DNA of 64,000 bases, from NCBI GenBank assembly GCA_018902385.1, contig JABSSW010000071.1, positions 1 to 64,000 on the forward strand. Direction: 5' to 3'. Origin of the DNA: Physcia stellaris. Lineage: Eukaryota > Ascomycota > Lecanoromycetes > Caliciales > Physciaceae. The translations under genes were made by a program, and so were the position numbers. Below, piece after piece: positions 1-64,000 of the stretch (the stretch's first letter is position 1; each line of letters opens with the position of its first letter). Under the pieces are notes generated by a model. That model was not told the origin of the DNA, ran no database searches, and worked only from the letters and a program-made list of their open reading frames with translations.

Positions 1-992
1 GCGATCGAAATGAAAAGACGAAATTTGAACTATTTTTTCTGTCAAATTGTGTTTTCTGATTTTCATTCTATTTATTTATCTGTGCAATATTGACGAAAAT
101 TGCTGTTTCATTGTGATTCATTGACCAATTAGATACATCTCATAGTTTAGACAGAAATACAATTTACAGATGATTCAGAGTTTCGCTTGACTAAACATCG
201 TGATGCATGAAAAGAAAAAAAAGAAAAAAAGCAAAATTGCAATCAAATGTGATCGTGAAAACACGTTAATGAATCATTGATCGAATGAATACGAACAACA
301 CAAACAATCGAAAATTTATTTTCACATACAATACGATGAGAAAAAATCGTTTGTCGAGAACTCGATGAAATGAATTTTACATACGTTAAATTTACGATTC
401 GTTTTGATAATTTATTGCAATCGTACAAATTCGATTTCAAAAAAAATAATGATAGTATTGAGATTTAGAATAATCACAATGAGATTTAAACATTTTACAG
501 TGCAGAGTTTCAGAACGTGACTATCGCGTAAAAATAAAGAAAAAGTATGCTTTGTTTCAAAACATATTCATCTCAATTCACAGCAATTTGAGCGAAATAT
601 TTAGCATTCTGTATTTGATTCAAAATTGAAATGGACACACTTGTCATAACTTTTTCGTATAAGTTCATGGAAATCGAAATATGTTCGCTGAAAATATTTG
701 TAAATGATAAAGAGTAAAACAATCACGATTTGAATAAATTTCATTAATACACATATTTTAAAGAAAATTGAAATATTCACTGAATTGTTTTTACGACGAA
801 TTTGTTTGATCACATTCAATTCTCGATCACGATCATAGATTTAATTTTGAAAAATTCGCACAATTTAGATACTTTTCGTACTAATGACATGATCAAATTC
901 TGAAAACAAAGTCAAGAAATGAACAGACACGACGTGCGACAAGAAAATCATAACGATTCGTGTCTGAAAAAAACGAAAAAAATTCGAGATTG
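1..992. other. AT-rich left edge, no gene recognised
   Basis: Very AT-rich sequence with the same composition as the rest of the left block: GG and CC almost absent, CG, CA and TG common. The short reading frames are low-complexity and match nothing I recognise. It would include the 3' end of the Helitron, but I could not find the expected terminal hairpin and CTRR end by eye, which mutation may have erased. Confidence 0.6.
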
Positions 993-2408
993 TCAATCGA
1001 ACACGTTAATTTCAATTTTATACATTTTATTGACAATACTTTTTAAACGTTCATATTCGATTATCGTTTGTTGATTCATTCGAAAAGTTTCTTTCAGACA
1101 AAGCAGAAATGAAAATTTGATTTCATCGTTGCGTTCTTTAAATGCGATGTATGCATGTTTTGAAACGAACATACTATTATCAAGATTTATCGATATGTCG
1201 ATCATTGTTAATGATGAATTTTTTTATAAACGATCAAAGCGAAAGCGTTCAAAATTGAAAATTGAATTCGAATGTAAAACACATCATACAACGTCTTGTA
1301 ATCGATGTAAAAAATCACATAAAATTTCTAGAGAATTGATATCAGTCACGTTGTAACGAATATGAGAAAATTTAATTTTTATACGTTCGATCATTGAAAA
1401 GATCACGATAAAATAATCTCTGTCATTTATTTTGATGATTGTCAATTGTTGATTATGTCTCGAGTTATGCAATTATTTTTCAAAAACATCATTCGAATTT
1501 CAGAAACGATCATCATTTCATTGAAAGCAAATTGCTTTTTGACAAAATATTTGTGAATCGATTCGAGCAACTTTCTGTCGCGTTTTTATTTTGAAACTTT
1601 GTGAACGATAACAGATAATTGCAAAAACTCGTTTCAGCAATAGCGCGTTTGAATCGTAACATTTCATTTTTTCGAAAATGAAACGAAATACATTTATGAA
1701 TAAAATCATCGATTCGAAATTTCTGTTCTCGTTGATGAAAAATATTCATGATTTTATCAACGATTTTTTCAAAACGAACAATTTCAAGAAATCGTTCGAA
1801 TTTTGAATCGCTATCGTGTCTTTTTGAAACGTCTCAAAATAACGAGACGAAAATTTTCAAACAAAAAATGAAAACTTTGACGATCGTTAATTGAAATAGT
1901 TGCAATAAATCGTCAAACACAATAACATGAAAATTTTCAAAAAAACGCATTTTTGTATTTTGACAAACAATTTCGAAACAAAAGTTGAAGCATTTCATTG
2001 TTGATCATGAAGATTTCATCAATAATAAAAATTTTGATTTTTTTGAAATCGTCTATTGAGTTTTCGATGCGAAATATATTGAATTGCAATGATTCATGAT
2101 TTGAATTTTTTTGAATATGATGGCAAATTGCTGTGAATGATTTTTTTTTTTCACGTTTTTGCAGCAATTTCGATAAAAATCATTTTCAAAATCAATAATT
2201 TACGATCATTGCATCACGTCACGAACGTGTGCAATAAAAAGAATTTTTTTGTTTCTTTTGAATTTGTGACGAAAAAATTTGTTTCTCGTGATTTTCGAAC
2301 TGTGACAAAAAAAAAATTGTTTATGATGCGTTGATACGTCACATATTGATTTTTTTCGAAATTTAAATTGTCGTCGAGCATCGAAATCGATCGAATTTTG
2401 ATTTGCAT
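993..2408 (-). pseudogene. PIF1-like helicase domain of the Helitron (pseudogene)
   Basis: Superfamily 1 DNA helicase region that would unwind the donor strand during rolling-circle transposition. The Walker A loop reads FFVTNSKETKKFFLL where the family has G-G-T-G-K-S; both glycines and the lysine context fit G-to-A change at GpG. Walker B reads IIDEIFMI (family IIDEISM). Motif III reads VIVFDDLLQL (family FGDxxQLPP). The C-terminal block has LDNSMFVSKHAYIAF, then EYERLKSIV, matching the PIF1 motif VI segment (AYVAxSR, then EYxRL). The four pieces are collinear over about 1.4 kb, with stops between them. Confidence 0.8.
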
Positions 2409-2986
2409 TTCAAGAAATTTTTGTCGTATGCATTCATTTTCGATTTCGATATTTCAAAAAACAAACGATGAATTGTTTTCAAATAAAGAATGTTGATTTT
2501 TACGTCACGTTTGACGATTTGAAATGTTGTTCAGAAATTCAAATCTCGATATTCGTTTGAATACAACATCATGAAATGATTTCGATAGCAGATGATCGTG
2601 AAATTTGATATAAATTTTCGAATTTTTTTCAGTTCGTCACGATTCAATCATGAGAAATTTTTCGTAAAAGAACGTTTTTCGTCGATCAAACGTCGTTCGA
2701 TGTTTCGAATCAAAATGTTTTGAATACGTTAATCGATGTAAAAGACGATTTTCAAATGAGAATATCATATTTTTTTTTTTGACAACGTTTTTCACATCAT
2801 TCATCGTTTCACGTTCAAGATTAACGATTGATTTAGTCAGATCAGATTGCGCGTGATAGTCGAAATACGTCAATTGATCGAAAAACGAATTTGAAAACGA
2901 ACAAAATATTTTTCGATTTGATTCTTGTAAAAAAATCAGATTTTTCGTTTTTTTATTTTTGCTCGAAGTAAATCTCGCTTTAACTG

Positions 2987-3523
2987 TCAGAAAAATTTGA
3001 CGAAAATCGATCGTTTTTCAGACAACGTGATATCGATATACATTACAGTTTTGTTGTATCGAAACATGTCGTAACTCAACATCAACATCATCATTTTCAT
3101 TGATTTCATTTTACGAGTCATTAGATGATCTTTGACGACGTTACGAGTGAACAAATTGTACATTTCGTTTGATTTCGCTTTGATAACGTATTTGCTGACA
3201 TAAACGACAAGATAAATTTCGATGATGTATTGAATATTCATATGTGCGTTTCAAATCAAAAGCATTTGAGCGTTATATGAAAACATTCAACGATTTTTCT
3301 CTTTCAATCGTTTGTAAATGTAACGATTGTCGTCGTTCACGATTTCAATCACGAGCGACAATGATTGAAAAAAATCATTTTTACATCGTGATTCGATGAT
3401 TAGATTTTTGCGACACATATTTGAACGACATGTGTGAATTTGATGTTTCGTGATTAAAGCGTGTAATTCGGACTTTTTTTTTTTATCGAGAACATTTGCT
3501 CGTATGAAGTTTTCGACGATCAT
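2987..3523 (-). pseudogene. Helitron Rep C-terminal region (pseudogene)
   Basis: Two adjoining open pieces. The upstream one (3287-3523) has a Cys/His cluster (HQIHTCRSNMC), then a Cys-Lys-containing segment and YIYKR, as in the Helitron block that precedes the 'VPYNP' motif. The downstream one (2987-3241) begins NIQYIIEIY and carries YVSKYVIKAK at about 3176-3205, which fits Rep motif 3, where the catalytic tyrosines sit. It ends with a stretch resembling the conserved region before the helicase. Assignment rests on motif order and position directly upstream of the PIF1-like domain. Confidence 0.7.
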
Positions 3524-5114
3524 TTCGAATATGAATTTTTGAATTCAAAGCAGAACATGAGTGTGAATGATTTTTCTTAATTGAAATTTCATTCGTTTCA
3601 TCATTTTTTTCAGTTTTTCGAAATCGAATATTTTCGAATTTCGCAAAAGATGAATTTTAAATGTTTTTCATCGAAAATGATAATATATTACAGTTTTTCA
3701 AAATCGATTATTCGAAATGATGTCGCGATTGTTTGTGTTTGCAAAAATTTCGACGTATTCAAGTCATTTTTCGGAAAATGTCGTCGTGAAAAACAAATGA
3801 AATCGACATGTTGCTTTCATGATGATGTTGATTTTCTGTTCAATTTGTATTCAATAAATAAAATCGATTCGCAATTGAGTTGAAACGATGATCGTTAAAT
3901 TTTCGTTGATAATCGTGTGAAACTCATAAACGTTTTGTTTGATCAATTTCGCTGTCGCAAAACGTTCGATCATTTGACGTTTTTTTCGTTCGATCATCAA
4001 TCTATTTGTGTTTTGAAAGATGCGAAATGATTCGATTTTCATGTACATTCATGTTGTTCAATAATGATCGTCACGAAAATGCGAAACGTTTCAATTCAGT
4101 TTGTATTGTGCGTTTTTGAAAAAAGTTTTGAAATAAAAATTCTTTTTTTACGAAAATGTTCGATTTCATAGAGATATAGTCAAGAGAATATTCTAATTTT
4201 CAAATTTTTATCATTTTTGAAATATCAACGATTCTCGTTGATCATGTTTTGTTTTTCAAAAAATCGATTGAAACGAAAATTTTCGTCGTGTGTTTTCGAA
4301 TCATATTGATCGACAATCACGATAAAATCGAATTTGTGATATGATTTTTTTTCATTTGAATCGAAAATTTCGAAAATCGAAAATTTCACAATGAAAATGT
4401 CGATGACGAAAACGATATAATTTTTCAAAAATCGATTGTGAATTTTCAATCAATTTGTTGCAGTCGTTAGATTTTTTGCATCTTGTTTTCTATCGAAAAT
4501 TTGAAAAAACGATTGAAAAAAATTTTCGATAGTATTCGAATAAAAAGTCAACGTTCGCGAATTTTTGAAAACGTACATGAAATTTTGATGTAAACGTGAA
4601 CAAACATTTTCAAATGAAATTACGATGATTTATTTGAAACGATTTTGTAAATTGTTCAATTGTTTCGAACATCGTCAACGTTTTGAGTTTTATTCAAATT
4701 CGTCATCAATTTCAAAAAAAACAGAAAAGTTCTGAATCGATGAAAAAAAAACATTATCTCGTCAAATCAAAATTTTATTTGAAACATTGATCGTGAATGT
4801 TTTTGACACGTATCGCACACGATTACGAGACGTTTTTCGTGTTCATCGAATTTGAAATGCAAAAATTGTCGAAAAATTAAAAAAAAATCGTATTTCACAT
4901 CGTTGTCGAAAACAAATCATTTCGTCTCGTCAAAAAACATGAGAATGTCGCAAAATGAACATGATGTTTTGAAAAAACGACGATTGTAATTTGTTCGAAA
5001 ATCATGCAACAATTTTTGAAAAACGATATGTTTCAAATATAACTGTGACGTCGAAACGTTAACATTCGAAATATACGTCGTTCTATTCGTTATTATAATT
5101 TCCGACTGCATGTT

Positions 5115-5290
5115 TGTCTTTCGATGAATTGATAAATGTCGATTTAAATGATTTTGACGTCGAAAAAAACGATTGCAATGTTCGCATCTTCAAACTTGAT
5201 TGCTGATATGAAATAAAAAATGTTTTGTTTTGATATTTTTTTTATTGAAAATTCTTTCACATGTATTGCAAACGTAGCGATTTTCTCGTT
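5115..5290 (-). pseudogene. Two tandem C2H2 zinc fingers, N-terminal part of the Helitron protein (pseudogene)
   Basis: The first finger reads YVCNTCERIFNKKNIKTKHF (then LFH) and the second CEHCNRFFRRQNHLNRHLSI (then H). Both are exact C-x2-C-x12-H-x3-H, joined by the classic seven-residue linker length, with one in-frame stop in the linker. They lie on the same strand and upstream of the Rep block at a distance (about 1.6 kb) that suits an N-terminal position in the same protein. N-terminal zinc-finger-like motifs are known in Helitron proteins. Alternatively they belong to an unrelated decayed C2H2 gene. Confidence 0.65.
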
Positions 5291-8220
5291 GAATTCGAAT
5301 TACGTTTTGAATGTTGAAATTTTTGATCGCAATTCGAATATCATATGTCGTTGTGATGCAATTCGATTTTTCAACAATCGTCATCATAGTTTCATTGAAT
5401 AAAATGTTAGAAAACGTAATTTGTCGAAACAATGAATTGCGAATAGAAAAACATTTTATCAAAATCGAAAACAAAAAAAAATTAAATTTCAAAATATCAG
5501 AATTGATTTATTTCAACTGCGAAACTGTATTGTTTTGATTGTACGAAAATGTAATATTGTATATAAGTTTATTGAGCACAAAAACACAACGATGACTGAA
5601 AGACGAAAAAACTCAAACAGTTTGAAAAATGAATATCGACTCAAACGAATCAAACAAATCGAAAAGACGAAAAAAGTGAATTTCAATTTCAAAATCGAAA
5701 ATTTCAATTTTTCATCAAAATTTGACGTATTTATCAGACTTGCGACGTGTGAATGCAAAAGTAATAATACGAATTAAAAAATGTTTCAAAAGCAAAATTC
5801 AATTTTATCTTGATGTGATCGTGATGAAACTTGAAAAATAAAACAAAATCGTCTGAAAAAAAATAAAATGAAAATTTTCATTTAGTTCGAAACGTCACGT
5901 GATCAGAACTTGATATAATCGATCGCTATGATGAACATAATGAATACGAAAATTATTTTTGAATCGAGACGCTTTATACGAACATCAATAAACTAAAACT
6001 AAAATGTCGACAATTCAAAGAAAAATCGAACGCGAATCATTGATGACAAAAACGATTTCTTTTTCAATTCAAAAAAATGTCGTTTTCAACGTCATATAAA
6101 ATTTCATTACGTTTGATTCTGAAAATCAATTGAAACGAAACAACAAAAATCGATACAAAAAAATCATTTAATTTGCTCATTATCAAATGTTTAAACGTAA
6201 AATCAAATCGTCATCGTTTGTTTTCATTTGATTTTTACATTTCAAAAATCATCAACTGTAATTTGATGTTGACGTTTTCGACAACATTTTTCGTGTTTCA
6301 TGTCATTTAAATGATTTTTTCTTTTCACGTTTGATTTTTTTTGTTGAAAAAATTTCGTTCGTCATTTCATCGACAGTCGTTTTTGCAATCGCGTCATCGA
6401 GATTCAATTTCACGAAAATCGAATGATCAACGTTTGAAATTATTGTGTTCGAATTGTCGTCATTTTCGATTTGAATTCGATTCACATGAAAAATGAACGA
6501 GAATTGTTGAGTTCGAATCGCGACAAATTCGATAAAAAAAATTGTAAATTTGAAAGAAATGTTAAAAGAAATTGTGAAAAAAAAGATTTGCGTTGTCGAG
6601 AAATTCGAAAAAACAAAACGTTCGAACGTGAATATTGTCGTTTTCAAACGTTTTTTTGAAATCGACGTCGAAAAACGCGTTTGCAAATCGATAAAATTGA
6701 AATTCGTTATTTCATCGAAAGCTAAATAACGAAACAATTGATTAAAATTCATACGAAAAAACGAAAAAAGAAATGAAAAAGATGAGTATCAATCATTTTC
6801 ATCGAGTTGAACAATATAAGTGACAATAATGTCGAGAATTTTTTCAATAGAAAAATTTCTGTTGTCGTTCAAATATTGATTTTTGTTTACATATTTTTTG
6901 AATTTGTAATAATACATAAACGAAAAAATTTGCTGAACAATCGATTAGCGAAACTTTTATGAACTTTGAGCATAAAAAACGTATTTGCGTGATTTTTTTA
7001 TTTTTTTGATCGTCACGATCGAGATCGTAAATTTTCATTGATTTGTAAAAATCGTTTTTGTATCATTTACAGATGCGACGACGCACATCATTCGCACACA
7101 ATCGATAATTTGAAAATCAATTTGAACAGCGATTGACAAATCGTCAATCAAAATCGTCGAATGTGAAAAAAGTTGAAAAGATTAGCAGAAATCACGACGA
7201 AATCGCAAAATCGAAATCAAATCTGATATGAAAAATTAGTTTTGAGCAGAATTTCGTCGCTCAGCAAATACGTGTTTTCGACTCAATGATGAGTTCGCTA
7301 GTTTGAAAATTGAATCAATGAAAGAAATTTACAATTTTTTGTTTTTTTCATTTCTGAATGTAAATGATTTCGAATTTGCGAAATTTGTTATTCGTTTGAA
7401 TTTGATCGTCAATTTCATCGACGATGACGAAATGCATGTTGTCGAATCGAAAAAAACTAAAATCATCAAAAAAGAAATCTATGAAAAGAAAAAAAAAAAA
7501 AAAAAAATGAATTTTGAGAAATGAATTGTGAACGATAATTAAAAACTTTGTCTGAATGATACGAAATGAGAAATGAAAAAAGAAAATTTATATATTCGAG
7601 ATTGACAATTGCATTTCTGATTCGAATTTGAAATATTCGTTTTGAATTTTTCAATTTTGAAATTCTGAATAATACGAATATCATTTTCGTCATAGCGATT
7701 TAGAAATTGAATTTTCAATGATTCGATCATTCGAACTTTGAATATCAATTGATTTTTGAATATTCATGATATGACAATCGATTTGTTGAGACGCTGACAT
7801 GATATTCATGTAATTTTCATTTTCTTTGCGTTTTGTCGATCAGTCGCATACGAGTAAATCGTATATGTGATACGAGTTCGAGCATTTTCGAATCGATTAA
7901 TAATTGAAATTTGAAATGATTCAATCATTCGAATTGAAAACATCAAATCATGATCGAATTCATGAACTTTAACGAATTGAAAATACGAATCTGAACGAGA
8001 TTATTTCATGCTGAAGAATTTCGAAACAATGATTGAAAAAAATATACGTGATTCGCGATATGCGACGACGATTTCGAAAATTCGAACGATTGAATCATTT
8101 TGTCTATGACGATCACGAAACAAAAGTTTGAAAATTGCTAAACGACAAAAACTTTTAAAAAAGACGCTAAAATGAAATGCACTAAAAAGAATTATTGTAA
8201 AAAATGTATATAGTATATGC

Positions 8221-8300
8221 ATATGATAAAAATATGATAAAAATATGATAAAAATATGAGTTTCATATGATAAAATAAAATAAAATAAGATAAAAAAAAT
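8221..8300. repeat. Short tandem repeat (ATGATAAAAAT)n and (AAAAT)n
   Basis: Three successive copies of an 11-bp unit (atgataaaaat) followed by an AAAAT-type microsatellite (aaaataaaataaaataagat). Simple repeat inside the AT-rich block. Confidence 0.85.
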
Positions 8301-10137
8301 GTTGAATTTTTCAAAAGTCAATTGAGATTTGTTTGAACAAAACGATCGATATTTGCGATTTCAACGTGATTTTGAAAAGTTTAAAACGCAAAATCATCAA
8401 CGTTTCATCGTATAATCGAAGAATGAATGTCGTCGAAAATCATGCTTTTTACGAAAAACGATGTTGTTGCTGTCATAATGAAAACAGAAATTGTTAATCA
8501 CAATTTTAACATTTCACGATGAAATCGATGCATCGTTACGAAAAGAATAATTTCAACATAATGCAAACAAACTTTGCACATCGAAATTAAATTAAACATT
8601 TATATAAATTTGTTGTTGATTTCGTACAATATTCTTTGTTGTCAAAGTAAAAAATAAACAGTTTTGCAAAATAGTCGTTTCTATCATCACAAATGCAAAA
8701 ATCAATATGTTTCAACTTGAAATTTTTTTTTTGTTTTTTTGCTTTTCTGCTTTCAGTTCGAAAGCATCATGAAAGAAACAGTTTTTGAACGTTGATAGCA
8801 AACTTTTCATCTTGAAATTAATTTCGATGTTTTAACGTATGTAATTTTGATTGCGTACAGTGTTTTATGCAAAAAAAATATGAAATTCAAAGATTTGAAA
8901 GAGCGAGATGTGAAATGAATAATGTTGAAATTATTTCATTTTCGTTGTCAATCATCGTTGTTTCTAATTCGAATCATTTTGTTTTTTTTTTGAAAACGTT
9001 TGTTCAAATTTCATTTGATTTTTTTTTTTTTTTTTGTCATAAAACTCGTCGATTTTTTTTTGTAACAATGTCGTTATCATTCGTTTGTACATTTTGTTTT
9101 TTTTGTTGTTGATCACATACATCGCGATTTTTTTTCAATTCATTTGTTCGAGTATGTTTTCGACGACACGTTTGAATTCAAATGCAAAAAACGAAAGCAA
9201 TGATTTGAATTTTGAAGAATAAAATCTATAGCGACGAAAAAAAAATTTACGATTATTTTTTCAGAATGAAAAGCGAAATTTTTTAAATGAAATGAGTGAA
9301 ATTGACGATGTTGCTAAAACGTTAAACAATGACATTATAATTTCAAGAAAAAATTATTTGCGAGACACATTATTCAAAAAAATTCGATCGAGTGAACATG
9401 ATTGAAACGAATTTGAATTTGAAAAACAAATATTTGAATATTTTTGACGCAAAATGAGTGAAAAGAAACGAGCAAATGTTTGAATGAAATAAAAAATCAT
9501 TACGACGATTGCATTTCGATAGATTTTTGCGATGATAATTCGAGAATTAAAAATGATACGATGAAAACGTTTTGTTTTTGCGCGAAAGAAAACGTTTCAA
9601 CAGTGACAATTGCACGACTCACACAGTTGCGTCAATTGTCAAAAATAATCGTTTCAAATAAAACGTCATAATGCATGTATTCGTAAAATCACATTTTTTT
9701 TTTCGCATCGATACAGCGTCAATTGTGAATGAAAAAAAAAAAAATTCAAAAAATCAATTTGAAAACAAACATTTCATTTCAATTGTTGTTTCATGATCGT
9801 CATGTCGTGAATTGATGTTTCGAAATCGAAAGAATTTTTTTCGCACGTTCGTTTAATTCAAGAATCGTCGTTTTCGCAATTTTTTTTTCATTTATTTCAA
9901 TTTCTGTTTTTCATTCAGCACAGTACAAAATCGTTCATTTTTCACATTTTGACGATGAGCTGTAATACGAAACTCTGAGTTTGAAAAACGTATTTTTGAC
10001 ACGATTTAACGCGTTTTTGAATTTTTATCACGTCGTAAATTTCACACACGTTTAATTGTGATCGTGCGATCGTGTTTTCGATAACGACGAAATGAATGAT
10101 TTTCGACATCAATACATGAAATTAATTTTTTTAATCA

Positions 10138-10345
10138 ATAGCAATTTTACGATTTGTTGCGTTTCTTTTTTTTTTTCATTTCAAATCAAGAAGTTTGTCG
10201 AAACATCTGTTGAAATCGTTTTTTTTCGATTTTTTTCAATTTTTCTTTTCTAATCATTAGCAATTTTACGATTTGTTGCGTTTTTTTTTTTTTTACAATT
10301 CAAATCAAGAAATCTGTCGAAACATTTGTTCGATTCGTTTCTTTT
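10138..10345. repeat. Two-copy tandem duplication, period about 119 bp
   Basis: The segment containing gcaattttacgatttgttgc, a poly-T run, then tcaaatcaagaa and tgtcgaaacat occurs at about 10141 and again at about 10260. The copies differ at few positions and in poly-T length. Followed by further T-rich, pyrimidine-skewed sequence to about 10560. Confidence 0.85.
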
Positions 10346-10744
10346 TCGTCTTTTTCATTTTTTTTTTTTTCGTTTCGCTTTTTATCATTCGTTTCGTCAA
10401 TATCATTACATCGTTTTTATTTTTTCGATCGACGTTTTCAACATTTTTTTTTTTTCGACTCGTACATCATTTCGTCACGATTTTGTTTTGACATTTTTTT
10501 GTGCAATCGTCGTTGTTTCGTCAACGTTTCAATCATTTTTTTCTTTGTTTTGCGTTCAGCATCAGTTTTCAACGTTGTCACAACAACAAAAAAGTAATGT
10601 TTATTGTCTGTTATATCTCACATGTTAGCAATGATTTCAAATTATCAATTCGATTATTTTGAGAATTTTCACTCGCGTCAGAATTTGCGTTTTGAATTTA
10701 TAATCATGAAATAATTCATTCGATTGTTCAACATTTTGTTCATC

Positions 10745-10826
10745 ATACGACTCGAACTCGCGATTTTCTGAATGAAAAGTGCTTATTTACAGTTTTAATC
10801 GCTAGATCATTCAGTCAGATTCGCTT
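10745..10826 (-). pseudogene. tRNA-like relic (mutated tRNA or tRNA-derived SINE)
   Basis: On the minus strand there is an A-box-like TGATCTAGCGATTAAAAC (10792-10809) and, about 30 nt further, a B-box-like GCGAGTTCGAGTCG (10748-10761). This is the spacing of internal RNA polymerase III promoters in tRNA genes. Stems are only partly complementary, as expected if G and C were lost at GpG/CpC. I cannot assign an anticodon. It may be a tRNA pseudogene or the head of a SINE. Confidence 0.4.
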
Positions 10827-11096
10827 CATTAGAATATTGATTTTTTATTTGCATATATATACACTATGCGACATTCAAACATATTTACATCTTTTCAATC
10901 AAGATCGCATTTTCGTCAATTTTTCATTTTTTCATTTTAACAATTTGCAATTCAGACATTTTCTACATTCGTGAATCTGTTTTTCGTAATTATTTTGTAT
11001 TCGTTCATTTGAATTATCAATCATTTGCTCGAAAACATCGTGACTATTTTCATTTTCGTTGAATTCATCATGGTCACTCAACTATCGATAATGCTG

Positions 11097-11109
11097 TAAC
11101 CCTAACCCT
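11097..11109. repeat. Interstitial telomere-type repeat, two units
   Basis: TAACCCTAACCCT, i.e. two full units of the fungal/vertebrate telomere repeat (TTAGGG on the other strand). It sits exactly where the AT-rich block stops and normal-composition DNA begins. Two units can arise by chance, but the position is notable. Confidence 0.6.
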
Positions 11110-12391
11110 CGAGCGCCAAGCTCTGCACCTCACGCTAAGGAAGAATTCTTGTACTGGGTTAAACTAGAGCTGGAGCCGCCGGAAGGATTTTGTAACGGGC
11201 TATGAGTGGAGCGCGAAGCGCATCCATCTCAGCCAAGTGCACCGCCCGCAGGACATTTAGGCGGTAGCGAAGACTGCGATTAGATGACGATGTTCATGGT
11301 GGTCATAACAATGCTCAGCCTCATTTACTATCGTAGAGTGATTGGAAGGTGAATCGATGATATATTCATGGCCGATATTACGGGGCTCGATTTGTGGTGA
11401 ATGGACAGGGGATGGTGACTAAATCCCAAGGCGTTTGGTGCCTATTAGCCGCCATTGGGTCGCTTGCCTTAGGCCAAAGCCGCTAGGTGTAATCCTTGAA
11501 ATAGCCAAGATACTACATGTATCTAGCTGATCGTATGGAAGTCCCCGAAAACCTCATGAAGCGAAGTAGATCCACGCTCATCTTATGGCAACAAGCCACT
11601 CGGACATCCGAGACAAAACTTAAATCTCCTGTCTTTGAATGCGCTACGCCGAACGCGAATCGATGAAGCTGTTTGAGGTTATTCACCATCTCCATCAATC
11701 TCCCCTCAATTGCTGTGCGCTACGTGACGTGGCTCAGAATGTCACACTCCCAGAGCCCATTTCACTTGCCATATTCATCGATGGGCCTCTTATCATAGGT
11801 GACTGCGACGTTTGCTCGGATTCTGTAAGAGATCTGGTGATATGGTGGTTCAATGCCGAATTTTGCAGACATACAATATTCTAAGAAGATAGTATCGGTT
11901 TTGCTATCGGCCTTGTGGATGCTCCGACAGGAACCCAAGTATCGAGGGGTCCAACCTGGATGGCTATGCAGTGGATTTCGAGGTAGGTAACTGCGGGGCA
12001 TGTATAATATTCGTGAACGAGTGCAGGTTTCGCGCTTCACATCCCCGTCAACTGACCATTACGCGATCAGTGAAGTCCAGTTCAACGTTGGTGATCGAGG
12101 GAGCAGTCCCTGTAAGTACTTATGTGACCATCGTAGAACGGTGCCACAACCAAAAATCCCCATCCATTACAATTGCACAATACAGTCGATTGATTCCGAA
12201 CTTGCGTGGATTAATTCCTATACCAGAGGGTCCATTACTACTTTCGCCTTTCCTGCCTCTTGACCAGGCTCTCGGTCTTCGGAGTGTACTTTTTCTTGGC
12301 ATCTTGCTCGGCTTGATATATCTTATCAATCTTCAGAGCTGGTCAGCAACCCATCATTGATCGCGGTCTACTGCCACACAACAGGTCAGGG
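11110..12391. other. Intergenic, left margin of the gene island
   Basis: Normal base composition. Only short overlapping frames on both strands (for example 11971-12360 plus, 129 codons), with no recognisable domain or coherent splice structure. Probably upstream region of the three-module cysteine protein gene; an unrecognised 5' exon cannot be excluded. Confidence 0.5.
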
Positions 12392-14491
12392 ATGGTCTCG
12401 GGCTTTCCTTCGGAGAGCTCTGCTCGCCCTAGGCCCGCCTATATCCAATATATCAATGGCCAGGGTAGAATCTCCGCCCTCAAAATATGGCAACTGAATA
12501 CGCTATCAAACAACCCTTGTCGAGGATGTAGAACCTATAACGTCGAATGCTGGGTTGCTCCATGGCATGGCACATGTGCTAGGTGTAGTGCCAGCGGATT
12601 CAACATCAAGACGTGCCGAGCTGGTGGTACACGTGGGATGCTCACACCTGCAGGACAATCATCCGGATCCAGGATATCGGCTGTGGGTGGGAATGAGGCT
12701 GTCGTTTCCAACCGTGAACCAAGCGGTAATGAAGAAAGTCTTGATCCAAATCTTGATGCGAAAGCAAGCCTGGGGCATGCACCGACCACTGCCCCCACAA
12801 TGACCAATCGATCACTGCCATGTTCCACGAACGACCCCTCAACAGTGCCAACGAAGAGAGTCATCAATCGTTCTCTGCCTTACTACACCTGTGACCGCAA
12901 GAACCCACACCATGAGGCTGCTCGCAAGATTTGGCAGGCGGATACGCTGTCATGTGATCCTTGTGCAGTTTGCAAAGCCTTGAAGATCGATTGCTGGGTT
13001 GATGGGGAATACAGCAGCTGTGCGAGATGTACAGCATCTCAGCAACACGAAGGAATCTGCAACGCTGTGGGTACAAAGGACGCTCATCAGGATCTTGAAG
13101 AACCTTCTAGCTTGAGACAGCAGGAACATGGGAATCCGACCTCAGATCAGCCAGATGAAGATAACACTTCTATTGGAATCACATCTGCCACCAGCAACGA
13201 TATGGGAAGCAATACTCAAAGGCCTGCGCCGTGTCCTAATTACATCGATGAAAGAGAGCAGCCTGATTATGCCATCCCGAGCAGGACTTATACTCACGTA
13301 ACCGCTCATAAAATATGGCTGGCAAAGAGACTCTCGACTGATCCTTGTAAGGCATGCCAAGATGCCGAGTTAGGTTGTTGGGTTGAATCGAAACACGTCG
13401 CATGCGCTAGATGCACAAGCTTCCAGCGAACCGCTAAGCAGTGCGGTGCTAAGGGTACTAAATTCAATCCTGTGGACAGAGGGTAAGCGGGAATCTTTCT
13501 TCTCACTGTCCAGGGGCTTACGAAACTTAGTGGGAACACTTCTGACCTAATCCAAATTGCAAAGAGGCAGGCGCCCCAGAGGTTGAAGAGAAAAATTGGT
13601 GCTGCCCAGGATGGCAAATATGAAGCCGATGACGATTTTGATGAGGAGATCGAGCACAACGCAGGTGGCGACGAAAGTGACGACGAATACGATGGTAGCA
13701 GCTTTGCTTCAGCCTATCAGGGTAGAGGCGCTAGGAGATCTGAACGTCGGATTACAAGATCTTCACGTCAACAAGCTCGCCAATTGGTTGCTAGCAGTAA
13801 CCGTAACAGTGATTCAGAAAGCTCTTTGACCTCCGCCGCTAAATTCAATCAAGGGGATCAGCAACAGGCATCGGATATGAAAGCTTGGTAGAACTGCCCA
13901 GTCACCGATCGATAAAAAGCTCCAGCTAAACTTTCTTGCACAGCGTTGCGACGGATAAGATGAATAGTCTAGGGAACTCGACAGCGTCGTCACGGAGGTT
14001 AGTCGCCAAGTGGGTCTCAGCACTAGAACTAACCATTTGACAGTATACCTTCCCCAAGTCCATCGGTTGTAGTTCCACCAGTCACGATCCCTGAGATTCA
14101 TGCTCGACAGACACAGCTTAGTTCTCGCATGGAACAGTACGAAGCCAGGATCGAGGGCCTTGAATCTAACATTGCTGATCGGGGGGAGCTTGAGTCTCAC
14201 ATCGATCAATTCAATTCAAAGATCAAGGAGCTCACCTCTGCTATCGAGCAATTAGATGGGAAGTTTGACCAATTCATTGAGGTCGAAGAGCTGAAAGGTT
14301 TACTAAAGGCTCGCGACGATAGAATTCGTGGGCTGGAAGAGAACAGCCAAGACTTGAAGAAGAGGACTCGAGCTCTGGAGGCCAGCACCAAAGCATTGAA
14401 CGCACGCTTGTCCACACTTGAATTACCGGCACCAGCAGCCAAAAAACAAAAGAGAGAACACTATCCGAGCACCGAATATGAGGCTTGGTGA
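12392..14491 (+). CDS. Protein with three tandem Zn2Cys6-like cysteine modules and a C-terminal coiled coil
   Basis: My four-exon model: 12392-13482, about 13567-13887, 13944-13997, 14044-14491, which keeps one frame and gives about 637 residues. Exon 1 contains three copies of a roughly 57-residue module (cysteines 43-75, 191-223, 319-351). Each has the spacing C-x2-C-x6-C-x8-C-x2-C-x9-C, preceded by KIW....LS..PC and containing CWV and CARC. That matches fungal Zn(II)2Cys6 spacing except for a slightly long last gap, but the first loops lack the usual basic cluster, so DNA binding is uncertain. Exon 2 is acidic then Arg/Ser-rich; the last exon is a long heptad-type coiled coil ending in a basic KKQKRE patch. 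The first acceptor is the least certain (13567 or 13582). Function unknown; a nuclear regulator is a guess. Confidence 0.75.
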
Positions 14492-15181
14492 TGCTGAAAC
14501 CTGGTGTTGTAGATTCCATCCAAATGTACGTAATGCAGCCTACGAATGATAGAAGCATGCGTGTTTCCCAGTCCTGATCACGGAACATGCGGTCTTGGAA
14601 CCTGCGCTTCTTAGCCGATTGAACTCAACAGTAACGTCCGCGTAGCCCGCTGTACTAGACGGTCGGTAGTATGATAAGTTGAGTAGGGTTGATGCCCAAA
14701 GGCCGCGTGATGCTATCAGTACGTTGTGAAGGAGGGTGTAGAATGAGAAAGAGAACGAAGTGAAAATAAGAAGACTGAAGATGGGAACGCTGCTAAAGTC
14801 TGTACCTGACTAGTAACAAGCGGTGATGTAAGACTTACGGAGTACAGTCCCCTATCACAGCGGGTGGTTAGCTTCTCTAGCGGTCAAGGATTAAATCCCT
14901 GTCCAACAGGGATAATTTCTTTGAAGCTTACTTCTTGAAGTTAGATCAAGCATTTTACGCTAACCACCCGCTGTGGAAGGGGACTGTACCTGTACCTGCA
15001 CAACTGCCGACGACTACTGCCAGGTCGCGGATATATCGGATATAAATGACGTCAAGAATCCTTAGAGCGTAGAAGAGGTTGAGGGGGGAGAGATATAAGG
15101 ATCTCTGTGTCCAGACAGTTGAACGGTCTCCGTTTCCCTTGAATTGTGCCAATCTGCAACCAGAGATTTTCACCTTTTAAG
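14492..15181. other. Intergenic region with a MITE
   Basis: Between the three-module gene and the SDR gene (both plus strand). Apart from the MITE at 14845-14986 I see nothing coding. The last 190 bp would hold the SDR promoter. Confidence 0.6.
14843..14988. mobile_element. MITE with 28-bp terminal inverted repeats and TA duplication
   Basis: The ends CAGTCCCCTATCACAGCGGG (14845 onward) and the complement of CCCGCTGTGGAAGGGGACTG (ending 14986) are inverted repeats that match at about 26 of 28 positions. The element is flanked on both sides by TA (14843-14844, 14987-14988). TA target duplication with CAGT-type ends points to the Tc1/mariner-pogo group. The 142-bp element has no coding capacity. 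Internally it has a 7-bp-stem hairpin (ATCCCTG/CAGGGAT). It would need a transposase supplied in trans. Confidence 0.85.
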
Positions 15182-16174
15182 ATGCCTCGTGTTTTCTTCG
15201 TCACTGGTACTTCCACGGGCTTCGGCTATTATCTGGTCCAGGAGATCCTCGACAAGGGTGATATCGCCGTTGCTACAGCTCGGAAGCCTGAGACTCTCTC
15301 CTTCAACGGAACCTCAGACAAGAACTATCTTGCTCTCAAGCTCGATGTTACCAAAGATGCCGACATCGAAGCAGCCTTCAAGGCCACCCTAGACAAATTC
15401 GGTCGTGTGGACGTAGTCGTCAACAACGCTGGCTACGGCTTCTCAGGACCGTTTGAAGAGTCAACCCCTGAGCATATCAGAACCCAAATGGAAGTCAATT
15501 TCTTCGGGTTGATGCAGGTAACAAGAAAGGCCATGGAAATCATGAGGGAGCAGAAGCCAAGCGGGGATTGATTCAGCAGATTACCAGCATCGGCGGTCAG
15601 AGAGGGTTTGATAAGACTGATGGATTGTAGGAACTGTAGATGACTGACTACAATCAGGGTCCCGAACTTCAGCAGCTATTGCGCTTCCAAGTGGGCCGTA
15701 GAAGGCTTTACCGAGTCTGTCTCACAAGAAGTCAAGCCAGATTGGGGCATCAAATTCTCTCTCGTCGAGCCTGGAGGGTACAGGTATGATAAGGGCGATG
15801 ATTGAGCACCAGGTTCTTTGTATTGACTCTTCGTGTAGGACTGACTGGGCCGGCCGCTCCATGGTCTTTGCCGATAAGCGCCACCCTGCCTATGATCATC
15901 TTGATGCGAAGAAGATAATGAGCGAACGGAATGGGACGCAAGCCGGTGACCCCAAGAAAGGTGGCAAAGCTATGTATGAGCTGGCAGTGCTTGAGGATCC
16001 ACCTTTGAGGGTCGTTATCGGCAGTGACGCTTATAAGGTAAATATGCCCTGTCAGTAAAGTATCGAATGTTGGGTTGATTGAAATGACAGGCGATCATGG
16101 CGAAGATCGAAGAATACAGAGAGAACTATAAAAAGTATGAGAAGATCTCCAACAGTACCGATGTGGACGAGTAG
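15182..16174 (+). CDS. Short-chain dehydrogenase/reductase (classical SDR), one apparent frameshift
   Basis: NAD(P)-dependent oxidoreductase fold. Exon 1 starts MPRVFFVTGTSTGFG (cofactor loop, residues 7-15) and has NNAGYG at residues 81-86. Exon 2 carries the catalytic pair as YCASK and then EPGGY, continued by RTDWAGRS in exon 3. Exons: 15182-15605, 15658-15783, 15839-16037, 16091-16174; stop TAG. About 277 residues, normal for the family. In exon 1 the frame is lost in a G run near 15561-15565: one G too few is present between 'QKPSG' and 'LIQQITSIGG', and everything after is conserved in the new frame. Either a recent disabling mutation or a homopolymer sequencing error. The first intron has an unusual GTTTGA donor. 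Substrate cannot be inferred. Confidence 0.8.
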
Positions 16175-16887
16175 GGTAGGGCCATGACAGAGGCAATTTC
16201 AGCTTGAATTTGCTCCAATCAGGATAGAACATGTACTTACATAACGCAACGTCAGTAGTGTCAATAGTGGAAGAAAAACTATGGCAGACGTGGCGGGTGA
16301 CTGGTGGCCATGTCGTTGTTCGGTCCGCCCAGAGGTTATTCAGCCTGATCAGACCATCTTGCGTCGAATGTAAGAAGCTATCTTCCTCTGGAGTAACAAT
16401 TATGATGTATTTATTGGGAGTAAATCGACGATCAGGTGGCAGTGGGCTCTGCATTACCTCATCGTCTTGGCTAGGTGTCAGGCCATCCTCGCTAAATTGA
16501 GCCAATCAGCGCGCAGATCTAGCTCTTGGCCAAGGCCCAAACCGCGCTGTCAAGGCTAATGCAGTACCTAATAACGGTAAAACTGAGCCTTGCTAAAGGG
16601 AATATGCCTCATACTTCTTGAGAGCGCCTCGTCAACCCGTGATTGGCAAAATATGGCATTGAGGAGATGCCTCATGCAATCCGATCCAACTCGGCTCAGT
16701 CGCGTGTCAGCTGGCTATCTAGACGTCGTGATTATATAGTATCGAGTGGTTACACGGATATTCCAGAAAACAACGTTGAGACACCTTGCCGTCTCGGCTG
16801 CAACTGTAGGTTCTCTTCATTCTTTGGGAGATTCTTTTTGGTTTTCTCTGTGTGCTCTGCGTGGTCCGGGGCTATCAAGTTCATACT
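16175..16887. other. Intergenic, upstream of the RTA1-like gene
   Basis: Overlapping short frames on both strands (one of 136 codons on minus overlapping the SDR 3' exon) lack recognisable domains. Probably SDR 3' end plus RTA1-like gene promoter and 5' leader. Confidence 0.5.
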
Positions 16888-18051
16888 ATGGGCAACCATG
16901 TAGATTTCTCCTGTAAGTCCTTTCAGTCGTGAAATCTTGCATCCAGTACTTACAATACTATCCAGTGTATGTCTACACTCCTAACAAAGGCGCGCCCATC
17001 TTCTTCGCTGTGCTGTTCTTCATCTCCACTGTCTACCACCTCTGGCAAAATATGTTAGTATCCTTGAGGAAGTTGACATGCTTTATTCTAGCTGAACCTT
17101 GATTCACAGCAAATATAAATCTTGGCGTGTCACGGCTTCCCTACCATGGGGCGGTCTTCTCTTCGTCGCTGGATTTGTAATGCAGACCGTATCGATCCAC
17201 AATGACCATGACCTCGGAATCTTCATCGCAAAAGTGGTCTTATTACTCATTGCACCGTGAGTACACCCCGAACCTTCTCTTCACCGTCTTCCGCAGCAAC
17301 AGAATACTGACTGTGAGCAAATAGACCAGTCTACTCACTCACCAATTATTTCGTCCTCGGCCGCGCTCTCTTTTACGTCCCGTACCTCTCACCCATCCAC
17401 CCTGGTCGTGTGATGTCGACCTTTGTCGGCCTCGACGTTGTGGTTGGCATCCTCACTGGTAATGGTGCTTCCAGAAGCTCCAATACCAGCAACACTCCCT
17501 CGGAGATCAAAGCAGGTGTCGACATGGTCCGCGCATCGATTGTCCTCCAACTAGCCTGTTTCGTCGGCTTCATAGCTCTAGAGGTGGTTTTCCATCGACG
17601 CTGCATCAAGGCGAAAATCTTGACCGCAAAGCTTCGGACTATCATCATCCTGCTGTACGTGAGTAGCACACTCATCCTGATTCGACACATTTATCGCGTT
17701 GTCGAGGTCTGGCAAGGGTATGATAGCTATCTGAACACCCATGAGGCCTTCTTCTATTGTTTTGATGGCGCGTTGATGTTGGTCAACACCTTGATGTGGA
17801 ATGTGCGGCATCCGATGGAATTCTTGCCCAATGACAACAAGATTTATTTGAGTAAAGACGGCCACACGGAATTGGAAGGACCTGGTTGGCAAGATCGGAG
17901 ACCATTCCTAGTGACGTTGTTTGATCCATTCGACATTGTTGGTTTATTCAGGGGTAGAGATAAGGCGAGCATGTTCTGGGAGAATGAAGAGAAGCATCGA
18001 AAGGTAGCTGGGGATGATACGACGCGTGGGGAAGGGAGCAACGGCGTGTAA
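16888..18051 (+). CDS. RTA1-family seven-transmembrane protein (lipid-translocating exporter-like)
   Basis: Exons 16888-16912, 16966-17053, 17110-17256 and 17325-18051 join in frame to 328 residues, the normal size of the family. The start ATG gives MGNHVDFS, then LYVYTPNKGAP after the first intron. Successive hydrophobic segments (FFAVLFFISTVYHLW; GLLFVAGFVMQTVSI; FIAKVVLLLIAP, and others) fit seven membrane spans. The hallmark near the C-terminus, IYRVVEVWQGYDSYLNTHEA followed by a Phe-Asp pair and a final span ending NVRHP, is the RTA1 signature. The tail is hydrophilic, as expected for a cytosolic C-terminus. Fungal RTA1 proteins (Rta1, Rsb1, Pug1) act at the plasma membrane in stress or sterol-drug tolerance and lipid handling; the ligand here is unknown. 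Confidence 0.9.
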
Positions 18052-19098
18052 GGTCACGTTGACTTTTGCTTTCGCAATTTGATTCAATGTTATACAGCAA
18101 CGCAATTATATCTTGGTTGAAATTGATACAGAGGTTGACTTATCGACAATTATCGTTATTCTCTACAATTATGTTCTCTCCTGTGAGATCGCTTCGATTC
18201 ACGAGTAAAACACATTTGTCAATTACTACCAAAATGAGATATGCTCGTTCTCCGTCCTGGTGTCATGTATTTGCTGGGAGAAACACACTGAGAACAGAAC
18301 GGTATGGTTGAGCATTTTCGTTCCAACCAGGCGATGACTTGTCCGGAGTTTTGATAGTTTCATTCTGGATTATTCCTCCCTCTGAGGCTCTTGGTGATGC
18401 TCGCAGGGTCTCAAGTCAAGGCTTCCTTTACTCAACGAAAAGATCTAGAGAATTGCAAGGTACCACCGTGGCTGTTTGGAAATAGAAAACAAATTTGTGC
18501 TTTCACGGCTGCGGAATGCTTAATTTTCTCGATTTCGAAACGCTTGCGAATCCTTGGCAATTTTTTTTTACTTTACCCCATCTCTCACCAAGATTATTTC
18601 ACAAACCTAACTCTGATTGCACATTTCGCCCGATTCAATAAGTCAAATTTTATCATTTCGATCAAAAATTGACTTTGAAGCATTATTTTACTTCATTGTG
18701 ATCGCATACATTCACAAAGCAATTGTTGTTGTTTTTGAACAATTTGAACACGTTGTTGTTGAATTTTACTGCGTTGAAAATTGAAGGTTGAAAGAAATGT
18801 GGTAAAAAAAATTGCCAAGCATTCGCAAGCGTTTCGAAATCGAGAATTGCGCTAAGTCCGATAGAGTCTTGGCATTTCCGAGTTTCTGACCTGCCTTGAG
18901 GCTGGAGGCGCTGTTGGCCGCGACAAATTAGGTACCGTATTCGAATGGGCGATTCTCTTCTGACGTGTTCCCCGACCCGTCTGATGATCAAATGATGGAC
19001 CTCGTAGGGAGGTATTTGGGGCAGCCTTGCGATGGAGTCCTCGACAAGCGCAAGCTTGAGCAAAGTCGCTGGTCCGATCAATTCGCCTAGGGTCTCTC
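18052..19098. other. Intergenic region between RTA1-like gene and TRS130
   Basis: Holds the 3' flank of the RTA1-like gene, an inverted-repeat element at 18526-18846 and about 250 bp of presumed TRS130 promoter. No other gene seen. Confidence 0.6.
18526..18846. repeat. Inverted repeat with 44-bp arms around an AT-rich centre
   Basis: The left arm (18526-18570) contains ctcgatttcgaaacgcttgc; the right arm (18803-18846) is its complement. They match over about 44 bp with one mismatch and one T-run length difference. The 230-bp centre is AT-rich with few GG/CC, like the mutated blocks. It could be a foldback or MITE remnant or a local inverted duplication. No flanking duplication is apparent. 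Confidence 0.8.
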
Positions 19099-22000
19099 AT
19101 GTACCGGAGAGCTAATGCTGCGACAGTGGAATACACAGATCCTTCAAATACCTACCGAACCATCTCTCAAGAACTTCTAGGCCGCCTGCCGCTGAGGAAT
19201 CTACACTGGAATTCCTCATCCCGCCCACTCCGCTCCATCAAGTCCTTGCATGTCGATTTAGTACCCGATGACAAACGATCCTCTCAAACTACGCCTCTGG
19301 CAGGAATCCAAACTCCATCACAAAATGGTACATCTAGTCAAAATCTTGCAGACCGTCCCAGAACTGGAGATCGCCCAGCACCATTCACAGCGGACTCTTC
19401 GGCTAAGAAGGAAAGGCGCCATCAGATACCAGGCCTTCGACAGACCCCCTACTTGAAGATCTACATTTTGCGATGCGATGATGTCGATAGCTATAAAGCT
19501 TCCTCGAGAAAGCTGATACGGGAATGGGTAAAAGATCACACTCCGCCGTCCCAGAAAAGCAGCAAATACAACACTCAGGAAAATCATGATGCCTTTGAAT
19601 GGTTGATACTACATGTTGTCTCCGCTGATGATGTGTCGAGTTCAAACAAAGAGCCGGGAGAAGGCAAGGGGGAGTCGCGATGGTCGAAGAGAAGCTCGTC
19701 AAACTTGATCGAGAAGATACGCACTGACTTCAACGGGACCTCGAAATCTGCTGTGGACAGAGTTGCCCAGGTCTATATTTCTGGTGAAACTACCGGACAG
19801 AGCTCAGATGATGGGGATACAGGCTGGGGAGATCTGATCTTTAAGATGAAGTCACTTATACTAGCATCCTTCGACCTGCGTGTGAGACAATATGAGGAAG
19901 ATATCAGGGAAAAGGAATCACAGAGAAGTCTACCGGGTTGGAACTTTAATACTTTCTTCGTCTTGAAAGAGGGTTTGGCTATGGGCTTTGAGAGCGTGGG
20001 GCTTGTTGAAGACGCTCTTACCAGCTATCATGAGCTCGACGTAGGGCTACACGCGATATTAGAGGAGAGATATGCGGACGGATCCTCGTCGACGAGCACG
20101 GCACAGTTCCAAGAATACACGGATGACTTGCTGATGGAAGTAAAAGAAGCCGCCGCAGTGGCCTTTGGCTGTTCGAAGCACTCAGATGGCGCCGATCCGG
20201 GTCTGGATCAGCAACTTGACTCGAAAGACGACCTCGGAGAAAGTATCTTAAATATCGATCGGAAACCCTTTCGCGAATTGATTCTTGCCAATAAAATATC
20301 CGCGTTCGACTTTCAATGCTATATCTTTGCAAGACAAGCGGCCTTACTGTTGAGGTTGGGTAATGCAAGTGTAAATACAGCACACAATGATATCAAAAGA
20401 CCTCAGTCCAGAGGTAGTAGTCCTTCTCCAGCTGACTCTGGCTACGAACCACAGAACCTTTTGATTCTCGCCGACGTTTGTCAGCGGGCAGTCGAATTCA
20501 TCACGTCAGCATGTCGCACTATGCGCAATGAACTCAGCGCTATATTGAAGACGAGCACTGACGGGAAAGATGAAGGTTCTATGATAAGATTCCCCTCTCA
20601 AGAGATTGTCGCCGAAAACATGATCGCGTCCTGGACCTACTCCACTGCTGAGTCTGTCTTATCGAGAACCTCAACCGCATCGCTAACGACACAGCTTCAA
20701 CCTCTGATGCGCCAGCTCAAGCCCTCAAGCACGAACAAGACCAATGCAAAGATCGGTCCAGATCAAGAGCTCCCTAGACGGACAAGCTCATTATCTCCAT
20801 CGAGCTCTGTACTGCAGCGACCCCCTAGCCCTGAAAAGTTTCCATCTGTCACGTCTTTAGATGCTATGAGATTATTGCCTCAAGCTCCAGCCCAGACCGG
20901 TGCACAGGATCTAGCGGCAGAAAGAGGAACTTTGCATGCCCTCCAAAGACGAGCACTCAGTCACGTGGGATTCTCGTTTGGAGAGTGGAGGAGTGGGTGG
21001 CCAGACATGCATCTTAGTACTGCCCAGGACGAGCAGAGCTTGGAAGAAGTATCGTTGGACGAAACGCCACAAGACGAGAATGCGAATGGCGTCAATGGTG
21101 TGGAAGAAACGCCGTCTACGATGAACGGGATACGCAGCAAGGTGCTGCGTGAAGCATTGACATCCGAAAAAAGCTTTTATTCTGCCTATGAAAGCATGAC
21201 TGCTTTAATATTGGCACTTGACCTCCTAGGCGAAAGGAAGAAATCCGCCGAGGCGCTGACTGCTGACCTAGCAGCCGTTCGATTCCACCTGAAGGACTAT
21301 TCCGCTGCAGCTTCCTACTTTCGTCAGTTGGCTCCATTCTATGCACACGGCCATTGGAACGAGCTGGAGCTTGTAATGCTTGATCTATATGCCCAGTGTT
21401 TAGAGCAATTAGATCGTAAAGAGGAATACGTGAGCATCGCGTTGAAGATCATAGCAAAACAAGTGGAAGCCAAAAGACGATTGGGAGATGGTTTACATAG
21501 GCAGATGCAGAAGCCGTCCCTTACAATTAGTGGAAGTTCAAAGAATTGGTTGAACAGCCTGATAGAGGCGTCTCGGTCTTTAGAAAGACAGATCATCACG
21601 CCCATAGAGCGCTACTTCGAACCGGTATCGCTCAGTGCCCAAGTCAGGCACCATGAGGAGCGGGATAGCTTTTATTTGCAGCTCAAAACTAAGGCAGACC
21701 TACCCGCGGTGTTCAACGCTGACGAAGTCCGCGTTTGTCTGGTCCAAACACTACAAGAGCAGCGCACGGAGTTGTGGCTCTCGGCTGCTGATGTGCGCAT
21801 CGCCCCTCGGGCAGCAACCGAGATCTCTGTTGTTTCCAAGGTTATGAATCCTGGCCTGTATACTCTAGAGAAAGTCATCCTCCGTTCAGCAAACGTAATC
21901 TTCCATCAAGACTTCTCAACTCAAATTACTCCGACCTTTCCCCCAGGGTCCGACCGTACAGCAACTTCAGCGCTGGACAACTTCTCCCTCACTCCCATTC

Positions 22001-23484
22001 ATATTTTCCCAAGCCCTCAAGCTTTTAGTGCCCAAGTGTTGCATAGCAATATTATTCACCTTGAGCAGCCGAGATCACTCGAAATCCATATCTCGAGTGG
22101 TTGGAACAGTATTCTCCATGGAAGGCTACATGTACGAGCTGGAACTGCTGGCCTCCGTCTACATACGGCGGATGCTGGATCTCTGAGCGCTGAACCCAGC
22201 ATTACAGATCAGTCTCAGCCAGGCGTCATCGAATTTGGTGGATTCACTTGCCGCAAGCTATCTTCAATCAAAATACCTTATAGCGTTGAGAGTGATCTCA
22301 AACATATCGTCATCAAGCTCGAGGTTTCATATGCCACCACTGAGGGGGATTTTACCTTTGCATGTTCGCCAAAAATCTCCATTCTCCTACCGCTTGGAGT
22401 CAATGTGCAAGACATCTTTAAGCAAGATGCACTGTTCTCCAAGTTCTCAGTATTCACCGCCAGCTCCGTCCCAATCCGGCTAAAGCATTGTCGTTTGGAG
22501 GGCACAGCTGCCTTCGCGGTACAGTCTCCTTCGTTGACTGAGACTGAATTGGACATCTTTGCCCGTCAGCCTGTAACACTAATGGCCAAGATTTGCCGAG
22601 AGCAAAACCAGCCTTTAGACTCCGAGAAATTAAGTCGAAGGCTCTTGTTACAAGTTCAGTATGTATGTCTCGACGAGGAAGTACTTGCTGCAGTGGAACA
22701 AGCATTAAAAGCTTCATTGGGGGACTCGGACTTTCACGAGCTCACATGTCTGCTGACGCCACACCTCATCACGACGCTCCGTTCCCAACTCTCAGTGCAA
22801 GACTACGAAGCAATCGGTCTGCTCCGCGAAATCTCCTTCGGCCCCTTCTCCCCCACCACCTGGTCCCCCCTCCTCACCGCCCTCCCCCAACCAACCTGCG
22901 AAGCCGCCCTCTCCTGGCTCTCCTCCTGGTACACCACCCACGCCACCATCCCTCTCCCAAGCGCAACTCCCACCCCCCAAATCCACCACCTCACCGTCCC
23001 CGTCCAACTCCCCCACCTCCAGATCCTCCACACCGCCCGCCTCCGTCCACTCACCGCCTCCCCCCGTATCGCCCTCGACCATGCGCTCCCCGCAGAACTC
23101 AGCATATCGCACACCCGCCGCTGGGGCACCGATCGAGCCCCAGGCCTTGCCCTGAACTTCGTCTACGAGGTGCTGGCGCCGCTGGATACTTGGCTCGTAG
23201 GCGGGCAGCGGAAAGCGCATTTCGCTGCTAAGGAGGGAGAAACGGTTACGTTTGCGCTGCTGCTATTACCGCAGAGGACGGGACAGTTGATAATCCCTTC
23301 TGTCGAGATTAGGGTTGTTGGAAACAAGGATGAGGATGGAGATGGGGAGGGGGATGAGCTGAGCTGTGAGACTGACTACCGGAGTCAGGCGGAGACGGTG
23401 GAGGTCGGCACGGGGTTGGAGAGCACGACTGTGAGCTTGGATGGTGGGGCGTGGTTACTGGAGACGAAGGGGAGGGATGAATAG
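19099..23484 (+). CDS. TRAPPII complex subunit Trs130 / TRAPPC10
   Basis: Uninterrupted frame of 1461 residues, the size of fungal Trs130. TRAPPII acts at the trans-Golgi as the exchange factor for the Rab11-type GTPases Ypt31/32 and is needed for secretion and hyphal growth. The N-terminus (LPLRNLHWNSSSRPLRSIKS at about residue 30, then HVDLVPD) and the early FEWLILHVV and FFVLKEGLAMGFESVGLVED segments are typical Trs130 trunk motifs. The middle has low-complexity Ser-rich stretches. The C-terminal third is beta-rich, as in the TRAPPC10 C-terminal domain, and ends in an acidic Gly/Glu/Asp tail. Codons around 22850-23070 are extremely C-rich. The ATG at 19099 is the first in frame and leaves a short N-terminus, so a small upstream exon cannot be ruled out. 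Confidence 0.92.
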   Translation: MYRRANAATVEYTDPSNTYRTISQELLGRLPLRNLHWNSSSRPLRSIKSLHVDLVPDDKRSSQTTPLAGIQTPSQNGTSSQNLADRPRTGDRPAPFTADSSAKKERRHQIPGLRQTPYLKIYILRCDDVDSYKASSRKLIREWVKDHTPPSQKSSKYNTQENHDAFEWLILHVVSADDVSSSNKEPGEGKGESRWSKRSSSNLIEKIRTDFNGTSKSAVDRVAQVYISGETTGQSSDDGDTGWGDLIFKMKSLILASFDLRVRQYEEDIREKESQRSLPGWNFNTFFVLKEGLAMGFESVGLVEDALTSYHELDVGLHAILEERYADGSSSTSTAQFQEYTDDLLMEVKEAAAVAFGCSKHSDGADPGLDQQLDSKDDLGESILNIDRKPFRELILANKISAFDFQCYIFARQAALLLRLGNASVNTAHNDIKRPQSRGSSPSPADSGYEPQNLLILADVCQRAVEFITSACRTMRNELSAILKTSTDGKDEGSMIRFPSQEIVAENMIASWTYSTAESVLSRTSTASLTTQLQPLMRQLKPSSTNKTNAKIGPDQELPRRTSSLSPSSSVLQRPPSPEKFPSVTSLDAMRLLPQAPAQTGAQDLAAERGTLHALQRRALSHVGFSFGEWRSGWPDMHLSTAQDEQSLEEVSLDETPQDENANGVNGVEETPSTMNGIRSKVLREALTSEKSFYSAYESMTALILALDLLGERKKSAEALTADLAAVRFHLKDYSAAASYFRQLAPFYAHGHWNELELVMLDLYAQCLEQLDRKEEYVSIALKIIAKQVEAKRRLGDGLHRQMQKPSLTISGSSKNWLNSLIEASRSLERQIITPIERYFEPVSLSAQVRHHEERDSFYLQLKTKADLPAVFNADEVRVCLVQTLQEQRTELWLSAADVRIAPRAATEISVVSKVMNPGLYTLEKVILRSANVIFHQDFSTQITPTFPPGSDRTATSALDNFSLTPIHIFPSPQAFSAQVLHSNIIHLEQPRSLEIHISSGWNSILHGRLHVRAGTAGLRLHTADAGSLSAEPSITDQSQPGVIEFGGFTCRKLSSIKIPYSVESDLKHIVIKLEVSYATTEGDFTFACSPKISILLPLGVNVQDIFKQDALFSKFSVFTASSVPIRLKHCRLEGTAAFAVQSPSLTETELDIFARQPVTLMAKICREQNQPLDSEKLSRRLLLQVQYVCLDEEVLAAVEQALKASLGDSDFHELTCLLTPHLITTLRSQLSVQDYEAIGLLREISFGPFSPTTWSPLLTALPQPTCEAALSWLSSWYTTHATIPLPSATPTPQIHHLTVPVQLPHLQILHTARLRPLTASPRIALDHALPAELSISHTRRWGTDRAPGLALNFVYEVLAPLDTWLVGGQRKAHFAAKEGETVTFALLLLPQRTGQLIIPSVEIRVVGNKDEDGDGEGDELSCETDYRSQAETVEVGTGLESTTVSLDGGAWLLETKGRDE

Positions 23485-24423
23485 CGGCTTGTGTATCGAT
23501 AGGACGGGAGGCACACTCCCTCCCCTTCCACCTGCACACCATGCGAGAAAGATATCATGATCATCAAGCTTGTAGTAGATATGTATTTGTATTGGGCACG
23601 GGGTGTGCGCGTACTGGTAGTCTCGATAGAACATGGATTTGAATCGAGGAGTAGCTGTTGAGAATAATGCACGCCACAGATCTGTTAGAGCATGGGGTGT
23701 GCGGTGTGCATGTACTGGCGAACCTTTTCTTTTCTTTTTGGTTTTGGTGTTCTCGGAATGCGATGAAATAGCAGGCGGAATAATACCCCATCCCCTTCGA
23801 TCGAGACGAAATGCCCATCCTGCTCCCTCCCTACCAGTATCATAACCCCAATCTCCGCCCCCAACCGCTCCCCCTCGAATTCAATCCCTTCATCGAAGGT
23901 AGTTCCACACCCCCGTCCAGGCTATCAACCACTGATGATGATTCCGCCTCTATTCGTCTCCACATCAGGGTGTGTCTATCCACGCAAAAAAAAGAAGAAA
24001 AATAGTGGGGGGCGAAAGCGGTAAAGGGCTGCTTCTGGGCGAAAATTGTCTTTGAGATTTTTATTATATTGGGGGGGGATGGGTGAGGATAGGGGAGGGG
24101 TAAGGAGGTGGGGAGGTGGGGAAATAGAAGGGGGCGGGGTTTGTGAATCGAGGGGGTTAAGGAGTTAAGGGGGATGGACGGTTGGTTGGGTAGGTGGATT
24201 AAAAGGGGGAAGGGGAGGATTGGGATTAGATGAAAGATGGCTAGTGTGAGTTGCAGGAAGTCAGTTGATATACGTGTTTCCCGTGTCCGTGATCAATTCT
24301 CACACCCTCATTTCCAAAGAATGGTGAATAAAGTAACAGATACTCCTATTAGGGGGTCAAAGGTTCAGGCAAGGACATTCTGATACGACTGGCTTTCTCG
24401 AATGGTCGATATAGTTACCAACG
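23485..24423. other. Intergenic between convergent genes, with G-rich tract
   Basis: TRS130 (plus) and the cyclase gene (minus) converge here, so the region holds both 3' ends. It contains a diverged short direct repeat (around 23596 and 23690) and a strongly G-skewed tract at 24070-24235. No gene seen. Confidence 0.6.
24070..24235 (+). repeat. G-rich, strand-skewed tract with G-quadruplex potential
   Basis: On the plus strand many runs of three or more G occur within about 165 bp (for example ggggggggatggg, ataggggaggggt, ggtggggaggtgggg, gaagggggcgggg), with almost no C. Several groups of four G-runs with short spacers satisfy the usual quadruplex pattern. It lies beyond the 3' ends of two convergent genes. 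Confidence 0.85.
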
Positions 24424-25848
24424 TCAAAGAATAGCCATCCCATTAACATGCGTACTAACCCCACCTACCACCACATTAGCAAAACCATCCATTCTCAGAC
24501 ACCCGTACAAACGTCCTACTCACCAGGACAATTATCCGGCGAACTAGCCACAAAAAACGTCCACCGCCCCCCCTCCCTACACCTCTCCGCCAATTTCTCC
24601 AAATCAAGCAACTCCCCAATCGGACACCCCCACATAGCAAGCAAATACTCATGCAGATAAAACTCCCTATTACTAGGCCACACCTCAAAGGCAGGCGCAT
24701 CGCCCGCCACAGCAGCAAAATAGCAGTCATGCAACCAATCCAGCATCTCCTCGCTCTGCTCCACGCCGCCCCACCGCTGGCCGTCGTCCGGCCCGAGGGC
24801 GTGCGGGCGGAGAGCCGCTGCGTTGCGCTCCTCGCGCGATTTGGCGTTGTAGGCGGCTGTGAAGCCGCTGCGGATGAAGAGGATGTCGCCGGGGAGGATG
24901 TCGCCGCCTTGGGAGTGCGGGCGGATGTCGAGGCCTTGGGCTTTTCCGCAGGCGGTGAGGGAGGAGAAGGGGATGCGGTCTGCTTCGTAGGGGTTGTGGG
25001 GGATGGAGTGCTGGGTTGCGTAGGTGTGGTAGTCGAGGAGGATCCCGCGGCCGGAGATGCCGCCGTGGGTCGACCAGTGGTGGATGCTGTTGCGGAGGTT
25101 GGAGTTTGGGCCGATGATGTCCGGGCCGTGGACGTTGTTGTAGAATGTGCCGGTTGAGAATTGTGAGGCCTAGGGTGTGAACGTGTTAGGCAATTGGGTT
25201 TGATGGAGACGTTGTAGTGGTAAAGAGGATATCGCATTTGCCCGACTTTGGTGGGGTCGTAGCACTATGCCTAGAACATGGACTCGTGGAATTGCCAGAT
25301 GATACAACGCCTCATATCCATACATCCGGGGCTGAGGAACGCGACCACTAGGAAGTGATGGAAAGAGTGTGACGAACATGTCTGAAGCCATCCCACTGCG
25401 TCCCACTCTGAGTGTTCAGCGTATACAAATCGTCGTAAGCAGCATTCTCCGCAAGCGTCTTGATCTCATGCTTGAAATGTTCGCGATGGAAGGCAGGCAC
25501 TTCGGGGACGTTCAGAGGTAGACTGCCACTCTTGTATTAGCTTCGTCGTGCTCGCCTTCTCTCCACAGGGTTTTCACATACTTCAGTGATATCATCTGCC
25601 CAGTCTTGATCTCCGCCGCTGCAGCCTTGATTCGAGCTGGCGTGAGGAGGTTTAGCCGGCCTAGCTGTCGTGTTCGTCAATTGACGGCTCCCTAACTCCT
25701 AGGATATCTAGATCACGTTGTCATCCTTCCCCCAAACCCAAGCAGCACCGTCCGGAGCATCCTCTCGACGAGGGACATTCTTGCGAGAGGGAAAAGAGGT
25801 GGCATCAGGGTCGAAGGGCAGGGTGGTTGCAGTCTTGCTCGAGCTCAT
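24424..25848 (-). CDS. Cyclase-family (kynurenine-formamidase-like) metal hydrolase
   Basis: Five exons on the minus strand, 25717-25848, 25582-25664, 25378-25522, 24524-25169 and 24424-24464, join in frame to 348 residues. Start MSSSKTATTLPFD; exon 1 ends WGKDDN and continues LGRLNLLTP, as in this family. Further conserved blocks are LNTQSGTQWDGFRH (to residue 120), the metal-site region HWSTHGG (151-157) where bacterial members have HxGTHxD, GRGILLDY, and the C-terminal WGCPIGE and PGGV. Pfam Cyclase / PF04199-type proteins hydrolyse amide or ester bonds; N-formylkynurenine is one known substrate, but fungal long forms are mostly uncharacterised. The third intron has a weak GTTCGT donor; the others have CTAAT-type branch sites. 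Starts further upstream in frame are possible. Confidence 0.85.
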
Positions 25849-26629
25849 GATGGACTGGATCTGGCTCAGTCGGTGTCGGGCAGTGCTGAGTATGCCGGAC
25901 ATTGGTGGGTACTGTAGAGAGAGCTTCCAATTGAGGATGAGACATCCTTTACTGTTGTACCTCCGTGACCCCGCATTCTGATCAACCACAGACGGGGAAC
26001 CGGAAATATGTCCTATGAGTAGGTATGACGTTTTCTGACATCCTTGCTGAGCTTCGCATGACTTTCCTCGAGAGGGTCCTTTGTCGGGAACCGTCAGCTT
26101 CTCTGTGATTCTTGCGCGAACTATTCAGAGACCAAACATTGTACGGTCCAAACATGCCGTGCAAACGTTGGGTTGATACCCGGACGATAATGACGTGTTT
26201 CCGGGAAGTGAACCAAAGCGGGCCGTCAGTTAATCCGCTCCCATTGGCCTACTCTACCTCACCTACTTCAACATTTGGGAGACAGACTGAAGATAATTTT
26301 GATGATCGAGCGGATGAGATCCAATGATAGGGATCTCATCAGACGACGCTATGATTTTTGAGCAGGTCAGAACAAGCCTTGGATCGGAGGTGACGGTGAT
26401 GATAGATGCATCGCCAAGACGACATCCCATGCAGCCAGGTGCAGATGTGGCTGAATGACAAGCCTTGCCCCTCATGGATTCAGTTTGGGAGACCTTCTGC
26501 TCCTTGAGACTGCCTGCTGTGTTTTGCTAATAGACCATACGGTACTTTGACTGAAATTATGATATTGCAATAAGCCTATGAGACAAGGTGATTCTACAAT
26601 ACAGCAAGACCAAGAGGCTATACTTTGTG
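25849..26629. promoter_or_regulatory. Shared divergent promoter region (cyclase gene / NLR gene)
   Basis: 780 bp separate the start codons of two genes transcribed away from each other, so the promoters must lie here. It contains a perfect 10-bp-stem palindrome at 26313-26340. Short frames present have no recognisable domain. Confidence 0.6.
26313..26340. repeat. 10-bp perfect inverted repeat (hairpin)
   Basis: GATGAGATCC and GGATCTCATC are exact complements separated by 8 nt, in the divergent promoter region. It could be a dimeric factor site or a structural accident. Confidence 0.7.
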
Positions 26630-29600
26630 ATGGACCCATTAACCAGCGCGGTGACGGTCGGCACAGTCATCGACTTGTCTGCGAAACTATTGTCAACGTG
26701 CTATCGATATTACCGAGAAGTCAAAGGCGCTAAGAAGGAGATACAATCAATCATCGATGAAGTTTCCAGCCTTCAGAAAGTGCTGAAAAGCGTGGAGCAG
26801 CTTGGTAAATCTGCATCACCATCTCAATTGACGGCACTCCACCAGCTGAAGAAACCCGATGGGCCATTATACCAATGCCAAAGGAGCCTCTGTCATCTCC
26901 TCTCCAAGCTGGACTCACACCATGTTCTGACCTGGCCATTCAAAAGCAGCGAAGTGAAGAGCAGCTTAGTCACTATAGACCGATTAAAATCTACATTCAA
27001 CCTTGCGTTAACCACTGATCAAGTGTAAGTGTCTTCGAATCTATCAAGCGTTATTCAAATAACCAAAATGTTATGACTGCGACATTGGACTGGTGTGCGA
27101 AAAATCTTATCCGAGATGTAGATTGGCCACTCAACGCTGTGGCAAGGGTTTTTTTATCCCATGGTCTGGTAATAAGTGGTGCTTATTTTTAGGATCCACC
27201 AACAGATCTACGATTACTTGGCTTCGGGCGGAATCAGAAGATGATGTTGTCTTCATGTCACTTTCATATCGTCTTCAGATCGTCTTCACATGCTTTGTGC
27301 CAAATACGGGTAAGCGTGTTATCATTTGGGGTGTATTGATGGCAATGCATTGGAGGCAAGACAGCACCACACCAGACCATGGGATACTACCCTGTCATTG
27401 ATCAATAGTCATTCTTCACGCCGTTAAGCTAACGGTGAGTAGGGAATTGCAACTATCGTCCGAGGTCCGTCTTTCAAATATCTCAAACGGCATGACGCAA
27501 GAAAGAGACGTCAAGATCCGGCAAGATATTATCACCTGGCTATCTACAACGAAGCCGTCCTCAAACCAGAATATCAATCGCAGGTACGTCATATCTTGCT
27601 TAGCGTATATCACTGCATACTTTATGATCCGGTATCAAATGAAGAAGGGCAAGTGTGATTTCGGACCACCAATGGCTCGTTTCAAATTCTCCTCCCATCG
27701 GCTACCATACTAGCGGACCATGGTGACTGACCTCCGATACTCAACAGAAAGCACCAGCCAGGTACTGGGGAATGGTTCGTTAACGGACCTTACTACGAAG
27801 AATGGCGTAATACTCCAAATTCCCTCATGTGGCTCTACGGCAACCCGGGATGTGGTAAAAGCATTCTTGCCTCTACCATCATTGACCACATCCAAGATCA
27901 CCACGTCGTCCGGGGCAGATCTGCACTTGCATATTTCTATTTCGATTTCAACGACGCATCGAAACAGAAATTAACCAACTTTATGAGTTCCATGCTCGCT
28001 GATCTCTGTGCTCAGGCGAACCTATTGACAGAGACAGTGAAGCAAATGTATTCAAAGTGCAACGATGGTCACCGGGAAGCTCCTTTGAGCGATCTGGAAT
28101 CAGCTTTTCTCAACTTTCTCCCAGCTTTCGATACAGTCTTCATTATTGTCGATGCCCTCGACGAATGCCCTCGCAAGCATGATGAACGACAAGAAGTACT
28201 GAAGATCATTGATAATATTCATCGCCATAGAGCTACCAATCTCCACTTAATGGTGACAAGTAGGCAGTATCACGACATCGAAACCGTCATTGCCCCGCTT
28301 ACAAGTATCCCCCCCATTCATATCGAGAGCGCAATGATTGAAAGTGACATCAAGTTGTATGTACAGACAGAGGTGCAAGCAATAAGAACCAAGAGGGCAT
28401 GGTGGCATGTTGAGCTTTGCAAGGAGGTAGAGGAGGCACTATTGCGGGGAGCTAAGGGAATGTATGTTGTTTACCTTTGGTGACACAAGGATGTTCTTCA
28501 CGAAAGTGGCTATTTCATCCGCGGTTTCTTGCCACATGCCCCCTACCACTTTGTGCAACGCGGTATACCTAATACTTTGTAGGTTCCGTTGGGTTTACTG
28601 CCAATTGGCTACACTCAAGTCCTGTCCAAAGCCAGCTGCTGTCAGAGAAAAACTGAAGAAATTGCCTCGAGACCTTGAAGATACCTATGTGCAGATGCTA
28701 GCAGCAATCCCAGAAGATTATCGGGAAGATGCTCACAATGCATTACGTTGGCTTGTCTTCTCAGGTAAGTGACAGGTTGAAGTTGCAGTGAGGGCACGGA
28801 GTCACCTACATACCTCGCAAATAGAGTTGCTGACAATTTTGTGTAGAGAGACCTCTCCTATTACAGGAGCTGGTTGAAGCCTTGCGAATTGATCCCCAAC
28901 GAAGTCCGCCGGTGGATGAAGAGCCTCGACTATCAGAACAACGCGAGATCCTAGATATCTTGCCCAATTTAGTCAATATAAACGAAAAGGACTACGAGTC
29001 ACAATATGAGTTGCCGACTGCACTAGAGTTCTTAGAGATAAAAGGCACGCCATGTCCCGTTCACGTTACAGAAATAAAGCTAGCGCATTTCTCCGTACAA
29101 GAGTTCCTCCTATCATACGCAACAAAAGCAAGCGATCACTCTCCGTTGCTTGCATCTGTGACCCTAAATCACTCTTTTCTTACAGAAGCTTGCCTCCATT
29201 ATATAAATCTCTACGAAGAGTCGGAATACAGAATGGAACTAGCGAAAGAACGCCCCATGCTGCACTATACGTTTCATAGTTGGACGTATCACTATTTCGG
29301 TAAGGGCTCTTTCACGTCATCCTTTCTTATTCAAATATCGATGCGCCCCTCTCCTCCTATGTTATGATTATAGTTTCACTGACCATACTAATCTAGCTAT
29401 GAGAGACCAGGATGATGAATTTGATTCTGGCAACTCGCGCTCCGTTGATGATCTTATTTTTAAACTCTGCACGCTAAATAGGGAAAGAAGGCACTGGCTT
29501 AAGACAGCCAGGGCGGCCAATAGTGGCAGACTTTTTTTACGCATACGTGATAATCCGTCTACGCCGCTATACTTTGCCTCCTTCTACGGTCTCTACAGAA

Positions 29601-30457
29601 TGACTCAAAGACTCCTCGATCACGGTCAGGATGTGAATGCCCAGGGTGGTTACGAAGGTACGCCTTTGAACACTAGTTGCTATGGTGGCCATAGAGATGT
29701 AGCCCGACTACTACTGGACCGTGGCGCCGAAATCAATAGAAAATCGCATAGTGATGGATTGACTGCATTGCATTGTGCATCGGGATCTGGTAACGCGTCG
29801 CTTGTAAGACTTCTCCTAGACCGAGGAGCAGGTATTCACATCCGGGACAAGTACGGGCAGAGTCCTTTGGTCCATGCGTGTCAATCCGGTGATTTGGAAA
29901 CAATGGAATTACTGCTGGATCACGGAGCAAGCATTGAGCTCGCAGATAGTTCGCGCCAAACTCCATTAGGGGCTGCAGTAAAATGGGATAGATACTCGGC
30001 GATCAAACTTTTGTTGGACCGAGGTGCTGATATTGGTCGACTTTCCCTGGACAATGATAATTCAATATCAGCTATACACTACTGCGCTCGGTATGGCAGA
30101 ACAGAGACAGTTGCACTATTCCTAGATCACGACGTTAATATTGACACCGAAATTTCGGAAGGTGTAACTCCTCTCAAGACAGCAGTCCAGTTTCAGGAAT
30201 TTGAGATGATAAAAATGCTCGTAGAACGAGGTGCCGACGTTCTTGTGCGGGACGAAGATGGCCTGACGCCTCTCGAAGAGTTTCAAAAGTTTCAAAAGTA
30301 TCGTGGGGAACGGGAAGAGGGACATGAGATCATTGCTGTACTCACTAAAGCTGAGGAAGCACAGCGACGAAAACACAGTACAGAGCCCAACCAACAAGAC
30401 TCAACAGGCCCCGGCTCAGTCAGCGACGTAGCTACCGACGCGATGGAGATCGATTAA
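26630..30457 (+). CDS. NLR-type STAND receptor: fungal N-domain, NACHT, ankyrin repeats
   Basis: Six exons (26630-27024, 27443-27583, 27748-28461, 28583-28764, 28847-29299, 29397-30457) join in frame to 981 residues. Residues 1-131 (MDPLTSAVTVGTVIDLSAKL...) resemble the N-terminal domain of fungal STAND proteins. The NACHT domain has Walker A GNPGCGKS (near residue 209), Walker B VFIIVDALDECP (near 309), a TSRQ sensor-like motif and the usual GMFRWVYCQL and DLEDTY blocks. From about residue 685, seven or eight ankyrin repeats follow (TPL.A...G....V.LLLDRGA pattern). All key NACHT residues look intact. Such proteins act in heterokaryon incompatibility and non-self sensing, oligomerising on ligand binding. 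The first intron is unusually long (418 nt) because of an inserted repeat; the others are 80-165 nt. Confidence 0.9.
27157..27386. repeat. Inverted-repeat-bounded insertion inside NLR intron 1
   Basis: ATCCCATGGTCTGGT (27157-27171) and its exact complement ACCAGACCATGGGAT (27372-27386) bound about 200 bp. Outside them AGGGT and ACCCT continue the pairing after a short mismatch. The inside resembles, in diverged form, sequence at about 30610-30700 downstream of the same gene. Probably a MITE-like element; no clear target duplication. Confidence 0.6.
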
Positions 30458-32400
30458 AACTCATAAGAGCAAAACAAATGTTCTCCTAAAGACGATCATT
30501 ACGACTCTCTCCTTCAGCCCATTGGACAAGATCTGTGCGCTTGCTACGATGCTAGGATATCCCACAGGCTGGTACGAACCAAGTGGGTGCGATTATGGAA
30601 CATATACCTCGACAAAATCGCGATTACCCGACTTGGGCCGGAATCAAAGAGCGATGTCGTCTTCATATCCCAATCATGTACTTTGTGCCAAGGACGAGTA
30701 TACGTCTTGTCACAAAGGGTGTGCCTCCGTATTAGTAGCGATGCAATGAGAGGCAGAAACGCATCGCATCAGAGCTTAGGATAGTCATTATTTCGATTGG
30801 CATCTTATATGTCTGCTTAGTATTGATGATTGAACGAATTATGTACTTGCACTGGGAACCTTATCTGCTTTATGACGTTCTTCTCGGTCTGTATTGATTC
30901 CTGATCGATACTTGCGCTGGGAACCTTGTCTACTTTTATGAACTCCTTCTCATTACTCTAACAACAGCAGTCAGTATCAGCCGCTATATGCAAATGCTCA
31001 TTTCCTGGTGAAGGTACTTGGAGGTAGATGCGATGCGCTGGGTACACCGAATCTCCCACCACGACTAATTGTAACTCCGAACAACAACACAGGACACAAG
31101 CCAATTTTTTTGGTTCCTACCGCGATCACTACTGATTCATCTGGTATCGCGAACTTCAAACCGCACGTCCAACCATTCCCCGCTCTCTCCTTTAACATCC
31201 AGAAATAGGTAGAGTCTTATAGCACATGTGGATAGCAAGTCCAGACACCGCACACCTCACACTATAGTCTATGCTGATCTCCCTGACGACTTGTCAACCT
31301 AGTCTGATAGCTGAGCTTGAGAAACCGTCTTTTCCTCCCGAAGCCCAATATCACCAATCTTTCCCCTTGCCAGTATATATCCTAGCACCTGACTTTCCAT
31401 CCATCTCCCAACCTCTTCTTCCCCACCCACCAAGCTACAATCCCCGCGTACCAAATGTCGTTCCCTCGCCCCTGCTAATAGAATATATCACAACGCTTGT
31501 TTATGTAGCTAGCAAGATAACTCGATATATGCCCCGCTCTTTTCCCTCTTTTCGCATATTGAAGTAAGGGGTTGATACTGTCTTCTCGTGCAGGCTTGTT
31601 TCTTATTTTGACTATTAGTAGGAGAGGTAGATATCGTGGGTACAGGATGATATCGAGTAAGCCGATGCTGGATATGAGGGAGATAGGGTGTTGGGTCACT
31701 TATCCAAGATTTAACTACAACTCGGGAGCGTAAAGGTTATGTGCATGAAAAAGGAAGTAGCGCCCCTTGATTCAAGAGGCCAAACCAAGTACGAACTCGT
31801 GCACCCACAGCAGCATCTCTTCCACCAGACTGCCTCACGAATATCCATAACCGCCCAGATATGCATTCCACCTCACCCTGATTAGCCACAAGATAAGCAC
31901 CGCCGCCGCAGAGAGTGTCCTATGGTGTCGTCCTCGATAAAGCAAAGCGGAGAGAACGTTTCGGGTGAACACTGCCGCAGGGCTCTAAGTCTAAGTCTAG
32001 CCTGGCGGAACTTGCCGTCTCTAAAGTACAGTAACCCGAAGGCTCTAAGATCTAGGCTATCGCACTTTCAGTTAAGGGCTGATTCCGAAGACTGCGGTTC
32101 GTGCAATTGTTCTTGGTGTGATAACGCAAATTAGTAGAGATTCGTGTACCATAGCATCACAGTCCTCATAAAGTCGTAGCGCATGACAAGGATCTCGGCT
32201 AACATTTCTCGGGCAGGGTGATTTATAGCGCAAGACGGGGAGGAATGCAGATAATACATTGCAGCCAGCTGGATACTCGAATGAGGGTCCAGGCATCTGA
32301 GCTGGGACTGGAAAGGGTGAAATGACTATAAACCATTCGTCTCCATTTACCTCACTGAGAATTATTGGGCCTTCTTTTCCCGCTATTGACAATCTTCGCT
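30458..32400. other. Intergenic, right margin of the gene island
   Basis: Nearly 2 kb with only short, unrelated frames. It includes a diverged relative of the NLR intron 1 insertion (about 30610-30700) and an imperfect two-copy direct repeat at 30843-30950. Composition stays normal until about 32400, where the AT-rich block begins abruptly. Confidence 0.6.
30843..30950. repeat. Imperfect direct repeat, period about 64 bp
   Basis: tacttgcactgggaacctta and tacttgcgctgggaaccttg, each followed by similar ct.cttttatga..ttcttctc text, start about 64 bp apart. Confidence 0.8.
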
Positions 32401-33150
32401 TATACGTGATTCATGATGCAAATCAAGCGATCGTCGTCAATTTCAAATCGACATCGCGTGTGCGCATTCGATTTCGTTTGATGATTCACGTTCGAACGAG
32501 TTTGATTTCACAAACGATTTTTCTCGCTCGTTGTCTGTGAATTGACATTCGAAACGATGATAAAATATTTTGAAAAAAATTTGTGAATTGAAATTCGAAA
32601 CGATGATAAAATATTTTGAAAAAAATTTGTGAATTGAAATTCGAAACGATGATACGTAAAATATTTTAAAAAAACAAAATGAAAAATCAATCGTTCATCG
32701 AGACGTCGCGATCGTTGCTTTGAACAAAAAACGAAAACGAACAAATTTCGTTCACACAAATTGAAATTAATTTTCATTTTTTCGTTTCAAATGTTCGTTC
32801 GCGATGATTTTCAAATTTCGTTTATCGTTCACGAATTGACACGATTTTCACGTTTTGTTTTCGTTTCAAAACGTTTTTTCGCGATGATTTTTGAAAATGA
32901 ATAAAACGATTCGATGATTTTTTCAATTCATGCGACGTAAATCAAATGATAACATTCAATTTCGAAAATGAATCGATGAATGAATTATCATGAATCGTGC
33001 TTGAATAGACGTATTATTGATTAATTAAACGAAAACAATAAATTTGCAAAAATAAATAAATACAAAATATTAAAATTGCAAACAATGTGCGACGTCAAAT
33101 TTCAAATCACGTTAATTTCGACGTAAAATTAAAACATAATTCGTTGTTCG
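32401..33150. other. AT-rich boundary segment left of element D
   Basis: Mutated-type composition begins here. Contains a 46-bp tandem repeat (32537-32673) and scattered short repeats of cgcgatgattttt text around 32798-32895. No gene recognised. Confidence 0.6.
32537..32673. repeat. 46-bp tandem repeat, about 3 copies
   Basis: Units beginning gtgaattg at 32537, 32583 and 32629, each continuing with ttcgaaacgatgat and aaaatattttgaaaaaaattt-type text. The third copy is slightly altered and degenerates by about 32673. Confidence 0.9.
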
Positions 33151-33155
33151 ATTAT

Positions 33156-33475
33156 TGTAAGAAATAAAAATTCAGAATTTTCGAAAATGCGATTCGCATC
33201 TCGTCAAGCAATTCGATTATCGAAATTCGAATAATTTCGAAAAGAATCAATCTCAATCATTTTACAACTCGATCAACGATAAACTCAACAAACTCATATT
33301 GTCAGTCGAAATCGCTCGAATTCGTACGATTGAGTAGATAAAATGTGAATAAAAAACAACTGCAAAACGTAATCTGTTCTGTAACGATTAATAAATCAAT
33401 ATATTACATTTCAAACTATACATTTTTGATGTCAATAATTCATTAGATTATACTATTTCTAATACGAGTTTTACA
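33156..33475 (+). repeat. Element D 5' LTR
   Basis: 320 bp, TG...CA ends, directly repeated at 39485-39804 with mostly C/T and G/A differences. Upstream flank ATTAT is the target duplication. Confidence 0.93.
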
Positions 33476-36400
33476 TTCTAATCGTTATCATATTTCAAAG
33501 TGATGTCATTCGTGTATATTTAACAGAATACAATTCTGTTGTCTCGCATACATCATGTCGAATTCTGATAATGATTTGTTTTCTGAATTTGTCGAGAATG
33601 TTGACGTATCTTTTTGATTGATCTATTACAAACAACAGATCGAAGAAAATCATAAAAAAAAAATCAGACTGCAAGCTCGAAATATTGAGCGTTCGAAATT
33701 TGTAGTTTTTACTTCATCTGTTTCTATTTCATCTATTTCTGTTTCTGATTCTGTTTGAAAGTTTTTCGTCATGAAAACTATCGAGACGACATCGAATCAA
33801 TATAAAGAAAAAAATTACAAAAAGTGAAAGAAATATTGCAAACAAATGAAAAATCAATTCACGCAAAACAACGTGAATCACATGACTCAATTTTCGAATC
33901 TAGTCAAAATCGCATACGTTGATATTTATTTTAAATCAAATAGCAATGCGAACAAATTTTGAAACGCAAAAATCGACTTTCATTCAAACAAACAATACAT
34001 TTGAAACGAATTCAAAATCTTTTTGAAAAACGACATCGAACGAGCAATCACGTTGCAACAAAATCTTTTGAGAAAATATCGCAAACACAAACAGAATCAC
34101 AATCAATCGATTAAAAACTACAATGTCGAACGAATAAATATGTTTATTGAATTGAAACTCGAATTCAGACTCACGAAAGCAATGAAATTCAACGATTTTC
34201 GTGACGAGTTACGTTTGAAATTTCGCTGCATGCTCTTTAAAAAAAAAAAGATTTTCACAAAAACGAAATTGTTTGAACGACTCAAGCGTATGAAAGACGC
34301 TCAAATTTTGAAGAAAGAATTCAAAAACTTCAAGAAACGTAAAATCTCGTTCGATATTGACAGTTCTGAAAACGAAAACGAGAAATTCAAAATTGCGAAA
34401 TTCAAAAATAAGAAAATCAAAAATATTAACAAAGTCAATTCGAATCACGAGTCAATCAAATCGAAAAATACTCGAATGTATCGCTGATTCGTCAGCGAAT
34501 TTAAAAAAATTCAAAACAAAAATAATTGTATAAATTGTGACAAATCAAATCATCAAATCGAAATTTGCATAGACAAAAAAAACAAAATCATTTTCGCTGA
34601 TCAAATTCTTGAACAATCAAAAAATTAGTCGATTTGATGATTTTCGTTCAAATCGTTAAAAAAAAAAAATTTTCGAATTTCGATTTCGATACGTCGTTCT
34701 TTTTAGACATGAGCAAAAATCATGTTAACAAAAAAAAAAACGACGCAAAAAGTTTAGAAAATTCGTGATTCGTAAATGCGTCAAAATCAAAATTAACATA
34801 CAAAACGAAAACAAAATTTGAAACGAATCGAAAACAATATTCGATACAGAGACGAAAATTAATTTGATAAATCATGTCTATGCGAAAAAGCTAAATTTTC
34901 GTCGTTTTGAAATTCTAGACTGTGATGCAATAACAGTTGACAATCATCGTTTGAAAACGTATGACGTCTATTTCGTACAATTCGAAATATCAGACGTCAA
35001 AAGAACTAATCGCTTTTTCGAGAAATCGTTTTTGATCGTGAATCTGAATTGAAATTTAACGTTAAACATGTTTTGAATACAATTGTCGAAAGTCAAAATG
35101 AATTGAGACGACGACAATATCAAAATTTGACGTTGCAAAAAAAAATATTTCATTTTCATCATATGTCGTATCGAAAACATCGAATCAAAACAACTGATCA
35201 TAGACGTCATCGATAACGAAATCGAAACGTATTTTATGTTTGTACGAATGTATACTGACAAGCAGTTCGACATGCATGAAATGCATGTTTCAAAACGAAT
35301 TCAAATAGAATTTGTTTTGATTGAGATGAAAGAAAAATTCGATGTCAAAATCACTTTTCTCGATATTTTGAAAACGTATGAAAAATTCGATAACGAAAAT
35401 AAAATTTACGAATTGTCGAATCATGACTCAAACGATCATGCTATTGATTTAAAAAAAAGCAAAAAATCGTCGCATGAATCAATTTATTTTCTATTCGAAA
35501 ATGAGTTTCGAATATTACGTGCTTATATCGAGAAGCATTTAATTAACGATTTCATTCGATTTTCACAATTTTCTGCAGAAACGTTCATTTTGTTCGTCAA
35601 AAAAAAAAACGATAATTTACGATTATGCGTGAATTACAGAAATTTTAATGTTCTCACGATAAAAAATAGATATTTTCTATCGTTAATCGATGAAAATTTA
35701 GATAAACTCAACAGAGTCGTCAAGTATATCAACATTGATTTGATTGCTGTTTATCATCGATTGCGTATCAAACATGAAAACGAATGAAAAACGATCTTTC
35801 GTATTCGATATGATCATTTCGAGTATAACGTATTTTTTTTCGATCTCATTAACGTTTCGACGACGTTTCAAAATTTCATTAATAGAATTTTAGCGACTCG
35901 TTTCGATATTAACGTCATTGTATATTTGAATGATATAGTAATTTACTCGATAAACGTCGAAATTCATATCGACGATGTCAAATGAATTCTTGATCGTTTT
36001 AAAAAAAATAAACTATACATTGTTTTTGAAAAATGCAAATGATTCGTTGACGAAATAAATTTTCTTGAAATCGTCGTTTTTTTTCAAGAAATGAAAATGC
36101 AAAACAAGAAAATCGAAATTATTCAACAATGATCAATATTTCGCAACGTTTTCGACATCATGCAATTTCTCGACATCGTTAATTTCTATCGACGATTCAT
36201 TAAACATTTCAATAAAATTGCTGAATTTCTGATCGCTATGTTAAAAAAATCACAAAAGTTTCGAAAAAATATTCGTAAACGCAAACGAAATCAAAATCGA
36301 AATCGCAACAAATTATCGAATATTCACATTTTTCTGATCAACGAAACATTGAAAGTTTTCAAACAATTTCGCAAAACATTTATCGAAACATCAATTTTAC

Positions 36401-39400
36401 GTCATTTCGATTTCGAGCGTGTTATTCGAGTCGAAATCGACGCATTCGACAAAATTTTTGAAATCATTTTATGTCAACAAAACGACGAGAATCATTGACA
36501 TTTTGTTGCGTATTTTTCGCGCAAATTGATTTCGATCGAATGTCATTACGAGATTCATGACAAAAAGTTGCTGACTATTGTGATTTCGTTCAAACAATGA
36601 AAACACTATTTCGAAAACGCAAAGAAACAAATTTTTGTTTTTATTGATCATCGCAATTTGAGACAATTTATGATTACAATTAAATTGTCGTCACGTCAGA
36701 TTCGATGAACTCAAAATGAATCGATATAATTTCTTAATCGATTATCGTTTCGATAACAAGAATTTTGTTGACGAACTTTCAAAGCGATTTGATCACATGA
36801 TGATTATTGAAAAAAACGTCGAAAACAATCGTCAAATTTTGAAACAATTGCAGAAATCATTGATCGCAAATTCGAAAAATTTCGAAAAAATGCGAATAAA
36901 TGCGATCAAAATCATGAGTGCGATGCATGTCATGAAACGATTCATAAATGCGATGCATAACATGAAACGTCGATCGCATTTAGATGACTCAGAAAATATC
37001 GAATCAATCAGCGTTGTTTCAAAAACATTTGATTCAAAAAATTCAAAACGAAATCGAATTTCAATCAACGCTGTTTCGAAAACATTCGATTCAAAAAATT
37101 CAAAGAATTCGAAACATTCGATTGAACAAAAATCAAACGTGACATTCATAAAATGAAAAATTTTTGTGTTAAAATCAACGATTGTATTTGAATGCGCAAT
37201 GCATAAAATTCGAGTACAAATTGCTTTACGAGAAAAAACGACATATAACGACGAATCAACATTTTCATTGTTGAATTTCGTTCGTGATTTGATCGTTAAA
37301 AATCAGTTCGTTTCTGAAATATGTCGAGAATTAACTATTTCGAAAACAAAAACAAACAATTGACAACACAAAAATGAACTTTTGTATTACGACGACGTCG
37401 TTTACATTTTAAAGAATTTGCGTGAAAACGTTATTCGTGTCAATCACGATAATTCGCTCGTTGATCATTTCGACATCGAACGAACGTTGAAATTGATATG
37501 TCGAAAATATTATTGATCGAATCAAAATTTTATCGAAATTTTTGAAATGCGACAACAAATCAAAAAGCATTGTGAAACATGCGTCGTTTGCAAACGAAAC
37601 AAAGTTGCACAACACAAATCATACGACGATTTTTTTTTTTTTTTTCGATTTCTGAATTTAAGTGAATTGATCTCTTCATGAATTTCGTGACAGAACTTTT
37701 TTTCAAATAAAGCGTGAAATAAAGCGATTTACGATTCGATTTTAGTGATTGTGAATCGTTTAACAAAAATGATTCATTACATATCAGTGACTAAGACGAT
37801 TTTCGCAGAAAATTTGATCGAAATTTTATTTCGCGAAATCATTCGATTTCACGATTTTTTTTCGTCAATCGTTATCGACAGAAATTTCATTTTCACATTC
37901 AAATACAACGATGCGCTGTGTTATGTTTTGAAAATCAAACGTAAATTGTCAATCGTTTTTCATTTTCAAATCGATGAACAAATCGAGCGAATGAACAACG
38001 TCATGAAACAATTTCTTCGCGTTTTCGTCAATTTCGAACAGAATGACTAAGTAAAATTGTTGTTCATGATCGAGTTCGTTTACAACAACAGCAAACACGC
38101 ATTCACAGACATCTTTTCGTTCGAGATTATGTTTGAATATTCGTTTCGCATGTTTTTCGAGAAAACATGAAACAAGAAAATTAAATTCAAATTCGCAAAA
38201 AAACACGTTGAACATTTAGCTGAACTATTTCGAGTATTGAAAGACAATTTACTCGTGACACAACAACAACAAACGATGTACAAAAACGAACGCACGAAAT
38301 CAATGTCATACAACGTCGAAAATTACGTGAATTTGAACGATAAAAACATCAAAACTAAACGAAACAAAAAGTTGAAATGAAAATTTTTTGAATCATTTCA
38401 AATTTTAGAAACTATAAAGAATCAAGTTTATCGTTTAGATTTACTCAAACGCTGACGCATTCACGACGTTTTTCACGTTTTTCTTTTAAAGAAATTCAAT
38501 GCTAAAAAGAAAAAAAAGCATACGTCACATTTTTCTGAATTTTCGTATCAAACTGAAAATATTGAACTCGACGAGAACATGAAAATGAAAATCACGAAAA
38601 AATTTTATGAGATCGAAATCATCAAAGACAACAAAATTTTCAAAATAAATGAAATTTCAAACAAGTTTTACAACGAACTCGATCTTTACTATCTCGTGAA
38701 ATAAAAAAACTATGAAAACGCGACTTGAAAATCTGCATCGTTTGTTAAACATTTTCGAAAAACTTTGCGACAATTTCACAACGAAAATTCAAAGAAATCT
38801 GATGTCAATAAAAAAACAAATCATCGAAAATCACGAAGAAAATGAGTTGAAATATTTATTGCATATTAACACATCTCGTTTTCAAAAACTTTGTGTGTTA
38901 TTTATTGTTTAGAATTTACGACGCATGAAAAATTGAATTGTGTCAAAAATATTTTCAGAAATTGCTGTTCGATTTGATCGAACGATGAATCGTTGAATAA
39001 AAAATGTGAAATGAAATAAAAAAAAATTTCGAAAATCTGAATATCAATGCGATCGCGACTAATGAACGTCTATCGCGTTACACATTTTCTCATGATATCG
39101 ATGTTGATATTCGAAATAAAAAAATGAAAAAATGAAAAAATGTTCGAATTCAGAATTTTCTGTCAACAAGTCAATTGTCAATCATTATATCGAAAACTGT
39201 GAATGATACGAAATCAAACACTCGATCATGAAAACAGCAAACAATTGATTCATCAAATTATGTTTTTTTTGAATCATTCAAAAAAATGTTCTTTCAAATT
39301 TTTAACGCAAACTGACTATTGAATTCGAACAAAAATATTTCGAGATGCGAAAATCACGATTATAGTGATTTTTCAAATCAATGCAAAATCAAAACAAACA

Positions 39401-39484
39401 AAACACGTCAAAACAAACAAAATACGTCAAAATTTCTGTTAGCATGTTGATCTCAAAGAACTTCGATGCTTAAAAAGAAACGTA

Positions 39485-39804
39485 TGTAAAAAATAAAAAT
39501 TCAAAATTTTCGAAAATGCGACTCGCATTTCGTCAAACAATTCGATTATCGAAGTTCGAATAATTTCGAAAAAAATCAATCTCAATCATTTTACAATTCG
39601 ATCAACGATAAACTCAACAAACTCATATTGTCAGTCGAAATCGCTCGAATTCGTACGATTGAATAAATAGAATGTGAATAAAAAGCAATTGCAAAACGTA
39701 ATCTGTTCTGTAACGATTAGTAAATCAATATATTACATTTCAAACTATACATCTTTGATGTCAATAATTCATTAGACTATACTATTTCTAATACGAGTTT
39801 TACA
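39485..39804 (+). repeat. Element D 3' LTR
   Basis: 320 bp, pairs with the copy at 33156-33475 and is followed by the ATTAT duplication. Confidence 0.93.
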
Positions 39805-39809
39805 ATTAT

Positions 39810-40990
39810 ATTATATCAATTATTTATTTGTCAAACATTTGTCAAGTCTATTTGTCAAACATGTTCGTAACATTATTTTTTTTTTCGCGAACGTCGTTTC
39901 GACGATTCGTCGTTGATTCGAAACGAAAACGTTGTCGATTGTTTTAAATGAATTCAAAATTCGAAATTTTCACGATCATCATTTTTTGATTTTTTCAATA
40001 TGTTGCATCAATTTACAATTCAATAAAATCGAACAACAATTTCTAAAAATATTTTTAATACGATTCAATTCTCTATGCGACGTAAATTCTGACTGTAAAC
40101 AACGTCGAAACGATGATAATGAAATTTGAAATTGAAAAAAAAAAATTTAAAACGAACGAATGAAATCAAAATGAATTCAAATTCAATTGAAATTTTCAAA
40201 TTTTAATCGAACGTAATTTCAATGAATGTCAAAACGACGATTTTTCTTCGAGAACGACGACGACTCGCAAATGAATTTTGATCATCGATTTGAAAAACGA
40301 AAAAAATAATTTTGAATGATTTCGAATTTGCGACGATGAAATGATTTCGATAATAATTATTCATCACGTCACGAACATTATCGAATTCATCGTTATCGAC
40401 GTAATATCAAATTCGATTATGCAATCAATTTAATCAATTGACGCGATATTGAAAACGATCGTAATGATATCGAAATTTTTAAATATCGTTCATTTTTCAT
40501 TCGAAATTCTCGTTAACTACAACGAAATCGAATAATTCGTTGATTTGATTTTCGAAAAAATCACAAAAATTTTTGCGCAAAAATCAACAATGAAACACAT
40601 CATAAATTCGCATTGTTTCAAATAATTCAAATTGATAAAAATTGTTTATACGTTTTAATATTTTGTATGAATCAAATTTTTTGTCATTAAACTTGTCGAA
40701 TAATTTAGCGATTTTGATGTTTCGTCAATTCAAAAAAACGTAATTTTTTTTGACGTATTCGACGATTTTGCGATGTTTGTTGATTTGTGTCGTTATGCGT
40801 TTTTGAATCATTTCGACGTGAATTTGTACATAATCGAAAATGTTTTGCATTGTGTTCGTGATGTTTTTCGTTTTAACGATTAAAAATCGTTTTTTTGTCG
40901 TGACATACGAGATAAAATTCGATGAAAAACTTATACGTGAATAAAAATTTTTGTTGACAAAAACGATGACAATTCAATAAATGCAAAAAT
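39810..40990. other. AT-rich spacer with a fragment related to elements A/B
   Basis: About 39985-40110 aligns with the terminal internal region of elements A (about 43.2 kb) and B (about 50.3 kb): tcgaacaacaattt, then acgattcaattct, then a gcgacgtaaatt-type segment. It is a decayed piece of a third copy. The rest is AT-rich without recognisable content, apart from a short direct repeat (tatttgtcaaacat) at about 39822-39862. Confidence 0.55.
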
Positions 40991-42395
40991 CGCGTTATTG
41001 TTTGCAAATTCGATTATAAATAATTAAACGTTTTAATCGTTTTGCATGTAATTGCAATATTGTCGCAATTGTTTTTCAATGTTTTGATTGATTTTTTCGA
41101 TTTGATCATCAATTTTTGAATGAAAAATCGTGAAAAATTTACATTTGATGTCGAAAATTTTGCAAAAAATTTGTCATACAAAGAACACGAATTGAGAATT
41201 TCGATCAAATGTTATGAAAAAAAGCAAATCATGAATACGAAACACGTATTGAATGAGTATTTTTGTTGTAATTTCAACATTCGTGTTTTCGTTTTTCGCT
41301 GTACAAAGTGCGTAATGACGTTTTTTATTAAATTTGTCGATTATTGTGCAAATGACATTATGATCGTGAACGTCAAATAGTTTCGTGATGAAATCAATGA
41401 ATATATTCGTTCAACGTTGCAAAAATATGATCAAAAAAATGAATAATTCGTTTTTACGATTTTTGAAAATTTTAATTCGTTGACATTCGTGACAATTACG
41501 TACGTATCGACGAATTTTTTTGCGCATATTGAATCAATAATAATCACGACGTAAAAAATTTTTTATGCGATTAAATTCAAAATGACTCAACGTTGAAAAT
41601 TCATAAATTTTTTTGAAAAAATCAACGAGCAAAAAGACATCGACGAACATTCATAATCGATTTTTGTAATATAAAACATCGTTTTTTTCTTGACAATCGC
41701 GTAGATTGATTTCATTCACGAAAATGAAATTTTGATTAAATGTTTTACGATATGTTCGACAATCGTCGTTTGTTTTGTTGACGACGAGAATTCGTTCGTA
41801 AATTGATTCGTCAAATTCGACAACATGAATTTCGAATCGTTTCGAAATGAACAATATTTGTTTTTTATATTGATGTCGTTCGTCGTTATCGTTTTTAAAT
41901 CGTGAATTTGACATGCGAATCAAAACGTTTGTTTTAACGTTTTGAATTTCTGATTGAAATTGAATGACGATATTGAATTTCGATAAAATTTCTGCTCAAC
42001 GAATTTGACGAGAAATTAATTTTTTCGAAATCATGAAAATTTTCAGATTTTTGTGATCGATGAAAATTTTAATCGATTCGTCAATATTTTCGAATTTTGA
42101 ACGTCAATGTTTCAAACAACGAATAATGATTAATAGTTTTTTGTTATAAATTTCGTAATTGCATTCGATTGAAATCATGTTTCGATTGTAAAAAACAACG
42201 AAATGCAAAAATTTTTCGTCATTGTATTGCGATAGCATTTTCGCATTGACGTAATTTGAAAAATCGATTTTTAAAATGATTTGTTTGATTTTATCGTAAT
42301 GACGAAATATGAAAATTTCGATTATCGTTTTTTTGAATAAATTGAAAATTTTTTTTGTTTTCGTTATTCATTCGAATTTTACGAATTTCTTGATC

Positions 42396-42686
42396 TGTAA
42401 GACTCAAGAGATGTGACATCAAAAATGTATAACAGAGACGATTGTATGACTAGACTAATAACTGCAAAGTTAATTATTTTACAGATTTTTGCTTATATAG
42501 TCAATCAATTTGCTCAATCGTACACACATTTCGAAATCTATTCGAAAATATGAGTTTGTTGAATTCAATCGAAAATCTGATGCTGACGTGATCAAACTGA
42601 TCTTCTCGATGATCGAATTGCTTGATATAACTTTATCGAAATTCGATTCGCAATGTTTTATTGATTTGAACTTTGAGTGTTTTACA
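42396..42686 (-). repeat. Element A left LTR
   Basis: About 291 bp, TGTAAGACTC...TGTTTTACA on the plus strand; pairs with 46453-46742. In coding orientation this is the 3' LTR. Confidence 0.9.
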
Positions 42687-45600
42687 TGCGTTTTCTTTTT
42701 AGCATCGAAGTTTTTTGAGATGATCAACATGTTTGCAATTGAGATTCTTTGCGCTTGTGTAAATATGCTTCTTTTTTAAAATTTGAAGAATCGCTGTAAT
42801 CGCGATCTTCGCATCGATATTTTGAAATTCTGAAACTTGAAAAAACACTGTGATCGTGATTTTCGCACTCGAATCTGTATCATTCATTTCGATTCATATC
42901 AGTCTGCGTTAAAAATCTGAAAATCATCTTCGTGAATGACTCAGAAAAAGCATGATCTGGCGACTTCATTGTCTGCTGTTGTCAATATCGAGAGCTTGAT
43001 TTCGTACAATTCACAACTTTCGATCTGATGATTGACAACTGATGAATGACAGAGAAATCGAATTCGAGTTCTTTTTCATTTTTTTATTCTTCTACTTTCT
43101 ACATCGAATCGATGAGTTGCTTGAGAGAAATGATTAGACGCGAAAAATGCCGAATAAACGCGATCGCATTCGATATATCGAGCTTCGAAAATCTTTTCGA
43201 TTTTCTATCATTTTATCATCACATTCACAATCTCATCGCTCAGTTAGATCGAGCAATAGTCTCTGAAAATGTTTTTGACACGATTCAGCTCTTCATGCGC
43301 CGTAAACTCTAGATCGTAAACAGCACAGAGTTCGTGACATGAAATCGTGATGTTGACATGACTGCTCGAGTCAATTGCTCGTCAAAGAAATGTATCTACA
43401 GAACGTTGAACGTGTCACGATATCGATGACTGCTCGAGTCAATTGTATCGTCAGAAAGACTGCATCTGTCGTGTTATTGATCTCCAGATACGTTCTCGCT
43501 GTATGACTTTACTTTTTGATTTTACTTTTTGTCTTTATTTCTTGTCAATGCCGATGTCTTCTGACTGTTGATATGTGAATTCTAGCGAAGCTTTCTTTTC
43601 TTTTTTAGTTTTAACTTCTTCAAAAAACGAAACGATGTCTGAATATGTGTCTGTTGATGCATTTTTCATGCTTTACTTTCCGGCAGCTCGCTATGAGATT
43701 CACGCAACGTTAGTTCATATCAATTCTCGTTGAATTGAGACGATAGTTTATCGTGTAACTTTGAACGAGATGCTTGTTTGCAATCTCTAATTCATGCTTG
43801 CATGCTGTTCTTTGTACTCGATGTTCGATGAAACATTTCGCTCGTATGCAGTATTTTCATGATCAACATATGTTTTGAGATGTCTCTCATCAAAATGCTC
43901 AGTCAGAGATTGTCTGTATTGACGTCTCTCTTCTTATAACTTTATTCGATCTTCAATATTTTCGTATTGACTTCAAGATGTCTTCATCGAGATGTTCGAT
44001 CAGAAGTTGTTTGTATGAACGACGCTTTCTTTATAACTTTATTCGATTTGCAATACATGCGTATTGATTTTGAGATGTTTCTCATCAGAATGTTTGATCA
44101 GAAGTTGTCTGTATTGACGTTTTCTTCTTATTTTACGAGACGTACAGTCAAAGTATTTGTCTCTTTGTGTCAATGTGCGTGTGATTTATCAAAAGTAGCT
44201 AATTTCTGTCTCACAATTGCACACGAAACTTACGACAGCGAACGAATCAATTCGACAAAAATGTCATGATTTTATCGTCATGTTTACTTTATTTCAGATT
44301 TTTGATATGTTTTTGCTCAGTCATTCATTGATCAGACTCGAGAATTCGCGCATTATCAATATTACTTTACTTTTCGACGATCACGTGTGCACGATCGAGA
44401 GCAAAACGAAATCATCTCGAGAAATTAATTTCTCGTTGTCAGAAGTCGATCGAATTTTTTACTTTTTTTGACTTGAAACTCATTCGAACACGAAATATTG
44501 TTTCTCGTTTTTTGATTTGATTTTTGCATTGTTGTTTGAATTCACATCGAAAGACTTGAAAAATCATTATGATCGTGATTTTCGCATTTAGTAGACTCGA
44601 ATTGATCGAGACGTTTGCAAAAATCGTCGCAAAACGTCAAATTGACGAATGCTTTTGAATTTTTTCTTTCAATGATTTTTTTCATTGAATCGCATGTCGT
44701 GTTTGCTGAAATTTCGATATTATGATTTAAGATAAAATTTATTGCTTTGTTTTTGGCATTGATTTTCACGTGAACGATCTAGTCGAATCGAATTGTTGCA
44801 AAATAAATGTTTTCAAAAACATTTCAAGAATGCGTTTCGTCGACGCGATTGATCATTTGCTTTAACTTTTTGATTTCGCTTTCTTTTATTTTTTTTCTTA
44901 TGAAACTTTGCTGATTCTTTTAGCATTGAAATCAAGAAGTCAAATCTACTGAAGCTTTTTCTAGACTTGTAACTTGATATAATCTCAAAAAATCGAGTAT
45001 TTTGACGTCGTTCATGTTCGTCACGCATATGTTTTTGATTTTCGATGAAGATAATCGTCTGAGCTCGTCGCTCAATATACGTTCTATTTGATGTCGTATT
45101 CTCGATAATGAAGTACTCGTACGAATACAACGAAAATTCTGTTTCGACGATAGATAGTAGAACTGACTGATTCTTTCGGCTCGATGTACTCGAAACGATT
45201 TATGATGAAAAGATTTTGCATTGAAGAATGTCAAAATCAATATATTCATTTTGATTTTCGATAGTTGTATTCAAAACAGTTTCGCGAAATTGATTATTTC
45301 AGATCAATTTCTAGCTTTTCTTCAGAAAGCGTCTGCGATCGTTCTTGTTCGAGAATTATACTCGTACGAAGCAGAGATCAACGACTTGAATTGACTGATG
45401 TTTGAGATCGCAGCCTCGTGACTAGAAACTTGAAACGAAACTGCTCGAGATTCAGCAAAGACATTACTTCGAATTGATTTTTCTATTGCAACGTCATGTC
45501 AGAGTTTCTTGCGACAACGCTTGATGATAATGCCAGCAAAGCTCGTCGCGAAAAATTCATTGCGACTATTGCTCGTTGCTTGATTACTGAAATCTTCACT

Positions 45601-46452
45601 ATGCGATGTGAACTTGGTCGAAAATGATCGAGTCATTCATTTGTTGTATCGTTTTCAAATTCAACTCGTTGCATTGCTTCAAATGCAGTTCTGCTGTATA
45701 CATTGACAGTTCTCGCTGTCGAAACGTCGACGATACAGTGTATCTTGACTGACTTTCTGTTAGTTTTATCGAACGTGAATTTCCTATCGCCTTCGTGACT
45801 TGGAACTGTATTGCATTCATATAATTTCTCGTTCTTGTTTTTTTAAAATTCGTCGTTTGATCTGCTCTCAAGGACGTTCTTGCTCTTCCGACTCCTGAGA
45901 CTCTGTAGTGAGAGTGAGACGATCAGAATCGTTGCTCTCGAGTAGTTTTTCGATAGCTTAAATGGAATTCATTTCGCATGAGAGCTCTGGCAAGCTGCGC
46001 AGGTTTTTTCAATGAATTTGACGTTCTTGATCTGTCGTTACTGCTGTAGATAGCCGAGGACTTGAAACGATTGACGCTTGTCGCTGGAGACATCAACGAG
46101 ATAGAATGCTTTGAAATCATTTGCTGTATGATGTAGATCTCGCATTGCATCGAGATAGTTTGCTCTTGCAGCTTTGCGTTGAAGCTTCAAGTTTCTTCAA
46201 GCTCGGACTCGTTTTCTAGACTGAACAACGTCTGGTAGCAAAACTATACAATCAGTCTGAATTGCGATACTTAGCTGAATGCTGTAGATTCTTCATTCTC
46301 GATCTGCTTTTCGTCTAGACTCTTGTAGAATCGATTTCTCGCTCAGATCGAAGATCGAGAACGTAGCACGTTCAATCGTTGAATCGCTTGACTGCTAGAC
46401 TGCTAACTATACACGAGTGATGCTAACCTGATGATTATGATAGTTATTAGAA

Positions 46453-46742
46453 TGTAAAACTCAAAAGATGTGACACCAGAGATGTATAACAGAGACGATT
46501 GTATGACTAGACTAATAATTGCAAAACTAACTATTTTACAAATTTCTGCTTATATAGTCAATCAACTTGTTCAATCGTACACACACTTCGAAGTCTATTC
46601 GAAAGTATGAGTTTGTTGAATTCAATCGAAGATTTGATGTTGACGTGATCAAATTGATTTTCTCGATGATCGAATTGCTTGTATAATTTTATCGAAATTC
46701 GACTCGCAATGCTCTATTGATTTGAACTCTGAATGTTTTACA
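46453..46742 (-). repeat. Element A right LTR
   Basis: About 290 bp, pairs with 42396-42686. In the first 155 aligned positions I count about 17 differences, all transitions. In coding orientation this is the 5' LTR. Confidence 0.9.
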
Positions 46743-49449
46743 TGATCATTCGAATGAAAATTTTGATTTTTTTGAAGAAATCACGAATGAAACGTCGATA
46801 GAAATTGACGAAATTCACGAAAATTTGTATTTTTTTGAAATTGATAAAACGTGTTCAATCAATTTTGATTTGCATTTTTTTTGAATTCATGCAAAAATCA
46901 TTCATCGAGAGTATAACGTCAAAAAAAATCATTTTTTTTTAAAGAATTCGCATTTTTCAATATCTATTTGTAAATCGATTTTTTTGAATTTTTTCAATAT
47001 TGTTCGAACGTGCACGATATGTTTTTTTTTGAATTTGTTGTAAATAAATATGTCATTCAAGTAAATTTGACAAAATTCGTTCAAAAAATTGAACAGAAAA
47101 TCATTCATGTAATATTGTCAATTCGCAAAATCGTTGATTAATTCAAAAAATAATATTCGATATTTATACAATTTTATAAAAATGACAAACGTGATGAGTT
47201 TTTCGCTTTTTTCATTCATTCGAAATTTATTGAAAATCGATATAATATTCAATTTAATCAAATATTTGCAATTTTGAATTTTGATCAAAATTTTCTCGAT
47301 CAAGAAAATAAAATATCGATTTCGTTTCGTGATGTAATTGAATCGACGATAATTCACACACAAACGTAATTGATCGTTGAATTTAATCGCAAATAAAACA
47401 AATGAAACATATGTCGTTTGATTAAATACGATAAATTTTTTTTGCAAATTTTTTTTCAAATATTTTTTGAATTTTTTGAGTTTGAATTCGAACAGAAAAT
47501 ACATTCGATTACGAAATAAAAAATTATTATCGTTCAACAATTCGATTTTATGATTATATGATTTGTGAAAAAGCAATTTGATGATTTTTTGAAAATCGAA
47601 TATTTTTGATAAATGACGAAAATATTTTAATATTTTTTTCATTATGCGTTCGAGTATCGATTTGATTTGCTCGTGTTTTAAAATTTCTTTAATCATGACG
47701 ACGATTTTTAACGATTTAAAATTCGATTGTAATGTTTTGAACGCGAAATCGATTTGATTAATCGTAATGAAAAAACATTGAACGTTTTGTTTTCGATTTT
47801 TGACATCGATCAACAAACAAAAAAAAATTGCATCAATCATTGCGATATTCATCGAATCGTCAAAATTCAATTTTGAAAATAACGAAAATTTTGATTGTTG
47901 TTTTTTCGTTTTTCATCGTTTATTACGTTGATTTTTCAGTTTTTTTTTTTTGACGAATGTCGTTTTCGTAATTGTCGTGATATCAATTTTTGAATTATTT
48001 GATTCAATTGTTGACGACTCGTCGTCGTCATCGATTTTTGAATGAATTGAATATTCGAAACATTTCGAATCGAATACGTCAAATTCGTTTTCAACAACAA
48101 AAAATAATGTTTTGATTTTGAAACGTGATAAAATGATATATCGAAATTTTATCGTCGTTATGTGTTTTGTATTATTTTTTTGCGATAATTTTGTATCGCG
48201 ACGTCAATTAAATACATTTCATCGACGATTTGATTTGAAAATTTTCAAACGACGAATTTGCATCGTTTGATTGAATATATTGTCGTGATGATTGCATTTG
48301 AACGATTTAAAAATCAATTTATCGTAAATCATGTTCAATATAATTTCATGTTTGTTCATTCACGATTTTTCTAAAATTATCGAATGATTATCGAAATCAA
48401 TAATTAACAAAAAAACGATCAATTCGAAATGTAATTCTATCGTCAATTTGAAATATATCGCGTGAATTATAGAAAAAACATGACGATCGTCGAATTCAAT
48501 CAATGATTTCGATTTCAATAAAATTACGAATTTTATATTCAACATGTTGCATACAAATTGCGCGATTTTTTTATTAATGAACGCATAATCGATTGAATCA
48601 ATATTTATTAAAATTTTTAATTTATGTTTATTATCGTTGAATGATAACGTACAAATGATGATTAAAAATCGTTTAATGAAAAAATCAAACATATTATCAT
48701 CGTGAGTAAAAAAAAATTTTAAACATTCATCAATCGCGTTTTTGACGTGAATTGTCAATATTTCGAATCAAATTCGCTCGAATCGATATCAAAATTCAAT
48801 TGATATATTTGCAATTTATGTCATTGACGTTTTTGAAATTTGTTGACGTTGAAACAAAATTTTCAATTGTAATCGAATTTTTCACACGTGAAACATTTGT
48901 TCGTGACAATTAATTGATCAATAATCGAATCGTGTTTATGATCGATTTTGAATTTGACGAAAAACGTCGACGTAATTGATTTAACAAACGAAATTGCAAT
49001 CGAAACAACAAAAATCGATTTGAAAATTATAAAAATTGATTTTTGAATTCGAATGCGAATTTTTTTTTTCGAATATTAATCAAATCGTTGTACATTTGTT
49101 GAATGTCATTTTTTCACGCGAACAAAATGAAATGATGACGAAACGAATTGTTCAAAATTTGTTTCAACGACATGATGAATTTGTCAATCAAATCATTCAT
49201 CAACGTGAATTCGTCGAAATTGATTTGAATATTCAAACGATAAAAATTCGAATAAAAAAATTGAAAATTTTGAATGTCGAACATGATCAAATTTCGATAT
49301 TTTCGACGTACGTTGCGTTGATGATTTGAATTTTCATAAATGTTTTCGAAAAAATTGATCATCATTATTTCATTTTCGAAATAGTTCAAATTGTCATATC
49401 GACGAAATTGAATATGTTTGATTGTTTTTTCTTCAATTCAATCGATTAT

Positions 49450-49758
49450 TGTAAGACTCAAAAAATGTGACATCAAAAATGTATAACAAAAACGATTGTA
49501 TAATTAAATTAATAATTGCAAAACTAATTATCTTTTAAATTTTTGTTTATATAGTCAGTCAATCTGTTCAATCGTACACACATTTCGAAATTTATTCGAA
49601 AATATGAATTTGTTGAATTCAATCGAAAATTTGATGTTGACGTGATCAAATTGATCGTTTTCGTGATTTATCGAATTTCGATGATCGAATTGCTTAATAT
49701 AATTTTATCGAAATTCGACTCGCAATGTTTTGTTGATTTGAATTTTGAATGTTTTACA
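49450..49758 (-). repeat. Element B left LTR
   Basis: 309 bp, aligns throughout with 55658-55965 and with both A LTRs apart from one 19-bp length difference. Confidence 0.88.
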
Positions 49759-52700
49759 TGCGTTTTCTTTTTAACATCGAAATCTTTTGAGATGATCAAT
49801 ATTTTTCGACATGTTTCGCAATAAAGATTGTTAAACTTGTGTAAATATGTTTCTTTTTTGAAATTTAAAGAATCGTTGTAATCGCGATTTTCGCATTCGT
49901 AAATCGTTGAATTGAAAAATCATTGTCATCGTGATTTTCGCATTTGACTATTTTTCATTTCGATTTTTAATTAGTTTGCGTTAAAAATTTGAAAATAGAT
50001 CTTTTTGAATGATTCAAAAAAGCATGATTTGATGATTTCATTATTTGTTGTTTTCAAAATCGAAAATTTGATTTCGTACAATTCACAATTTTCGATTTAA
50101 TGACTGACAACTAATTGATTGACAATGAGTTTTGAATTCGAATCATTTTTTTTCTTTTTGTTTCTCTTTTTCGTATATCAAATTCATGAAAAATCTAAAC
50201 GCGAAAGACGTCGTTGTCGTGATCGCATTCGATATATCAAATTTCGAAAATTTTTTTGATTTTTTTTTTCATTTCACATTTTACTCGTCGTTCAATCAAA
50301 TCGAACAACAATTTTTGAAAATATTTTTAACACGATTCAATTCTTCATGCGTCGTAAATTTTAAACAATAAATAACATTGAATTACGTGTGAAAATTGAA
50401 TTTTTTTGTCAACGATTTCATCGTGAAAATTATATTTATTTGACGTCGAACGCGTCGACGATTGATGATTTTGTTGACATCATTTTTTTTCGAATTATTC
50501 ATGTGAAATTTTCGAAACATATTTTTTAAATGTTTAATCATTGCAATTGACTTTCAAATACGTTTTTCGTAATTTTTTCATTAAATCAAATAATAGAATT
50601 TTGACTCATTGTATGATTTATTCGAAATTTGATTTTTTTTATAAATTTTGTTGTTCAAAATGATTTCAATTCAGAATTTTTCGTTCGTGAATTTTTCGTC
50701 ATTTTCGATATTCGATTGATACGTGAATTTTAACGAAACTTTTTTTTTCTTTTTAGATTTGATTTTTTTCAGCAATGAAACGTGAAAAACGTCATAAATT
50801 CGTCAACGTTTAAATATTTCGAATTGATATGTTTAATTTTTTATTGTTTTCAATACTTTGAATAAATCGAAAAATTTTTATTCGAGTTTTTTATTGCGTT
50901 TGATGCGAATGTTTTTGTCATTGACGTTAACGTAATCTTTTACGTAAAAACGTTTTATCTTTGTTTTTGCATTTTTGTATTTGATTTGTTGTTTCTGTGC
51001 GTATGTTAGATTGATTTTCAATATTTTCATTAGTTCGATCAGCTTTTCGACATGCTCTTTCGCAAATTTTGATTTAATTTTGAAATTTGCAAATTTCTCG
51101 AAAAATATTCTCGAAATATATTTTTGCATTGTCATAAAAAACGACATTTGCGTTAACGCATGTTTATTGTTGTTGTAAACAAATTTAATCATCGACAATA
51201 ATTTTATTCAATTATTTTGTTGAAAATTGACGTAAATTCTGAAATATTGTTTCATGATTGAGTTTTGACGTTTCGTTTGATCATATGTTTGCGAATGATA
51301 AGTCGTGAATAGTTTAAATTTGATTTTTAAAACATAACATAAAACGTCGTGATATTTCGAAATAAAAATCGATTTTTTGTCTGTTGTTATCGATGAGAAA
51401 AAATCATGAAATTTAATGATTTTTCGAATCAATATTTCGACGAGATTCTTTGCGATCATTGTCTTTTTGATCGAAATGTAATATGTCATTTTCGTCAAAC
51501 GATTTACGACAACGAATATTGAATCGTACGTTGTTTCGTTTCATGTTTTGTTTTCAAATAGATTTGTCACGAAATTCATAATAATGTCAATTCATTTGAA
51601 TTTCGATATGAAAAAAGACGATAACTTTTCGTATGATTTGTGACGAAATGTTTTTTTTTTTTTTGCAAATTGCACATGTTTCGCAATATTTTTTTATTTG
51701 TGTTCGCATGTTTGAATCATGTTGAAAATTTTTTTTTTTTTTTTCGTTCGATCAATAATATTTTCGTCGTATTAATTTCAAAATGCGTTTTACATCGAAA
51801 TGATTTGCGAAAAAATTGTCATGATTCGTTTTTATGACGTTTTTTTTTAGATTCGATGAAACGTACAAACGATTTTCGTGTCACAATATTTTTTTCTCGT
51901 CTATTCAAAACGAGTGTGATTTTTCAAAAATAGTTAATTTCTGTTTCATTTGAATCGCACAAGAATCTTTTTTTAACAATAAACGAATCAATTCGACAAA
52001 ATTGTCAATGATTTTATCGTCGTATGTTGTATCATGTTCATGAATATGTTTTCGCGCAATCATTTCGTCGATCGATTCGAAAATCGTTGCATTATTCAAT
52101 ATTAATGTTTTTCATTCGTTGATAATCACGTTTGATGTATTTGAAACGTCAAAAAAATCATTCGAAAAATTGTTTTTTTAATTTTCTTCAAGAAGTTCGC
52201 ACGCGAAATTTTCATTTTCGTTGAATTTGAACATCGTTGTTTTGATTTCGTTCACATAAATCGAAAATTCGTTTAAGTTCGTTTGTAAAAACTGTCGCAA
52301 ACGCGTCAAAATATAACGATTATTTTCAATTTCATTTTCGATAATCGTCATGTAATCAAATCGTTTTGACGAATCGTTCGCAGAATTTTTATTGTCGAAA
52401 CGATAATCGATGACAAAATTGTAACGTGACAGTTTTTGTGCTCATCGTATTTGTCGAAATGATAATTTTGTTGTAATCATGAAACGATTGAGATTTCGAT
52501 GATTCGTTCGTCAAAACGAGAATTTGTTTTCTCGTTTCTTTCAAATAATGACGTCAATGTTTAAATGCGAAAATTATGATCAGAAATTTTTTGTCGTGAA
52601 TCTCATAATTGCATTTCGCGAATATCATTTTTTTTGAAAAATAAATTATCGAATGTCAATAATTTTTGTCGTTTGATTGACAAAATATTTTCTTTATTGT

Positions 52701-55657
52701 TTTATTCGAAACGTCAATTTTCACACGAATGAATTTAGTCGAATCGAAATGTTACAAAACAAAAATTTTCATAAACGTTTTGCGTAATCGTTTGAATGAT
52801 TCGAAAATTTCGAAAATCAAAAACTCGTTCGATAATCGTTTTTTATTGTGATTTCTATTTCGATTTCGTTTTTTTAGTTTTTTTTTTGTGAAGTTTTGTT
52901 GATTTCTTTAGCATGAAAATTAAAAATAATGTCAATTTATTGAAATTTTTGATAAATCGTTTATAGAAATTACACAATTCGAAAAATTCGAAAATTTCGA
53001 ACACGTTTTTAAATGCAAATCAATTTTGTATAATTTCGATTTTGTTTTGTTGCATTTGCATTTCTTTCGATGAAACGATAAAATTCAAAAATTCGATATT
53101 ATTTTTGAAAAATTTACATTTTTTCATGTTAAAAAAGAATTTGTGCTCTTTTAAACGATTTAATATTCATTTGACGTTTTCGACGTGCTGTGTTTCGTCT
53201 TTGAAATAAATGACTATATCGTTCAAATAGACAATGACGAACAAATCTAATCGCTCGATCAGAATTTTGTTGACGAAATTTTGAAACGTTGCAAATGCAT
53301 TAGTGAAATCGAAAAACATGACGATATATTCAAAATGTTCGTATCGTGTTTTGAACGTTGTTTTTCATTCGTTTTTTTTTTTAATACGAAATCGATTGTA
53401 AATCGTTATCATGTCAAAATTTGTATATTTGCGAGCTTTGTTTAGACGATTCAAATTCTCATCGATTAATGATAAAGAATATCTATTCTTGATCGTTAAA
53501 AAATGAAAATCTTTGTAATTTACGCACAATCGTAGAATTTCGTTCTTTTTTTTAACGAACAAAATTGAAACACTCGCAAAGAAAATGAAAAATTTGATAA
53601 ATTCGTTCTTTAAATGTTTATTCAAATATGTTCGCAAAATCTTGAATTCGTTTTCGAAAAATACGTAAATGAATTCATACGATGATTTTTTTTTTTATTT
53701 TAAATCTATTGCGTGATCATCGAACTCGTGATCAAATAATTCGTATGTTTTGTTCTCATTTGTCATGTCAACGAATTCTTTCAAAATTTCAAATAGAAAG
53801 TTTTTGATATTTTTCTTTTTCATTTTCGAAAAAACAAAATCGATTTGTAATCGTCGCGTTCGATGTGTACGTCATTCAAATATTTTATTTTTCAGAAATC
53901 ATTTGTACGAACATGACGAAAACATGTTTTTTTTCATTGAAAATTGCATTGATTAATTTTTTTGATTCGATTTTCTCGATACGATTCGTGATGAAAAAAA
54001 ATAATTTTACAATTATTGATCACGATTCGATTTTGTCGATGTTTCAATTTATATCGATTTCAAATAATTGTATTCAAAACAGATTTAAAATCATGTTTCA
54101 ATTTAAATCTGTTTCTAAAAAATTATCGTTAAAAAAACGATTCACGTCGTTTTCATTCTGTATTTCGAATTGCACGAAATAAATTTCATAAATTTTGAAT
54201 GAATGATTTTTTATGATCACTGTCTCGCAACTCGATACGTTGAATGATTTTAATTCGAGTCGTTTAGCAAATTTATAATTTATTAAATTGATTTTTGTTT
54301 TTGAATTCATAACGATTTCGAATTTCAATTTGTTTTTCTCGTCAAATGTTTTATTTATTTTGATTTTTGTTTTTTTGCACTTTGTCATGCGAAATTTTTT
54401 ATGACGACGTTTTGCGTTTTTGATTTCGATAATGAACGTGTTAAATTCGTTCAAATTTGAATTCATTCGATCATTTGTTATTGAATTTTTTTTTGTGTCA
54501 ATTTGATTGAAAATTATCAAATCGATTATTTTTTTGATTTTGATTCATGAAAAGTCTTTTCGAATGAGCGAATATTCGATTTGATATTTTTACATTTTTT
54601 GATATTACATTCAAATTTATCGCAATTTATGCAACGATCGTTGTTCACGATATTTTTGTATTCGATTTTGATTCAACGTCATAATTTTTTGAACTTGATT
54701 GATTCACGATTAAAATTATCGAATTTGAATTTTTTATCATTTTTTCGATTCTTTCGTCGATTTTTATTAAATTGACGATTGTTGTTTTCGTTTTATCGAA
54801 ATTATTTTCATTTTTTTTGCGTTTGTTAAAATCGTTATCAAATTTGTTTTGATTGACATTGCGTTGCTTTTTGCGTTGAAAATTTTTCGTTGTTTGAAAC
54901 GTTTCAAAATTATTTTTTTGTCGTTTTCAATTTCTTGTTCGATCAGAAAATTTTGATTATTTTGAATTAAATTCAATACGAAATTTTGCAATTCTATTGC
55001 TGATGAAAATTTCATAAATTCATGTAAATTCGAAAACAAAACGATGCGATGTACATCGTAATTTTTTACTGTTTGATTGATTTGTTGTTTATAATTTTTA
55101 TATTTTTCGAAATTATTTTTTTTCTAGTGAAAACTTTTTTTAGTATTTTTTTTAAGAAAGTCGACATATTTCTTTCAAATGTAATTGATTTTCGAATTGT
55201 TTTTGATTTTAACGTTTCAAAATAATTGTGCGATAAATTTTTTTTTCAAAAAAATTACAACAAAGAAAAGTTTAATTTTGTCAAAATTTTTGACGTAATC
55301 GTTCATTTGATTCATGTCGAATTGATTTTTCATTTTTCAAACGTATTGAATTCATTCTTTATAGTTATTTTCAACGAATAGTTTTGATTTGTTTTTCATT
55401 ATCTTGATGTAAAACGATTTTTTTTAAAAACAAAAATTTGAACGATCGAAAATACAAATGCACGTTGTAATGTTTTCATTCGAACATGTTGTTGTTGAAT
55501 ATACGTTCGATATTTTTTCATGATAACATCGAATTTTGATGAATTCAAAATGAATTCATTTTCAAAATTCGTGAAAATGTTAATGATATTGATGAAAAAT
55601 GTAAACATGCTGTATACACGAATGATGTTAATTTATTGATTATGATAATTATTAAAA

Positions 55658-55965
55658 TGTAAAATTCAAAAAATGTGACATCAAAAATGTATAACAAAAA
55701 CGATTGTATGATTAAATTAATAATTGCAAAATTAATTATTTTACAAATTTTTTTATATAATCAATCAATTTGTTCAATCGTACACACATTTCGAAATTTA
55801 ATCGAAAATATGAATTTGTTGAATTCAATCGAAAATTTGATGTTGACGTGATCAAATTGATCGTTTTCGTGATTTATCGAATTTCGATGATCGAATTGTT
55901 TTGATATAATTTTATCGAAATTCGATTCGCAATGTTTTGTTGATTTGAATTTTGAATGTTTTACA
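55658..55965 (-). repeat. Element B right LTR
   Basis: 308 bp partner of the copy at 49450. Compared with the A LTR at 46453, the differences in the first 150 bp are almost all C-to-T or G-to-A in B, at CpC/CpT or GpG/ApG. Confidence 0.88.
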
Positions 55966-55991
55966 TAACGTTTCGCAAATTCATAAATTTT

Positions 55992-58900
55992 TGTTATTGA
56001 AAAAATCATGAATGATTATCATTTTATTGTTTTGAATTTCGTTTTTTTGTAAATTACATGCAAAAAAACACAAAAAATGTGCGAATGTCAAAACATTAAT
56101 TTCAACAAAAACGCATTAATTTTTTTTCGTCAAATTATATCAATTGAATTTTGATTGCAACATTTGCGAAAAATTTGCGAAAATTTTTCAACATTTTTTC
56201 ACAACAATCGTTTGTTTTTTGTTTTGTATTTTAACGAATTCAGTTGAAATTTTTTGAAAATTTTCAACAATTTTTTCAACGATGTAAATTTTTTTCAACG
56301 ATGTAATTTTTTCAACGATGCGTTGTTTTGAATTCGTTATTTTTCAACGACGTAAATTTTGTAAAATTAAATCATACATCGATGCGAAGATTGCAAAAAC
56401 GAACGAATCGAAATTCGACGATTTATTGATTTCAAATATGACGTAAAATCGAATTGTAAAACGTGCGATCGAACATTTGAAAAATTGCGACGTTTTGAAT
56501 GTTTCGACGAAATAAAACATCGATATGAAATTTGATATTTAAAATTGAATAAAAAATACATCATGAAACAAATATCAATTGTTTGAATAATGCGATATTG
56601 ACGAAAATGCAAATCACATTATGATTTTGATAACATCATTGTGTTTCAAAATTTTCAAATATTTTTTGCGACATCAATGAATCGATATTTATGCGATTTG
56701 ATTGTAAAAAGTTCATAAAATATGTCGACGCGATGTCAAAACTGAAAACGATCGAGAAATCGAAAAAAAAATAAAAATCGATCGATGAACATAAATCGAT
56801 GCAAAAATGCAAAATCGAACTTTTCTGATTTGACTAAAATTTGTCAGAAAATCAAATCGATTAATATGCGAAAAAATCAAATATTTTCAATTTTTTATCG
56901 ATTTTTGTTTTTTTGATCGAATATTTTTTTTTGCAAAATCGAAATTAATGTTTTGCAAATACGTTTTTTCGAAACGATATTATGTGATTTTAATAAATCG
57001 TATTGCATAATACGTTTTTTCGAAACGATATTAAATCTAATCGTGAAAAATCATTTTTTCAAAATTTCATGTAATATTTTTTCAATTCGAAATTGTATAA
57101 TTGTCGCTTTGACGAACGAAACAATATTTCGAAAAAAAGTTGAAAACAGTGTTGATCGATATTGTTTTCGCAAAAATCGACGTTTTTTTTCTGAATCGTT
57201 TTGTTTTATTGTTGTTTTATCGAGTTGTACGTCTTTTTCGTTTATCTGCGAAAAGACGATATTTGTATAACAAATGTTTCAAAAGATTAATCAAGAAAAT
57301 TAACTAAAAAATTTTTATCGATAATTATCGATAAGATCGAAATTTTTAAAATTCGTAATAGAAAAAATTTTGAAAATCACAAAAATAATTTTTTCGAAAT
57401 TGTTAAACAATAAAACGTTTTTTCGAAACGATTTAAAACTAACAATACAATACGTTTCTTCGAGAAATGAAATTATTTGTCATTTTTTTTTTTTCGTAAG
57501 CGATCGAAGTTTCAAAAATACGTAAAAAAAAAAAACGAAAATCGTCGTGTTAAATCAATTAAAACAAAAAAATAAATTTTTTCGTATTCGTTAAACAATA
57601 AAACAAATCATACAATAATTTTCAATTTTTTCGATTAACGATTAGAAAAAAACGAACGAACAAAAAACAAACAAACAATTTTAATTTTTCAAAATAATGA
57701 CTTTTTCGAAAAAAAATCAATACTTTTTCGAAAGTAAATGAAAAGAAACGAAATTTCAATAACGTTATTTCATGAATATTTCATTGTTTTCAATTTTGAA
57801 AACATTTGACATGATTCAATCGATAAATCAATAAATGACGAAACGTTTTTGACAATGTTTGCAAACAGAAAACGAACGAAAATTCGAAAAAAAAACGCAT
57901 CGAAACAAATCGAAAAAAAAAAAAAAAAAAAAATGACGTGAAAAATCGAAAATTGACGCTGTTTTCGATCGAACATGTGTTGATTCAAATGTTTCGAATT
58001 TGATCGATTTGAAAACAAATAAAATCATCGCATGAAAATATAACGTAATGCGATTTTGTATGAAATCACATTTGTTTGCGAAATTGCATTTGTCAAAATC
58101 GCGAAAAAAAAACGAACGCATTTGATGTCGTTGCAAATCAAATAAATTCGACTTTTCAACGAACATGCGAAAAAATCGTTCACGATCAAATAAAATTTCT
58201 GAATTCGAATGTTTTGATGTTTCGATGACGAAATACGAAACGAAATAAACGAACAAACAATGTTTGCATTTTTCAACGATTTGCACATCGATTTGAATGT
58301 CGCAATCGAAAAACGAGAAAATTTCGATGCAACGACTGATCGTGAAACGATTTCTGTTCAAAATATCGATTTTTTGATGTTGCAATCGACAAAAATTTTG
58401 AAAAAAAAAATTAATAAAATGAATTCGAATACGTTTTCTGAACGTTCGCGTACAATTTCTGATAAACATCGAAAAAAAGACAAAAATTTCGATGACGTAA
58501 AAAATGACAAGAAAATGAAATCGATCGAAAACGACGAAACAAGAAAAATAAACGAAAAAAAAACGAAACAGATTTCGATTGAAATTTTGCGCAAACAATT
58601 TTTTCGATTTTTGATATGTCGAATGCGAATATGTTCGTGAAATTTGATGTTGTTATCGAATTTGATCGAATGTTTGCAACGTTTGCACGTATATTTTTTG
58701 TTCGTTTTTGATTAAACGAATTTTTTTTTTTGTTTCAATAATTTTTTCATTTTTTTTGAATTTTGTTTTTGATTTTCAATTCATGTTTACGCAAATGATA
58801 ATTTTTTTGTGTTTTTTTTGTTTGAACGAATCAAACGCATTTTTGATTAATTTGATTTTTTGATGTTTTTCGTACAAACATCGAAAATTTGCGTTATTGA

Positions 58901-59586
58901 TTGATTCGTCGAAAATGATTTTCAGAAACGCAAATGCAAAAAAAAAACGATCAAGAAAAAAAAACGAACGACGATGTTGATTCGAAAATGAAAAATGCGA
59001 AATTCGCAAAAAAAATACGAATCGTCATTTTGATTGATTTAATACGATAAATTTCGCGTAAAAATTCGATAAATAAATACAAAAATTCGTGACGAATTCG
59101 TAAAAACGATTCGTTTCGAAAAGTTCGTAAATAAATAAATAAATAAATGTTATCGATGTAATTGAAAATACAAAATGTATTGATCGTGTGTATCAAAATA
59201 TTGATTGTTGCTCGATGCAATTGAGTCGTTTTGATTTGACAAAATTGAATATTTTCAATGAAATTGATTATTGTTGAAATATTGCAAATCGATTGCTGTA
59301 TTGTTCGACGATTAAATATTTGTTCATGTTGTAATTGATATTAAATGTAACGAAAATTGTTAATTCGATTTTCATAATCTATTGAAAAAATCATGAATGA
59401 TTATCATTTTATTGTTTTGAATTTCGTTTTTTAATAAGTTACATGCAGATGAAAACACAAGAAATGTGCGAATGTCAAAACATTAATTTCAACAAAAACG
59501 CATTAATTTTTTTTTCGTCAAATTATATCAATTGAATTTTGATTGCAACATTTGCACAACATATTTGCGAAAATCGTATTTCAACA
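55992..59586 (-). mobile_element. Element E: decayed small LTR element, relative of element F
   Basis: Direct repeats of about 205 bp (about 55992-56203 and 59381-59586) bound about 3.2 kb. They align with the complement of the F LTR (shared gtgcga, aacgc, gtcaaattatatc-type blocks), so they are its mutated LTRs in inverted orientation. Inside, on the minus strand, are a C2H2-like finger starting YTCKRCK (about 58620-58705) and a segment FFRMFVEKSNLFDLQRHQMR corresponding to F's MFAEKPKPIGLSQHQIRR. No reverse transcriptase or integrase seen, so probably non-autonomous. Broken, several breaks, heavily mutated. Exact ends and duplication are not certain. Confidence 0.65.
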
Positions 59587-59847
59587 TTTGTCGTTATTCA
59601 TTTTCAATTGTTTCAATCGATTTTTTTTTTGATTTCAAAATTGTCGATTGTTTTTCGATCGTTTCGTAAACATTTTTCAACGTTTGAAAATTTTTAATGA
59701 CATTTACATATTTCGTTTTGATTTTTCGTCGTAAAATTAAATCGTGAAATTTTGCGACAAATTGTTCAATAATTACATTCATGATGATATCATTTTTATC
59801 ATCGATTTTTTCGATTGCACGAAAAAAATTGATCACACGTTCATAAT
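59587..59847. other. AT-rich spacer between elements E and F
   Basis: 260 bp of mutated-type DNA. On the minus strand it stays open and is rich in charged residues, but I recognise no family. Element F was inserted at its right end. Confidence 0.5.
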
Positions 59848-60009
59848 TGTTACGGTAAAACCTCCACATAGGGCTGGAGTCAGGATATCTTGACAAGAAC
59901 GGACTAGCGTCTTGGCAGCCTGGCCCATATCTCGCACTCTGCCTTCTAGATAGTAACAATTCAACTACATTATCCACCTTATTATGATTCAAGCATATTT
60001 GCCCTAACA
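59848..60009 (+). repeat. Element F left LTR
   Basis: 162 bp, TG...CA ends, directly repeated at 61964-62125, preceded by ATAAT. Confidence 0.93.
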
Positions 60010-61963
60010 AATGGTAGCATCATTCAAGAATACGATCCCTTGACTCTATCGTCAAGGATTAACCTCCTGCAGAAGCAGTCGAGTGACAGCCCGCCGAGAG
60101 CGCGAGAGTCTTATTGCGAAGCACATATCGCACCGAAGGCATTGCGCGAAGCCGAAAGCACGGCAACAGCATGTATACTGCTTATTAGTATTATCTAGTT
60201 GCTTGCAACAACCTAGCCTTTGAGCATCTAGTCAGCAATGACATCTAGTCATCGAGCACCCAGCCGCATGGCACCAGAATCTATCTACTCCAGTTACAAC
60301 TCGCCAGCATTCTCCATTCTCAAGAAATCATCGAGTTCTACAAGTCCACCAAAATTCGTTTTCTTTGCATCGAACGCTCAGTCCCCTCAACCAATTCAAT
60401 CTCGTCAGTCAGATATCCAGGAATTGAAGGATTGTCTTCTGCACTGGCAACAAACAATCAGTCGAACAATAACCCAAGAGGTGGATCAAACTATCGACAG
60501 TGTATTCAGTACTCATTTTTTGGGCAAAAGTAGAAGAAGAACGCCTGGCCAAGAAACGTGCAGAAGAAGAGCAAGCCAGACAAGTACGTATCGCCGAAAC
60601 AGCACGTCTTGCTGAAGAATATCGTCTGCTTGCAGAACAACAAGCAGAAGAAGTCCGCCTGACCGAGGAGCGTGCAGAGCTCTTGCAACAACAACAACAA
60701 CAACAACAGTTGAACAAACCCCCATTGAGAAGACGTCAAGAAGCCTTTGCATGCAGACGTTGCAGTGCGAATTTTTTCCGAGCAACACCAAGCTCCATAA
60801 CCATGTGCAAGATCACCACCAAAAGAAGCCTGCAAAGCCTGCAAGCGAGATCGCAGAGCCATCACCAAGCGAAGCCGCAGTAACACCCTCCACACCGAAA
60901 GCGGAGCCCGTCAAGATCACAACCGCAGAACCTACACCCCCTGCAACACCTCCACCAACGAGTGAGCCAACATTGGTGCTCACACCACCTATTAGCCAGT
61001 CAAAATCGACCTCCTATACCTCACTTCCTACTCCACCAAGCACACCGAGTGCAACACCACGAAAGCAGATATCCTGGGCCGAAATAGCCTCACGCCCAAT
61101 CATTGCACCAAAACCTTCGCGTCTCCCAGTCCCTACACCAAAGATTACACCAAAAGCGTTGGAGACTGCAGCAGTTACCTGCCCGCCTACTCCACCGCCT
61201 ACCCCCTACGCCAGTACCGAAACACCAACACCAATCATTTTACAATCGACGACCTGTACCGCATGTTTGCTGAGAAGCCCAAACCAATTGGCCTGTCACA
61301 GCACCAGATTCGCCGCTCTTTCCGCCGAGCGTTGGCCCTCGTCAATCGATTCAACGAGGCCCCATACAAACCAGCATCACGTCCTACTTCAGGCCTGCAG
61401 CCAATGAGAGCAAGCCGATTAGTCAGGGCTCGAAAACACCAAATCCGAGGAGTTTTCACCAACTCATGACTGCGGAACCAAGCCGCATTATTTAGCAAGT
61501 GGTCTGAGAAATCGAGCATTTTACCATACAAAACATCGACTTTCTCCCGCCCACATACCTCAGAGATATCGAGCATCCTGCCATACAAAATGCCAGGTAT
61601 CTCACGGTTCCAACTAATGGCCGCATCTTGCAAATCCACGGCCCGGTTACCTGCTTCAATTCAAGCCTCCACAAGCCTCTCCCACTCCTGCCGCATATGC
61701 TGTGGTACTTTCGGATCGAATAATGGCCTGCATCGGCACCTACGAGCAAACCATTTCGGTCATGCATCTCGCCATGGATCTGAGAAGCATCGAGCGCCCG
61801 GGCGCAATGTCATGGCACGGAGATCCTTGACCTCTTGACGGAGAAATAGGCCATTTCCTTACTTCTTTTCAGGTATTACTAATAGATTTCTCGAAGGATG
61901 GATCGCATGTCCCCGCCATGTGGCACAACGAGGGCGTTGTGATCTTCTTTCGTTGGTGGCATC

Positions 61964-62125
61964 TGTTACGGTAAAACCTCCACATAGGGCTGGAGTCAGG
62001 ATATCTTGACAAGAACGGACTAGCGCCTTGGCAGCCTGGCCCATATCTCGCACTCTGCCTTCTAGATAGTAACAATTCAAAAACTTTATTCATCTTATTA
62101 TTATTCAAGCATAATTGCTCTAACA
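61964..62125 (+). repeat. Element F right LTR
   Basis: 162 bp, followed by ATAAT. Differences from the left copy cluster in the last 50 bp; no obvious polypurine tract precedes it. Confidence 0.93.
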
Positions 62126-62130
62126 ATAAT

Positions 62131-63590
62131 AATTGTTCAAAATTTCATTTTTTTTTGTTGAATTGTTTTTAATTTGTCAAATCAATTTTTTCGAATTTTT
62201 TGTTTAATTTTTTTTTTTGAAAAACGTTTCAACAACAATGTCACGAAAATATTTTTGTTCGCAAAATTTGTTTCAGCATTTTTTTGATCATTTTTGAATC
62301 GTTGAATGATTTTTCAATTCAAAATTCGATTTCGTTTTTCAATTTTGATTCGATTTTTGCAATTCATTCGTTTGATTCAAAATCGTCGTCGAATGTTTTT
62401 TGATTTTTGAAATCATCGTCGTACAAATTTTTTTCGAAAATTTCTAAATAATTCAATTGAAATTTTTTCATTTTGATAAACTTGATTGATTGATTCTGAA
62501 TAATGAATGATTGTTGTATTATAAATCAAAAAATCGACAATATTGTTAATTTAATTAATTGAATTTTGTTGTTGAATAGAATTAAAATTACGTGTTCGAT
62601 TGATGTGTTTTTCAAATAACGTAAAAAATGATTGATTTTTCGAAACAATGTTCGAATGAACAAAATTGTTAATTCGATTCGTATTAAATGATAATGTAAA
62701 ATTGACGTTTTCGATAAACAATAAATGATAAAATTACGATTTTCTTTTTAAATGAAAACATTTTTTGAATAATGAATATCAAAACAAAAAATAATGTTTT
62801 GAAATTTTTGCAAATCAAATTTTTGTTTCGAATATTAAAAAAGTTTAAAAACAAATTTTTTTGAAAATTTTCAAATATACGCGTATGTCGTTATTTTTCA
62901 CTAAATTCGTTGACATTAATTATTCTGATAATAAATTCGTACGAAACATATTTGATGAATTTTCTGTCAAATAATGATATGAATGATTGATGTTTACATT
63001 GTCGTGAAATAAATATAAATTGTTTTTAATTTTGAAAATGTTTCGATAACATCGAATATTCACAACGTAACAAAATTTTTTAACGATATAATTCGTTGAT
63101 ATTGATGTTATTGTTGAATAATTTGAATTGCACGTCGTTTTTCGTCGTTTAATGTTGAATGATTCGAACGACACGTGTTATGCGTAATGTGTGAATTGAT
63201 TCATTTAGAAATTATGAACGACGAAATGTCAATTTATGTACAGTAACTGCGAATCAGTTGCCTGATCATCATTCATTTAATATGAAACGATGACAAAATT
63301 CTTGCCAAATGTCTTGCAAAAATATTCGATCTAATTTCAAATCACTCAATTTGATTTTATGTCATAACAATTTGTCAATCAAAAAAAAAATCAATGTTTT
63401 TCATTGAGTTTCATGTTTTATCATTATGCGTAATCATGTCATGCATCAATCTATTTTTTTCGTTTTTTTTTTGTCGTTACGATCATCAAAGTTTTGCGAA
63501 TGATTGAATTCGTATTGCGTTTCAATGAAATTCTGAAAATTTTGTAATTCGAAAATGAATCGTCACTCGTCATATTTCGATTCATAATCG
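62131..63590. other. AT-rich, mutated DNA without recognisable gene
   Basis: Same composition as the other mutated blocks. It should contain the 3' part of the gypsy element whose chromodomain lies just to the right, but no LTR pair can be seen because the element leaves the window. Confidence 0.55.
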
Positions 63591-64000
63591 ATTCATCTGA
63601 CTAGATATTGAATTACGAGAATTTTGTTGTACTTTTTGATACGTTTGTCGACTAATTTCTCGATTTCATAAAACTTGTATTGATTCGTATCGTTTTCGAT
63701 GTCAATGAAATCAAAATAATGAAAACGAAAACGATTGTAAAAATCAACGTCAACAAATGTTGATTCGAGTTGTGCAATAAACACAACGAAATGAATTCGT
63801 CATGTTGATGACAATTTCAATCTGTACGCGAAACGTTCGATGCGTTCAAAAATTCGAAATGATTCGCAACGTTGTTGAAATAGTTTCGAATTTGATTTGT
63901 CAAACAGCTTGTAATCTTTGTTGAATTGTAAATAAATTTTTTTCATTTTGTTTTAGTCGAATAAAAGTATGACGCGAATCATAATATATTTTGATTTTGA
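63591..64000 (-). mobile_element. Partial fossil gypsy element with integrase chromodomain (chromovirus type)
   Basis: On the minus strand IAQLESTF (gypsy PVFHISQL-like end of integrase) is followed by FDFIDIENDTNQYKFYEIEK, then LVDKRI and IQYLVR. This matches the linker and chromodomain of fungal chromovirus integrases (a YEVEKLVDKR, then QYLVRW pattern). The element continues past the right edge of the window. Broken and mutated. Confidence 0.65.

What the first reader, a model, noticed from the sequence alone, without database searches (positions are those of the whole stretch)
1..64000. C-to-T decay with CpC/CpT (CpY) specificity, the reverse of canonical RIP
Seen: in 4261-4380, counted by hand, CC, GG, CT and AG are all zero, while CG is about 10, CA+TG about 12 and TA only about 3 of 120 bp. 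Aligning the first 150 bp of the element A right LTR (46453) with the element B right LTR (55658), about 20 C/T or G/A differences all have the C followed by a pyrimidine; none is at CpA or CpG, though many such sites are present. Known: repeat-induced point mutation in Neurospora and most Pezizomycotina favours CpA and so creates TpA. Inferred: this genome has a repeat-directed mutator with CpY preference. Standard RIP indices (TpA/ApT, CpA+TpG over ApC+GpT) would call these blocks RIP-negative despite extreme AT content.
Basis: partly seen in the sequence, partly recalled or inferred. Interest (0 to 1): 0.92.

Follow-up and report, generated by a model that had tools for sequence, protein, structure and literature searches.

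The report
Transposon mutator that erases CC pairs
In this stretch of what looks like a filamentous fungus genome, transposon DNA has been mutated C-to-T almost only where the C is followed by C or T, the opposite of the rule best known for fungal transposon-mutating defence, so the usual index tests do not notice it.

Summary
The AT-rich blocks have almost lost CC/GG: 0 in 13,377 bp and 0 in 10,578 bp, where base composition predicts about 433 and 438. CT/AG is strongly depleted; CpA and CpG are not. The GC-normal control blocks show no such loss. The cleanest test is the paired LTRs of two retrotransposons with target-site duplications, A and C. They differ at 43 scored positions: all 43 are C-to-T (or G-to-A) at CpY, 0 of 131 CpA/CpG cytosines differ, no other substitution. 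CpC goes first: element A has lost about 95% of expected CC but about 20% of CT. Simulating CC=100%, CT=80% on GC-normal DNA reproduces the AT-rich blocks; a Neurospora-like or nonspecific rule does not. Decayed Ty3-type pol frames run 666 and 690 codons broken only by TGA, as the rule predicts. Standard RIP indices read negative. Best reading: a RIP-like mutator with inverted neighbour preference, CpC > CpT >> CpA, CpG. Enzyme, timing and repeat dependence are unproven: no genome is held for the window.

The parts
1..11071 (.). AT-rich block 1 (GC about 0.28), CC/GG almost absent; in the window self-comparison (120 bp or more) its only repeat is a short tandem at 10127-10368
   Evidence: GC 0.281, CC rho 0.02, CT rho 0.39, CG rho 2.85; 7 CC/GG where 1276 would be expected at gene-block density (bases 1-10900)
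11100..32380 (.). GC-normal block with genes (RTA1-like, TRS130/TRAPPC10, NACHT, ankyrin): main control
   Evidence: pooled with 60100-61900, GC 0.491, CC rho 0.97, CT rho 1.06; Pfam hits
32381..42395 (.). AT-rich block 2; no CC/GG at all from 32381 to 42958
   Evidence: 0 observed, about 438 expected from base composition
33156..39804 (+). Ty3/gypsy LTR element C, LTRs 33156-33475 and 39485-39804, target-site duplication ATTAT; pol frame 34729-36726 broken only by 12 TGA
   Evidence: RVT_1, RT_RNaseH, Integrase_H2C2, SH3_Tf2-1; 16 of 16 LTR differences at CpT, 0 of 69 CpR changed
41036..42394 (-). Remnant of another Ty3-type element (RNase H and integrase zinc domain); 453-codon run with 7 TGA (run chosen as free of TAA/TAG)
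42396..46742 (.). LTR element A, LTRs from 42396 and 46453, target-site duplication TGATC; less decayed (GC 0.36): CC nearly gone, CT mostly still present
   Evidence: 27 of 27 LTR differences at CpY, 0 of 62 CpR changed, no other substitution; CC 28 of 509 expected, CT 464 of 578 expected
46746..48815 (-). Pol remnant D, Ty3-type reverse transcriptase; 690-codon run with 12 TGA
46477..59853 (.). AT-rich block 3: 13,377 bp without one CC or GG
   Evidence: 0 observed, about 433 expected from base composition
49450..55965 (.). LTR element B, LTR family of A, interior related to C in inverted orientation; flanks do not match (ATTAT / TAACG), so the two LTRs may not be one insertion
   Evidence: LTRs differ at 8 CpT, 3 CpA and 2 transversions (context-scored)
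59848..62125 (.). LTR element H (GC about 0.5, ends TGTTA/TAACA, target-site duplication ATAAT) between AT-rich blocks; its LTR transitions are all at CpC
   Evidence: 4 of 4 transitions at CpC, 0 of 22 scored CpT changed, plus 5 transversions

Best explanation
The AT-rich blocks are retrotransposon-bearing DNA hypermutated by a RIP-like genome-defence process that turns C to T on both strands and chooses its cytosines by the base on their 3' side: CpC first, CpT next, CpA and CpG essentially never. Repeated exposure removed all or nearly all CC/GG, most CT/AG and roughly 45% of the G+C while CpA and CpG were left. Protein frames stay open except at tryptophan codons, which become TGA; proline (CCN) and glycine (GGN) codons vanish. 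Shown here: transitions only in the clean LTR pairs, both strands, the 3'-pyrimidine rule, CpC before CpT, confinement to the AT-rich blocks. Inferred: that the trigger is repetition, that it acts before meiosis, that the TGA sites were Trp codons, and that the enzyme is a RID/Masc1-class DNA methyltransferase with altered neighbour recognition (that class was present in the fungi with CpA or CpT signatures, PMC4352252, passages).
For:: A and C LTR pairs, 43 of 43 scored differences at CpY, 0 of 131 CpR changed, 0 other substitutions; in the A pair each copy was hit (15 and 12 changes); both strands are hit (A and C together 23 C/T and 20 A/G); fitted 3'-neighbour rates are CC 1.0, CT 0.70-0.85, CA 0-0.10, CG 0 for AT1-AT3 and CC 0.9, CT 0.3, CA 0, CG 0 for element A; trinucleotide divergence for CC=1/CT=0.8 is 0.010-0.021 over AT1-AT4, against 0.57-0.59 for my Neurospora-like setting, 0.28-0.33 for a nonspecific one, 0.56-0.70 for no mutation. 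CC lost before CT; the longest TAA/TAG-free runs in three AT-rich blocks are 690, 666 and 601 codons; 60 order-2 Markov simulations of those blocks reach at most 497, and the two longest carry reverse transcriptase matches; control not depleted. CC/GG counts change sharply at block edges; the 5' base of hit and surviving CpT does not differ (p 0.97).
Against: One window of one unidentified genome. B, without a matching target-site duplication, has 3 CpA differences and 2 transversions among 13, and the AT3 fit allows 0.10 at CpA. Block 1 shows the signature although no repeat partner was found for it in the window, and of three of its frames scanned two had no Pfam match and one a weak C2H2 match, so repeat dependence is unproven. 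H shows 5 transversions beside 4 CpC transitions. The pol runs were picked for lacking TAA/TAG, and no TGA aligned to a Trp of Ty3 in the places inspected. In N. crassa and T. reesei CpC is reported as the least preferred RIP site (PMC5496416), so a CpC-led RID has no precedent in what was seen. No methyltransferase gene could be searched.
Confidence: 0.8

Rival explanations
1. Slow decay: a DNA methyltransferase keeps transposons methylated at CpC/CpT, and spontaneous deamination of 5-methylcytosine does the rest, with no burst of mutation.
For: It would give the same direction, neighbour rule and transposon confinement. A methylation-deamination route is the explanation proposed for CpG-type signatures in PMC4352252 (passages).
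Against: In the A and C LTR pairs 43 of 69 visible CpY sites differ, while 0 of 131 CpR cytosines and no other base differ over about 610 aligned bp. The contrast is larger than the roughly ten-fold excess usually quoted for methyl-C deamination (recalled), but this is not a formal exclusion. In Pyricularia, methylation of a retrotransposon prefers CpA over CpC and CpT (PMC7979813, passage).
Confidence: 0.13
2. A cytidine deaminase (APOBEC-like or other) edits retrotransposon DNA or cDNA at cytosines with a 3' pyrimidine.
For: Strong hypermutation of retroelements, no other substitutions in pairs A and C.
Against: Both strands are hit in each pair: C/T and A/G counts 17 and 10 in A, 6 and 10 in C, whereas cDNA editing is strand-biased (recalled). 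APOBEC enzymes read the 5' base (recalled); here the 5' base of hit and surviving CpT does not differ (24 A, 21 T, 5 G against 12, 11, 3).
Confidence: 0.05
3. Ultraviolet damage at dipyrimidines.
For: CC and CT are dipyrimidines.
Against: TC with a 3' purine is also a dipyrimidine and a UV hot spot (recalled), yet no CpR cytosine changed in pairs A and C, although their left LTRs hold 37 and 41 TCA+TCG; TC is over-represented (rho 1.45-1.55). The GC-normal blocks are spared.
Confidence: 0.01
4. Ordinary AT drift or an assembly artefact.
For: AT-rich blocks are common in fungi (recalled).
Against: A nonspecific C-to-T rule misses the composition (divergence 0.28-0.33 against 0.010-0.021 over AT1-AT4), and drift does not give 43 of 43 changes in one neighbour class.
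Confidence: 0.01

Closest known systems
Repeat-induced point mutation (RIP) of Neurospora crassa and other Pezizomycotina (RID-dependent)
   Same: C-to-T on both strands of transposon copies, near exhaustion of the preferred site, AT-rich blocks beside normal gene DNA
   Different: Neighbour order is turned round: N. crassa CpA > CpT > CpG > CpC, T. reesei CpA~CpG ahead of CpT > CpC (PMC5496416, passage; one sign is missing in the held text); here CpC > CpT >> CpA, CpG. TpA falls instead of rising, and new stops are TGA only
CpT-biased RIP (Magnaporthe oryzae, Botrytis cinerea, Sclerotinia, Anisogramma; also seen by alignment in other RIP-capable fungi)
   Same: CpT is a real target, in some of these the leading one (PMC4352252; PMC7882544; PMC2621366)
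   Different: In the species tabulated there CpT accompanies CpA (PMC4352252; PMC10998396); here CpA is spared and CpC leads
CpG / TpCpG hypermutation of Basidiomycota (Microbotryum, Rhizoctonia) and the truffle CpG signature
   Same: C-to-T bias with one neighbour class
   Different: CpG is a protected site here (CG rho 2.1-4.4 in the fully AT-rich kilobases)

Membership tests
RIP (repeat-induced point mutation) | C:G to T:A transitions, on both strands | tested here: met
   A and C pairs, 43 of 43 transitions, none other; both strands. B and H pairs also hold 2 and 5 transversions
RIP (repeat-induced point mutation) | Confined to repeats, single-copy genes spared | tested here: inconclusive
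   Control not depleted and Ty3-type elements carry it, but block 1 has no repeat partner in the window and no genome is held
RIP (repeat-induced point mutation) | CpA preference creating TpA | tested here: not met
   TA rho 0.37-0.48, CpA rate fitted 0-0.10, 0 of 73 CpA changed in A and C pairs
RIP (repeat-induced point mutation) | RID/Masc1-class methyltransferase required | not testable with these tools
   no whole genome held
RIP (repeat-induced point mutation) | Acts in the sexual cycle before meiosis, on duplicated DNA | not testable with these tools
   Needs crosses
CpT-type RIP | CpT as a target together with CpA | tested here: not met
   CpT met (42 of the 43 changes in A and C), CpA not (0 of 73)
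CpG/TpCpG hypermutation | C-to-T at CpG | tested here: not met
   0 of 58 CpG changed in A and C pairs; CG strongly over-represented

The most novel reading that the evidence does not exclude
A transposon mutator whose catalytic enzyme is not a RID-class methyltransferase at all, or a RID so remodelled that it reads a 3' pyrimidine, acting as a separate defence type: it empties DNA of CC/GG, leaves frames open except at Trp, and so removes Pro, Gly and Trp from every transposon protein it saturates.
Probability: 0.2. Interest if true: 0.93.

Novelty: new variant of a known kind. Interest (0 to 1): 0.76.

Why it matters
Neighbour preference is a main clue to how the RIP enzyme picks its cytosines, and the transposon signatures seen in the passages read here are CpA, CpT or CpG. 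A lineage with CpC first and CpA/CpG immune would give a natural contrast for mapping the specificity region of the enzyme. [quoted passage not shown]

Tried and rejected
Finding relatives failed: window 60616-61404 in genome contigs and viral contigs, and the C pol fragment in viral contigs, gave no confirmed locus. No genome is held for the window, so PF00145 could not be searched. No tRNA and no Rfam match at gathering score. The organism was not identified; 'Pezizomycotina' is an inference from RTA1-like, NACHT/ankyrin and TRS130-like genes and recalled knowledge.

Divergent comparisons (C against B, 66-70% identity; A against B and C) show CpA and CpG differences too; these are different element lineages, where background divergence mixes in, and they were kept out of the LTR-pair counts. 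B was left out of the 43-of-43 count because its flanks do not match; with B included, A+B+C give 51 of 54 transitions at CpY, 3 at CpA, and 2 transversions. H was counted apart. Positions next to alignment gaps were not scored.

The absence of Pro, Gly and Trp follows from the absence of CC/GG and is no separate evidence. Aligning TGA positions to Trp in solved relatives did not help: Ty3 has no Trp at the aligned places inspected.

The simulation uses GC-normal DNA of this window as a stand-in for the unknown original transposon sequence, and its comparison settings (for example 'Neurospora-like': CpA 0.9, CpT 0.6, CpG 0.25, CpC 0.1) are my own choice. AT4 was not fitted.

Literature: ten searches; passages of 15 papers, for one also outline and abstract. 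In PMC5602860 and PMC11105155 the 'CpC' hits were a strain code and an author name. None of the passages seen reports CpC as the leading site of transposon mutation. Clutterbuck 2011 is not held; supplementary files were not searched; several listed papers were not opened (e.g. PMC7493409, PMC2973834, PMC10170752, PMC6180176, PMC4320822).
Full report
What was checked. The window alternates between AT-rich blocks (1-11 kb; 32.4-59.8 kb with a less decayed island, element A, at 42.4-46.7 kb; 62.1-64 kb) and GC-normal blocks (11.1-32.4 kb, 59.9-62.1 kb). In the first 150 bp of the A and B right LTRs, 18 of 18 transitions are at CpY, with 1 other substitution.

Composition. Four AT-rich blocks have CC rho 0.00-0.03, CT rho 0.21-0.39, CG rho 2.85-3.59, CA rho 1.19-1.40, TA rho 0.37-0.43; the GC-normal control has CC 0.97, CT 1.06, CG 0.85, CA 1.11, TA 0.73. 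Three stretches of 13,377, 10,578 and 5,969 bp contain no CC or GG, with about 433, 438 and 228 expected from base composition. The control pools 11100-32400 with 60100-61900, which lies inside the young element H.

LTR pairs. The two LTRs of one element are identical at insertion (established for LTR elements), so their differences are later mutations. A (duplication TGATC) and C (ATTAT) have matching target-site duplications. A: 27 differences, 26 CpT and 1 CpC, 0 of 62 CpA/CpG cytosines changed. C: 16 of 16 CpT, 0 of 69 changed. No other substitution in either pair. Together 43 of 43 at CpY against 0 of 131 at CpR, Fisher p about 6e-26. B has non-matching flanks and gives 8 CpT, 3 CpA, 2 transversions. 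H (ATAAT) gives 4 transitions, all CpC, and 5 transversions; CpC 4 of 19 against CpT 0 of 22, p 0.04. The 5' base of hit and surviving CpT does not differ.

Order of targets. Taking gene-block density as the starting point, element A keeps 28 of 509 expected CC/GG but 464 of 578 CT/AG; AT1, AT2 and AT3 keep 7 of 1276, 0 of 1135 and 0 of 1516 CC/GG and 426 of 1450, 356 of 1291 and 249 of 1723 CT/AG. CpC is therefore hit well before CpT. The gene block is only a stand-in for the unknown original transposon composition.

Simulation. Applying C-to-T on both strands to GC-normal DNA with CC certain and CT 0.8 lowers GC to 0.271 and reproduces the trinucleotides of AT1-AT4 (divergence 0.010-0.021). 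CpA-only gives 1.07-1.18, a Neurospora-like mix of my choosing 0.57-0.59, a nonspecific rule 0.28-0.33, CpG-only 1.06-1.21, CC-only 0.24-0.37, no mutation 0.56-0.70. The same CC=1/CT=0.8 setting fits the less decayed element A badly (0.23); its own fit is CC 0.9, CT 0.3 (0.008). The four free fits (AT1, AT2, A, AT3) return CpA 0-0.10 and CpG 0.

Coding consequence. By the genetic code, CpY change makes a stop only from TGG (to TGA), because CAA, CAG and CGA need CpA or CpG changes. The pol runs of C (666 codons) and D (690 codons) hold 12 TGA each; the other five frames of the same stretches hold 11-25 and 7-29 TAA+TAG. The runs were picked for lacking TAA/TAG, so the test is their length: the three longest runs in three AT-rich blocks are 690, 666 and 601 codons, and none of 60 Markov simulations exceeds 497. 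Both long runs carry reverse transcriptase matches, and C also RNase H, integrase zinc and Tf2-type SH3 matches. That the TGA sites were Trp codons is inference: Ty3 shows no Trp at the places inspected. [quoted passage not shown]

Rivals. UV, drift and cDNA editing are contradicted (see rivals). Slow methyl-C deamination is the serious one; the LTR contrast favours an active burst but does not formally exclude it.

Comparison. Passages seen give CpA, CpT and CpG as known transposon signatures (PMC4352252) and CpC last in N. crassa and T. reesei (PMC5496416). CpT-led bias is in print: M. oryzae and B. cinerea T4 (PMC4352252), Neurospora Tad1 by alignment (PMC2621366), RIP-capable fungi in a survey (PMC7882544), CpA with CpT in Anisogramma (PMC10998396). 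Weaker CpA preference is noted for Monacrosporium haptotylum (PMC3828140). Monilinia is described with CpA and a CpC-to-TpT double change (PMC8959702). The Rhizoctonia AG8 table lists CpC as the closest-spaced single dinucleotide class of SNP (214 bp genome-wide), though its text stresses CpG (PMC4014442); that is a heterokaryon SNP count over genes and repeats, but it is the nearest hint of CpC in what was seen. In ten searches nothing seen reports a CpC-led, CpA-immune transposon mutator; Clutterbuck 2011 and most subscription papers were not available.

Verdict. A strong and internally consistent signature; it works like RIP but fails RIP's usual neighbour rule, so it is filed as a new variant, with enzyme, timing and repeat dependence unproven.

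Noticed in passing
59848-62125: A GC-normal LTR element (ends TGTTA/TAACA, duplication ATAAT, LTRs of about 162 bp) sits between fully decayed AT-rich blocks; the one interior frame scanned (60616-61404) has no Pfam match.
   Followed up: partly
34729-36726 (+) and 46746-48815 (-): Long frames interrupted only by TGA in decayed pol genes could be mistaken for genes using TGA as a sense codon.
   Followed up: yes
27731-30457 (+): NACHT (NPHP3_N) and ankyrin-repeat frames close together, a layout common in fungal NLR-like genes (recalled).
   Followed up: partly
33148-33155 and 49442-49449: The 8 bases before the left LTRs of C and B are the same (TCGATTAT); chance or insertion-site preference not tested.
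   Followed up: no
literature: PMC4014442 Table 2: In Rhizoctonia AG8, CpC SNPs are listed as more densely spaced than CpG ones, although the text stresses CpG.
   Followed up: no
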